Source: Antedon bifida
Taxonomy: Eukaryota > Echinodermata > Crinoidea > Comatulida > Antedonidae
Length of the DNA: 64,000 bases
Direction of reading: 5' to 3'
Assembly (NCBI GenBank): GCA_963402885.1
Contig: OY727093.1
Coordinates: 1,302,001-1,366,000 of the forward strand
Below are positions 1 through 64,000 of the stretch, in pieces. The notes under the pieces were generated by a model. The model saw nothing but the letters and a program-made list of their open reading frames with translations, was not told the DNA's origin and made no database searches. Position 1 is the stretch's first letter. Each line of letters starts with the position of its first letter. The position numbers and the translations under genes are program-made.

Positions 1-668
1 GAGAACAATAGTTAAAATATCAATGATTAATCAACTGTGAAATACCATAGAAGATGATGTTATTTTGTAGAATATTATTAACCAAAAATTGTGTTGTTTT
101 TGCACTTATTGATATAATGCTTTGAACTTTCTGTCTGTTATTGCAGATCAGCTGTAAAGTTAGACGACTAAAAGCTTGGATTACCATTACCTCTTTCTTT
201 ACCATTCTTTGAGAGGAGTTTGATTTGTCTGTATACATTACTAGTTACAACTCCTTATCCTACGCCATATACCACTGTGTCAGTGCATTATCTTCAATTT
301 CTTCTAAAGAGTAGGGGATCATCTCCCAGTGTGCTGATCTGGCAGGCGCTGCACTGCTGGCTGCCGTGGGTCCGTTTAGTGCCAAATCTGAATTTCCTCA
401 GTTTCCAGTTAAGCTTGAGGACAAATATAAGTACCTTTACCTTTTATTTTAAAGCCCACCTTTATATCATTTTTAGAGTCCTACATTGTATACAGTACTG
501 CTAGTGCATTATCAATTTCGTCTTTAATTTCATGCCCATCTTTATTTTGATTAAAGATGTTACGTTCCGTTATCTTCATCAACTACTGTATTTTCCACGC
601 CTGAGTTTCCCTTTGAACTACTTTCCGGATACAAACAAATATTAAGCTACGTTTTTGTAGCAATCTTC
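1..668. other. Gene-free stretch
   Basis: I see no recognisable gene, repeat family or RNA in this stretch. A slightly GC-richer patch at about 300-400 has no features I can name. Both strands carry only short reading frames of the size expected by chance in AT-rich DNA. Confidence 0.5.
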
Positions 669-852
669 AATAATTCAAGTTGTTTATGTTTGATAGATCT
701 TTTTAATGGTGATGGTGATGGCAGTATTTAAAGAGAGATAGTTGTATTAGATTACTAAACAATAATTCAGGTTGTTAATGTTTGATAGATCTTTTTAATG
801 GTGATGATGATGGCAGTATTTAAAGAGAGATAGTTGTATTAGATTACTAAAC
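669..852. repeat. 92-bp tandem duplication (two copies)
   Basis: Two adjacent copies, 669-760 and 761-852, match almost base for base. Differences are few: an A/G change near the start, TTTATG versus TTAATG, and one GGT versus GAT triplet. Each copy has a TGATGG-type triplet run and ends in ATTACTAAAC. The low divergence points to a recent local duplication by slippage or unequal exchange. No coding function is implied. Confidence 0.9.
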
Positions 853-1671
853 ATCAATTGGTATCTAGAAATAATTATGTATTCCAATAAAAATACAAAT
901 CCAATCATACTCCAATAGACTGGCAACAGGTTTTTAGTTATAAATTATATCATAAATTTATCATCATTTAAAAAATTAAAATAATATTTAATCTTTATTA
1001 ATCGTTGAGTAATAATAAAAAGATCCAATAATCACACAATCCAATTAAAAGATTTTTGTGCTGCTTTTTTGTTTTGTGCGTATACATCCATTCAGTGCGA
1101 GAAGCCCAGCTTGTGGTTGAAACCCACCCTGAGTTATAAACCCATCCCAATTGTGGGTTCATTTTATATCAATTTATATAGATGAAACCTATTGTGATCT
1201 ACTGGTATAAAAGCCACTCTTTCTTAACCCAATCTTCAGAACTAGTAGACATTATATATTGAATTCAGTACTCTGTATAGTAAGACTTGTATTAGTAAAT
1301 AACTTTATATAATAATATAAATAAATAATATTGTAATGATTAACATTTGTTAGTGCTCCTTATTATCGTTCAAATTATCGTTAATAATTGTGGCTAGTAT
1401 AAACATTGGGAATTCCATAATTATTACATAATTAGACTGTTATTTCCGGAGTCTGTCTCTAGACGGATTCTCCCTGAGGGGAGTGAGAGCTGGCTCCATA
1501 ATCATCAAAGCAAAACCATAATACAAATTACACATTGCTCTCAAATAAACAGGTGATTGTGAATGTCTGATGCTTAAAAAAAGTTTCTTTGCTGTTAAGT
1601 TTTTGATGGACAGAAGTCAAAGATTTGAACAGAAGACACACAAGTTGATTCAAGGGCGAGTTTCATTAATT
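853..1671. other. Gene-free AT-rich stretch
   Basis: The DNA is AT-rich with poly-A/T runs. A GC-richer patch near 1440-1500 (TCCGGAGTCTGTCTCTAGAC and a GAGGGGAG run) stands out in composition, but I cannot assign it. Confidence 0.45.
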
Positions 1672-1735
1672 TAACTATTTTTAGACCCTTGCCCCAACTC
1701 CCTCTCCATATTTTAAAATCCTGCTTCCGCCAATA
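1672..1735. repeat. Dispersed repeat fragment, CTATTTTTAGACC family, copy 1
   Basis: The segment shares an ordered series of blocks with 3795-3862: ACTATTTTTAGACC, then a C-rich run, then a block resembling AAAATCCTG, then GCTTCCG. Shared order with substitutions and small indels indicates two old copies of one dispersed element. Its class is unknown; there are no visible terminal repeats or target duplications. Confidence 0.6.
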
Positions 1736-3086
1736 AAATAATTATTATTATTATCCAATTGTCTCATAAAAATCAGGTAACATGGCTCCTCCCTGTTAGG
1801 TAACCGGTGCTAGAGGTGGACCGCTGTATAAAAGACAGCTATTTAATTAACTCAGCATTTAAAGATTTCAAGGTTTTGATGGTATTATTTGTGATCATCT
1901 GAGCATTTTAAGGTTGTCTACTATAGAAGATTAAATACCGTTGAATGTTCAACATTCCTTAAAAGAGAATTAAATAGATTTAAACCTCCAAACTTATTTA
2001 AGCCTACTTTGTTATTGTACGGTAATCTCTAACTTTTAAGCTACTGTAGTCGTCCAACCGTGGATTATCTATGAAACCCTGATTTTAAATTCTAATGGCC
2101 ATGTGAAGTACAATACATGTATTAAAGCACTAAGACCAATGTATCTACCAACTTATCAATTCAATAAAAAAATTGTTAAAAATCTATGATCAACAAGAAC
2201 AATCAATATTGGGTAAAAATTTTCCTTTTTCTAGGTGGGGTGGTTATATTTCCTACGTGGTTTGCTGTTAGTGTTAGCTCTTTACAGGAACATTTGCCAC
2301 TAAAGAATAAAGAAAGTAAAACTTATCTATTTTCTTAGAAAACCGTATTGAAACAAAAGTGTATTTAAATTATAGAATGATGGCATATTTTATATTTCAG
2401 GTTTTGCAGATTTGAAAATAAAAAAAAAATATAAAGCAGTGAGATTTATGCTTAGATACTTGCCATACATCAAACTGACATATTCTTTTTGTATGGAATG
2501 GGTTTTTTTTTACCTCCTCATGCATTTAAAATTTATCGACAACTTGGATTTAGTCTCCATTGTGAAACAAATTGCCTCGTCGTTCTACCATTTTTCATCT
2601 CAGTAACCTTGACATCAAAAAGAACCTTTTAATTAATGTTTTTGTAATTTACCTAAATGACTGTAATCTATTAATAGTCTGACCAATCAATATTCAGATC
2701 TTTAAAGGAGCTTGATAGAAAGAAGAAAATACAATTTGCAAAATTTGAATCCTAACTATGGCTATGATGGAGAATACCATGAAAACATTCAAATAATGGT
2801 AATTTTGATTTCATTTTTTTAAAATGAATTTAATTCATAAATGTATGTAATCTATAGATTGTCTGACTAATCAATACAATGATTCTTAAACGAGTAAAAA
2901 CATAATTTAAAAGTAGTGTAGTGGTTGTTTCAATTTCATGTTTCAGCTCATCAACAAAAAGTATCTCTTTGTTTGTAGGATTTGTCCTGCTACCTCTTAT
3001 ACAGTACAATAAATCCTGTACATTGAAACTGTTCTATTATGTTCTGTTCTGTATATTATATAATAATATAAATCCAAAAGCAAATT
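1736..3086. other. Gene-free AT-rich stretch
   Basis: An (ATT)n run lies at about 1737-1755 and a poly-A run at about 2419-2428. Nothing else is recognised. Confidence 0.5.
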
Positions 3087-3290
3087 ACTGAAAATGACAA
3101 TGCTGTGGGTATCAGTGGTTGGATCTCAATGGATATACAAATAAAATAAGCACTGACAAAAATGACAATGTTGTGGGTATCAGTGGCTGGATCTCAATGG
3201 ATATACAAATAAAATAAGCACTGACAAAAATGGCAATGCTGTGTATATCAGAGTGGCTGGATCTCAATGGAGATACAAAATAAAATAAGT
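3087..3290. repeat. 68-bp tandem repeat (three copies)
   Basis: Three tandem units have a period of 68 bp, judged from the spacing of the ACAATG / GGCAATG motif at about 3096, 3164 and 3232. Each unit contains GTATCAGTGG, GGATCTCAATGGA and ACAAATAAAATAAG. The first two are nearly identical and the third is more diverged. A 96-codon reading frame on the minus strand across it is a by-product of the repeat. Confidence 0.88.
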
Positions 3291-3794
3291 CTAAATAATC
3301 TAAATCAAAACGATAAAGTAAAACAGCCAGAAAATTAGCAAAGCTATAATATAATATTCTGTTTAGATCATAATACCTTTTTTTAACAGATAAAGCTGCC
3401 AACAGATATTTTTTACCTGATTACCCTGAAATGCCTCTAATATTGAGAATTGATATCAAGTATGATTTCTAGTTTCGATATCAATCATCTTGCCCAGGGT
3501 TTCATTTCAGTATCTTTAATACTTCTTTTTCTCAATAGATCTCTTTCAAAGAGGGATATCAGATATTGGTAAGCATTTCAGTCTTAGTATCAGTTTACAT
3601 ACTAATTCATTTGTATTTCTAGTTCCTTTTCTATCGCTTCCTTTCGACCAGTGTTGTGAATAGAATGTACAAATTGGTTGGCAGTGAAGAGAGGCTATCA
3701 AAAGGTACAGTGATGAGTAGTAGTATCACCACCAACCCCCCTAAATATCAAAATTCCGAATGCAAAAAGGTCATTAGGTTGAGTTCAGCTCTTC

Positions 3795-3862
3795 ATGTTA
3801 CTATTTTTAGACCTCTCCCCCTCCTATTTCAAAATCCTGGATCAGCTTCCGTCCCACCTCCC
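3795..3862. repeat. Dispersed repeat fragment, CTATTTTTAGACC family, copy 2
   Basis: This is the partner of 1672-1735. It keeps TTACTATTTTTAGACC, the C-rich block, TTTCAAAATCCTGG and CAGCTTCCG. The 3' half resembles the rc-type ends of decayed fragments at 13475-13630 and 20836-20905, but that link is weaker. Confidence 0.55.
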
Positions 3863-3869
3863 CATTATA

Positions 3870-5090
3870 TGTTTTTTCTTATTTTTACTTTATTGTCACT
3901 ACTAGGCCTACTACAACACTGACTCGGTTATAATCCGTTTCCCACATTTACATAACATTCATCAAGTTTGGTTGTTGATTAGTATCCCAAACAAATGTTA
4001 TATTCATATTGGTGCTCCTTTTGCTTAGAATGTATTAGCTATTAACACAAGGCTGACTCTTTAGGGTGGGTTTCAGTCAACACCTTCAAAATACAGTTAA
4101 GAATCTACTTTAGTACTTCAAGTTTTTGTACTTAACATACTCATAATGAAGCTATACGGAAAAAAATATTTGTCTACATTTATGATGGACCAGATACCAG
4201 CAAATCGCTTGATTGGTTATATGAAATGTGTCTATCATTGTACCAGTGTGATGGGTTTTTCTTTTTACAAATCAGGGTGTTTTTTTTTCTGGCACTAGAA
4301 AGGCACTAAAATTAGTTAAATTTCTCAGTCACTTTTTGAATGATTGTTTCTGAAAGTAACCCCATTATACTAAAGCTCTTTAATCAACATATCCCAAGTA
4401 AAACTAAATGCTTTGAATTAAACAGGATGCCATTCAACAGGTAGACCGTAAAATTCTATGGTAAGAAATGCCTACAATGTGAACAATGCGCCTAGCAAAA
4501 TCAAGGCAGTCAATAATACTCAAGCAGGATTTTAATCCCTTTACAATAGTTGTGATTGAATTAGTTTCAGAATGTCCGCTTTAACAAAAGTTTGACTTTA
4601 ATGGAGTCAGTAAGCCATCCGACGTAAGCCTGTCTAAAGAGTTTGCATCCCCATTCACAAAGTTTGACTTTATATTTTACAATTGTGATTCAGAAAATGG
4701 TTTAAAGTGGAGTTACTGTAGATTTATCTTTTGAAAGTTTTAATTAAATCCAGGGACCTGTTAATTAAATCCAGGTACCTGGATCAGTTTGGTAGACCAA
4801 AAATATGGATGTTTGATTTATAAATCACACTATATTATTCTTAGCACATTGGAGGTTATAGCATAGTATAGATACACCATCTCTAGTTCAGCTTAATAAT
4901 AAACTTGATAATGATACATTGATTAGGATGATTATGACCAGCAATATCATTAATATCAAAACAATATCACTTCACCAAATTACTTAATTATTTACACATC
5001 ATCAGCACCATCATTTTTAGCACCACCATAGTTTTTCAAAAATGCGAGAAAGTTGCCAAGATGGATAAACTATATATTGTGCTTATAAAC
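3870..5090. other. Gene-free AT-rich stretch
   Basis: A small direct repeat of TTAATTAAATCCAGG lies at about 4740-4790. A TAGGCCTA word occurs at about 3903. No gene or RNA is recognised. Confidence 0.5.
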
Positions 5091-5235
5091 TAAAGCTCTG
5101 TCTACACTATCAAACTTTATGTGACAAAAAAATGTGATGTGCCCATATATAGACATGATGATGTCATATAACTACCATATTTATGCACATTACACTTTTT
5201 TTTTGTCAAACTAGTTTGATAGTTTAGACAAGTCT
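5091..5235 (+). mobile_element. MITE family copy 1 (forward)
   Basis: This is a short non-autonomous DNA element. The left end reads TA then AAGCTCTGTCTACACTATCA. The interior has the family core (GTGATGTGCCC, ACATGATGATGTCAT, one ACTACCATATTT unit). The right end has TTTTTTGTCAAACTAGTTTG followed by a slightly damaged complement of the left end (GTTTAGACAAGTCT). No reading frame for a transposase is present. The flanking TA fits a TA target duplication, as in Tc1/mariner-type elements; that class is my inference. Confidence 0.88.
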
Positions 5236-5269
5236 CATTGATGCTTAAGGAGTGGAGTTGAAAGACTTA

Positions 5270-5345
5270 CAACCCTGGCATTATGTCAGGATTGAAACCG
5301 GGATCTTGGGATTGGAAGGCAAGCATCACCAAGCTACTGCTTCAC
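5270..5345 (-). mobile_element. tRNA-derived SINE head fragment (decayed)
   Basis: Read on the minus strand, the segment has the order of a tRNA-type promoter: a box-A-like stretch opposite GCAAGCATCACCAAGCTACT, then a box-B-like stretch opposite GGATTGAAACC. This arrangement is common in tRNA-derived SINEs of invertebrates. It does not fold into a convincing complete tRNA, so I call it a SINE relic and not a tRNA gene. Confidence 0.45.
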
Positions 5346-5613
5346 TAAATGTTACCATCATCTTCACCATCATCATTATTTATCCTCTTTACACTTGTGT
5401 CAACTTCATTAGAATAGCAACTGAATCAAAATGATTATCATCTGTAAGATTAAAATCGGAAGCCCATATTAAACAGCTTTACACACCTGAAAGATAGTAA
5501 TTGGATGACTTCCACCTGTCTGTAACCCACACACCTCACCTGGGAACATTCCAATCTTTATTATACCTCAGTAATCATTCAGAAAAGTTCTTTTATGTTA
5601 TTTCTTCTTTCAG

Positions 5614-5716
5614 GTGTACGATCTAAAAGATGCACACAAGTTGATGTTACGTTGTTTGTTTATTGCCCTGCTTCATTTAACTGAATATAATATACATGTA
5701 GTGACGAAGATGAAAG
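5614..5716 (+). CDS. Weak candidate internal exon, unknown product
   Basis: A pyrimidine-rich run ending TTTCTTCTTTCAG precedes an open stretch of 34 codons, followed by AAAG then GTAAAT, an acceptable 5' splice site. The peptide starts VYDLKDAHKLMLRCLF and is hydrophobic in the middle. I recognise no family. One such acceptor-ORF-donor arrangement is likely to arise by chance in 64 kb. No partner exon is visible nearby, and a SINE relic lies 270 bp upstream. Confidence 0.15.
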
Positions 5717-5886
5717 GTAAATAGTAATAGTGCTTCATTAAGTTTCATTCATATCTGGACAACAAATAATATTTTGCTTACATTCTCAAAGTAAAATAAT
5801 ATATGAGTAGGATTTGTCACAGATTTTGTATTTTGTGATGATTTGTATTTGTCCATGTGTGTATGAACAATGTGTAGCTAAATATA

Positions 5887-6110
5887 GTTTAAAAGATTAC
5901 TCCACTGTGCCACTTACTGTAGCGTGCCATATATAATAATTTGATATTGTTTGAAAGATTTGTCCACTATTCCATAGAGCATCCCATTTATAATAATTTA
6001 ATATAGTTCAGTAGTTTGAAAGATTATTCCATATCAATAATTTGATATCCCATTTATAATAATTTAATATTCCACTATAATAATTTAATATTATTCCATA
6101 TTTTCATTAA
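5887..6110. repeat. Degenerate AT-rich repeat cluster
   Basis: The phrase ATAATAATTTGATAT or ATAATAATTTAATAT recurs about five times at irregular spacing, together with CCATTTATAATAATTTAAT and GTTTGAAAGATT. This looks like an old short tandem array that has decayed. Confidence 0.6.
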
Positions 6111-9100
6111 AATCTAGAATATTTTACATCACATTCATAATTTAACATTTATTTAAAGATTATCATTTTAAAAATAATATTTTTAGTAGCAATATTAAAA
6201 ATATTATTGTAAGTAATAATATAATTCAAAACTTATAAACAAGTAATATTAACTATTATATTAACAACAATTATAATTTGATTGACATTACAATGTTTGA
6301 AATATTTTATTATCATCACAAAAACAAATATTATATTCAACAGTTCGATTCATATTATTCTTTCAGTGTCTGTATAAAAAACATTATTTTTTTAGGTGAA
6401 ATGATGGATTTATATATTTATTTAGTACCCATCCATATATAAGGCGATTTATATAATCCATACTCAAATGCCAAGTATCCAACAAAGATACGTAAACGTA
6501 TTAGTTTTTATTTTTAGAATGAAAACTAAAACTCCTACATATGAAACTGAGAGTAGCGAATAATAAGTTGATCTATGAGAAGCTATCAGGGTGTTTTCAG
6601 CCTTGTCATGCAATCTTGGCGTAGTAGATCGTTGTTGAAGGAATCGATAATAGAGTTATAAAGGTCAAAGGTGAACTCATGTTTTTACCTTGAATAAATG
6701 TATTTATGAAATACAGGTGAATAAATGAGCTTTATCATTTTATCATTCAATAGTATACAAATAATGGTGAAAGATGACATTCTATTTTCATGAGACGCAG
6801 CCTGAGTGAAAATAGACACGATCGTTAAATAGTATGTACTATTGCATGCCATGTGACTTACAATCGTCCAATCAAATGACAGGAATTTATTCAGGTGTGC
6901 TGAATAATCAGTTCAGTGTACAATATCCATTTGTAATAATTAGCCATGGCAAGTAGTTGCAGTTTTCTGTAAAAGATGTAGCTACCTTTTATACCAAAAT
7001 AATCTATTATCAATGAAACAAAATTTGCAGCCTACAAACCTGAAGAATCTTAAAAGAGCCGCTTACAGCGTTTGACAACATCAATTGCAATAATAGTACA
7101 TTTTAATCCCAGTAATAATGACAATCACACGTACGCAACATTAGTAATGTTGTAATAATGAACAATGTGATGATGAAAATGCACTTATACATTTCAATTA
7201 TCCTACCAATTTTCATAAAAGCTTTTCTTTCTTCAGCCCGATGCTTTCACCGAAAGCCTTTCTTACCAATCTTGTTTATTATGGAAAACACGTCTTTCAG
7301 CTTTTAACATATTAATTTTCACTTCTTATTTATTCAAATTTTCTGATACTGTAGAAAAGTGATTCACCTTATAACTACTACTCATATTTTGTGTACCATT
7401 CAGGATTTACGGGAAAGCGCTATCATATAAAAATTTTATTTTAACTATCAAAGGGGAACGTGAGTCCGAAGCCCTGACGTGGGTTCTGCCCTGCCAGTGC
7501 AATGTTCTTTACAGAAAATGTGTTTACGTCAGTTTCTAATTTTCTTTTCCTTTGTTTTCTTTTCTGTACATTATGTTATTATTTTTTATGGCGCTTCTCA
7601 CGTTTTCTTTTATTTTCTTCCTTCCTTAATAGTAAAAAGAACCGATGGGTGTAGAGAACCAAACATTTGAAATGATATGTTTTGAGCCAGACTTTCTTCT
7701 TTTCTATTGAAGAAGTAGAACTTAAACTGGTGTTGGTACTTTTCTTTTTTGTAAGGAATTTTTTGCAAGAAAAACCAAACAAATTTAGTTATAAAACCGT
7801 ATTTTCCTGGGCAAAGAACCGTGTTCACAAGTTTAAAATGACTAAAAATAAATTTCATATTGACTTAAGTTACTCTGGTGATGGAAATTGTCGTTATTGA
7901 AATTTAGTCCTTACACTCTGTGGTATGCTTTCACTCGTGCTTATTATTCATATATGCTTTTATACTTTGTAAACAGGAAAATAGTGATGAATAACTGCCT
8001 TTTATGGAATTTTACCCTCAAGTGTTTTTGATAAAAGTTGAATAAAATCAGCTGAGTGAAAATATTCAACAATAATAAATAGCTATTTTATTATTTGCTG
8101 GTTGTCGTTTGGAATTTCATTTTCACATTTGTAATAGCTATTTTCACTTTTAAAAATTGTCAATAATAGGCCTACACTTAAATAATAAAAATGATTATTC
8201 AATATACAATAGGCCTGTAAGTAGTGCAAAAAATGTATTATTTATATTTTTACAAGCCCTTATTAGCCCTGGAAAATAACAGAGTTATCCATTGAATTTG
8301 AATTCATTTTGGCTGTGTTTGCTTGTTCTTTTTTCTTGGACTGTTTCAAATAAATGTGAATGGAATCATGAAATCAAATCATTAGCTTTTTGCTAATTAA
8401 TTTACTTTTATTATATTGAATCTAGTTACTATTGGGTACAAAAAAGAAACGTGTTCAGTTCGTGTTTGCATTACTGACGATCAACATTAATGTTATTCGT
8501 TCTTAAAATAGCATTAATAATTGCTTAATATTAGAATTATGATTGACAAATATGTTTTGCTGAACTAGAATTTGGTATTAACATTAATATGCAGTCTTTA
8601 GAATTTTGCTTTTAACATTAATATTACATGAATAGCCTGGCAATCTGCCAAGTATTGATCGTACCATTTCTAGATGTACAACATCACACAACATTGAAAA
8701 ATAAGTCATGCTCTACTGAAAATTGTACGTAGACATCTGTATTTTAGATTTGAGATTTGTAGAATTTAATTGTCCATACTAAACACAAGGAGTCATGTTA
8801 CTTCACTCTTGATATGCCTACTTGCTTCTGTTGATTTTATTTTTTAGTCTGTCACAAACAAACAGATAAATACGTCCACTAAACCAGTACTACAGAACAT
8901 ATAAACCTGTCCTTTGCTAAATTTTGTCAAGTTTAAGCAGGTGTGCTTATACTACCAGGGACCAAAATGTAGAACAGGGTTAACACCAAATATAGGGGTC
9001 ACTTGAGCTGAAAGCGAAAATTGTTAGACAACTTTCCCTTTTTCGTCAATTGTTACTATGTGTGTGGGGATCAAAAAGAAAAAGGGATGGGGTGAGAAAG

Positions 9101-9170
9101 ACTAAAAGAAAAGAATATTGATTTATGACCTATTTGTCGCTGCTTTGATGTTATTTGAATCTTATGGGTT
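6111..9170. other. Gene-free AT-rich stretch
   Basis: No gene is recognised. A 7440-7910 segment is somewhat less AT-rich and carries several overlapping short frames on both strands. One plus-strand frame ends in GDGNCRY, which recalls an OTU protease start, but there is too little to call. TAGGCCTA-like words occur near 8168 and 8212. Confidence 0.45.
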
Positions 9171-9465
9171 ATGGTTTAAATGTGGCATCAACACCATATA
9201 GCATGTGTTTTTCTATTGGTCTTATATCGGTTAGAATTTTTGCTTTAAAGCTCCATCTACACTATCAAAGTTTATGTGACAAAAAAATGTGATGTGCCCA
9301 AATATGGACATGATAATATCATACCACTATCATATTTGGGCATATCACTACCATATTTGGGCACATCACACTAGTTTAATAGTGCAGACAGAGCTTTACA
9401 GGTTATGATTTAAATGTGGCATCAACATCATATATAGCATGTGTATCTTTTGCTTTAAGGCTAAA
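9171..9465. repeat. Short tandem duplication split by a MITE
   Basis: A unit beginning GGTTATGGTTTAAATGTGGC with GTGGCATCAACACCATATAG and ending TTTTGCTTTAA occurs at about 9167-9248. It recurs at about 9401-9462 (GGTTATGATTTAAATGTGGC ... TTTTGCTTTAAGG). MITE copy 2 sits at the junction between the two units. The first unit has about 25 extra bases before its TTTTGCTTTAA end. Confidence 0.75.
9246..9398 (+). mobile_element. MITE family copy 2 (forward)
   Basis: Left end TA AAGCTCCATCTACACTATCA and right end CAGACAGAGCTT TA are near-perfect complements, with TA on both sides. The interior carries GTGATGTGCCC and two copies of the 21-bp unit ACCATATTTGGGCATATCAC. It lies between the units of a small tandem duplication, which gives an approximate unoccupied site and supports a TA target duplication. 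Confidence 0.9.
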
Positions 9466-10482
9466 TTTGAAATGGGCTTTAAACCACATATGAATAATGA
9501 TATCTTGTTTATGATATTAATATGTAAATTGTATAGGTGACTTGTACTTTTTCAGGATGTAAAGATTATATTTATTACTACATGTACTTTATATTACAAA
9601 TTTTTTCTCTTTTTTATTTTATAAATGATAAAGAATTCAATAGTAAGAATAAAACGTAGTTTAGTCGATGTAAAATGTTTCATTATAAGAATAAATTTTA
9701 TAGACATATTAAAAAAAAATGAACAATGCTATAGCAATTTTAAGATTTTATAGAATAGAGGTCTATTGTTTGTTGTATCCTGTATTGTCTGTTATTTGTT
9801 TAATATATCAGGTTAAAAAAATGCTGGTTAAGCAAGTTAGAAAAGAAAAGGAAAATTGAAAATAATTTCTCCATAGATATTTATTAATTTGAAACAATAA
9901 AGATTAGGAAAGCTGTGAGAAATTTATTAGAAATTTAAAAGTTTGCTAAAGACCAAGAATTTGGGATGAGTATTGATCTATTCACATGTTATTCAATTAC
10001 AAATATGTAATTCAAATTAAGTAGTACTACAATTTACTGTATTTCTAAGTAGCAAGCTCATCAGCGCACCCTCTCCACCAAAAATGTATTCATTTTGCGG
10101 TTTATAAATCTTGTGTTCAAAATTGTTTTTATATAATCACATAAATCTCAGATTTCCTGCTCTTATGTAGCAGATACACAGTTAATCCAACATTGTATTA
10201 AGGAGATTAAGATTTACTTGTTACGTTCTGATCGACGTGTATATACTAATCCCTTATTGTGATATTTGCTTGATCATACCTTCTTGTGAAACCAGATTAT
10301 GTAAGGTGTGCAAAAAACAAATATTATAATATACATATCATACATTGTCATATTTTACAAAAATTCCAGCAATTTATTAACCCATATCAGATGTAGCTCT
10401 GTAAACGAATCAAGTTTTATAAGAGTTCACAAAACAAGCACTTTTGTCAGATATAATTCTGATTAGGATTAGCTTTGTTATT
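9466..10482. other. Gene-free AT-rich stretch
   Basis: Only AT-rich sequence with homopolymer runs is seen. I recognise no gene, RNA or repeat family. Confidence 0.5.
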
Positions 10483-10692
10483 CATTGAATTGAATTGAAT
10501 TGAAATATATATTTGAATTGAAATATATATTTATACTGGGTAACCTCTTCAGTCAAAGACTGGTCTCCCAGAGGGCCCAGTTGGTGATCAGTGGCTGTGA
10601 TGTACTAATACACCGGGGTGACCCCCTACTCGTCTCGAACGATGTACTAGGTTCTTTAAAGTGCACATGAGCTAGTTGTGTACACTGGACCT
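10483..10692 (-). mobile_element. SINE/LINE 3' element with TTCAA-type tail
   Basis: Read on the minus strand, the element begins near AGGTCCAGTGTACACAACTA and continues through TTCGAGACGAGTAGGGGGTC. It then has CTCTGGGAGACCAGTCTTTG and a TATAAATATA stretch, and ends in a (TTCAA)n simple tail at the low-coordinate side. A shorter copy with the same CTCTGGGAGACCAGTCTTTG block and tail is at 61120-61187. The simple-repeat tail is typical of a retroposon 3' end. I have a general memory of similar sequence in other marine invertebrates but cannot verify it here. Confidence 0.72.
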
Positions 10693-13470
10693 ATTCATTC
10701 ATGTTTAACTCTAGTGTGTATGAACACAGCTATGGTCTTTATAACTGTAGTTTTATAACCTATTATTTAGATAGCTATGGTTTATTAACTGTACTTTTTT
10801 ATTTAGATAGGTATGGTTTTTGTTTTGGACATAAAAATATGTTTTTACAGGAAACTGCTCTACATCAACTTCCCAAATTATACACCATGAAATAAAACTG
10901 AAAGTTAATTACTATGTTGTGTACATTAGACACTCCTTAAAATGGTCTGCTTTTTTATTATTACATCAAAATAAAACATAAATTCCATAGTCAAGAAGAA
11001 GATGAAAAATATTTAATAATAAATAATGAACAGGGTGGATCCATCTGGTTGGGGCGAGCGTTCCCCCTTTTGTCAGCTAAAATGAAATTATGAACTACTT
11101 TGATATCTATATTTGACTATTAATATTTAGTAAGCACTCTCTCATTTGAAAAGTCTTCTCCTGATGAAAGCTTAGCATATGCAGGTACAAATCACAAACT
11201 GGAAATACATTATTTTTTATTTATTTTTTTTTATAGAAAAATTATATTGTGTTTAAATTTTACATTTCAACAATGCATCTTAAAACAATAACTAAAACAT
11301 AGTCTGCTGCCCTCAGTGTGTGCCGTCTGGTCTGTAATGGTATGCAGATGTAAGTTGACAGGTCCATAGTAGCAATTAGTCCTCAGACTAGCTAACATCA
11401 ATCATTTCTACTTTCAATATTTGTTATTAGCTTTCTTAAAAATCATTACTGTACTTCTTATATTTTATGATAATATAAAGTGATTCTCATCGTCCTAAAG
11501 TAAGGATACGTTTTGGAAATGAGCTACCGAATAGAAATGAATTTCCGGTTTTAACTCCTGAGAGGAAATCCTCCTGTAGATAGAATCTGCATGTCATTGA
11601 CCTCTCTGACCCTTTCAGATGTCAGGAAACTGTAGGTTTATGTACTATGCTATGATTTATTGAAAAATATATTATGATGTTTATTAGTTTTGATATTTTT
11701 TAGAATTTGGTAGTTAAGCTAGATGCTATGTTAAGCTCGTCTCTCTATCATATATTGCGATATATTGAAGTTACATTGTGGTTTAACTTCTTCTACGTTC
11801 AAACGCAAAAAAAAACGCTTTTCTAACTAATGTTACAATCTCAAATCGGTTGTAAAAGCCCTTTTTCTTCTCTTTTGTGTGATTCTCCCACATTTATTTA
11901 TTCTAATTTCTTTTCATTTTATTCAAGACATATTTATTAAGACAGTGAAAAATTAGTAAAATAAAATGCATAATACGTATAATTACATAAAGGTTCAGTG
12001 CACATGACTAAATATTTTTCATATTAAACATTACATTGTAAGAGAGATGTTGATAGTGTAAGAGAATTTAGTGAAAGATTCTTAAGTTAGTTAAAAAATT
12101 ATAAAATATGATGTGAACAACAATATAAAGTTAAACATATTCATTTGGAGTGAAATGGAGACTATGTATGGAGGTATGATAGTGTGAAGAATGAGTCAAT
12201 TTGCAAGAGTGGCACTGGATTGGTTCATTTCATTTTTTCTTCTGTGAAAAAAAAAATCAAGACGTTTTACTTGTTTTTCTTCAATCTATTTATAGAATTG
12301 ACATTTTAGATGAAAACTCCATCCAGCTGCTATGAATAATTCCTTCCCTTGTTGTTTAGCCAATTTCGAATAAACGTCAATTTTGTCTATTTTGCAAAAA
12401 TTGTAACTGGATTGGACTTTGAAGATAATTGCTGAAACTCCAATCTACGTCAAGACTGGTTGTGACTCAACCAAATTTAGTACTTTAACTCGATAGCAAA
12501 GCACAACAGTTTAAATCAGCCTAACTTACCTAAAAATAGATTGTATCGTCTTCCAGTGTATTATAAAATTATACTGAATCAAGGGATATTCGTTAATTTG
12601 TGACCCATTATAGAAAATTAAATTTGTGATAAATCCACTTGTCTCGAAGAAATTAGCTCTATATTCCAAATCGAAATCTGGTGAAACTTTCCCACAAAAT
12701 GAAATAAATATGCCAATAAATTAACAAACTATTAATTAATGAATTAATGCAGTTAGTGTTGGTCAGAGCTCTCAAGAAGACAAAAACAAATAAAATATCA
12801 ATTTTTGTTTTAATAGTCTGTAAAATCATAATTTATAATTATAAGATCTCTCATGGCCATAAAAGTGTCTTTTTTTAGATTTTGTAATAATTTCATTTAT
12901 TGCAAGAATATTATGGGATCTGTGATTTGTAATGAGATGTTCGCAAATATAAAAGAATTTATAGAAAGACAAAAACAAATGAAATAGTAACAAATGTAAA
13001 CAAAGCTATAATTTAATGTTTTAAATTTTGATCAGCTTCGTCTGGATAGACAACCCTCATTAAATATAGTTGAAATAAAATTTAAAAATGTGTTTGTATT
13101 TGATAATAAATGATGATTGTAGTGAGACACTATACTAGAGGAAGCCAGGGTAATTGTTAGTAACATCTGTCCAATTAACAGCCACATTCTTTAGCCTGTG
13201 TATTAATATTCATGTTGATAGATTGAATTATGTTGAATCTCATTCACGAATTCAGCATACATTCAGGTTTAACATCAACCAATCAGAATCATGGATAGTC
13301 CCATGTTGTTCATTGTAGTGAATACTCAAGCATTATGTTTTAGTTTTGATGCTTATTTCATTATTACAGTGTTATAATTTTAAAAACTTAGATACCTAAA
13401 TTAAAATTATTGATGCTTTATTATATGCATATCATCCTTGAAAATAACTAGGATTTAGTCAACATATTTA
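10693..13470. other. Gene-free AT-rich stretch with repeat scraps
   Basis: At about 11031-11100 a fragment reading GGGGCGAGCGTTCCCCC ... TCAGCTAAAATGAAATTATG resembles, inverted, the 20836-20905 fragment (CATAATTTTGTTTTAGCTG ... CCCTTTATACGCCCCTG). Apart from that I see no gene or known element. Confidence 0.45.
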
Positions 13471-13474
13471 AGTA

Positions 13475-13630
13475 CAGTGGCGTATATAGGATTTTGAATA
13501 TAGAGTTTTGAATAGAGAGGTCCAGGGCTTAAAAATTGTGAAATTAAGTGCAGAAATTACATCTAATGTCCTATCTTTTGCAATTTTTAGCTGACACTCC
13601 TTCCCTCCTTCTTGAATCCGCCTATGAAGT
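13475..13630. repeat. Decayed dispersed element, AGTGGCGTATA type
   Basis: The segment starts ACAGTGGCGTATATAGGATT and ends TTGAATCCGCCTATGAAG, so the two ends are loosely complementary (GGCGTATATAGGATT versus AATCCGCCTATG). In between is GCAATTTTTAGCTGACAC and a C-rich run, echoing 3795-3862 and 20836-20905. I interpret it as a short non-autonomous DNA element. The ends have diverged too far to define target sites. Confidence 0.45.
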
Positions 13631-15150
13631 AAAAAATAAAAATTTGAGACTGGATTATTAATACTGAATCCTCCTTACACCACTCTCCATCCAATCCATA
13701 TGAATTTTTGTTTTTAATTTTACATTATTGTGTTTTAATATTTAAGATTACTAATAAAAATAAGAAAATAATATCTTTATTAAACTGTAATATTTAGATT
13801 CATATGATTACCCAGTGACGGCTACCCAGTTTATAGATAATTAATATGTATATATCTATCAAATCTGTATATTTCTAGCAAACTATTATTATGATACTAG
13901 GCACTTTAAAATAACTTATGTATTCCTAATCTCTACATTTCCCAAAAGCTTCTTAGGATTTCACTATCTGATATCTGATACTTTTATTGATAAGAGCATA
14001 ATGATATTACTAGAAATTCTATTTACAGATGTTTGTTTCTAGTCTGCTCATAATTCCCATCTTTATTTAATTCTTCCAACTAATAAATGAATTGTATCAA
14101 CTTGAAAACAAATTTAAAACAAATCATATTCTTAATTCATATTACATTGATGAAATTCACTGCTGCTATGTGTATTGAATAACTTGAATGTTCATGCGCA
14201 TTCCAGTCACGTCTTTACAATGTGCTTGATGGCCAAAAAGACACTAAATTTGTAGTATTCATCAGATTTAAAGTTAATTCAAAACATGATACATCATCAC
14301 AATCTATAATTACTTGTGGAAATGAACATTGTATGTAATTTCATGTAGAATCTCTTAGGATTTCCCCGGACTCTATTGATTTTTTAGCTTCTGATTACTT
14401 GCAAGTTGCAGTCGAACCACACTATCTTATTGGATTGCTAGTAGCAGTGTATCACTCGCAGTAAATTATCGAAGAGGTCATCAAATGTGGGTCAAATGTT
14501 GATTCTGATCATGCTCGTTAAGAGTCGATATCCTTCAGATGTAAAACAAATATGCAAGGATGATGTTGCGATCCTACAAATATTTCTCAACTATGTAAAA
14601 CGCAAATGATGATGGTTTTTAAATTTAGAGTGTACTACAGTAGGCCTAAATTAGGAAATGTAGAAAATGAATGTATTTAGGCCTAAGCATTCTAAAGCTT
14701 AGGATAAGCAGGTCTGTACGCTGAGTTGTAAAGTTCGTTGGTGGCTTTAACTTACTTTTTTTTTGTTGAGTATGAATTCTCAGATTCTGATTAAGTGGGC
14801 TATAGCTTGAAAAAAAAAAATTAAAAGTAAAAGAATCAGTTGTGACATACAAATGTAATGACAAATCACACAAATCTGTGATATTGTATCGTGTGTGAAA
14901 GCTCACAAATAGTATAATTATCAGTATTATAATTGTTATTAGCAATTTGTAGGATGCTCTACTGAAAGAGTAAGATCACAGGACACAGTGTGTTAATACC
15001 TTACCTGTATTTTGTAGTGAGTTCAACTGTTGATCATATTAGAACCTACTGTTTTCTTGATTAGCAGTAGCCAATGAAGTATCATCACCTTCCCAAACCC
15101 CATCCCACCCTCCAACCAAAAATAACTCAAATTGCAGTGTTATATTATGT
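13631..15150. other. Gene-free AT-rich stretch
   Basis: Two TAGGCCTA words occur near 14641 and 14680, and a run of 12 A's at about 14810. No gene or RNA is recognised. Confidence 0.5.
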
Positions 15151-15157
15151 TTTCCTA

Positions 15158-15364
15158 ACCTATGTTCTCAGTTGTCCTGACTGGCAATAAATTGTTATCC
15201 AATTTGACCACATAATCATGAATTAGTGTTTTACAATGTAAGTGTTGACCTTTACCAATAAATAGAATAAAATTCACACTTTGTTTATAATAGCAGAAAA
15301 ACCAAAACAAGGTTTGTGCCATCAAGGGATCCTCTGGACAACTTTCACACAGTTTACATTTCAA
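15158..15364 (-). CDS. Weak candidate exon, unknown product
   Basis: The minus-strand frame gives a peptide starting KCKLCESCPEDPLMAQ, with two CxxC pairs' worth of cysteines at the start, a hydrophobic middle (LFWFFCYY) and a polar end (VKLDNNLLPVRTTENIG). The start is a TTG-type frame beginning, so there is no convincing initiator. A TAGGTCAG just upstream could act as a 3' splice site, but it sits inside a small hairpin. ATAG then GTTAGG at the end could be a donor. Length is within chance expectation and I recognise no family. Confidence 0.15.
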
Positions 15365-15394
15365 ACTGACCTACATCATAAAAGTAGGTCAGTC
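15365..15394. repeat. Small perfect hairpin
   Basis: ACTGACCTAC and GTAGGTCAGT flank a 9-base AT-rich loop. The arms are ten bases and perfect. It may be chance or part of an old inverted-repeat element. Confidence 0.6.
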
Positions 15395-15580
15395 TAAAAT
15401 GGTCACTCTGAAGGTCAACCACTGGTCAATAGTTATTTCTTAGTATTTATGATCATACAATGTTTACACGCTCTTTTATTTCAGAGTTACATAGCTTGTT
15501 AGCTTCTTCTACAAACGCAAATTACTTGAATGTGTTTCTATTGTTTGTCTAACATTACATTCTGAGTGTACTTCTGAAAC

Positions 15581-15718
15581 CAGTGGCGTAACAGCTATGT
15601 GGGTATGAGCGCTAGAGCTCTAGAGCCTAAAGTGCCCCAGAGCATGAGCAGCCCCAATACAACTACCCATTGTTGGAAGACCCCTTAAGAGTGCTAAACC
15701 AGGGATCTTTGCCACCAT
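15581..15718 (+). mobile_element. Dispersed element, CAGTGGCGTAACAGCTAT family, copy 1
   Basis: The segment shares blocks in order with 26525-26680: CAGTGGCGTAACAGCTAT, GAGCATGAGCA, CAACTACCCA, then AGAGTGCTAAACCAGGG. The right end GCCACCAT is a worn version of the complement of the left end. No coding capacity is present. Ends read as terminal inverted repeats in the better copy, so a MITE is likely. Confidence 0.68.
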
Positions 15719-15801
15719 CAGAATTATAGCAACGATACATCAGCAGAGTTATATTATTAATGTTGACATGGAGGTATAATATATTTAAGTGGTCACAACT
15801 T

Positions 15802-15930
15802 GGATTATGAATCAGATCAGCTTAATTTTGTTCAATGTAGCCCTATGTTAATTCTAGTGTGTGTGATGGATTATGATCCGGATCAGCCTAACTTCGTTCT
15901 CTGTACTCTTAATTCTAGTGCGTACAACAA
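15802..15930. repeat. 66-bp tandem duplication
   Basis: GGATTATGA at 15802 and again at 15868 start two units sharing GATCAGCTTAATTT / GATCAGCCTAACTT, then TTAATTCTAGTG. The second unit has lost a few bases in the middle. Divergence is moderate. Confidence 0.75.
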
Positions 15931-15977
15931 TCACAGCTAATGTTATCCTGTGATAATTGGAGGATATTCATTAGACA

Positions 15978-16028
15978 GAGTGGGATGAGGCGAGAACACA
16001 TATGATATGTTCTCACCTCATCCCACTC
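15978..16028. repeat. 51-bp near-perfect palindrome (hairpin)
   Basis: GAGTGGGATGAGG, one unpaired C, then GAGAACA on the left pairs with TGTTCTC then ACCTCATCCCACTC on the right, around a CATATGATA centre. At over 20 paired bases per arm, this is far beyond chance. A run of GAATGAATGAATGAATGA lies just to the right (about 16048-16065). Confidence 0.9.
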
Positions 16029-16130
16029 GCTCTTTTCCTCGTAACATTGAATGAATGAATGAATGAAAATGTAGTAGGTGACCCACAATTTAGAGAACCT
16101 CAATAGAACATTCTCAAAGCTCAAATGCAA

Positions 16131-16672
16131 ATAAATTTAATAAAATGAAGTATTGGTTGAAATATAAATGAAACTATCCAAACTCAAGTATATATTTTGG
16201 ATTTCTTGCATCATTTTTTCTAATAGTATATTAACATTCCACAAATTTCAAAATAACCACATAATAATAATGACGACAACAACGGTTTCTTTGAATTGAC
16301 TTTCACTTTGGCGTGTGCTCAATTTTTGAGGAATTTAAATGCTGATCATTTAGATCAACTTTGTGAATGAATATAAATCCCTCTAGAGATCCATTGATTG
16401 AATCATACAAATCTCCAACATTCTTACAAGATAAAATGACGATTTATTTACTACTCAACTTTCTCAAGTGCCTTCCTCCCTTTTATATAAGTTTGGTATT
16501 TCTCTCTATACTGGATATTTTGAAGTGTTTGCTATAATAAACAATTTATATGTTATATTGTTTCTGGATGTTTGGGATCTCAGGAGTGGATCAAGGAGAG
16601 CGCTTAAAAAATAGATATCAAAAAAGTAGTTATTTCATTTCATCTGTCAAAGGGGGAAGCATGTGTCCGTAA
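16131..16672. other. Gene-free AT-rich stretch
   Basis: Nothing is recognised between the hairpin region and the 13-bp array. Confidence 0.5.
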
Positions 16673-16679
16673 CACTCCC

Positions 16680-17171
16680 ACTGCATCTTCCCCTGGATCT
16701 TCCCCCTGGATCTTTCCCCTGGATCTTTCCCCTTGGATCTTTCCCCTGGATCTTTCCCCTGGATCTTTCCCCTGGATCTTTCCCCTGGATCTTTCCCCTG
16801 GATCTTTCCCCCTGGATCTTTCCCCTGGATCTTTCCCCTAGATCTTCCCCTTGGATCTTTCCCCTGGATCTTTCCCCTGGATCTTTCCCCTGGATCTTCC
16901 CAACTGGATCTTCCCCCAGGATCTTCTCCCTGGTTCTTCTCCCTGGTTCTTCCCCCTGGATCTTTCCCCTGGATCTTTTCCCTGGATCTTCCCAACTGGA
17001 TCTTCCCAACTGGATCTTCCCAACTGGATCTTCCCAACTGGATCTTCTCCCTGGATCTTTCCCTGGATCTTTCCCTGGATCTTCCCCCTAGATCTATACC
17101 TTGGAACTTCCCCCTAGACCTTCCCCCTGGATCTTCCCCCTGGATCTTCTCCCTGGATCTTCCCCCTAGAA
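16680..17171. repeat. 13-bp minisatellite array (about 36 units)
   Basis: The core unit is CCCCTGGATCTTT, 13 bp. Variants have one extra C or T, and a sub-block of 14-bp units (ACTGGATCTTCCCA) runs at about 16982-17050. Every unit keeps GGATC. The unit has no stop codon in any frame on either strand, so long frames run through it in all directions, up to 185 codons on the minus strand. Because 13 is not a multiple of 3, three units (39 bp) encode a 13-residue period such as GKIQGKDPGERSR in every frame. I treat these frames as by-products. The minus strand has GGGG runs every 13 bases in perfect units. Confidence 0.95.
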
Positions 17172-20100
17172 CTAAGGATAAATACAATTGATGGAATTAC
17201 AACAAATACATTTCTATATAACCTAAAGCCAAATATGTGTTAGATTGCTTCTAAAGTTTTTAATGAGGTGGGAAGGTGTATTGGAATTCCATTTAAAGGT
17301 GGAGAGTTATCCCAAATGCATGTCAAATTGATGGATAGAGGTATTTCAACTTCGACCTTGTCCTTCTATAATTCATTTCAAAAACAAATTATAAAATACA
17401 CACTGCTGCGTAATGTCATTGAATTTGAACTCCACAAAAATATAATGGATTTATTAATCGCTGTGTCACTTTAAATTTATTAAGTTAAGATTTATTTTCT
17501 GCAGGCAAATTGAAAAAGCTAAATGAGAATGTTTACTACTACAGTAGTACTACTCAGTCATGCAAGGTAAAACGTTAATCAAGATTATTAATAAGAATCC
17601 AATGCCAGTAATAAATAAAAAAAAAACTCTAATCATTCACTATTTTTATACATATCCTTCAGCATATTATAATATACTTTTCCATAGTTTCATAGTTTGT
17701 TTTTATATAGAATGTAGCATTAATTTGAAAAAAAAAATGTGAAAAGCAACACAAGATTGTGTTTACTCCAAAGGCACAGGATTGGATAAATATAGAATTT
17801 ATTTTATTGCTTTTTTTTGCAAATATGAACTCATATATCCACTATGCAGAATGTTTTACGACTTATGGGCAATCTACCTGGGTGTTTCTACTTTATTAAG
17901 GTGGCTTTTGATGTGTGTTATCAGGCCATGCAAGGTAACTTAATTTGATTTGGGAATTGTGGTGCCATTCAATAAAAAAGCACATAAGTATATAATATTT
18001 ATTGTAATATACTCTTAAATCATTCAACTGTATTCATCCAAGGTCAGATCAAATCATGATTTTTCTTCTTTGGGGTCATGCAAATACTCCCCTTCCTCCC
18101 TGTCCACCATTTTAATAAACAGTTCAGGCAGGATCTGACAAATGTGGGATGTTGGGGGTTCTAAGCTCTGATGGGTGGCAAAGGTGAACCCCCAAAGCTG
18201 GCATAGAGACTATTTGTATTTTGCTCTATACAAATTTAAAAACATTAAACCATTATTAAACAAACATGGTGTTAGGAAGGTTGAAGTGTTTTGCCTTCTA
18301 AGAATAGTATTTGTTTAAGGTGGGAAGACTAGGGAATACATTTGTGGGAGAACTGATGTTATATGTTAACATAAAAACAGCATGCGTTGCATCATATGTA
18401 TATATAGTAATCTTCGATATTTGTGGTTTTATGTGATGACTGGATTGAGTGCTTGGCATTCTGTGTGGGCGTCTTATGATGCATCATAAGTATTCAATGA
18501 TTCATCATTCATCATTAGGCTTATGTTAATTGTTATTTTAATTTATTTGGTTGGATTTTCATTCATTATTGAATATAAGTACAGTATACTTAATTATTTC
18601 TATGCCAATAAACCAACTATACAGTATACAGGAAACCAATCATTCTTTAATCTTTTCTTCTTTCATCCCTTGGTGCATTTATCCTCTTTTCATTTTCTCC
18701 TTGGAATATTGTCTTTTTCCTTTTTTTTCTTTCGTTTATTTCATCATTTTCAGGGTTTTCCTTCTCTTATCAATTTGATGTTTGCTTCTTTTATTCACAA
18801 TTAAATCACAATTTATTCAGTTTTAATTGATTTGCAAATATATACACATATAGAAGTATAAATAAGTAAACCAACAAACATACACTGAACTAAAGAATGT
18901 ACTTAATACCAGTACCAAAATGAAAGTTTCTAAAATCCAATAAAACACCAACCAATATGTCTTTTGCATCACACATACTTGTGTATTATACCAATTTGAC
19001 AGCAAACTTTTCACAGAGGGAATTTAGGAATTTTACAACTGCTTCCCCTGGGCTATTCCACAGGTGACCCAGATTTTGTCAAAAGAGTGATTGTGTCATA
19101 TTCAATAGACACAATGTCAAGTAGCCCTATTCATAGTCAGTAGGTGTGAAATAAATCCTTTTAAGATTTTAAAGTCAATATTTTTATGTGAATTTTACAC
19201 TTGGTAAAAGCACCAGATGAAAGAGTATTCAAACATTTATTTGATCTGTTCCCTGTAACTTTTTATTAATCAGTGGATAGGAGAGTACAAAGTTTAAATG
19301 TAAATATAATTACAAAGTTAAATACAATGGATATCTTTATACAGTCAGGGGAAAATGGCAAAAGGCTTCCTACTTTCTACTTTCAGATAATCTATATGGT
19401 TTTGACAACTCTTGGAACATGATGACAGTGCTGATTTGCCATTTTCACCTAACTGTATATTAAAATCTTGCTCCCTCTGTCGGCTCTCTATACATGGTAT
19501 CTCTACAATGAATATCACTGTAGTATGGCACATGAATGGAATATGGAAGTGCTGTTGCATTCATTTTCCATTTTCTGTTCTGCTACTTTTCATATTTTGT
19601 GTTTCAATTCATTTCACCTTTCATTTCCGTTTGAAAACAAATTCCTTCGATAGATAAAAATACAAACACAGTATATTATAAATACTGAAAATGTCAGAAA
19701 TTCTTTACATTTTTACAAAAAGCTTTAAATCTCAATTGATTTAATTTGCGTAATATAGTGATTTTTGTGGCACTTGTTTGTATGTATATTATTATTAATA
19801 TTAGATCACCTTGCTTGGCTTCATCACAGATACTTTATCTAAACATAAACTGATTTATTTAGAGATTATAACTCTACAATCTAAACGCTACTTTCTGGTC
19901 GATTGTGCACAAGGAATTATTGTCAACTTGTTGTGTGTTGAACAAAATTTGAACTTTGTAGTAGTAATATAAACTATATACTGTAATGTTTATTGTATTT
20001 CTTGTCCCCATCTGACAAGTGTCATTAGGAGAGTCTATCTTTCTTCAAGCTTCTGCCAACAGCTGGTTGATGTTATAAACAATCTCTTTTTATAATATTT

Positions 20101-22397
20101 TTAAAATTCCTATATTTCAGGTGTTTTATACATTTCTTATCATCAGCTGACATTTCTCCGGTTGATAAAAAACTTGTAAATACGTGCAAATATCCATCAA
20201 TGAAAAACTATACTGCTAGATCTCTCTATCTTTATATAGAATAGTTCTTATTCTAATCTATACTTTTAGGGGTCAAATTTTATTTATTTTTAATAGGATA
20301 TATAAATTGATTCATGATGTGTCGGAATGCAGTAAATTGAATAGGTTTTCAGATCTCGGATGACATTTATAAAATAATGTTTGCACTCATAACATTCAAT
20401 ACATACCTTGTTGACTGTTTACAACATACAACAGAAGTAGATTATTCCTCCAGGGAGCAGTATATGTGTTCCACAGGCATTTTTTCCAATTATTGGGGTA
20501 ATATATGAAGCGCCTGTAGGCCTTGATAATGTGCACACAACCAAATGGGTTAATGGTACTACCTACTGCCATATATGACCGATTATATTCCTATCCAGAA
20601 TAAAAAACACAAATTTAGGTTAATTTCAGGAACAATAATTTGGTAAATTCATGTTAATACAGAGTGTAATCTGACTGAATTTTTGCCATTTTGTTTAATA
20701 CCCAGAGCGTTAAGACTATATACTCAGTCTTATTCAGATAGCGAAACAACGCTTCCCCTACCCCCACCATCAACAACTCTCAAGCTAATTAAATATAAAT
20801 ATAAATTGTTTGTCAATAACAGATACAACTAGTAGTTCATAATTTTGTTTTAGCTGTCCAGGGGGACAGCTAATGCCCCTAGTGCTACCCCCTTTATACG
20901 CCCCTGCTCTCTATTCTAAAGTTTGTTATTTTAATACTCAGATTTAAATTGAATAGAAAGTGTACATCTGCATTTCTGTAGAGTTTCAAGTCTAGGGTAT
21001 TAGTTTAGAGTGATTTTGTGACACCCACAAGAAAGTGTTTCATTCTTGTAGGCTACTTAAAAGTGAAAGAAAACTTTCTAGAAATGTTTGTAAATGAAAT
21101 GGCTTGCCAATCAGGGTATGTAGTTCCTATATTGTCCTGTTTATGGTGACAAACCAGTCATAATATACAATATCAAATGCCTAAATATGGTATCAAACTG
21201 ACAAAAAAGAAAGATAATGTCATTATTATCACAATGTTGTGGTTAGATGTGGGTTTGATATTTTATCCAGGACCTTGGCATAAATAAATACTTTTATTTT
21301 GAAGTTGTGTGGGTTTTGTGTGCAGACCTTTCCTACCACAGTACTGTACCATATTTCTGTGGGTTTTTAGGATAAAATAAATAAAATATTATATGTTGTG
21401 TTACAGGACCTGTTTGAGCAAATAACCAAAAAAAGAAAGTATATAGTCTAGAGGAAGGATTCAGCAAAATCAGCACTGTGGTCATGTTAAAGAGTTGTCA
21501 AAACTTAACCGCATAAAACTCCTACAAAGTAGAAAGCCTTTTGCCATTTTTCCCCTGATTGGATTAGGAAAGCAATATAATGTACTTTGCCTGGATGTTC
21601 AGGTTTACTAGGGCATCATTTTCCCAAAGGAAACACAAATAGTGTCGGTAATAACCTCACCACATGTGGTGCTGTCTGCTACCACCGGAAGGAAGCCAAT
21701 GTTGGTTTAAGCCCCTTCCTGCTAATGTTGCTAAAAACTGTTACAAGGTGATCATGTTGCTTCAATATATGTCAGCACATGGCTTGCTACTTCATCTTCT
21801 CAAATAATAAAACAAAATGTTGATAATCAATGTCTTTAATTCTGAAAAACGCCAAAAACGATAGGTGGGGACTAATCAATGGATTTGTGTTATAACATGT
21901 TGTCTGCATGGTCTGCGAGATACCATGTTATTCATCATCGAATTGATAGAAAACTTGGTCTTCCAGTCAATTTATGTAAATTTCAAAAATGTCTTTAAAA
22001 AATCACTAAAAACAAATATCTTTATGAGTAATTCATTACAGTGGAAATTAATAATACAATACAAAGATACATTGTCCTCCTGAAAAAACATTTTTTTAAA
22101 TTTGTTTTGTTTTGGATTGGCAACTATTTGCAACTTAAATCCATTTATAGATCTTCCCACAAGTTCAGAAATTCTAAGAATTAAACTTGAGGCACTTCAT
22201 GTGAAGTGAGAGCCTGTTTTTGTTGCCAAGAAATTAAACAAAAAAGTGTCTGAATGTAGATTTTATCTATTGTTGGAACGTCATTTAACAGATCATTGCT
22301 ACAGTATGCAAAGATAGAAAGAGATAAAAAACAGTTGACTACCGTAACGTAATGTCTAATGAGTGCATTGCATTTTGGGTAATGTCTATGTTTTATG
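17172..22397. other. Long gene-free stretch
   Basis: The DNA is AT-rich with pyrimidine runs (for example 18640-18760) and a C-rich fragment at 20836-20905. An acceptor-like TTATTTTCTGCAG at 17492-17504, a short open stretch and GTAAAA at 17567 were noted and not accepted. No gene, RNA or recent mobile element is recognised. Confidence 0.4.
20836..20905. repeat. Decayed dispersed repeat fragment
   Basis: CATAATTTTGTTTTAGCTG, a short hairpin GTCCAGGGGGACAGC, then CCCTTTATACGCCCCTG. Inverted similarity to 11031-11100 suggests two old copies in opposite orientation. Endings such as ATACGCCCCTG are typical of short non-autonomous elements but do not identify a class. Confidence 0.45.
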
Positions 22398-22664
22398 TTC
22401 AATAACTTAACACTGATATTACTCCTAGCTTTAAATTAGAACAACTTCATCGATTTTTTTGAAATACACCTGGAATTTATGCAAATTCATCAGCATTGTT
22501 AATTCCTTTTTCGTGTTGATCACGTTTATTTTTGGGTAATTCAATATATTATTATATTATTATATATATTCAATAACCCACCCACTGATATTAGCTTTAA
22601 ATGAGAACAACTTCAACGATTTTTTGGAATTACACCTGGAAATTATTCAAATTCATCAGAATTT
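22398..22664. repeat. Imperfect direct duplication of about 100 bp
   Basis: Units at 22398-22500 and 22569-22664 share TTCAATAAC, CACTGATATTA, AGCTTTAAAT, AGAACAACTTCA, CGATTTTTT, TACACCTGGAA and CAAATTCATCAG in order. They are separated by about 68 bp of AT-rich sequence with a TATTATATTATTATATAT run. Divergence is moderate. Confidence 0.85.
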
Positions 22665-23260
22665 CAACTGTAACAAAGATTTTTACTTCCTTGCATCATT
22701 TATTTAAATACATTTCTGTTCAAATTCTTTTATCTTGTCTCGTTAAATCGTTGATAGTATTCAATATCTGGTGCTCAACCCGCGTCTTAAGTAATTACTT
22801 ATTTTGTGTTTTTGTAAATTGGAGTAAGCAGTATCTGATGATGGTTATTGATTTCAGGATGTGCAACTAGATTCTGCGATAATTAAGAATAATCGCCGTG
22901 GATAGTGTGATGATGCAAATTATTATTTTGTTTGCAGACAGTCTCTGTTTAATATACATTGTTCTAATTACAAGTATACGATAAACTGGAATAATTTCTC
23001 TTTAATTTGACTATTCATCAGCTGTGTCATTTGGTTTAGCAGTAATTAAATTGCAATTTGTAAATGTTATGATCTTATAAAGGTGCAGAGAAAGAAGAAA
23101 CGCTACTTCTCCATAATATCTATAGGGTAATAAAGTATTGTAATATAGGAGGCTTTATGAATGAACTAAAATTCCAGAAATGCAACACAGCCTATATTTA
23201 TTAATTCTCACTAGATTGTGTACTATATTGTAGATGTATGCCAACTGAGACGAGTTTACT
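22665..23260. other. Gene-free stretch
   Basis: AT-rich, with no recognised gene, RNA or repeat family. Confidence 0.5.
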
Positions 23261-23342
23261 TCTAGGTTGGTCCTCATTTTTATGCTCTGTATTATTTGTA
23301 TGGCATTTGATGAAATAAATGTTTGTTGAATTGTATTGAATT
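23261..23342 (+). mobile_element. Possible LINE 3' tail
   Basis: GATGAAATAAATGTTTGTTG followed by AATTGTATTGAATT resembles a retroposon 3' end: an AATAAA-like word followed by an ATTGAA-type simple tail. No coding remnant is present, so this is a weak call. Confidence 0.35.
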
Positions 23343-26300
23343 AACTGTCTTTACTCAACTTTTCTCCTGAGTTAAATGCTCTGCCTTGATGAGGCTAACT
23401 TTTCTGGGGTTGAGTTAAAACTCCCCTGTTTTTACTAACTTATTAGTTGAGACATAAATTTACTTAACTTTTCTGAGATTTTTAGGATTTTATATTAATT
23501 TAACCAATCTTTTAAATGGAACATTCATACATAAATTCAGTACTTTACTCAAAATCCAACCAATATTACATCACATTGCACACCACCCTGAACAATACCA
23601 TTATTTTTCATTGATTTGTTGATCTCTTTTTTGTGTGTATTTTTCTACTATATAAATCATTTGTATTATTTAAAGTATAAGTTACTTGGTTACTTCCTCT
23701 GTATGAACATTTCAAGGTTAGCCCTCCCACACACATCCCCTACTTTCCTACACAACAGACCATATTACTGACGCACTGACGAACTAAATTTACTTTACAT
23801 TTTGACCATTTTGATGCAGCAAGAAAATAAGCAATAAAACAAATATTTATTTTATTATTTGTGTTTTGTAGCTGTGAATGTATCGGCATCATGTATACTC
23901 ATTTCTGATAATTTATAGGAACTTAGATATATAGCTCTTAAGCATGTTCTAATTTATCTGAAAATGTATATCTCTTGTGACTTTACTTTTTGTTTATATC
24001 AATAATAAATTAAGTTGAACTTAAAATGGATATCAGTAAAAAAAGTTAAATAAAATTGGGACCGACCACAGGTGGCCATGGACAAGCTTTTTAGGAATTC
24101 TTTCCTTTTATTTAATCAAATTATTGTACTGTATTACTTAAAAAAAACTTTGTGTTTGGCTTTTGCTTCATGCTCAACCGACCAATGAATGTCTTCCGTT
24201 TAATTGTTCACATTTCATTCATACATCACTGTTTCCAAATGGTACGCACAAAACGAAGCGACTAGACACCTAGTTGTGAAGTACTTGGCCCTGTTTAATT
24301 ATAATATCCAATTGAATAACGTCAACATGGATGTTTTCTATTACGATCCTTAATACTTGCTCGCTCAACCAGAACTTTTCAATCAATATTTGTAATTACG
24401 ACTCTAAATTCTTATTTCCATGCATCACTAGTCACCAGTAATTGTTATCGTGAAATTAATCGCTTACAAAAAAAATTATATATGACACGACTAGCATATT
24501 TATTGGAGTTGTCGTATGGTACACGACTAATATATATTTTTTTTCTCTCATAAAAAAACCAACCATCAATATGAAAAAAGTAGTTTTATTACATTTACTC
24601 GGTAGCAAATGTAATCATAAACAAAATAATAATCTTAACTTCAAGATGATGCCGCTCACATATATATTTATGAATACAATATATTATGATTTGCTACACA
24701 GAATCCATACAATAAATTTCATAACATTTTTTATTCATCTAAAAGAATTGGTAATGATTGTTGGCAATAAGATAGAGGAGGATGGTATAATAATATTCAG
24801 CAACAATTAGACAAATGTTCACAAAGTTCACAAAACTTCTTTTGTAATTGCATAAACTTTTTGGCCCGGCAACTTTCATTGCTAGAACTCGCCTTTCTGG
24901 TGCACAGTTTCAGCGCCGCCCTTTACTTTGACTGTTTTTAAAAGAAACATTTTGTAATTTAATGAGTACCTATACAGAGCAGAATTTGTTCATTTTGCTT
25001 GCCCACTGTCTTGTTTTATAGGACTTACAATATTTATTGTTTTGTTAATTAACAGTGACACTGTTTATCGCTTATTAAAGAACGACATCCCCAAGTACTT
25101 GAAATTCAAATTAACTAATGACACAACTCCGCAAACTAAAAGCTTTTTGATTGGATGAATAGAAATTGGATCAGATGAAGTAAACATGTCAATATAAATT
25201 AAAACAGAACAGATATAGATTAAACATTTATGAAAAGACTAGGTACTATGTGAAATATATTGTTTGATGGTTGAAGAATCAGAAATACAAATGTTAGTGT
25301 AATGAGTTTTCCACTATTACAGTACTTGTATTGGTGAAAAGAGTTGAGGTTAATTCCATGTTCAAAGTCTAAATTTAACTTTAAGGCCATTTCAGCCAAT
25401 CTTCTGACCCCTCCCCTATTTTGTTGGCACAGTTAGTAATAACTACTCCTATAAAAAGCACATTTAATTATTATATATTAATTATTTATTGAAGAAAATA
25501 TGTAGTATATTGCAGAAAAATTATTACCATTTTAATTTGTAATTTTTATATTGATTTTAGTGATAAACGTGACAAACGTGTTGCTTTTTGTGTATATAGG
25601 TTTAATTAGTTTGATCATATAAAAAATAATGGTTTCATAATCAATCAATTTAATTTGTGTCATACTTACATAATGTTATAGGGAAGAAAATACTCCAAGT
25701 ACAATGAAATGTACAGTATAGATATCCCCATAATGATCTTTTGAATCATTCAGTCCAAACTGCAAGATGCTCATGTAAAATAAAGTTTATCTTCTGGACA
25801 GAGAGAAATTTAATTTGCGATGTGATTAATATTGGATTTATCACTTTAGTTGTATTGGGAATTTAGGTATAAAGTACTCATTATTCCATTTTAAAATTTA
25901 ATTTTAAATGAACTTTTAAAGAAAGAATTTAATTCAAAGACAATGTTTCCTTTGTTTATTTTGTAAGTTTTAAATATTGTATTGGCCTTGATGTTGGAAT
26001 TCCTCTATGTATGTGTGAGTGGGGGTAAGTGTAGTGCTTAATCCAAATATAAACATTTAATGACCAATGAACATAAATATTGTTAGTGATACCATGAAGT
26101 GGTGCTTTTTGAATACGCAATTAAATTTCACATGAGTAGTATGTCTGCATTGATATTAGTGTAACTTTGTGATGTCACATCGTCGTGTCACTGTAAAATT
26201 TAACCTGCAATTCTAATTAGAGACCATACCGCAAACACTAAAACCTGATCGTGAATGTGCTATTATACTTTTTTATACTATTATAATATTTATTAAAAGT

Positions 26301-26520
26301 AGGTCTCTATGACATAAAGTGGCTTGCCATTTTTCTATTTAATTACTGCCTTTAGGCTAGAGACGTTCTAACTCACTACACCTTTTAATAGGTGTTGAAT
26401 TAGAACGTGTTGTTGAGTGCATTACAAGCCACAACATGAATAAACTTGTATTATTTAGATTGCACATGTGCACCAGCTAAAACTATATCCAAACAATACT
26501 GTATAGGGAGAGGAAAAAAG
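23343..26520. other. Long gene-free stretch
   Basis: At 24490-24545 ACACGACTA occurs twice in an AT-rich context. A GC-richer patch at 24865-24925 (GGCCCGGCAAC ... CAGCGCCGCCC) stands out but is unassigned. A C-rich scrap at 25405-25432 resembles the CTATTTTTAGACC family. No gene is recognised. Confidence 0.4.
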
Positions 26521-26524
26521 GAGG

Positions 26525-26680
26525 CAGTGGTGTAACAGCTATATGAGCGTTCCACTGGCTAAACCCAGGGGCTCCAGAGCTTTAAGGGGTTCAAGAGCAT
26601 GAGCATTCCAATGCAACTACCCAGCATAGGAGGGCTCCTTAGGAGTGCTAAACTAGGGGGCTTTGTGTTACGTCACCACT
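26525..26680 (+). mobile_element. Dispersed element, CAGTGGCGTAACAGCTAT family, copy 2 (MITE-like)
   Basis: The left end AGTGGTGTAAC and right end GTTACGTCACCACT are inverted repeats (one base inserted). The interior shares GAGCATGAGCA, CAACTACCCA and AGGAGTGCTAAACTAGGGG with 15581-15718. About 156 bp long, it has no coding capacity. No clear target duplication is seen, so the superfamily is open. Confidence 0.75.
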
Positions 26681-27194
26681 ATGTAGAGGAGAGGAATTCA
26701 GAAAGATAAAGCAACATAATATCATGTAAAACAGATACTTAAATTTAGGTAAACTTTTGTTCATACCCTATATGTGATTGCTTCAGGAATTCGCAACAAA
26801 ATTATTTTTTTTCTATTTTTTATATAATAAATATGAAATCATAATTCATATTTCATGCTACCATCTGTACTACATTTTAATGTGTGACATTGAAGGCCTA
26901 CAGAAATTGATTCATCATAAATAACAAAATACAAATTGTAACAGAAATATAAAATAAATTATATGTGTGGGTTTATTGGAATGTGAATTATTTTTATAAT
27001 TTATGGTAATTTTCTCCAGAGATTTGAGTAAAAATGTTGGCCAATATATCCTGGAAAAAATTGAAAGAAGGAAGTAATGTTATTTAGTGACAGTTAAAAT
27101 AGCAGAGAATAAAACAGCTAAACTTTGATCATTTTGTACATTAATTATTGTTGATATCATTTGACATTATGTAAGAGTTGACATTATGCAGGAA
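26681..27194. other. Gene-free AT-rich stretch
   Basis: No recognised features apart from AT-rich runs. Confidence 0.5.
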
Positions 27195-27424
27195 GTAGGC
27201 TTATGTAAGACATTATAGTAGGCCTATGTAAGACATTATAGTAGGCCTATGTAAGACATTATAGTAGGCTTATGTAAAACATTATAGTAGGCTTATGTAA
27301 GACATTATAGTAGGCCTATGTAAGACATTATAGTAGGCCTATGTAAGACACTATAGTAGGCTTATGTAAGACATTATAGTAGGCCTATGTAAGACATTAT
27401 AGTAGGCCTATGTAAGACATAGTT
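27195..27424. repeat. 23-bp tandem array (ten exact-period units)
   Basis: The unit is GTAGGCCTATGTAAGACATT plus ATA, 23 bp. Units start at 27195, 27218, 27241, 27264, 27287, 27310, 27333, 27356, 27379 and 27402, with no length variation. The main variable site is GGCTTA versus GGCCTA, in the order T C C T T C C T C C. Other variants are rare (AAAACA in unit 4, CACTATA in unit 7). This is a recently amplified minisatellite. Confidence 0.97.
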
Positions 27425-28690
27425 TGCAAGTGGTGATTAACTTGATGTTTTATTCCAGGGTCTTATGTTCAAATTAGTGATATGGTTCAATATTATTAGG
27501 ATTTACATAATCTTAAGTTGTGACTTAATAATATTGACCGCCTTGCATTGACTGGTTCAATTGTTATGTTGGTAGCCTTGGTAACCTAATCTGTGCTGTG
27601 ATTGGTTCAAAGTTTATTTTTTATCAACTGACAGTGATAAAATACCTCAGAAAAGTTACAATTTGTGTTCTCAAAGTTAACTACAGTATCTTTGTTCAAA
27701 TAATCAATTAAAATAATAAATAATTTACTTTATTCATTACTTGAGTGTCACTTTAACCACAATACATTGTCATTTGTTATCCTAGTTTCAACAGGGAAAT
27801 TGGTATTCAGAATACATCGTGAAATGATAAATTTATTTTTAAAAAAACCTTTCATTTCCCTCTTTATGGAAATGTTTTATTTATGTATCAGGTGTCCAGT
27901 TCATCAGGGATTATGTTCATATTCAGCATCCTCACAAACAGAAATGAAAATATATTTAAAAACTACTTTTAGATAAGGAAGTTTGTAATGGCCTTTCAAG
28001 GCAAAATCAATCCACACCAGAGGAAGTATTTGGAAAAAGTCAAGTATCAATTACTATAATATTCAGCTTGTGGTATTGATTCATTGTAATTGCAGTGTAC
28101 CTGGATCTGGTTGTACCAAGTACTACTATTCCTTCTTCCTACCAAATAATTACATCCTGCTGGGCCTATACATTTGGGTAAAACACCGCTTGAGTGCCAG
28201 CTAGTCAGGACATTACACAATATGAATTAAATGTTGAAAAATATCACTTTCAATTGAAAAGCCTAGATAGCATTTTCATATCATTTCATTTATTTGTCTC
28301 AAGGCACAAAACAATAAAATATATAGGCATCAAAACGAAAGGAACATGAGACAGGGCACCCAAAAAGTAAACATAATATTTATACATTAATAATTATTAC
28401 ATAATCGATAAGTAGAGGTAGGGACTAATCGAAAAATGAATGACCTACCGTGCTTAGTATGTAACTAAGTCATTTTAATTAAGTTTTGGTAGTTTGAACT
28501 GTACCTAACCTACCTTTATACCAAACAGCATATTTTCTTTTTGACAATTTTATCACTGATTTTCAAATCTTAATTGTTGTTTATCAGAATGAAAAGTAAT
28601 TTGTCGTAAAATGAACACTTAAAATAATCCTACCCCATTAGGTATTTAAAATCGACCTAAACAAAATCATATCTCCTTCCAATATTCGTT
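27425..28690. other. Gene-free stretch
   Basis: A possible reverse LINE tail lies at about 28270-28330 (ATTTCATTTATTTGTCTC and following). No gene is recognised. Confidence 0.4.
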
Positions 28691-28935
28691 TAATTTACTC
28701 TCTTGGTAATCTATCATCTGTAGATGATGTTTCTTCTTATCTTGCTATACTCATTAGCAAATTGCTTTAATTAAACATGCTCACTTCTAAGTGGAGCATG
28801 TCAAATGACAGCAATCAACTCGAGTACCACATTCCAAATTTTAATTACTTATAATCACTTTTGACACTAACTATTAATAATGAAAGGCTGCCTATCAAGT
28901 AATTACTTTACTAGGCTCAGAGTATTTGACAAAAA
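28691..28935. promoter_or_regulatory. Speculative regulatory island
   Basis: This block is rich in homeodomain-type words (TTTAATTAAA, AATTACTT, TTAATTACTT) and TGACAGC-type words. It also contains two hairpins: ATCATCT-GT-AGATGAT at about 28709-28724 and CATGCTCACTT / AAGTGGAGCATG at 28776-28800 with one bulged base. It has no reading frame of note. The call is inference from motif density and could be chance in AT-rich DNA. Confidence 0.15.
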
Positions 28936-29739
28936 AGCAGCTTAACTCAATAATAAAGTACCCCATTTTACCATGTTTGCAGCATCTTCACCTATACATC
29001 TTTTACTCAATTTATAAAATTTGTCAATTTTGCAAATGCTTATATTTTTTAATTTAATGTTATCTCTATCCTAAACCACCATGCTTTCTGTATGTACCTC
29101 ACAAATAAAAAAAATGGCCAAACGTACCAGTCAGGATTGGACATGTGCTACAAGTTTCAACTTTTAATTGGAACACTGCTCCAAAAAGAAAACGCTCTAT
29201 GTAATATTCCACAATGGATGCATTTATTAGTAGTTATTGTTAAATACAGCCATTCTAATTTCTTCTTGTCTAATAATTAATCAAAAGAAGAATAATTCTG
29301 CTGAACGGAAATTACTCATTTGCATGCAGTTTTTATTAGAGAGCTGTGGATAACAACTCATACATTATTTATGATATTAATACCTTTATTATTCTATCGA
29401 CGTTTTCATATTATTTTTTTTTCTCTTCATATTTTCGTTATAAAATTTCTCAATGTTTTATTCATCATTTCATAATCTTTATTTTATTATAATTTCTCTC
29501 TACTTTTTTTTTACTATTACTTTTTCCTTGTGATATATTTTCATTTTTTCTCTTTCCAACAATTCTCATTACTTCATAATTGTGTTGCCATAGTAATAAG
29601 AGACTATTGTTAATCCTTTATGTTGTTGCAGCCATTTAGTTGTTATTTAACAATATATTATATAAACACAGTGAAAACTGACTTGCATTATAATGACATA
29701 AAATGTAATAGTTAATTTTTGTTAATTTTCTTAATTTTT
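28936..29739. other. Gene-free AT-rich stretch
   Basis: Pyrimidine-rich runs occur at about 29410-29560. No gene is recognised. Confidence 0.45.
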
Positions 29740-29921
29740 TCCATTTTGTGGAATAAACTGCCAATCGACATAAAGACATCTGAAAACATCAACACTTTCA
29801 AAACACGACTAAAAACCCATTTTTACACAGAGGCATTTCCTGCTTAACTTTGTCAAGCGCCTTTGAACATTATTATGGATACTGGCGCTATATAAATCTG
29901 ATTGATTGATTGATTGATTGA
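29740..29921 (+). mobile_element. 5'-truncated LINE (CR1/L2-like) with ORF2 C-terminus
   Basis: The fragment holds the last 33 codons of a LINE ORF2 (29746-29847) and then a short 3' UTR ending GGCGCTATATAAATCTG plus a (GATT)n tail. The peptide begins LWNKLPIDIK and contains FKTRLKTHFY, the usual C-terminal pattern of CR1/L2/Jockey-type ORF2 proteins (a W-N-x-L-P motif followed by a basic FK..L..H.F segment). Everything upstream, including the endonuclease and reverse transcriptase, is missing, as expected from truncated reverse transcription. The copy is dead. Confidence 0.88.
29746..29847 (+). pseudogene. LINE ORF2 C-terminal remnant (33 codons and stop)
   Basis: This is the coding part of the truncated LINE. 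Residues 1-6 give L-W-N-K-L-P, and residues about 18-27 give the basic F-K-T-R-L-K-T-H-F-Y segment. The stop is TAA at 29845-29847. There are no internal stops, so truncation may be fairly recent. The frame continues upstream for a few codons into unrelated AT-rich sequence. It has no catalytic domain. Confidence 0.82.
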
Positions 29922-30128
29922 ATTGTTGTACTGTCAATTCACCTGAACACTCTAGCTGGCCTAGAATAGGGAGCTTCAGAATTGTGACAACTTCGGACCT
30001 TGTTGGTTGTCATCTGGACTTAGAAACAACCAACACTGTGTTGAAGAATAGAGTGAGGAAGCACATTTCAACTTCGCAACAATGAATTAACATGACGTAA
30101 CTTGTTCCTAGGTCCTTGGTCATAGCCA
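29922..30128. other. Gene-free flank
   Basis: A somewhat GC-richer segment with nothing recognised. Confidence 0.4.
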
Positions 30129-30318
30129 ATCAAAAGAGGGCTGCGAAGTGTGTATGAGCCAATGGTGCCACCTTCTCAATATCCTTGAAACATCAAACGT
30201 GGGCTGGGAGGTGTGTGTGACAAAATAATGTCACCTTCTCAATATCCCGGAGACATCAAAGAGGGTTGGTAAGTGTGTGTGAAACCCAAAAATGCCACCT
30301 TCGCAATATCTTGGGGAC
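30129..30318. repeat. 63-64-bp tandem repeat (about three units)
   Basis: CACCTTCTCAATATCC recurs at 63-64-bp spacing (CCTTCTC at 30171 and 30234, CCTTCGC at about 30298). Units also share AGACATCAAA / AAACATCAAA, GGGCTGGGAGGTGTGTGTGA and a NATGCCACC or AATGTCACC block. Divergence between units is about one base in six by eye. Confidence 0.88.
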
Positions 30319-30596
30319 ACCCCAGCATATAATACATTATCAAATTCTTTATTTGGTTCGCTTTTTATCAATACTATGACAGCGTTTATCATGACAAAAA
30401 TGTATTAAGTAAAAATGATTGAACGCATTGAATGTAGGTTGGAAACATCACGCCACACATTCTGTAATTGGGTTCAAGATACCTTATTACACTCCCATAT
30501 TAATAATTCATCTATTTTCTCTTTTATGCTTACCATTTCATTGAATGCACGTTTCGCATGCTGTCTATCTATTTACCAACCAGAGATTTATTTTTT

Positions 30597-30672
30597 TTTT
30601 TCAACAATATTTTACGAGGGTGGTCCATCCAGCCGAAGCTGATCATTAGGGACCCTCGCAAAAATACATCAT
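30597..30672 (-). mobile_element. Retroposon 3' tail fragment, GGGTCCCTAATGATCAGCTT family, copy 1
   Basis: On the minus strand it reads GCGAGGGTCCCTAATGATCA, then a GCTGGATGGACCACC block, then AATATTGTTGAA and A-rich sequence. It matches 55796-55870 in the opposite orientation. The conserved stem-like block followed by an A-rich tail is typical of a LINE or SINE 3' end. Confidence 0.72.
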
Positions 30673-30719
30673 GACGAGACATAAACATGTAACAATAACA
30701 ATTAAATTAAAATAAATAT

Positions 30720-30975
30720 AAAGCATTATGAAGAGAACCACTGTATTACCTTTGTTTATATACTTTATGAAGAGAAAAAAGTTACAATATTACAGCTCTT
30801 CTCAGTAATGAGGAGGATTTTGTGTATTATCTTTGAGATATGAAGTAAAGAGGGCTTTTTGATGAGGATGACACCTTCTGGCCCTTCCTCTCTCCTTATA
30901 CTACCTATTTATATTTAATTCTTCTTAATGAGGATGTCTGACACCCTGTGTCCCCTCCTCTCTCCATCTCCTTAT
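30720..30975. repeat. Two small imperfect duplications
   Basis: TTATGAAGAGAA(C/A) with ACTGTATTACC / GTTACAATATTAC recurs at about 30727 and 30768. AATGAGGATGNNTGACACC with CCCTTCCTCTCTCC and TTATACTACCTATT / TTATGCAACCTATT recurs at about 30862 and 30926. Both are short local duplications. Confidence 0.6.
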
Positions 30976-33900
30976 GCAACCTATTCTCCACATTTCCAAC
31001 ATAGGCCTGTTGAATCTGTTCCTGCAGTCTGACAAAATAACAAGAGATAGATAAATTAGTAAAACTAATAAATTACTAAAACCAAAATGGAACGTGACAA
31101 TGACAGCCATGTAACTAATTTGTGCTTATTTGTCTGTAGTAATGTAAGTTAGGTTTGATATTTGTAAATTAATTCTCCGTCATTAAAAACCATCATCGGT
31201 AGACCTGTATAATCCTGTCTGGGCGCCTTGTAATACAAATTTAATATATATTTCTTCTTTTCCTTTTAAGATATGGAAATAAAGATGAATAGTCAATGAT
31301 GTGTGTCAGATTAATTATAAAACTTAATCCCAAGCTTATTGATCAAATTGCTTCTTCCATTATTGGTAAGTAAAGTCAATGAGCCAAATGTGTATTTTTA
31401 TTTTTAATTATTAAATTTATGTGTTTTCTTTTACCTTTTTTTTTGCGGTTGATGACTGACATGACACAGACGATCAAAGAATAGTGTTTTCCAAAAGCTT
31501 GCCATATTATTTCTGGCTATTTACTTTATTGTTTTTCTTTCTGGTTGTATATCTCCATTGAGATCCAACCCACATCATTATAGACATTTTTTCAGTAATT
31601 TTCCTATGGACTTAAATGACACAGAGTTTTATCTTGCCTGTCCACACTTACATTTTAGTCATTTTAATGTCAATATTTATGACGATAATAATGATAATGA
31701 AAAAAAACCCTTAATATATTTTTTTGTCATGACTTTCTATTCAATTCAAGAGGAGTATAATTTGTGCAAAAGCATGATCTTACTAATTTATATTTCTTTC
31801 GGCAAAGCTAAAAGATAAAAATAGCTGAAGGGAAAAAAAGCTTTAATCTTAAAATAACATGAAGTAATGATTTCACTAATGTTAATTACATCGGGAAAGT
31901 AAACATTACTGTCGTCGGCAGGCTCACTTCACTATCAATTGTCAATTGCAGCTACTTCAACCACGGCAACTAATTCATCCATTCTTCAACCTTGACTTTT
32001 ACATCTGAAGTAGTCACATGATTGTTGATTTTCTTTCTTAAAGAATACAATAACAAATTAAATTTATAATCTTCAATAGTTAATTATTCCATGGACAAAT
32101 GTTCATTTGTCTTTGATTGTGCACGTAATTGTAGTCTCTCTGTTATTGTTGTTTCAAGTGGCTATCTCAACATTCACATATTACAAACTAATTGCAATGG
32201 TCATCTGCTTCATTTGCATCTTCAAATTGATGTAATATATTTGTCAATTTCATGACTCATTTTAGCCATTCACTTCACTTTAATTAGTGTCTATTGTCTA
32301 GCAAGAATTAATTATCCGACTTCAACTTTGTGAAATTTATTTTTAAAACATTCAGATAAGTAGTAATAGTAGCAGTGAAGTAGCCACTAGAAAAAATGTG
32401 GTGCTCGGTTTTTGTAAGAAAAGGTACAACCTCTGTTCAAGCCACTGGGTTGTCAAAGGCATCTGTCAAAAAGTGGTCAGGTTGAAACCTTACCAACCGT
32501 TTAGAATGTCTCAATGTCTTTGGCTGATATTTGCCATGCAAACCTTTAATTTATTAAATAAAGTCTGATACAAGCCTTTACTTGTGTAAATTTAGAAGTA
32601 AACAGTTTATCACTACTTTGCTATTAAATTAAAAGGTATTATACCAAACATAAATTAAATTCTCTCTCTACATCAATAATAGTTTAATACAAACCACTTT
32701 CTCTTCCCCACTTTTCCCTTCCCCCTTCCTTCACTTTTCCTTTTTTCTCCTTTTCTCGCTTTTCCTTTCCCTTGTATAAAAAATCTTTCGTTAGATGTTT
32801 GTAATGAGAATCAGTTAAGTCTAAGTACAGTAATGGAAAATACTGTGACGTAGCTTGTTGTGACGTACAGTATTACGTTATTTAAAGAATCTGGAAATAC
32901 TCTGCCATTAACCTTTGACTCCCCTGACAATTGAGATAGTACACATCTTACTGAGAAGTCAACTACAAACAAGGCTTTGTTTACTAACAAAAAAATATAT
33001 ATTTCTTGAGAATTTCTTTAAAATTGTTGTTATTTCATTGTATTGTGATATTCTCTACAAAAGTAAAATAAGGTTCATTTTAGTAAAGAAAAGACATTTG
33101 TGTTTTAATAATTAAAAATGTAATGGGTGTTATGGGGGGAGGGGGTGTGTAGATGGGTGTTGGAGTTTGGCATAACCTAGGCACGACAAGCTGGACAATT
33201 CATGGACACTATTACTACTGGAAAAGAAACCCATTAACAACTTAGCGTACAGGCCTGATTTGTGAAAGAAAATAAAATAATTAATTTTTAGTGCCAATAA
33301 TTTGTTTTAATGGTAATTAATAAGCGCTTTACAGTACCCAGCGTGTATATTTTATATCTCATGATATTTAACTTAATATTTAAATAACTTTGAAATTAAA
33401 TACAATTTACAATTGCCAAAAGTGATTATTATTTGCATTTTCTCTTCCCTTCTCTCTCTTTCAATCTTCCCCTTCCCATTAATTTACATGAGGATCCTAT
33501 ACACCTGAGGGTGACTTAATGAATTACCGTACCATGCATTTAACAATACTACACATTAGTCCTCGAGGTAACCTCAATATGGTTTGACAGTTGTATCAAA
33601 AGCTTTACAAATACATTCATAAGCCTATACTGTAGTAGCAGTCCCTTCAATAGCTTTTACTACTGTATTTACTATCTACTATAAATATGTTATTGAAATA
33701 TTTTAGCATTATACCCTGCCTGAATATTTATTACTTCTCTTTAATTTATTGAACAATTTGCTCTTTGTACCCTATCTCCCACTCTTTCGACTCTGTACAC
33801 TTACCTATTCATTTCAATGTATCCCTTGCTATTCAGCGGTATTCTTGATTTATTACAACATTTACTACAAAGGAAAAACTCTGTTTTGCACAATCAGCTC

Positions 33901-34090
33901 TTTGTATGATGATGTTGTTTCCTGTTTCATTTAGGACCATGTTGAAATTGTTCTACTGTAGTTCATGCAGTAACTACATTTTGTTGATTTTTTAACCGGA
34001 TTATGCGAGTATTTACCAACACTTTTCTGGTAATATCATATATACCGTTTATTGCAGTGACTGCCTCATTAACTTCTACATTGAAACAAC
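30976..34090. other. Long gene-free stretch
   Basis: Pyrimidine-rich runs lie at 32698-32775 and 33440-33475. A G-rich run (GGGGGGAGGGGGTGTG) is at about 33134. The 31880-32300 block has dense TAATTA / CAATTG words and is listed separately. No gene is recognised. Confidence 0.4.
31880..32300. promoter_or_regulatory. Speculative regulatory island
   Basis: The block has many potential homeodomain (TTAATTA, CTAATTG, TTAATTAG) and E-box-like CAATTG words, ATTGTT/ACAAAT words of SOX type, and scattered CpGs at its start (GTCGTCGGCAGG). It lacks coding features. This is motif reading only and could be chance. Confidence 0.12.
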
Positions 34091-34096
34091 ATTATT

Positions 34097-34200
34097 GCAG
34101 TAAGAATGTATAGTTACTGCAGTAAGAATGTATAGTTACTGCAGTAAGAATGTATAGTTACTACAGTAAGAATGTATAGTTACTACAGTAACTGCAGTAG
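34097..34200. repeat. 22-bp tandem array with palindromic junctions
   Basis: The unit is GCAGTAAGAATGTATAGTTA plus CT, 22 bp, starting at 34097, 34119, 34141, 34163 (as ACAG) and a partial at 34185. At each GC junction the sequence TTACTGCAGTAA is a perfect 12-base palindrome. Later units change it to TTACTACAGTAA. The array ends in GTAACTGCAG. Confidence 0.93.
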
Positions 34201-34234
34201 ATATGTTTTGACATATGATCATATCTTGTGGCAT

Positions 34235-34345
34235 GAGAAGGATGATGATGCTAACAATCTCAATTGTCATTGACAGAAATGATGACAAGAACATTAATTG
34301 AAAATGGTGACAATGTTGTCAATTATGTTGACAATGATGGTCATG
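34235..34345. repeat. Degenerate TGACAA/ATGATG tract
   Basis: TGACA and GACAATG words recur about eight times (for example GGTGACAATGTTGTC, GTTGACAATGATGG). This is a decayed short tandem repeat. Confidence 0.6.
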
Positions 34346-35019
34346 GAGACAATGTCCACTACATAATGTATAAATTGCCATAATTTTATTCAGTATGTTG
34401 CTGTAGTGTAAAGCTCAATCTCAATCTCAATCTTCAGTTTCATGAACATATTTAGTTCTCTAGGGCTGTCATACTAAATAAAAATACCAAAGTAAACACT
34501 GTATGTACAGGCGATGTCTTAAACCTGCCCATTGCATACTTAACTGTATTTAATGTAGTGATAAGTTTTACCTGGGGTAATAACTGCTGAGCTAATAGTA
34601 GATGGGCTTTAGGCAAACAGCTGCACTTGAATAGAAGCTCCACTGGAAGCAAGTCTTCTGACAGAAATAGGTTATGCCTAATAGTGTCAGGTATTAATAT
34701 AAAGAATATTGAAAATGTTTACTGCTTATTTCTAAAGCATCTCTCATCTCTCTCCATGGTTCATGCATTTATTTTTCCAGTGAGGCTAAAACAGGATCTG
34801 AAGGAGTTGCTATGGGTTAAAACTACTAAATAATACATCCCCAGGGTTGTGGAGGGAGAGATGTATGTTTCTGGTACACATCTGTTCAAAAAATTCAGCC
34901 TAATATATATTCAATCAAATCAAATACATTGTGGGAGGGTGGTAGAAGTAGAAATATATATTTTTCAATTTGTAGACAAGTTGTATTATGACATCTGTGG
35001 TTAAGCAGTTTCTTTTAAA
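34346..35019. other. Gene-free stretch
   Basis: No recognised features. Confidence 0.45.
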
Positions 35020-35147
35020 TTTGCAGTTGACATGTTTTGACATTTGTGGTTATGTTTACATTTGCAGGTATATGTTTTTACATTTGTGGTAATTGTTACA
35101 TTTATTGAGAATGTTTACATTTGGGGTAATTTTTACATTGCAGGCTC
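35020..35147. repeat. Degenerate ~28-bp tandem repeat
   Basis: TTTACATTTGNGGTNAT recurs four to five times (about 35026, 35056, 35083, 35098 and 35115) at spacing of roughly 25-30 bp, ending in TTTTTACATTGCAGG. Units are uneven in length. Confidence 0.65.
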
Positions 35148-37005
35148 TAAAGTCTAAGGGATGTAGTGGGGAGAGGGGATTATTAGTACATGCATGGAGG
35201 TCCTGCATGGTACATACTCTTCATCTCAATCTCTGTAATCCGTCACAGACTATAAAATTCTTTCTAACAAGTAGTAATCTCATACATGCAAGTGTGAATA
35301 CAAGAAATCAAAGAGCCGCGTAAGAACTTTAGAGGATTTATTTTGCGTGTCTAAGTAATGATTTTGACATTTAATATTAAACATAAATTATCTGTATCAA
35401 GTGACTAGTATTGTGAGAGATTGAACGGTCAATGCCGTAACAATAACTTACGATGAGAGCTTTTTACATTTTCCATCATTATTACTACATCATTTCATAT
35501 GACTGTCTTCACAAAACATTCGACAATGTATGCATGAATATCTATGAATATATTTACCTTGTAGTGGAATTCATTATACAAAAAAAAATCAATAATTTGG
35601 TTTGATGTCTACCGTATGTACGAAGTATGGAATTAAATACTCACGAAAAGTTCAGAATCACTCTTGTGCGGAGTTAAATGTGCTCTCGCGTTGATGTATG
35701 ACCTACCTTCGGCTGACTTTTATACGGCTTTCAAATAGTACACGACCAATAGTAGTACGTACTTTAATATTAATGATCCTAGCGTGTAGTGTTGGTTAAA
35801 CATAATTAGCAGCTTAGGGAATCATTTGAATCGCTAACCTATGGGTTGAACAAAAGGTTATTTTCTTGATGCGCCTTTAATGACCAATTTAATTTCTATT
35901 TTCGAAATTATTAATGTCCATTTAAAAAACATTTGTAATTCTTATGTTTAATAAAAGAAGATTGTTTTTTGATGATCTATAAATATGGTATTATTTTTGT
36001 AATTTGAAGGGTTATCACAATAAATCCATCTACAGTTTATTTAGTTTGAATCATGGAGGTACATTTTCTACTTTAATATTTATCATTTCAATATTGCATA
36101 ATACATACAATTTTAATTTTGTTTACAGTGTTATTTGATTAGAATGCCTTACTGATTGATCACTTTATTTCAGAATAAAAATTCCATATATACAACAAAC
36201 AATACAATGGAAAATCACATGAAAATAGGTTTTTATTCAGGAAAGAGATTTGAAGATCGAACAGATAGTTCGTAGTACACCAACAAGATCATTTTCACTA
36301 TTCAAAACTCTTATTCTAAAAGCATAGACTCATTTGCGGATGCTCGTAAAAAGAGGGAATTCTCCTCATGGCAAACATGTTACTAGAATCATCTAATTTG
36401 TTACGTAAAATATGTCCTAGGTATTGTCACTTCTTTTTTTATTTTTTCCTGTGATTTACCACAAAGAAACTCTTGAATCAATACTGAAAAAAACCCACTC
36501 TGAAAATCTGATCAGTTAAAACGACAGCAGTGCAGCTGCTAATGTAAAATATCGGATCGGTGCAACTTAACGCATTCAGTCGATACCGTCAAGCAATTCC
36601 ACCAGACTTTATTAGAACCGCTGACCGTCAAAAATCAATTTCTAGTAGCGAGATTTAATATCGACGACCAATCGGTGTTAGGTGGCCTGTGGTGATGCAA
36701 TCTTGAATGAAATTCACCGACTGTTAATGACTCAAAAAACAACAGAAGCCATTCAACAGAACAAAGAGAAATAGAACATAAATATTCATGAATAGACCAT
36801 GAATATTCATGTTAATTAACACTTCATACGAAATGAGGATTGTTTAATCACTTTGACATAATTTAAGATTTTATTAGATTAATTATTCATACTCAATATT
36901 TGTTCCAATCCATATTGTGAGTTAGGAATACTCATAAATGTAAGTGAAGTAGGTTTGTGCTACACCATGTAAACCAGTAGTTGAAGTTTCTGTTGTACTA
37001 TTGTG
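35148..37005. other. Gene-free stretch with CpG-richer islands
   Basis: Two blocks, 35400-35860 and 36480-36720, hold many more CpG dinucleotides than the surroundings, for example CTCTCGCGTTGATG and ATCGACGACCAATCGG, plus the palindrome GCAGCTGC. They could be regulatory or conserved non-coding DNA. I see no exon in them. Confidence 0.35.
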
Positions 37006-37105
37006 TAACTGGGGGGACAGTGGCGCTCTCAAAATCCAAAGGATGTGGGTTCAAGCTCTGATCCTGTCGCCGTAATGTTGAGTCCTTGCTGCCTCCTAGT
37101 TGAAG
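37006..37105 (+). mobile_element. tRNA-derived SINE head fragment
   Basis: The segment has the layout of a tRNA-type SINE: a GACAGTGGCGCTCTCAAAAT stretch in the box-A position, AATCCAAAGGATGTG, then box B GGGTTCAAGCTC and CCTGTCGCCGTAATGTTGAG downstream. The downstream words match the usual continuation of marine invertebrate SINEs as I remember them. The tRNA arms are worn, so it is not a functional tRNA. Confidence 0.55.
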
Positions 37106-37481
37106 TATAACTGCAAAGTACAGACCTTCGTTTCCGTCTTCCATTGTTTATGAATTACATATACTTCAAACTTACTTCTGTTTCTTGCCATACAAAACTA
37201 ATGAATCTAATGAATGTTTTACTGTCAGCAGTGATAACGATAAAGCTATTGGTGCTTTACCAATATTTTCAGTGAGGACGCTCCTTCTCCTTTTTCCTTC
37301 TTGATCTTATTCCTTCCCTTCTCACTCTCCCTTCCCAAATTCCTATATTTTTCATTACATAGTGTAATTCACAATCATATTCTCATTTTAATGCATAACA
37401 ACTTTTACAATATCAATTTGCTAGACTGGAAGGTAGGTTTTGAAATGGGAACTTAACTTATTGTGTGTGCACCAGCATATT

Positions 37482-37560
37482 TAATTACTCCAGTAGAACC
37501 CTTTTTGGAACATCACTATTCAGAGGACACCCCTATTAAAAGCACATTTTACCCTCTGCT
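37482..37560 (+). mobile_element. Possible pogo/Tigger-like MITE end
   Basis: CAGTAGAACCCTTTTTGGAA followed by CAGAGGACACCCCTATTAAA resembles the terminal region of pogo-type short elements (CAGT...ACCC with GGACACC blocks). A longer related segment is at 48150-48320. The far end is not visible here. Confidence 0.45.
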
Positions 37561-37611
37561 TTTGTTCATTTTTGGTTATCTTAGGATATTTTATGGATCA
37601 TTTTTATGCAT

Positions 37612-37680
37612 GAATCGCTTAGAAACATTGTATTAGGCGCTATATAAGACTACCATTGTTATTATTTATTATTATTTACA
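37612..37680 (+). mobile_element. LINE 3' tail (CR1/L2-like)
   Basis: CGCTTAGAAACATTGTATTA then GGCGCTATATAAGACTACC, followed by a (TTATTA)n tail. The GGCGCTATATAA block is shared with the LINE at 29740-29921. No coding part remains. Confidence 0.7.
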
Positions 37681-39960
37681 GTATTCTCCTTTTATGTTTA
37701 CAATGACTTCTAGTTGATCATTTCTTAATCAGTTATATTATGAAGCAATAACATCTACTCATGTCATAATTAATGAAAATGAATAATTCATTAGACAGTA
37801 ATTATCATATCAAGGTCAGAGTTTGCTTTTTTCAGACATAATCTAAATTTATAATCAACTACTCAACTATTAATTGGAATTATTGTCTTATATTTTGAAC
37901 TTTGTTTTGCTTTTCTATTGTACCAACCAAACACTATAGTTATAAATGTATTTATTAAGAAAACATTAAAATCGATATTGGCTGGTTTAAATGATGATGA
38001 TGATGAAAAAGCTTTAATTTGCATCCACTCTAATTTCATTCTTGACTTTTATAGACAATACAATAAAAACATAAAAGTAATTTGTATGAGTTAATAGTTT
38101 CTTTGTTATATTTACCATGGAAACAGCGAGGATCACATCTTTATTGTATTGATTGCCATCGTATTTTTATATAGAATCTTCTCAGACAAAACAAAATATA
38201 CATTCATAAACTTAAAGTAGCACGCATATCTTTTTACAATACTTTGTTATATTGGAATATTAATCAATTGCTCAGAAGTATATAGAATAAAACTGGTAAT
38301 TCTCCACATGCTAAATTATAGAATCATAAAATGGAGCTGGATGCATCTTTTGTTGTTATAAGATGATAAACTAAAAGTATATTGGACAAAATTGTCTACA
38401 AAAGTAGAACGTATATTTTTTAATCATAGTTTTGTTATTAAAAAGAATGAATGATAACAAAAGTAATTTTGTTATATTCATCAGGTTGTTGTCTTTGTTC
38501 TTTATGCAAATCAGAGGATATCAATTTTATTGTACAATATGTAACAAGTAATACATTTTATTGGTCTTTCTCATCATCTACATATGTTTTGGTGATAGTC
38601 TTAGTAAAGCAGCATTTGGTGGTAGGTGGTTTGTAGTTCAGTTCAGTTTCAGATTTTATTTCAAACAAAATATAACACAATACATATACATTTTTCTTCT
38701 TTTTAAAAAATATAAATGATAAAAAAATGTGTGTGGAGATTGCATTAATCCAATTTGGCTTTAGGTCTGAACCTCCAATTTAGGTCTGAACCTCCAATTC
38801 CAGTACATATAGTTGTGTTTTTATATTACAACATTAGCCTTAATTTTTAGCTTCATATGTTTTTATTGTTTTATATAATTCATAATTAAAATCTATTAAT
38901 TACAATCACAATATGTAGTAATTCTCACATCATGTTTTTTGTTAACATGTCAATGTAATTTAATAGGCCAGAGTATGGTTGCCTCAAACATGAATGTTAT
39001 ATTAAAATCAATTTTTGTGGAAACTACTACTACTAGAGCATTTGATAAATAATACACAGTGTCAATTTGATATTATTTGTTAAATGTTTGCATGGTGAAA
39101 TAATACTAATAATAGTCAGAAGTCAAAGTGTGTTCAACCTCGTTTTTTACAAAAAGCTTGTATGACTAGCCCTTATGTAAAACATCTAACCTTATTCTTG
39201 CTTTAATATAGTCCCATGGCCCTACATTTTGTTAGCTATGCCAGTTACTAATACATTTGCATAATGCAATTTTAGCAAACTAATTACTGTTTTCAATGTG
39301 ATGATTGTAATGTATGATCACTCATCAGATATGCTTTCTGATTAATATATTTTATTAGAGAAAAGAAGTATAAATTGTGATCAAAAGTTAAATAGAATGA
39401 TGTGTTGACATGTACTGGAATTGAATGGATACAAGTTTTATAAATATTTAAATAACTTGTTCTGTTTTTACAGCGGCAACATTGCCATGTTGATTTGTAG
39501 GAATGGTTCAATGTTTTCTAAAGGTCACTGAACGCTAGAAATGTTGTTTGTGATAAAGCCCTCAATTTGCTACATTTAGCGACGACTCAAATAAAACACA
39601 TAATACTACTACAAACAATTTGTAATAATACCACAAGACGATGTGCTGTTAAGTACATTGTATTTGAGTTTTAACTTATTTACAATTCCCCAATGACTAT
39701 TGCGCAAATAAATGACTGTATATTGTTTGCAAAGGGCATTGATTAAGAGAGCATATAAATGGAAATAAAGAAAGAAAGCTTCTTTTAGATAACTTAAGCA
39801 AATTAAGACATTTTAAGTGTTTTGCATACTCTACATTTAGAGCATATTTTTTCTGCTGTTTATTGTACATATCTTTTCTGGATTTTCATTCAATCTATTA
39901 ATAGTTTATACATGTTCTCCCTTTATCTAAAGTCCAATTAACACTTACAAATAAAATTAG
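37681..39960. other. Gene-free stretch
   Basis: An (ATG)n run is at about 37991-38006 and a 19-bp direct duplication (TTTAGGTCTGAACCTCCAA) at about 38760-38797. No gene is recognised. Confidence 0.45.
38636..38705 (-). mobile_element. Possible LINE 3' tail, reversed
   Basis: GTTCAGTTCAGTTTCAGATT plus TTATTTC and A/T-rich sequence reads, on the minus strand, as an AATAAA-like word followed by a CTGAAC-type simple tail. This is a common retroposon 3' end pattern. It has no coding remnant. Confidence 0.35.
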
Positions 39961-40085
39961 TAAAGCTCTGTCTACACTATCAAACTGTTTGACCAAAAAT
40001 GTGATGTGGCCAAATAATGGTAGTGATATGCCCAAATATGGTAGTGATACGACATCATCATGTCCATATATGGGCACATCAAATT
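39961..40085 (-). mobile_element. MITE family copy 3 (reverse, right end lost)
   Basis: TA AAGCTCTGTCTACACTATCA at the left is intact. The interior is in reversed order relative to copies 1, 2, 4 and 9: GGTAGTGATATGCCCAAATA units come first and CATCATCATGTCCATATATG after. The far terminal repeat is missing and the sequence passes into AAATTTTTCAAATTTAATC. This copy cannot be mobile. Confidence 0.85.
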
Positions 40086-40716
40086 TTTCAAATTTAATCA
40101 TGGAGAAATATTAAAATTATTTATGGGAATATCTGGATTATATATATATTTAGTTGAAACTACTGTCTATGCTTAAATTTCACTTTATACAGTTATAGTT
40201 AAATTAGTTAATTGACTTGCTTGGTTTGTAGCCGTCTAGATTCATCAAACCAGCTTATATTATCCACAATTTTATGTAGCGGTACATCACAAAGGTTTTA
40301 CTCAAAATGAAAGTATATAAAAATTACCTACCAGTTCTTATATCAGTACTGTACACACTTCAAGTATTTACTGATATAAGAGATTATTGCAGCTATTGCG
40401 TTATGCAATTTTCTGCTCATATTATGTATAGGAATATATACATTTTGAAATTCAATGGAAAGATGATATCTCATGAGATGATATACAGTATTGTAAAGGT
40501 GTATATTAAGTACTGTATTAATACAATTCTTTCGAAAAGCAGTGGCAAAGGAAATAGCAAAAAGTCATCAAAACATTGAAAAAATTGTCTATTACTGTTA
40601 TTAATTTAGTAGGTAGGGAAGGAGGTCCGCCGGTTATGATATAAAAATTTGCACCCCATCTATGCCCATCTCATTATCTACACCAGACATATTGTGTCTG
40701 TCGCATTCACCGCTGT
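40086..40716. other. Gene-free stretch
   Basis: A 90-codon frame at 40307-40579 is of chance length and has AT-driven composition. Nothing is recognised. Confidence 0.45.
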
Positions 40717-40921
40717 GACAGAAAAATACAACATCGTCTCGTGTAGTTTTAAGATCTGAATGGTTTAATGTTGATGACTGAAAAATACAACATCGTTGTT
40801 TCATGTAGTTTTAAGATCTGAATGATTTAATGTTGATATTATGGGACATGCTAGCTGTGTGGTGGATTACGGTTCCATTAGGGTGCCTGTATGGTGGATT
40901 AGGGTTCCATTAGGGTGCCTT
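40717..40921. repeat. Adjacent 59-bp and 32-bp tandem duplications
   Basis: At 40717-40840 AAAAATACAACATCGT and GTAGTTTTAAGATCTGAATG recur with a 59-bp period. The second unit carries three extra bases around GTTGTTTC. At 40861-40921 GGTGGATTACGGTTCCATTA and GGTGGATTAGGGTTCCATTA recur at 32 bp with GGGTGCCT. Confidence 0.88.
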
Positions 40922-42840
40922 GTTTCACCGGCGTACCTAAGTATGTAAGTGTCTATAAATGATTCTTACAAGTTAAAATATAATAGCATCCAGGATGTGC
41001 ACAGCATGAATAATGAAGCTATAAATCTTACATCATCTTAATTGTCTTTCAACATCTAGTTTGTAGCAGAATTATTTATTTCTAGTAACTTGCAGTAAAC
41101 TCTGCAGCTATTATTATTTATAAGAACAAGAAGTAATTTTCTTTTTCAAATTCTTTCTTTTTTCGTATTTATATTGTGTTTGATTATTTTGTAATATCAC
41201 AAACTTGTGTAAAAACAATGAGTTGTACTGTGCATCAGTTTCAGTTGCAATAAAGTTTATACATAAAGAGCATACTAAATGTCCTACTATATCTCCTCAT
41301 TCAATGAATACAAAACATACATTATTTGATAATACACATAGTGTTCAGAAATAAAATGTTATCAAATTGACCGCCTCTTCAATCTAATAAAATGATAAAG
41401 GATGCAGCCTTTTGGAATTCTGTTGCGGTGCACAACAGGTACAGTTTTCAATCACGCTACAGATTTTGATCCTGCATTATTTACCGAAAGAGAGTCCTGA
41501 AAAAGATAAATGCAAACGTAATATCTACCCAAGACAAATAGCGTAACAGATGATTATTCACCAAAAATCAACAAAATTCTCAAAATGTTTCCAAAAAGTT
41601 GACAGTGCAATAGTACCACCAATCATTGAGATGAGTGAAATAATGCATTGCACATGATACAATATCAACCAATCAAATGACAAGGATTCGCTATGACTTG
41701 GGTTTTGTATTAGTTTGTGTGAAATATATGATAAATAAATGCTTTTCATATATTATGACTTATGAAACTTAAGTAATAACATATAATTCAGCTACAGAAT
41801 ATATATAGCCTGAGAAATGTTTACTGAATAAAAATTAACTTTTTGACTTGAAATATCCAATAGTAGGACAAAGCTAACAAATGCAAACAGAATTCTAACA
41901 TTTTAAGCGGATACTTTTTACATGGATGAAAGTAAAATACATAATCCACTGACAACTGATAGGATTCAGTATTTAAACATAATTATGTCATCATGGGGAA
42001 TGACATAATGACATATTTAATCTAAATATATTGCATTTCATTTGAATTTATTTTGACAATCGTTTAAAAAAATACATACAAAGTGATAACATTAACTACT
42101 GACAGTACAAATAAATATTACTTATTCTAGAAGATTTCCAGGATAGGCCAAAAAGGTTAGTAGCTAATTTTCATTAGGGTCCTTTTTTAATATAAAATAA
42201 ATAGAGTATATTAAAATGTACTAGTCCTACTATTATAAAAGTAATAACCGATTAAAAAGATAATATAGAACTACTTGCAGATTGCATTGAAGTTCCAGTT
42301 ATACCCACATTGTAAATGAGTAAAATATTCATTGAGTGAGTTTTTGGAAACATTAATCCGAAATGCATTTGATGATTTTGATTGTTCATTATCCCAAAGC
42401 TTCTTCTATTTACATTTCTTATTGAGTTTTTACGGTTGCATGCTAAGCTAGATTATAAAGTCAAAATAATCAATCAATTTTAATTATAATTCAAAGTGAC
42501 TTATATTGTTATATTTCTTTAATCAGTAGTGAGTCACAATCGATTGTGATGAGATTTACGTTAGAGAAATAACCATTTAGGAATTAGATTGCAATAACTG
42601 TACTTACGTTGATGTTTTTATAATCCTCCCAAATGTATTTCACATTTAATTTTTGCATTTATCTTAATTCTTTTGTGATATATTAATGCATTTTCTTTAC
42701 AGTAACTTATTGTATATTAATTGTGGGATTCTATTACTAATACCATATATCATACAAGATCATTTCTAGGCATTGTTTTAATACTTTATTTTGATGATTA
42801 ATCAAAAAGTCCCCCGAAGGTTTTGGTAGTAGTAGCTATT
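40922..42840. other. Gene-free AT-rich stretch
   Basis: No recognised genes or elements. Confidence 0.45.
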
Positions 42841-43091
42841 GATAATTAATATTAAACCTGGTGAGGAGTATTTCTCCCATTTTATTAATTATATTGGGAT
42901 GCATTTTGTGTACTATAAATAAGGATTCTTTCACTTAATGTTTATTTCATCATTTGAATTAATTTTTCTTTACCATATTGTATTTTAAGTTGTTATCATG
43001 TCAACCACCACAGTGCTACTACACACATCTGTAATTTGTAGTTCAAAATCCCTTTTAACTGCATTCATATTTTTCTCTATACAATGAAAGT

Positions 43092-43377
43092 TGTCTTTTC
43101 TTGTTGTACTTGTGTATGTAGCTTAATTTTTTATTTTTCTTTATTCTTGTTATTTATTTATTCATATTTTTATTTTTATTTATTTAATTATTGACTACTT
43201 TTGAAACATTTATTATATATTCTTTTTGAATTATTTTTTTCTAGTGGAACTAGCCTTAAAGCCCTTTGGGCTTATTCATGTTTCTCCAGCATAAGTGCAT
43301 TCTACTTTTTAAAAAAAAACTGTCATGTTATTTCACAATGATGTATCTTATGAAAATAAAATTGAATTTAATTGAAT
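43092..43377 (+). mobile_element. 286-bp retroposon insertion with 7-bp target duplication
   Basis: The element is flanked by TGAAAGT at 43085-43091 and 43378-43384. Unit 2 of the surrounding duplication has a single TGAAAGT at 43788-43794 at the matching place: the empty site. The 3' part contains GTGGAACTAGCCTTAAAGCC and CTTTGGGCTTATTCATG, an A-run, ATGAAAATAAAATTG and an AATTTAATTGAAT tail. A variable-length duplication with a simple tail fits a LINE-mobilised insertion, probably a truncated LINE 3' end. No ORF of note remains. Confidence 0.85.
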
Positions 43378-43667
43378 TGAAAGTAAATTTACAATATATT
43401 ATATTACATAGATAATTAACATTAAACCTGGTGAAGAATATTTCACCTATTTTATTGTTGTTTACTGTTGGGATGCATTTTACATGATTTTTTTAAAACT
43501 TTTTCCGTATAGTATTTTGCATTTTTAAATGTATACTTTTACCTGATATACTAACGGTATGGCATCTAACATCCTGCAGTATCATGTCTTCTAACAGCAA
43601 TCTTCATCCCATATAAGATACTGATAATAAGATACATTCTTTTTAAATGTAATAGTCAGATTTGAAC

Positions 43668-43720
43668 CCAACCCCTGGGATTGGTAAGCAACCACTACAA
43701 TGCTACCACACTATATGAAA
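43668..43720 (-). mobile_element. tRNA-derived SINE relic
   Basis: AGATTTGAACCCAACCCC then TGGGATTGGTAAGCAACCAC and TACAATGCTACCAC follow the minus-strand order of box B then box A seen at 5270-5345. The matching part in unit 1 (about 42999-43020) keeps only the box-A side. Confidence 0.45.
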
Positions 43721-43850
43721 ATATTAGCATAAGAAAAATTTGTAATTCAAAGGCCCTTTTGCCTGCATTCATATTTTCCTCTGTTAATGAAAGTAAATTT
43801 ACAATTTTGTGTACTTCTATTATTACAGAACAAGCGATCAATTAATAAAC

Positions 43851-44010
43851 ATAACAGCAGCACAATCAATGTGTAACATTAGACATTAAACACCAACAAC
43901 AACATAATCAACACGTAACATTAAAAACACAATTGCATAATCAATGTGTAACATTAAACACCACAACAACATAATCAGTACGACAAAATTAAAAACAGCA
44001 TATGTCGTTT
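43851..44010. repeat. ~35-bp tandem repeat with alternating units
   Basis: CATAATCAAYRYGTAACATT recurs about four times. Units alternate between AATGTGTAACATTA...CACCA and AACACGTAACATTAAAAACA / AGTACGACAAAATTAAAAACA types, suggesting a two-unit amplification. Confidence 0.7.
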
Positions 44011-45590
44011 AAAATATTGCCTCCCATGAACTGTGTTACCCTAGCATTGTTGTTTTTTTGTAATAATTTGCATTTAATTTTAATAATCATACATACAACA
44101 AAATAATATATTATTATACCCTTTTATAAAATTAAATATTTTAAAATTTATAAAAAAATAATTTTTCTTTAAATTTTCTGTTTTATTGCCTTTTCATGAA
44201 CCTTCCTGCCAATTAAAACACAAAATTTCTTATCGCATGAAATAAAATCGTGTTGTAAAATTTAAATATTCGTGTTGACATCAATTTGTTTCCCAATTGG
44301 TCTTTGTTATTCTACATATCATCTGTTCTTTGTTATCATTTTATTAAAATTAATAGCATTATTGTCGTCGTAACAATTCACAACTTTTCTTTGTGTGAAA
44401 AAGCTTTTCTACTGTACAAGTGTGGATATGAATTGCACGCAAGTTGCTTACACAGTACTGCCTAATAAACTCCCTTGCTTCCCATCATTTTAGTTAATTA
44501 ACTATTGTACAGCTGTTTATATAATTTGCTTCACTTTTTTTTATTACTTTTATTCTAATTAATCAATATTATAACCTGTGTGTGGCCTTAATATATTTAT
44601 TAATTTTTTTTTAGACAATAAAATTTGATAATTCGTGTCAATATTTATAATTTTTTGTTTTAAATTTTGAAACAACCTTCCTGCTGATCCTGAAATGGGT
44701 AAGGAGGTAGGGTATGTGATGGGAGGACATTTTTTGTTTTGCTTCTTTCTTCAGTGAACCCCACCCACCTTTCAAAATATATTGATTTCCTTAGAGAACC
44801 ATCTGTACATTGTTTGATTTTGCCATTGCTTATAAAACAACTTCAATTTTTTTTCTTCGAAATTGCACTTCATTTTTAGTATTTTTTTTCAATATAAAAG
44901 ACAGAACATTTGTTTTATTAACCATTTGTTTCTTAAGCATGAAAAACAATATGTAGAGAACCTTTATTATACTTCCTTAGGCTAAATTGCATTCCTCTGT
45001 AAAATATTAACAAAAACTTTATTGTACTTTTCAACAGCTAAATGACTACACATTTTCTGACCACAGACCACATAAGCACTTAAAGACTCAGCCATAACAT
45101 TTACTATGAATTTAGACCACAGTCAGCTGTTAACTGTTACCACTCCCACAAACCACATAAATGGTCAACTTCCAAAAAGTCTGGGAGAGAGGAATCTTAA
45201 GGTGATCCACCAGTGGAAGAGAGCAATCACCGAATATGGCTGCATCAGTTTACGAAAACTTATGACTTTTACTAAAAAATTAATCATTGCTTGTAATAAA
45301 TTTTATTTTATTTAACTGTACTATATTTAAAAGATTAACAGACATGATAACAATCATCATCACAATCATCTTTATTGTCTTTACCATCACAGGCTATACA
45401 CAAAATTTGTGTACACATCATTATTTTTTACAAAATGATACTGACGACAGTAGCTTGTTTTCTAGTCGAATATGGAATGGTTGGATTTTGTGTTTCATGT
45501 GTCACATTGTCCATTCAAGCATGACGATAAAACATGTGTGTTTTCTTATTACCCATGATTCATTGCAGTTGCTTCTTCAAATAAAAAACA
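44011..45590. other. Gene-free AT-rich stretch
   Basis: A slightly less AT-rich patch at 45060-45250 has a 69-codon plus-strand frame that I do not recognise. Otherwise homopolymer runs. Confidence 0.4.
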
Positions 45591-45613
45591 TCTAATTGAC
45601 ATGATGTGTGCAT

Positions 45614-45895
45614 TTAATGTAAACGCATGAACAAGTAATCAAAGAAGTTGCATGCTTCAATGACCTCATTATGTATGCATGAATGATTCACTAATGACAC
45701 GCTATTGAAGTGTTCGAGATAGATTTCGTATCTGTCACCTAATTTTGACACGTCTAATTTTTGCTTTGTACGTTGTACTTTGACAGGTTGCGGAAAGAAA
45801 ACAAAAGATTTTGGAATGTTGTCGTCAGGTTTACGTGGATGTTGAGGTGTCGGGATGATAAAGAACATAGTAACATCTTCTGTGTTGAAGATGGC
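45614..45895 (-). CDS. Candidate exon or small ORF, unknown product
   Basis: The minus-strand frame is open from 45895 (after an in-frame TAA) to the TAA at 45614-45616, with the first ATG at 45868 giving 84 residues. The peptide has balanced, protein-like composition (IIPTPQHPRKPDDN near the start, KLDVSKLGDRYEIYLEHF in the middle, CNFFDYLFMRLH at the end), with many C- or G-ending codons for this AT-rich region. CTAATTAG just upstream could be a 3' splice site; no poly(A) word follows closely. I recognise no domain. The NHSC string alone does not make a SET domain. Its length is still within chance range. Confidence 0.25.
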   Translation of the reverse strand, partial: AIFNTEDVTMFFIIPTPQHPRKPDDNIPKSFVFFPQPVKVQRTKQKLDVSKLGDRYEIYLEHFNSVSLVNHSCIHNEVIEACNFFDYLFMRLH

Positions 45896-46055
45896 TAATT
45901 AGTGTGATGATGCAATTTAAGCATCTTTGAGACAAATGGTAGGAACAGCCACAAAAGATTCTTTGTTCTGTTATCACTTGGTATTAATTTGTGATACACA
46001 ATGTTTTAAAGATGAACCATGATCAAAGTATTTTGGAAAAGTTATAATAAATATG

Positions 46056-46160
46056 ATTATTCATTCATTCAATCTTTTATTTCGGAATCTTTGGTCCATA
46101 GAATTATAATGATAATGATTTTTGTTATAACAAATGATGAACAAAGATGTCTTACAAATT
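46056..46160 (-). mobile_element. Possible LINE 3' tail, reversed
   Basis: ATTCATTCATTCAATC then TTTTATTTCGGAATCTTTGG reads on the minus strand as a 3' UTR ending AAATAAAAGATTG with a (GAAT)n tail. This pattern is typical of retroposon 3' ends. There is no coding remnant. Confidence 0.5.
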
Positions 46161-46338
46161 AATTATGATAATTTGAGGATGTCATTAGCATAACCTATAA
46201 GAATTACTTAATTAATCCGGAATAAACCCAAACTTCCTTACAATCTTGTTCTCCATCATAATATTGGGAAGGTGCGGATGTCAATTGTAATATATAAACC
46301 ACATTACCACTGAGAACCACATTAGAAATACATTTTAC

Positions 46339-46375
46339 CAGGGAGATGTAAAATAAATTATTTTACATCTCCCTG
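46339..46375. repeat. Perfect 16-bp hairpin
   Basis: CAGGGAGATGTAAAAT and ATTTTACATCTCCCTG are exact complements around an AAATT loop. ATTTTAC words on each side suggest it could be the core of a longer worn inverted repeat. Confidence 0.92.
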
Positions 46376-46379
46376 ATTT

Positions 46380-48145
46380 TACATGCTTACTTCACTAGCC
46401 TTTATCTCTTTACATAAACACAAATTATGTAATAATTATTGAATACTGCTAAAATAATAACAAGTGCCGGATGCATTAATACAAATAAAGATATAATAAT
46501 ATTAAAGAAACATATGGGAATATTGCTGTCACAGTACTTTTAATATTATTCCTACAACAAAAGAACATTGTTGAAAACAAAAGAATTAAAAATATATAAT
46601 TCTTGTTAATCTAGATATCTCTATGGAACTTAATTTGCTACTCAATGGCAAGGTTGCCCCAGGCTTGTTGCCACGTTGTACATCAAAGAGCCGTACCGAA
46701 TTTCATTCTTAATTATGGATTTTTCACTTTAATCTGTACAAGTGTGTTTCTGTTGTCAAAATAATGAAATCCTTCTTGATGTGATAAATGTTATCTTAAT
46801 GTTTTATCTTTTCTGTTCTCAAATTTAGTTAATCAGAACACAGAATTATTATTTTTAGAAGTATGATAATTTTATCAACTGCACTTATGTGATACTACTA
46901 GTGGAATTGTACATATTATTGTGTCTTTAATTTCTGTTGAGTTCATTTCTCAGCAATTCTCAGCAACTAGAATAAAGGATCTATGTTTTCAAGTTATAAA
47001 CACCTGGATAAATTATTATCATTTTAAAACCATTAAAGGTATAATGATTGACAATCAAGGGTAAATATTCTAAATACATAACATTTATACTTATTAAACA
47101 GATTACTAACTTTTACACATTGCCTCTCGGACAAAAATGTGACAGACTCTCTGTATAAGATTATAATAAATCTATAATAAAGCATTTATTATAGCTGTAC
47201 AATAGAAAGGGAAAGATCGCCTGTTAATAATGCTTAAAAAGAGAAAAATATACATAAAAATTGACTAAACGTGTAAAAATAATAATAAACCTTTTGAGGA
47301 CAAATGTTGTAAGGTTGGCAGCATGTGACAGACCTGTATAAGATTATAATAAATCAATAATACAGCATACATCATATCTGTATGTACAATAGAAAAAGAT
47401 GCATAAAAAGAAAAAGTATACTAAATATCGACTAATTGTGAAAAATGTTATAAGGTTGGCAGCACGTGGTAGACCTTACTTATTGAGAATTCTCAAAATT
47501 TAAATCTTTCGATCAATTATTACGCTACCGTGGAATTTCCCTAAGCTATGCTCATTTGACACGGCTCACAAACAATCCATTTAGTAAATCTTGCTCTCAT
47601 TGTACGAGCATTTTCTTGCGTTGCTATGGAAGTCTAGATGTTAGAAATAGTAGTATTCATCCTCAGGCTTTGCTCGCATACTTGGCTTGTGTCCAAAAGG
47701 TCAGAGTTCAACTGAGTCTGTCTAGAAATGTGCGGATGTTCATTATTCATGATTATTACATTCGCAACTGGCATTTTCTTTCATGATAATTTCTAGTACA
47801 TTGATTTCAAAGGTTAGTTGTGTAACTTTCATCAGAAAATCTTATCATCTGATTAAAACAATATTTTTATGGTTTTTCAAAGCAAAATACTTAATCTCTA
47901 ATTACTTTACCATTCAAATTTATGAATATAAATTATGATGATATTCATATTTCGTGACAACAAATTTATATTAGAGTTTAAGATTTTCATTAAATAATGA
48001 ATTAAAATTCATTATTATTAATTGTTTGGTTCACTGTATAGTAATTTAGCATTTATAGATTTTGAACATGACACTGTTGATAAGTATAAAAAGTGAGTAA
48101 ATCCTCTTTTTCTGCCTCTGGTTTCATTGTAATATTTTTCATAAT
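46380..48145. other. Gene-free stretch
   Basis: At 47145-47470 there is a loose direct duplication: TATAAGATTATAATAAATC, CAGCAT / AGCATTTAT, TGTACAATAGAAA, and GTTATAAGGTTGGCAGCAYGT occur twice, about 170-180 bp apart. A less AT-rich block at 47500-47780 is unassigned. Confidence 0.45.
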
Positions 48146-48149
48146 TACA

Positions 48150-48320
48150 GTACAACCCTTTTTATGACACCTATTTAGGGGACAATCCAGTTAAGAGGAG
48201 ATCTGGTTATGAAACGAATGAGGGAAAATACATGTTTTAACAATATTTCCAATCCAATTCAGAAAACACTTCTATTAAGGGGACACTTGTTGGGTCCTAA
48301 AGGTGTCCCTTTCAATTAAA
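48150..48320 (+). mobile_element. Possible pogo/Tigger-like MITE remnant
   Basis: TA CAGTACAACCCTTTTTATGA with GACACCTATTTAGGGGACA and further AAGGGGACACTTG / AGGTGTCCCTTTCAATTA blocks. The inverted GGGGACACTTG ... AGGTGTCCCTTT gives a partial terminal or subterminal inverted repeat. CAGT next to TA and repeated GGACACC words are seen in pogo-type short elements; this is inference. A related scrap is at 37482-37560. Confidence 0.5.
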
Positions 48321-48460
48321 TTCAAAATAACATTTATTTACTTCCTTTTAAGATTTAAACAATAATGGAATAAATAAGAAATAACATACTTAATTAGCCC
48401 TCAATTAGCATTTCCTGTCACCAACTTTGGTGCTTAGTGCACATAATTATTATTGTTTTG

Positions 48461-48550
48461 TATTCACTTGATCTTGAAAATGGTTCTATGATGGTACCGA
48501 AACGTCGATCTCTCTTTTTGTCATTAAATTTTATATTGAAATTATATAGT
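48461..48550 (+). mobile_element. Possible Penelope-like element fragment
   Basis: CTTGAAAATGGTTCTATGAT then GGTACCGAAACGTCGATC and TTTTTGTCATTAAATTTTAT. A stem of the form GGT...ACC followed by GAAACGTCG is typical, from general knowledge, of Penelope-like element ends, where hammerhead ribozyme motifs reside. No coding remnant is seen. This is a weak family call. Confidence 0.35.
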
Positions 48551-49116
48551 AAACGTCTTTTAATTCGTTAATAACATACTGTATACAAATAACAATAAAT
48601 CTGAGGAGAGGGGAAAAGGAAGATGGCAGGATCTCAGAAAGATACAGGATCTTGAGTCGGGTCTGCCTCGGACACAAAGCAAAGGGACAAAGACAAGCGT
48701 GGTCCTACTGTATTCGACTTTGTAATACATTCGGTATTATAGTTATTATTATTTATATGCAAATAATTATCTCATGAATATCATTACCAACATCTGTTGC
48801 AAGGTGATGTCGTCCTTCAGTTTAAATATTAAGCTCTTGATCCTATATCAAGATGCTATAAATTATTGTTTATTTATGTGAAATCGTCATCATGTGCAAT
48901 TTGATTTATCTATTTTATGATATTCTAATAGTTATTATTTATATTATTACAATAAATTTTGTATTGGAAAAATGATAACTTGAACAATGATTGTGTTTAA
49001 AATAATTAAATTGTGTAATGGTATGTGATTTTCAAAATTGCAATACTAGTTGGCCTAATAATGATATACAGTACTACCAAGCCTGTAACCAGAATATTTT
49101 TTTCACTAAAGTGCAT
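48551..49116. other. Gene-free AT-rich stretch
   Basis: A GC-richer patch at 48600-48710 is unassigned. Confidence 0.4.
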
Positions 49117-49129
49117 CCCCCCCCCCCCC
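49117..49129. repeat. C13 homopolymer
   Basis: Thirteen consecutive C residues followed by ACCCC. It is the longest C run in an AT-rich window and may be prone to length error in sequencing. Confidence 0.95.
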
Positions 49130-50330
49130 ACCCCTACTATGGTTAAAAATGATAAAGGCATGATCATATTTCTTTATTAACATTCAATGCTGTTTGATTA
49201 ACCACTAAAATATAAGCAAACCAATCTATCAACTAAACATGTTTTTCTCAATCATGAAATATTAAAAGAAACCAAATGCAGCTAATTATTAGTGACCCTG
49301 AGAATCTTGTTTTAATTGCAAACTAATTAAGCTTCATCCACTGTCATTGGTAAGGCTTTAACTACAGTACCAGGATTTTTGTTATCATTTTGCCACTAAT
49401 GGATCCAGGGATATTTGTGTTACACAGATTGCATTTTTTCATTAAATAACAGACACATTTAAATGTAGTGATTCCAAATCATAATACAACTTCAAGTAAT
49501 ATTCACAGATGATGAATGTCATATCATAACATTATACAGCTATAGTGACAAACATTAATGTTTTTCTAAATCATATTTTGATATTTTCACTGTTTGCGCT
49601 GGAGCAAAGAGTAATTTTTAAAGAACAGTAAAGAATACTCCTGATTGGTCTGGAGTAGTACACACAAAACAAATAAACATAATACAATTTGTTAAATAAA
49701 ATATGTTAATTTTTGTTTTTCTATTATATTCTTTATGTCAAACAATAAAATCAATGAATAAGGAATTACAGAATTTCAATTTCAATTCAATATATTTTTT
49801 TTTCCAAGAAATAAATAAATTTTGAGAACAAGATGAAGGTATCGTTGTTTGGAAACCTTGCGGCATTAAATTGGTAGTAGCCACAAAAAAGGCATTAAAC
49901 ATTCCAAGAGAGTACAGTAGTAATATACAATGAACATAAAAACTGAGATTATGTTTATAACAACACATCAATGACAAATGAGTAGTGTTGGTATTTTAAG
50001 AACTCAATCTGCTTAATTACACAAGAGTTCATTATGTGATTTGAATTCTTCAGTTCTTGTTCAGAACCTTGATATGTCTTACATCCCCTCTTTCACATCG
50101 TGGGACTGTGGAGGTCTTTTGTAAGAGATCAGTTCTAATTGTGATTTGTTAAAACCCTGGACACAAAAGGCAAAAGTAAGCGGACCGTGAGAAAGTCAAT
50201 TACAGCTTTATATTATACTTGAGATTAGTGTTTGGGATAATGACGGTATTATCACAGGTGTATTGTCTACGTAAATAGGCCTATGTATATCTTATTCATA
50301 GTGTATCAATGCATATAAATCAATGCTAGA
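49130..50330. other. Gene-free AT-rich stretch
   Basis: A TTTCAATTTCAATTCAATA stretch at about 49774 may be a reversed retroposon tail. No gene is recognised. Confidence 0.4.
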
Positions 50331-50334
50331 TTAA

Positions 50335-50470
50335 CAGTAGAGGAGTTGTATCTTGGTGCTTCACCTTTGATTCAGGTGTCATGGGTTCAAATCCTGTGTA
50401 TTCATGACAAAACATCTCCATTCCAATAGATTTGTTCAAGGGCATATCCTGCCTTGAAGATGAATGATGA
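50335..50470 (+). mobile_element. tRNA-derived SINE-like relic
   Basis: A GGAGTTGTATCTTGGTGCTT stretch is followed by a box-B match, GGGTTCAAATCC at about 50382-50393. CAAGGGCATATCCTGCCTT lies downstream, in the position where marine SINEs often have a CAAGGCACTTTA-type block. The tRNA cloverleaf is not convincing. Confidence 0.4.
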
Positions 50471-50779
50471 AGACACGAATAATGGCAGGGGCCGGCAAAG
50501 TCCACCATAAAGGTGCACTTGAAATGGAACAACCTTACGTGTTGACATTCACTCGTCTACAACACTATCTTTTAAATCGTTTAAAGATAAACTTTGTTAA
50601 AACTTGATACGGTCTATGCGGTCTATGTATGAATATTGTCTATATTAAAATAAGCGATTAATATATTTGGTGGCATCACAAACAGGCTTATTATCTGATA
50701 TTGGTCATTATTGTCATCACTCTCATTTTCATCTATTTTATTTGTCATCCTAAGTAGACTTCTTGTCTCATTTTCTCCT

Positions 50780-50852
50780 TTGAACTGGACATTGGACCAT
50801 TGATTTGGTATGTGTAGACCACTGAACATTGGATCATTGGGCATGTGTAGAC
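50780..50852. repeat. Short imperfect tandem repeat
   Basis: GGTNTGTGTAGACCACTGNAC / GGCATGTGTAGACCATTGGAC and ACATTGGACCATTG / ACATTGGATCATTG recur two to three times. The repeat is echoed as SGLHIPN / NGLHMPN in a minus-strand frame of 104 codons, which is otherwise unremarkable. Confidence 0.65.
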
Positions 50853-50937
50853 CATTGGACCTTATTGACAATTTAATATACTGTTTTTTTATTAATCCAA
50901 ATACAAATTCTGGTGAACAAATGATCATTCTGTGCAC

Positions 50938-51687
50938 ATTAACAGGTTGGATCTAATTTCACAGAAAATCTCCAAAATCATGCATGCACACCAAAACAAA
51001 TCGTTGAGGTTAACAATATGATGATAATAATAAAGCTTAACATTAAACAGACAAAAAGAGCAATGTATACTGTACTAGGAAAAATATTATCACCAGGATA
51101 GCAGTAATGTAGTTTAAAATCTTCCTTGTGCAATTGTGGTTTTTTTATACCCCATGTATGGATGCATGCAATAAGAACGATTTGTATAGCAAACAAACGT
51201 ACAAATTTTCTCCCAATATAGATTAATATGATATATGCTTATTTATACATTTGTGTAATTAATGATTATTTATAAATCAAGGAAGTAATCGTAATTATTA
51301 TATAGTTGTATTATCATTTGATTTATCTTTTTATTGCTTTATAGGTTGTTGATGTATTTATGAATCTGAACTTCCTTAATGCTCTTGAAAGAGAATTTTC
51401 GGTAAAGTTGTGAGTACAATTTATTGCAAAGGAATTAAATGGAAACCATAAAATGTTTGATTTAGTTGTCTAATAAATCACGGCGACTATAATTTAATGA
51501 TGCAAAATTATTGTTAGAAAAGAATAGGAAATAAAATGGTGAAAAAATATCTATTATGATATGTAAACATTTTTGATAGTTGTTTAAAGGATTACATGAT
51601 GAATAAACATTAGTAAGTTTAGTTATTTAAGTTTGCGGTTTAAGGTTAAAAAATAATGTTATTACAATATATCAACGTTTTGGTTGT
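50938..51687. other. Gene-free AT-rich stretch
   Basis: No recognised features. Confidence 0.5.
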
Positions 51688-51872
51688 TAAGCTCTGTCTA
51701 CACGATCAAATTTTATTTGACAAAAAAATGTGATGTGTCATATGGATAAGATGATGTCATATTACTACCATATTTGGGAATATCACTACCATATTTGAGC
51801 ATATCACTACTATATTTGGGCACATCACATTTTTTTTTGTCAAACTAGTTTGATAGTGTAGACAGAGCTCTA
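51688..51872 (+). mobile_element. MITE family copy 4 (forward, longest)
   Basis: The left end AAGCTCTGTCTACACGATCA and right end TTTGATAGTGTAGACAGAGC pair along about 22 bases. TTTTTTGTCAAACTAGTTTG precedes the right end. The interior has three to four tandem ACCATATTTGGG-AATATCACT units, more than copies 1, 2 or 9, which explains the greater length. A TAA-type flank is seen on both sides. Confidence 0.92.
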
Positions 51873-52312
51873 AGCTACAACCATCTTTTCAACTGCACTC
51901 ATTACATGGATGGTATAAAGAAACTGATTAAAGACGACCTGGTTCCTCCTTCGCTATCATAAGATCAGGTGAATATATCATGCTTGTCTAGAACATTCAA
52001 ATTAGAATCAATAATATACTGCGAAAAGATATGTAATTGATAGCGTTGCCTATTAACGAACGTACTATGGTGAGACAAAGTAAACCGCACAATCTGCTCG
52101 CTAATATTGATGACAGAAATTCAGTCGTTGATGTGTGGCATTCATTTTATAATTCACTTATCCATAAATCATTCCTAAAGATAAACACATGAAGTTTGAG
52201 ATAGCTTTAAGATGAAAACTAAAACATCAAGTATTATAACATTTCTAGACTTTTTTTTTTACTTTTTAGACATTTAGAAATAAATAAAAATGTATTTATT
52301 CATTTTTGTTTC
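51873..52312. other. Spacer between MITE copies
   Basis: No recognised features. Confidence 0.45.
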
Positions 52313-52450
52313 GGTAGTGATATGCCCAAATATGGTAGTGATATTCCTGGACATGATGATGATGTCATATCACTACCATATTTAGGCACATCACCACCAT
52401 TTAAGGCACATTTTTTGTCAAACTGGTTTGATAGTGTAGACAGAGCTTTA
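52313..52450. mobile_element. MITE family copy 5 (left end lost, palindromic interior)
   Basis: The left terminal repeat is absent. The copy starts inside the core with GGTAGTGATATGCCCAAATA units. It passes through TGGACATGATGATGATGTCA and then reads the opposite arm, CATATCACTACCATATTT, ending in a good right end (GTTTGATAGTGTAGACAGAG). Both orientations of the core are joined head to head, so the interior is largely self-complementary. This is unlike the other copies. Confidence 0.85.
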
Positions 52451-53165
52451 TTCTCAAATCTGTTTACTGTACATATGTGACCAAATAAATATACGGCACT
52501 GATGAGATCTAATAAGATAGAAAATGTACTGTCTGCAGATTGGATATTATTTTTATTAACGCTACAACGCGACAAGTTGATATTTAAAGTTAATTGACCC
52601 ACATATGATGCTTGTCTTCTCTTCTTTAAAGTTAGACACGATGACCGAGATATGTTTCTTCTTATTCAGTCCATGTTATACATTCATTGGTTATTAGCTG
52701 ATGTGTTTTTGTTTCTATAGCAGTTTTGTTTTACACCAAATTATTATATCTACACGCAATATCATGAAAGTAAGAATCAGTAACCTAAATAAACATAAAA
52801 AAACATAATTAAATAAAATAATATTAATTTCCTTTTATACTATTACATTACAAATATACTTATAATGACATTTAAAGCAAATTATCTAATTATTTACATA
52901 GATGTGATAGATGTACACATACTATACTAACCGATTATTGGTACTGTATATAAATGTATATAATACCCATCCAGTATTATAGGAAATTCTGCAATATTGA
53001 CGTATCATAGGCCATTAGCCTAACCAACCTAACCATAATACAGGTGTCATATGTGATACATATAAGACACTGTATTACATAATTTGCCTATTATACTGGT
53101 TGGATAATGCCATATGTTGAGATACAGTACATAGAGGATCTGATGACCACATAAGAAAACAAAAC
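52451..53165. other. Spacer between MITE copies
   Basis: AT-rich, with no recognised features. Confidence 0.45.
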
Positions 53166-53320
53166 TAAAGCTCTGTCTACACTATCAAACTTGTTTGACA
53201 AAAAAAGTGTGATGTGCCCATTTATGGTAGTAATATGCCTAAATATGGTAGTGATATGACATCATCATGGATAGGCACATCAGATTTTGTTGTCACATAA
53301 AATTGTTAGACAGAGCTTTA
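53166..53320 (-). mobile_element. MITE family copy 6 (reverse)
   Basis: Left end TA AAGCTCTGTCTACACTATCA and right end AGACAGAGCTT TA. The core is in reverse order (GGTAGTAATATGCCTAAATA, then GACATCATCATGGATAGGCA). The right subterminal region reads TGTCACATAAAATTGTTAGA, so it carries the TTATGTGAC variant found on the left side of forward copies. This is consistent with a reversed insertion. Confidence 0.92.
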
Positions 53321-53741
53321 CACTATAAGAAAAAGCAAATCTTATTTTGTTCTGTCTTCAACATTATTAACATCATCATCATTATCAAGTTATTGTTACC
53401 ATAGTCATTATCATCACATAATCAATATTATCATCATCGTCGTCATCACCTTTTGTTGCTTTGTCAGCATGATTACAGTTCCTATAGTAAATGTTGTTTT
53501 CATTCATTGGTTTATTATTCATTCTAGTCAATCAGTTTAACTCTTGATATTGATTTGATTAAACACACTAAATTATGCGTCATGAATGGATCAATACAAG
53601 TCATGTGACCAATTAGTCGCATATGGTAATTATGCAGTTGATGGTCTAGTCTGTGAGATGTTGTTAAGTTGTGAAAAAAACTACAAAAATCTGAGTCACA
53701 ACAGATAAATCATTTGGCATTATCGGTTGAAGATATCATCA
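53321..53741. other. Spacer with (CAT)n-rich tract
   Basis: ATCATC-rich sequence at about 53365-53450, otherwise unremarkable. Confidence 0.45.
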
Positions 53742-54066
53742 ATGTATGATGAAAGTCAAAAAGGAAAGAGAAAAGTAGTAGACAAAACAAACAATCACCC
53801 TGCCCATGACAGAGGAAAATGGTATAAAATAAAAAATATCATCGTTGGTATATTTAGTGGTGTTGTTGATTTGTAGGGGTTGCGGACACTTACGTGTTAT
53901 GACGTGTTACGCAACCTCTTGACCAATTGTGTTGAATAAATAAATGAAAAATGAAAAGAGGAAGATCAAAATCTGCATGGATCATGAAAGTAAAAAAAAG
54001 GAAATAGAAAATGTAATAGACAAAACACAAAACCATCCTGCCCATGTCGCAAGACGAGATGCGTAA
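53742..54066 (+). repeat. Diverged tandem duplication holding two related short ORFs
   Basis: Two segments share GAAAGTNAAAAA, GTARTAGACAAAACA and ATCMYCCTGCCCATG. The first (53742-53876) has an ATG frame of 44 codons; the second (53977-54066) has an ATG frame of 29 codons. Both peptides keep an E-S-x-K...V-x-D-K-T-x-N-H-P-A-H core, and they differ by a 3-bp indel that preserves the frame. I recognise no family. They may be remnants of a duplicated exon or repeat. Confidence 0.6.
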
Positions 54067-54174
54067 CTGAGGACGCCTCCTTGGAAATAATTTCTTTCTG
54101 GCTGAATAAAAACATTATAACAGCCACCAGATACAAGACAAGAAACATAGCTTTAACTTTATTATCTTTATCCT

Positions 54175-54325
54175 TAAGCTCACACTTTACATTACCAAAC
54201 TAGTTTGACAAAAAAAGTTTGATGTGCCAAAATATGGTCGTGATATGCCCAAATATTATGGTACTGATATGACATCATCGTGTCCATATAAGGGCACATC
54301 ACATTTTTGTTGTTACATAAAGTTT
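54175..54325 (-). mobile_element. MITE family copy 7 (reverse, worn ends)
   Basis: The left end is damaged (TAAGCTCACACTTTACATTA), followed by a good CCAAACTAGTTTGACAAAAA. The core is reversed with GTGATATGCCCAAATATTAT and CATCGTGTCCATATAAGGGC. The right side ends near TTACATAAAGTTTAG, with the final CTACAC...GAGCTT part missing. Confidence 0.82.
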
Positions 54326-54969
54326 AGTTAAGTTTGAGTTGAGAGTTTATTGATTCTTTGAATAATAAACACATTGTGTAATATATGAACGATATGAACT
54401 AATTAATCCACAAGGGATGAATGAATGAATAATATTCATTAAATAATAAAGAATGAATTAATGAATAAATTAATAAATAAATTAATTAGCTTGAATATAA
54501 AACTATTAAACCAATGAATAATTTTGTAATTAGATGGCTATGATAACAAATTATGAAACCAATGAATAAAGTAATAAACGCCATGACAAAATATTGATTG
54601 GAATACAGAATATTCTATGCATATTTTTTATAATACTATAATAATAGAACAGGAATACTACCATATTTAGAATGTAGCCTACTTTCACGATAGCCACAGG
54701 AGAAAGAAAGTAATTCATTCATGTTATTAGTTGCCAGGATGTTGTCGCAACTGTCAGCAACTATCATTTTAAGGAAGTTATCAGCTAAAATGTCCTTCTC
54801 AAGGTTGTTCACTTTTCAACAACTAGTGAAAGTTTTCCAGGGTATGACAAACATTCTCTGGAAATAACAAAAGTATGTCTGAGATTCTTTACACATTAAT
54901 GTTACAGCATTTGACATACATTCTTAATCAACCATTACAATAACCTGACCCAAATATACCAGTGTGGCT
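54326..54969. other. Spacer between MITE copies
   Basis: GAATGAATGAATAA runs at about 54417-54480; otherwise AT-rich without recognised features. Confidence 0.45.
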
Positions 54970-55118
54970 TAAGCTATGTCTACACTATTAAACTAGTTTG
55001 ACAAAAAAAAATATGATGAGGCCAAATATGGTAGTGATATGCCCAAATATGGTAGTGATATAATATCGTCATGTCCATATATGAGCACATAAAGTTTCAT
55101 AGTGTAAACAGAGCTTTA
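54970..55118 (-). mobile_element. MITE family copy 8 (reverse)
   Basis: Left end AAGCTATGTCTACACTATTA and right end CATAGTGTAAACAGAGCTT TA. The core has two GGTAGTGATATGCCCAAATA-type units followed by CGTCATGTCCATATATGAGC. It is complete but with several substitutions. Confidence 0.9.
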
Positions 55119-55795
55119 GTTTAATATTTGCATTACTAAATGGCATGAATATGTCTAGTGTGAAGTGTGCTACTATCCATCCTACGTTGGCTCCAGGGAT
55201 ATTGTCAGTGGGAGTATAGGAAGTAAATCCTCTCCTGTATATCCGGCTTTCAAGGAGCTAATACTACTGACAGCCTTCAAGTATTATATTATTCTGCGTG
55301 CACCCCAGGGTAGCTGTATCAGCCTGTTTATTACCTACTTTTTACCCTGTGACAAGTGAAATTTTCCTTTTAAATATTAAGTATTTCACTTAACTAAATA
55401 AATATTTAAATATTTCCCTTAAATTGTATTCACTTAGATAGTAGATTTTTTAAATTTTAAACGGTAAATGTTTCCCTTAGCCTAAGTGTGAATGTTGAAT
55501 ACGGCCACTGGTTCCTTTGAGTGTAAAGAAAAACAGATAAGACATACAGTAGATTTTTTGATCTTTCTATAAATGTTTGTTATTTTATTTCAGTTCATTT
55601 ATTTGACCAACAAACCATGTAAAAAAAAACAGAGGAGAATTGGTCAGAGACTGCAACTACAAGAGCCAGCAGTCCTATGATTGTAACTAAAATGAGCAAT
55701 AAATAATATAGACGGTTATTCTTTCACCATGAAAATACACATTTTTATTGTCAACTGTATTTTTTTATGTTTTTGTCCTGTTTAATTGTATTGTA
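55119..55795. other. Gene-free spacer
   Basis: A less AT-rich block at 55165-55360 has a 64-codon plus-strand frame of unknown nature. (AAATATTT)-like runs follow at 55370-55430. Confidence 0.4.
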
Positions 55796-55870
55796 GTGAG
55801 GGTCCCTAATGATCAGCTTGGGCTAGATGGACCACTCTTGTTAAATATTGTTGAAATAAAAATAAGAAAA
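55796..55870 (+). mobile_element. Retroposon 3' tail fragment, GGGTCCCTAATGATCAGCTT family, copy 2
   Basis: GTGAGGGTCCCTAATGATCA, a GGGCTAGATGGACCACTC block, TTAAATATTGTTGAAATAAA, then an A-rich tail. It matches 30597-30672 in the opposite orientation. This copy preserves the tail better. Confidence 0.75.
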
Positions 55871-56087
55871 TAAAATAAAATGATTAGAAAAATTGGTAGA
55901 AAAGTCTATTTTTGTCTTTCATGATTTAATGTAGATTGTATTTTAAATATATTTTGTTACTATTATTTAAAAGACATAATTTCTTTTCTAAATATGGGAT
56001 TCTCCAAGGACTAGATTTGCACAATTATCAGAAAAACTGCTAATGAACAAGATACGTCATCATCATCATCATCCAGAGTATCTGTAC
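55871..56087. other. Gene-free spacer with (CAT)6-type run
   Basis: A CATCATCATCATCATC run is at about 56058-56073. Otherwise nothing is recognised. Confidence 0.5.
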
Positions 56088-56234
56088 CTTGATGTCATTA
56101 GCCGACTGCAAGCAATAACTCCCATTTCTCTTCATCAAGTCACTATACAACAACACATTTCTTTCTATTGCTTGCCCATTAGGGCTGTCTGTAAATGTTG
56201 AATTGATACTATCAATGACAGACTGTTTGGACAT
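56088..56234 (-). CDS. Weak candidate exon, unknown product
   Basis: On the minus strand a frame opens with ATG at 56234, directly after an in-frame TGA, and runs 49 codons to AAG followed by GTACAG, a strong 5' splice site at 56088/56087. The peptide starts MSKQSVIDSINSTF and contains NVLLYSDLMKRNGSY, with protein-like composition. An alternative overlapping frame starts MAFECPNSLSLIVSIQ. Two competing frames in the same place argue for a decayed coding sequence or chance. I recognise no family with confidence. Confidence 0.2.
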
Positions 56235-56783
56235 TCAAAAGCCATTGTAGACAGTCGGTAAAAATATCCATTACCTGCTTAAGGGTCTCAATGTATAATA
56301 ACAAATGCTGAATTCTATTTTCTAAGAATTGTTAATGTGTAGATATTTAAATAGTAAATAATACTCTTTAAATCGTATTTATTATCTTCCCTTGAATTTA
56401 AATTAAATATTTCCAAACTAACTGACCATTAATTAAATATTTTTTGTTAAGAGCTTCTCAACTAAAGCTTATGGTTCAAATTAGGATGCAATGACGTAAA
56501 TACAACGTAAGCGAGTTGACCAATGACAATTGACAATTTAGATCAACCATTGCTTGTGTTTGGTTAAATTACTTGCGTTGCGCTTACGTTACTAAGCTTA
56601 ATACCAGTACCCGAGGAATATGGTGGCATTTATGTAGAGTGCCATGTCCTTGGTGTGTTTGGTCAGGTTTTAACCTGATCATTTTTTTTAACAACATCCA
56701 TTGATTAATTACTAGATTAATCTCATCACATCAGTGAATTATTTTTTTTTTAATTATGAAATTAGAATATAAGAATATAATTC
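56235..56783. other. Gene-free stretch
   Basis: AT-rich, with no recognised features. Confidence 0.45.
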
Positions 56784-57398
56784 AAATGTGTCAAGATGCT
56801 TGCTTTGTTGTCTGCCAGTGGGATATAACAGTGAATAGGGGACCATACCCAACCATAAGCTTTATTTTGACAGATGTACCGTAGGCCTACCGACTAAAAT
56901 TACGACAAAAGTTACGAATTAGAATTTAAACAAAGTTTAAGTTCAAGAAAATTTGAAATGGAATATAGATCAAGAAATCATGTGCATTGGTATTTTTTGT
57001 ATATTATATTAAAAATAAATGTATTCATTACAAAAGGAATATATTGTACTATCTGCAAGTAAGTAATATTTATTTCTTTCCAAGAACAGAACAATTTATA
57101 AAACAGCATAACATTTGAATGAAAATAAATACATAGAATAATACAAACATTAAACTTGAGAAAGTAAACATGGAAAGCAGGGGATAACACTTTAAGCCAA
57201 AAGGCTTGTTTCCATAGATAATAAATAAAATAAATGGAAATGATGTTTCACTTATAAATGAATAAAGAAACACCATAAAATTAATGAATAATATGATCTG
57301 TGTATGTCATGCTCTTACATGTTGTTTGAAATGAAGCTCCCTGATTGGCTGAAAGTTACATCCCACTGGCAGACAACAAAGCAAGCATCACACATTTC
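56784..57398. mobile_element. Element bounded by ~40-bp inverted arms
   Basis: The left arm (56784-56825) and right arm (57358-57398) are inverted copies. The shared run GATGCTTGCTTTGTTGTCTG and the following CCAGTGGGAT match exactly. The match extends outward through AAATGTGT, with CAA extra on the left. The 532-bp interior holds only AT-rich sequence, small chance frames and one TAGGCCTA word. It may be a non-autonomous DNA transposon or foldback element, but I see no clear target duplication. Confidence 0.75.
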
Positions 57399-57912
57399 TA
57401 GTGTAGATTAAACAAATTTGAATAACCTTGGATTTAACTGCTAAAACACTATTTTAACTTGCAGATATTAATATATTTACAGGTTAGTGTTTTTCTTATT
57501 GTTGTTATATAGATTGAGTAATTAAAGGAATTAAATAGAATCAGAAATACAGACTTATTCCTAGGCCTACATCATCATGATATACTTAGCCTAGCCTAGA
57601 ATAAGTCATAAGTTAGTAGGAGATGGTGGTGGTTTGCCTGCTTATGTTTACTATAGCAATCATGGCCTAGGCCTATCTAAGCTGAAATAGAATACCTACT
57701 CCTATTAATATTAGTTTTAGCATTTATTGCAACAATAAATTAACTCCTCGTCATTTCTTGATAAAATGTGAATTGGAAATTGTGTAAATTTAGTATTTTA
57801 TAATTTAGATTCTATGGCACGGAAAATATGCAGGGTAGGTATATATCACCAGTCCTTTGAGTAGTAATGATCTCAATTCAGGTACAGGACTTCACACATT
57901 TTGTAAATGTGG
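57399..57912. other. Gene-free spacer
   Basis: TAGGCCTA-like words cluster at 57561-57675; otherwise no features. Confidence 0.45.
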
Positions 57913-58053
57913 TAAGTTATGTCTACACTATCAAACTTTATGTGACAAAAAAATGTAATGTGCCCATATATGGACATTATGTATCATCATATCATATTAG
58001 GGCATATCACACTTTTTTTGTCAAACTAGTGTGATAGTATAGACAGAGCTTTA
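57913..58053 (+). mobile_element. MITE family copy 9 (forward)
   Basis: Left end AAGTTATGTCTACACTATCA and right end GTGATAGTATAGACAGAGC plus TT. The core has GTAATGTGCCCATATATGG and a shortened centre with a single GGGCATATCAC unit. TTTTTTTGTCAAACTAGTGTG precedes the right end. TA flanks are present on both sides. Confidence 0.9.
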
Positions 58054-59726
58054 GTGAAGGTGGGAAAACAAAAAATAACAAATAATATGACAATAACCAG
58101 ATTTATGGTAATGACATTTAAAGACCGCCAGGAAATGACGGAAAGCTGCGTATTCTCTCCGTCCCTCCTACACAATATTTGTAAAAAAACAAAATTGTTT
58201 AAAAATTGATAAACACACACAAGATTAATTAAGTGAATGATAGTGTGTTAGAGGATAACAGTGGCTTCACTTGAGTGATACTGAAGAATGGCTGGATTAG
58301 TGGTTTACAATAGGTCTCTGTAGCAAGTGGTTTATGAATGAATGTGTAAGCTTCTATCTTGTTTTTTACACCACTCCTTCTATTCCAACAATACATTTGT
58401 ATCCCCTTCTTTTTCCGACCTTCAAAGATTTCGGTGGTAAAATACCATAAATAATAGCTCCCAATTACTAATTGCAACTGATTTAAAAAATTTAGATTTG
58501 CTAAACTAGATTTTGTTACTATGAAAATACTGTACATATGTGTTAGAAGTTGTTGTATCTAACTTTCTCAAATATAATAATGTGTAAATGCAATATACTG
58601 TATATAAACACATCAGGCACAGAACATGAATTCTAAACCGCCCGGTGATATACTGAAAATTTAATTAATTAATTTTTAACAATGATATATATTTCTCTAC
58701 GAAATCAAATGTTACAGTTTACAGTTATTCTTATTAAATCGATTACACAGTTCTTGAAATTAATATGTATATTACCCAAATTTGTAAAAAAACACAAAAT
58801 GTTATTTTCTAAAGTGAAATTATTTATGAAAAATATAAGATGCGACTTTCATATTATTCATCAAAACAAAATTGTTTTTCTTCTGATTCTATAATAATAT
58901 ATCCTTCGGGTGATGCGGACAGGTTTAATCATCGCCATGACAACTAGAGGAAGAACTTGGCAAAGATATTTTGACCTTCAGGGTCATAAAAACATGATAT
59001 CTGTCTCATATTGAGAGGGAGTGAGTTACCTCTAGATATTCTCCTCTCAGGACTTCACTAGAATTCTTGTCAGATATTGTGTTACATCAGAGAGGTCATT
59101 TTTATGTAACTGGGAGTTGACCTTTTAATGGGGCAGACTATGATTAGATTATGAACAAGATCTTATTATCAATTATGTAATAATGTCATTTTAAGGTCAC
59201 CAATCTGTTAAGTTTTGATTACTATTTTGTCCCTATTGATAACAAAACTGCAAAATCTGTTTATAAACAAAATACTAATAAATTTATTCCATAGTTATAC
59301 TATATTTACAGTATTCAGTTCATGTATACTACATATGTTAAACAAAAACTATTTTTAAACATTATTTTCCATAAATAACTTTTACATAATTACAAATGAA
59401 CTATTAGCTAACCTACTTAAGGACTTTCCTGAAGAGAATACAAACATTTGAAAAATGTAAAGACGGTCATTAAAAAACAGATTGAATGTGAACAGATTTG
59501 TGAGTTTTCATCATTCCAATATTTCATCACGAGTTGGATTCATTAAGTTGGCATTTTGACTGCGTCATTATACATTTTTATTAATAAAAAGTGCGCATAT
59601 GATTAATACACAATCAAACATTAATACATTCTCTACATTAGCAACACATTCAATACATTCATTAAAATAGGTATGTTTATTTATAGGTTTGAATATTTGC
59701 TATGCGCATAAACCGGAAATTAGATT
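58054..59726. other. Gene-free AT-rich stretch
   Basis: A 102-codon minus-strand frame at 58229-58537 contains GRKKKG and several aromatic residues but has no recognisable domain. A few frames of this length are expected by chance. Nothing else is recognised. Confidence 0.4.
59676..59681 (-). terminator. Possible poly(A) signal AATAAA
   Basis: AATAAA on the minus strand, 46 bases after the stop of the 59727-59961 candidate. The word is common by chance in AT-rich DNA. Confidence 0.2.
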
Positions 59727-59961
59727 TCAACTTTTATAATGCATGAATTTCTGATACAGTGTGTTGAAATATTTTAGGTTGAGTACTACTGCTTTAGGAT
59801 AATGCTCGTCCATGCCTCCATAATCATTCCGACTATGAGCAATCAATACATTTCTCTGAGAGCGATCAGTGGTAACTTCCGCTGAGCCACCTGGCATTGT
59901 CGTTATACAGTTAGAAATGTCGATCCGTTGTCTCGTAATTAAACCAAGAGAAGACAAACTA
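59727..59961 (-). CDS. Candidate 3'-terminal exon, unknown product
   Basis: On the minus strand AATATATTGCAG ends at 59962, a usable 3' splice site. The following frame is open for 77 codons to TGA at 59727-59729, and AATAAA lies at 59676-59681, 46 bases beyond the stop. The peptide is polar and protein-like (MPGGSAEVTTDRSQRN, then GGMDEHYPKAVVLNLKYF, ending QKFMHYKS). Acceptor, open frame, stop and poly(A) word in the right order make this the best terminal-exon candidate in the window. No family is recognised and no upstream exon was found. Confidence 0.3.
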
Positions 59962-60009
59962 CTGCAATATATTTTAATGATGACGATAAATAACTTTGGT
60001 AGAAAAATA

Positions 60010-60410
60010 TTTATTGTGACTATGGTGGTGTTGGGTTTTGATGGAAGGGTGAAGGTGTTGTGGTGGCAGAAATTTGCCAGTTGTGACTATGGCAGTCAAT
60101 GAAGATGATGAAGATAAAATGGTTCTGGTCATGTTCAATGGTGATAATCAGGTACTGGCTGTTAAGACGGTCATGGTGTGATAAAGTATGAGGTTCTGGT
60201 TCAGTGGTAATAAAATTAATATGGTTGGTTGTTATTATGAGGTACTGGTTGTGATCAATCGTGATGAGTTGCCAAGATCTGTGAGTTTGTCGGTTGTGGT
60301 GGTAACCAATGATGGTGGTAAATACAAACATGTTGATGCCGGTTGTCAGTAGGATGGATAAGATTATCGTAGTAATAATGGTTCTGGTGTGTTCAACCGG
60401 AATATGATAA
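60010..60410. repeat. Degenerate TGG/TGA-rich, strand-asymmetric tract
   Basis: The plus strand is rich in GGTTCTGG, GGTACTGG, TGGTGATAA and GTTGTGGTGG words and poor in C. The minus strand reads as repeated ACC/ATC. Words such as GAGGTNCTGGTT and GTTCAATGGTGATAATCAGG recur with loose spacing of 40-60 bp. It is probably an old minisatellite. A 103-codon minus-strand frame rich in H, I and T is a by-product. Confidence 0.65.
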
Positions 60411-60890
60411 GAATTATAGTTATAAGAATCGTGAATTTAAACCATAAATATATAAAAGAGACTGTTGTTTAACCTTGAGAAATCCTTATAACATTTGCCT
60501 GTCTGCCAATAATCTTCCTATCAAAGTTTGATGAGCTCTGAAGGAGCCTGGCCTAGAAAAAAAGCCAATTGTCCTAAAATATCTCATAATCTATAGTAAT
60601 ATAACATGTTAATGAGAGTACCATTACATATGCAATCTCTTTGATGATTCATCGTCATAAGAAATACAATTTCTATATATGGTGATTAATTAACTGTGCT
60701 CATTTATTTCATGGTAGCGTACACTCATCGTAAACAAATCAATACGTTATAAACATGAATTAGTCATTTTTTAAAGGTTGTTTGTAGCATTATGAAAATC
60801 CTCAATAAACATTAATTAGTAATTGTCAAAAACAGTAAACACATTTATCACTGTGACAGAGATTTCAATCATTTTTCTTTTTATAGGACT
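60411..60890. other. Gene-free stretch
   Basis: No recognised features. Confidence 0.45.
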
Positions 60891-60894
60891 ACTG

Positions 60895-61560
60895 TATTCT
60901 TCTTCAATATACATCACCAATTGTCCTTGTATCTACCAAGCGTATACGCTATGGGTAGACACAGAGCATTGTTGGTGTCTCTTTCTAGGAAAACAATCCC
61001 TCAATTAAAATACATCACCAATTATCTTCATATTCTCCAGGCGTATATGCTATGGGTAGACACACAGCATTGTAGTCCCTTTCCAGGAAAACATTCTTCT
61101 TCAATTCAATAATGTACATTGAATTGAAATATTTTATTTATACTTGGCGACCTCTTCAGTCAAAGACTGGTCTCCCAGAGGGCCAAGTGTACATCACCAA
61201 ATCATACTATAATTGTCACTGTTAATTGTCAGCGTATCCACTGGGCGTATACGCTATGGGTAGACATAGAGCATTGTTGGTGTCCATTTCCAGGAAAACA
61301 ATCTTCCTCAATTTAAAAATGTACATCATCAAAACATATTATAACTGTCACTTTGTCATCGTATCCACCAGGCGTACAGCCTACGCTATGGGTAAACACA
61401 CAGCATTGTAGTCCCTTTCCGGGAAAATATTATTCTTCATCAATTAAAATACATCACCAATTCATACTATAATTGCCTCTTTTTCAGTCTATCATGGCGC
61501 ATGGCGTAGACAAAGAATTGTAATCCTTTTTTTGTTTTAAGGAAAACAACCGTCTAGCAG
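60895..61560. repeat. ~105-125-bp tandem array with alternating unit types
   Basis: Five units share TACATCACCAA, a CAGGCGTATACGCTATGGGT block, AGACAYAGAGCATTG or ACACACAGCATTG, and TTTCCAGGAAAACA. Units 1 and 3 read AGCATTGTTGGTGTC; units 2 and 4 read AGCATTGTAGTCCCTTTCC. Unit 5 (about 61441-61560) is the most diverged. Short frames in different phases repeat the peptide YAMGRHRALLVS, a by-product. Unit 3 is interrupted by the insertion at 61120-61187. Confidence 0.9.
61120..61187 (-). mobile_element. Short retroposon tail inserted in the tandem array, 7-bp target duplication
   Basis: TGTACAT occurs at 61113-61119 and 61188-61194, flanking a 68-bp insert. On the minus strand the insert reads CTTGGCCCTCTGGGAGACCA, GTCTTTGACTGAAGAGG, then TATAAATAAAATATTTCAAT. 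It is the 3' end of the element at 10483-10692. Unit 4 shows the uninterrupted AATGTACATCATC at the equivalent place. Confidence 0.88.
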
Positions 61561-64000
61561 GGAGATTCCCTACCAAGCATACGGACTCCAATCATATTTA
61601 ACCAAAAAAATAAAAACTACAAAGTAATATATTTTAGTTTACATTTTATTATTTATTAGAAGTTTTCAGCTAATATACATTACATTACATATACAATAGA
61701 ATAAAGACGCATAAGCCTGTTTTAAAAATTGAAATTAATAGTAAAATAATTAGATATAAAATAATTCATTTAACTACTGTAGTGCAAATATTCGGATAGA
61801 AAATTTTGGTTACCAAAACAAAATTATGTACGCTTTTTATAACATAACATTTTATTATTGATCTTCATTAGAAGATATAAAATAACACATGACCTTTTTA
61901 GCTGTAAGGTCATGCAAACAGATAATATGCACAGTACGGTTGTCTGCAAGCCGATTGGCTGACAGCCAGTACAGGCTGACTAATTAAGAAGCCAAACGCA
62001 TATTCATATGACCTTATATGGCAATAGCATATGCACATGAAATGAGCTGTACTCCAATTTTGATAACAATAACAAGGAGTAATATTAATAATGTTATTCT
62101 ACAAGCTAGATGGGTTTTATATCAAAATACCCTTTGTAGTAGAGTATACTATTAATTTAAACTAAATCTTATCTCGTACTAATATGGGAAATACAAAGCG
62201 AGTTGTCATACACATAGAACAGAGTTGTCGTACACATTAGAACATGGACTCTAAGTAAACATAACTGCTTACTATAGAGGAGTGGAAAGAATAACATAAA
62301 ACACAGTAATAATTCAATATACATCCTTTTCTACCATTATACATGAATTTGATAAATATCAGTAAATCATGTTTTATATACGATTATAAAAAAAAATATG
62401 TAAATTCATACTAAACTCTAATTTGTATACATACATTAATGAATTTTGTAAAATAAAAATTAATACTTAAATAAATGTTACACTTAATTTTCCCATATTA
62501 GCTGCAGTTACCTTTCAAATATTTTATTTAATTTTCTTCTTATTAAAATATTTTGCTTGTTATTATTTTGCTTTTATTTTTCTGCAGTTTTTGCGTTGAA
62601 TTATTGATAAAAAATATCTGACCAAAATTGATAAAATTGCACTAAAATGGTACCAACTTATTTCTCTTATCAGGTACTTAAAATACAAAAAGAACTTAGG
62701 TAAAAATATCTCCATATCTTAAATTAAAGTATTCACTCAGACAAAGTTTACCTTCTTAAGTATGAAATTTGGTCAAGTTTAAGAGGAGAGGAGATAGTGT
62801 CAATATAGGCTCATCATATCAGTATCAGATGTTATGTTATATGTTACAGTATGTTTTGCCACATTTTGACATCGCACTACAAATACTATTTATATCGAGA
62901 TGATTATATTTAGAGTATTAGTCATATCTTCCCACAAATATACTATTTAATTAAATTGTATTTCTTTCCTGAAGCAATGGTTTTAAATTGGGTAATATGG
63001 TAGAAAAAAGACGTTTTCAAATAATAGTAGTTTTAGTGCAATAAAACCACAATAAAAGAACTTAATGTTATGTGACCAGTCTTAAGAATGTTAAGAATGA
63101 ATAGTTTAGTGGATTACTCATGTAAAGTCTATGTTATATTAAAAATGCAGCTAATTAAAAATGCTTCTATTCTGTTTACTTATTATGGTAGTATAAATGT
63201 TTAAATACTTAATACTAAAACCTTAAGCTACATCAAGAATTCAGAGCTATGGAATCTTAGGAAAGTTTTGATCACGCAAGTACAATAAAAAGTTCAAAAT
63301 GGATCATAATAAACATTTGAAACACCAAAAAGATATATCAAAATTATGCATCAAAATAGGCATCGTGTATATGTAACAACTGGCAGATGCTAGGCTTAAA
63401 CACAAAGACTCATCGACCATCGGCCATAGCCTAAGCATCTGCTAATAATGTCTGATATTAATTAGAATTACAAAAGGACTTGAATATGAAATGTGCATGA
63501 TTAATTAGTTATATTCTTACTTTAAAATTTAATTTTAACCAATTAAAAAATCATTTTTTTGTGTAATTTTGGTACTTAATGATATTTTTAATATCATAAA
63601 GGACTTTTTTTTATAGTGGATATACACAATATATGTATACATCGCACTATATTATATATATTATATATGTATATATTCTTTATATAAAAAAATAATATTT
63701 AAACTTTCTTCCAATAAAAAAAATACTAAGCTACTAGTGTATGCATTGAATAAAGGGATACTCTCCTGGTAGACAATGTAAACAACATATAATCAAAACA
63801 AAGTTCTTCTCACTACATAATTCCAGGCTTCTTTTTTAAAAACTGAAATTTTACAATCACAAATTCAATTTTAGAATCACAATTTGAGCTATAGCTGTTT
63901 TGCATTGTACAAAATTAAAGCCTACTTTGTTCTACGTATTGAATTAATTTAAGATAATTAAAGAATGGTTGTCGGTAATTGTGTTTTTCTTTATGCGAAT
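61561..64000. other. Gene-free AT-rich end of window
   Basis: A less AT-rich block at 61900-62040 contains a CCGATTGGCTGACAGCC stretch (an inverted CCAAT word). A 23-bp direct duplication with GAGTTGTCATACACA / GAGTTGTCGTACACA lies at about 62199-62244, and a TATATA run at 63645-63675. No gene is recognised. Confidence 0.45.

Follow-up and report, generated by a model that had tools for sequence, protein, structure and literature searches.

The target-site duplication of PIF/Harbinger elements is TWA, and their terminal inverted repeats (TIRs) usually begin with A or G (PMC4482050). In this study, a MITE family whose TIRs begin with AGCTCTG was characterized from a window, a 64-kb stretch of Antedon bifida DNA (C1:1302001-1366000 of a 315.56-Mb assembly, which consists of 11 contigs of 19-37 Mb and 16 others of no more than 282.5 kb each). 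We consider it probable that the family is non-autonomous and Tourist-like and that its mobility depends on a PIF/Harbinger-type (PHIS) transposase acting in trans. Four TIR strings had no match in the literature searched, and a description of the family was not found there (the search covered titles and the starts of abstracts). As far as the literature was searched, this is a new and very abundant MITE family of a familiar kind. It adds a very abundant echinoderm family to the MITEs, which is useful for repeat masking and for studies of insertion sites.

Copies in the window and structure of the element

The TIR 20-mer AAGCTCTGTCTACACTATCA was matched 12 times with up to three mismatches in the 64-kb window, against 0.01 expected from shuffles, and the subterminal block TTTTTTGTCAAACTAGTTTG was matched seven times against 0.05 expected. 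A profile made from the copies recovered 9 of 9 reported places when the window was searched with it. The nine copies or remnants described in an earlier reading made from the sequence only were thus confirmed; the shared terminal repeats that it ascribed to all nine held in part. Both TIRs were recognisable with up to five substitutions in only five of the nine (starts 5094, 9249, 51690, 54972, and 57915; 136-180 bp), and the remaining four are truncated or decayed, those at 39964 and 52317 lacking one end and those at 53169 and 54186 having decayed ends.

The first copy (5094..5235, minus strand) has a decayed TIR at its 3′ side, as read on the plus strand, and the second (9249..9395, minus strand), flanked by TAA...TTA, lies within a local tandem duplication. 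Copy 3 (39964..40095, plus strand) is without its 3′ end. Copy 4 (51690..51869, minus strand), flanked by TTA...CTA and with a related empty site on C12, carries three 21-bp units, seen as a direct repeat of 3.4 units at 51758..51828 on the minus strand. Copy 5 (52317..52447, minus strand) has no 5′ end as read on the plus strand. Copy 6 (53169..53317, plus strand) has a decayed 3′ TIR and flanks that read TAA...TTA in the sequence, while both ends of copy 7 (54186..54325, plus strand) are decayed. Copy 8 (54972..55115, plus strand) is flanked by TTA...TTA, and copy 9 (57915..58050, minus strand) by GTA...TTA on the plus strand. Six of the nine starts fall within 6.2 kb (51690-58050; P about 0.003 if uniform, in a post hoc test), and insertion of the MITE seems clustered. 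Several copies are likewise contained in L034 (C7:3.00-3.01 Mb).

No ORF of at least 200 codons, no Rfam match at gathering score, and no tRNA were found in the window. Other repeats were observed there: a dispersed repeat with a short hairpin (10520-10691 and 61126-61187), about 86-90% identical to L034; an inverted pair of a different 120-bp repeat (30593-30712 and 55743-55862), 78% complementary; and a minisatellite of about 37 copies of a 13-bp unit (16676-17167).

A consensus, the construction of which the earlier reading had proposed, was built from an alignment of 31 copies with both ends, five from the window and 26 from fetched loci; 22 of these 26 came via an exact TIR, so that younger copies are over-represented. 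The consensus element is 163 bp long and non-coding, a judgement based on its sequence and on the window's reading frames. It is an almost perfect palindrome, in which each arm measures about 60 bp. Its predicted fold is one long hairpin of -90.2 kcal/mol, compared with -33.3 (sd 3.3) for shuffles. The paired copies are 80-253 bp long (median 147, n = 31). Short palindromic copies, TIRs, and 14,079 exact ends in the genome all agree with the MITE family without coding capacity that had been proposed. The string GTGATGTGCCC, originally taken as a core, is present but lies within the long inverted-repeat arms, so that the element is nearly all TIR.

The sequence AGCTCTGTCTACACTATCA is conserved at the ends. 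In blocks of ten alignment columns, conservation was 93-96% inside the TIRs and 84-96% in the core; it was 78-81% in the outermost two, where columns of the flank are counted in. Divergence of the core from the consensus ranged from 0.9% to 22.5% (median 8.7%), and parts of the interior are absent from many copies. The 21-bp direct-repeat unit CCCAAATATGGTAGTGATATG, which the earlier reading had overlooked, occurs zero to four times per paired copy, with one to four units seen in 28 of the 31 when up to five substitutions are allowed. The longest paired copy, L003, has DNA foreign to the family between its ends; the insert within this copy (L003:1502-1754) resembles another repeat.

Genomic abundance and target site

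A genome-wide search, likewise proposed in the earlier reading, found the exact TIR 20-mer 14,079 times (7,096 forward and 6,983 reverse); the control pattern, the same 20-mer read backwards, did not occur at all. No exact match to the TIR was found in viral and prokaryote contigs. Of nine 10-kb stretches picked by coordinate alone, five contained the family, with about 10 copies or fragments in total, six of which lay together in a single stretch. Rough extrapolation from these stretches and from the nine copies in the 64-kb window suggests a copy number in the tens of thousands. When the first 100 TTAAAGCTC ends of the listing, which extend to C1:30.6 Mb, were counted by hand, 49 fell at 0-10 Mb, 11 at 10-24 Mb, and 40 at 24-30.6 Mb; judged by these 100 ends, the middle of C1 seems poor in the family. 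A further contig of the assembly, C27 (15,844 bp), contains a fragment of cytochrome b. Translating AAA as Asn, as in the echinoderm code, which flatworms also use, recovers conserved residues (for example TNLLSAIP, VDNAT, and SNNPTG) and lifts the Pfam Cytochrome_B score slightly, from 166.1 bits under table 5 to 169.8. An echinoderm host is thus likely, and the eleven large chromosomes would suit a crinoid.

All 14,079 exact ends begin with AAGCTC. TA lies directly outside AAGCTC in 7,848 and directly outside AGCTC in 5,332, and thus adjoins one or the other at 13,180. The base before TA differs between the two classes: T was found in 1,452 of the 7,848 TA-AAGCTC ends (18.5%) and in 4,903 of the 5,332 TA-AGCTC ends (92.0%), and at the loci examined individually in 10 of 41 versus 17 of 20 (Fisher P 2e-5). 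Because of this difference, the unit adjoining AGCTC is TWA rather than TA plus an optional A. The trinucleotide before AGCTC was TAA at 7,848 and TTA at 4,903 exact ends genome-wide, that is, TWA at 12,751 of 14,079, a count in which the final A is forced by the 20-mer; the loci examined individually are free of this constraint, and TWA was found there at 58 of 74 ends (TAA 41, TTA 17). The TA flank of the sequence-only reading is therefore real, but as part of TWA next to AGCTC.

When TWA is duplicated faithfully, TAA is read at one end and TTA at the other. The TAA:TTA ratio was 61.5:38.5 and not 50:50, which counts against a PIF/Harbinger source. The two flanks of single copies were also compared. 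TWA was present at both ends of 18 of the 31 paired copies (TAA/TTA 7, TAA/TAA 6, TTA/TTA 4, TTA/TAA 1). Fourteen further TA-flanked pairs were taken from listed places in C1:0-3.31 Mb, the stretch in which both TA-flanked end classes were fully listed; three were dropped (C1:458622, already counted, and C1:2247802 and C1:2551221, which have no T before TA), leaving 29 pairs. W was alike at both ends in 16 of the 29 and different in 13 (12 TAA/TTA, 1 TTA/TAA), whereas independence of the two ends would predict agreement in 12.4 (odds ratio 5.3, Fisher P 0.20); under a less strict selection of 31 pairs, 17 were alike (Fisher P 0.26). A faithful 3-bp duplication should yield agreement in most copies, and 16 of 29 also counts against the PIF/Harbinger reading. 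Repair of one palindrome arm guided by the other was considered as the cause of the TAA/TTA mismatch and was not supported (two TIR changes shared between arms versus 1.4 expected).

These flanks bear on two alternatives. The first, a Stowaway-like MITE with a TA duplication, TIRs starting AAGCTC or AGCTC, and a Tc1/mariner or pogo transposase, is in our view unlikely. The TA adjoining one of these starts at 13,180 of 14,079 exact ends favors it, and in 12 of the 29 pairs the flanks can be read as TA perfectly duplicated beside ends that start AAGCTC. However, a Tc1/mariner duplication of TA would carry no further fixed flank base, and this alternative leaves unexplained why T stands before TA in 92% of the ends in one class and in 18.5% of those in the other.

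We judge it rather improbable that one set of TIRs is inserted with two kinds of duplication, 3-bp TWA in some copies and 2-bp TA in others, or else that the middle base of the target is altered once the element is in place. If this were true, TSD length, which is used to classify PHIS groups, would not be fixed within a single family. The second alternative, variable duplication length as such, with the same ends producing 3-bp TWA in about half of the copies or 2-bp TA in about two fifths, is distinctly improbable; the pair counts (TAA/TAA and TTA/TTA together 16, TAA/TTA 12, TTA/TAA 1; n = 29) and the excess of TAA ends speak for it, but the same counts also fit an independent W at each end (Fisher P 0.20), and the pairs are few. 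The weak agreement of W between ends could serve to probe the strictness of target duplication by Harbinger-type elements.

Twenty joined flank pairs were searched against the genome. Beyond the copies themselves, two matches were obtained: a partial one nearby, within the tandem duplication that adjoins copy 2, and a junction-spanning one on C12, with 78% identity to the query. The C12 paralogous empty site reads GGTTG-TTA-TTCTACAACC, with a single TTA, and the filled site of copy 4 reads GGTTG-TTA, element, CTA-AGCTACAACC. Compared with copy 4, this one diverged site would fit duplication of either TA or TTA, and the local duplicate beside copy 2 would likewise fit a duplicated TA or TTA. 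That the family is a satellite or a set of chance inverted repeats and not a transposon is hardly credible and is refuted by dispersed copies with fixed ends: the 21-bp tandem unit is the point in its favor, but the copies lie in unrelated flanks in the search just described, and a long satellite of the 21-mer was rejected for exact arrays, since those from slightly more than three units upward gave 60 overlapping matches genome-wide and stop at about six units.

Candidate sources of the transposase

The DDE_Tnp_4 domain (PIF/Harbinger and relatives) accounted for 150 scored matches among 215 candidates in the genome. Several families can be told apart among them, with open frames and with identical scores that recur. 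DDE_3 (Tc1/mariner) gave 15 matches and DDE_1 (pogo) 49. Some matches of these latter two have open frames, a point in favor of the Stowaway-like alternative. Against it, a TIR pair at up to six mismatches was found at none of three fetched DDE_3 loci of the 15, the best match included; one of the three had a single TIR match at this threshold, inside its reading frame. On C1, the DDE_Tnp_4 matches are mostly at 19-24 Mb. At C8:21.5-22.2 Mb, 16 DDE_Tnp_4 matches with similar scores and one internal TAA each were observed in a 0.7-Mb stretch; this set is an amplified broken transposase copy.

The TA flank had led the sequence-only reading to suggest a Tc1/mariner-type source. This part of the reading was not supported, given a flank of PIF/Harbinger form, 150 DDE_Tnp_4 versus 15 DDE_3 matches, and the three DDE_3 loci, and the likely source superfamily is corrected from Tc1/mariner to PIF/Harbinger-type. 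The TWA flank, the excess of DDE_Tnp_4 over DDE_3, and the A-starting TIR point to the latter with moderate confidence.

The earlier reading had also proposed looking for a longer element with the same termini and a DDE transposase, and none was found at the three DDE_3 loci, at C1:3120636, or among the facing ends in C1:0-3.31 Mb. The DDE_Tnp_4 match at C1:3120636, the one within this stretch, had no listed exact end within 5 kb, and facing ends 0.8-6 kb apart were not commoner there (12) than outward-facing ones (18). A parent element is inferred. Under the PIF/Harbinger reading, its transposase would bind the MITE ends, excise the MITE, and insert it at TWA targets. As the element consists almost entirely of terminal repeat, internal deletions and altered numbers of the 21-bp unit would be tolerated as long as the ends are kept.

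Comparison with Stowaway- and Tourist-type MITEs

The MITE described here resembles the Stowaway-type MITEs of Tc1/mariner in being AT-rich and palindromic and in having TA adjoining its ends. It differs from them in its TWA flank, where the first-place T is mostly fixed, and in the genome that carries it, where there are few DDE_3 matches and a pair of MITE ends is absent from each of the three that were inspected.

The comparison with the Tourist-type MITEs of PIF/Harbinger (PHIS) is closer to the reading that we favor, but differences were found here as well. A matching autonomous element was not found for this MITE, and its two flanks do not clearly share the W of TWA. In addition, the element is almost wholly palindromic and has a 21-bp internal repeat. 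The likeness to the Tourist type lies in short, non-coding copies in high number, with TWA at the ends and a TIR starting with A, and in the many DDE_Tnp_4 transposase matches within the MITE's own genome.
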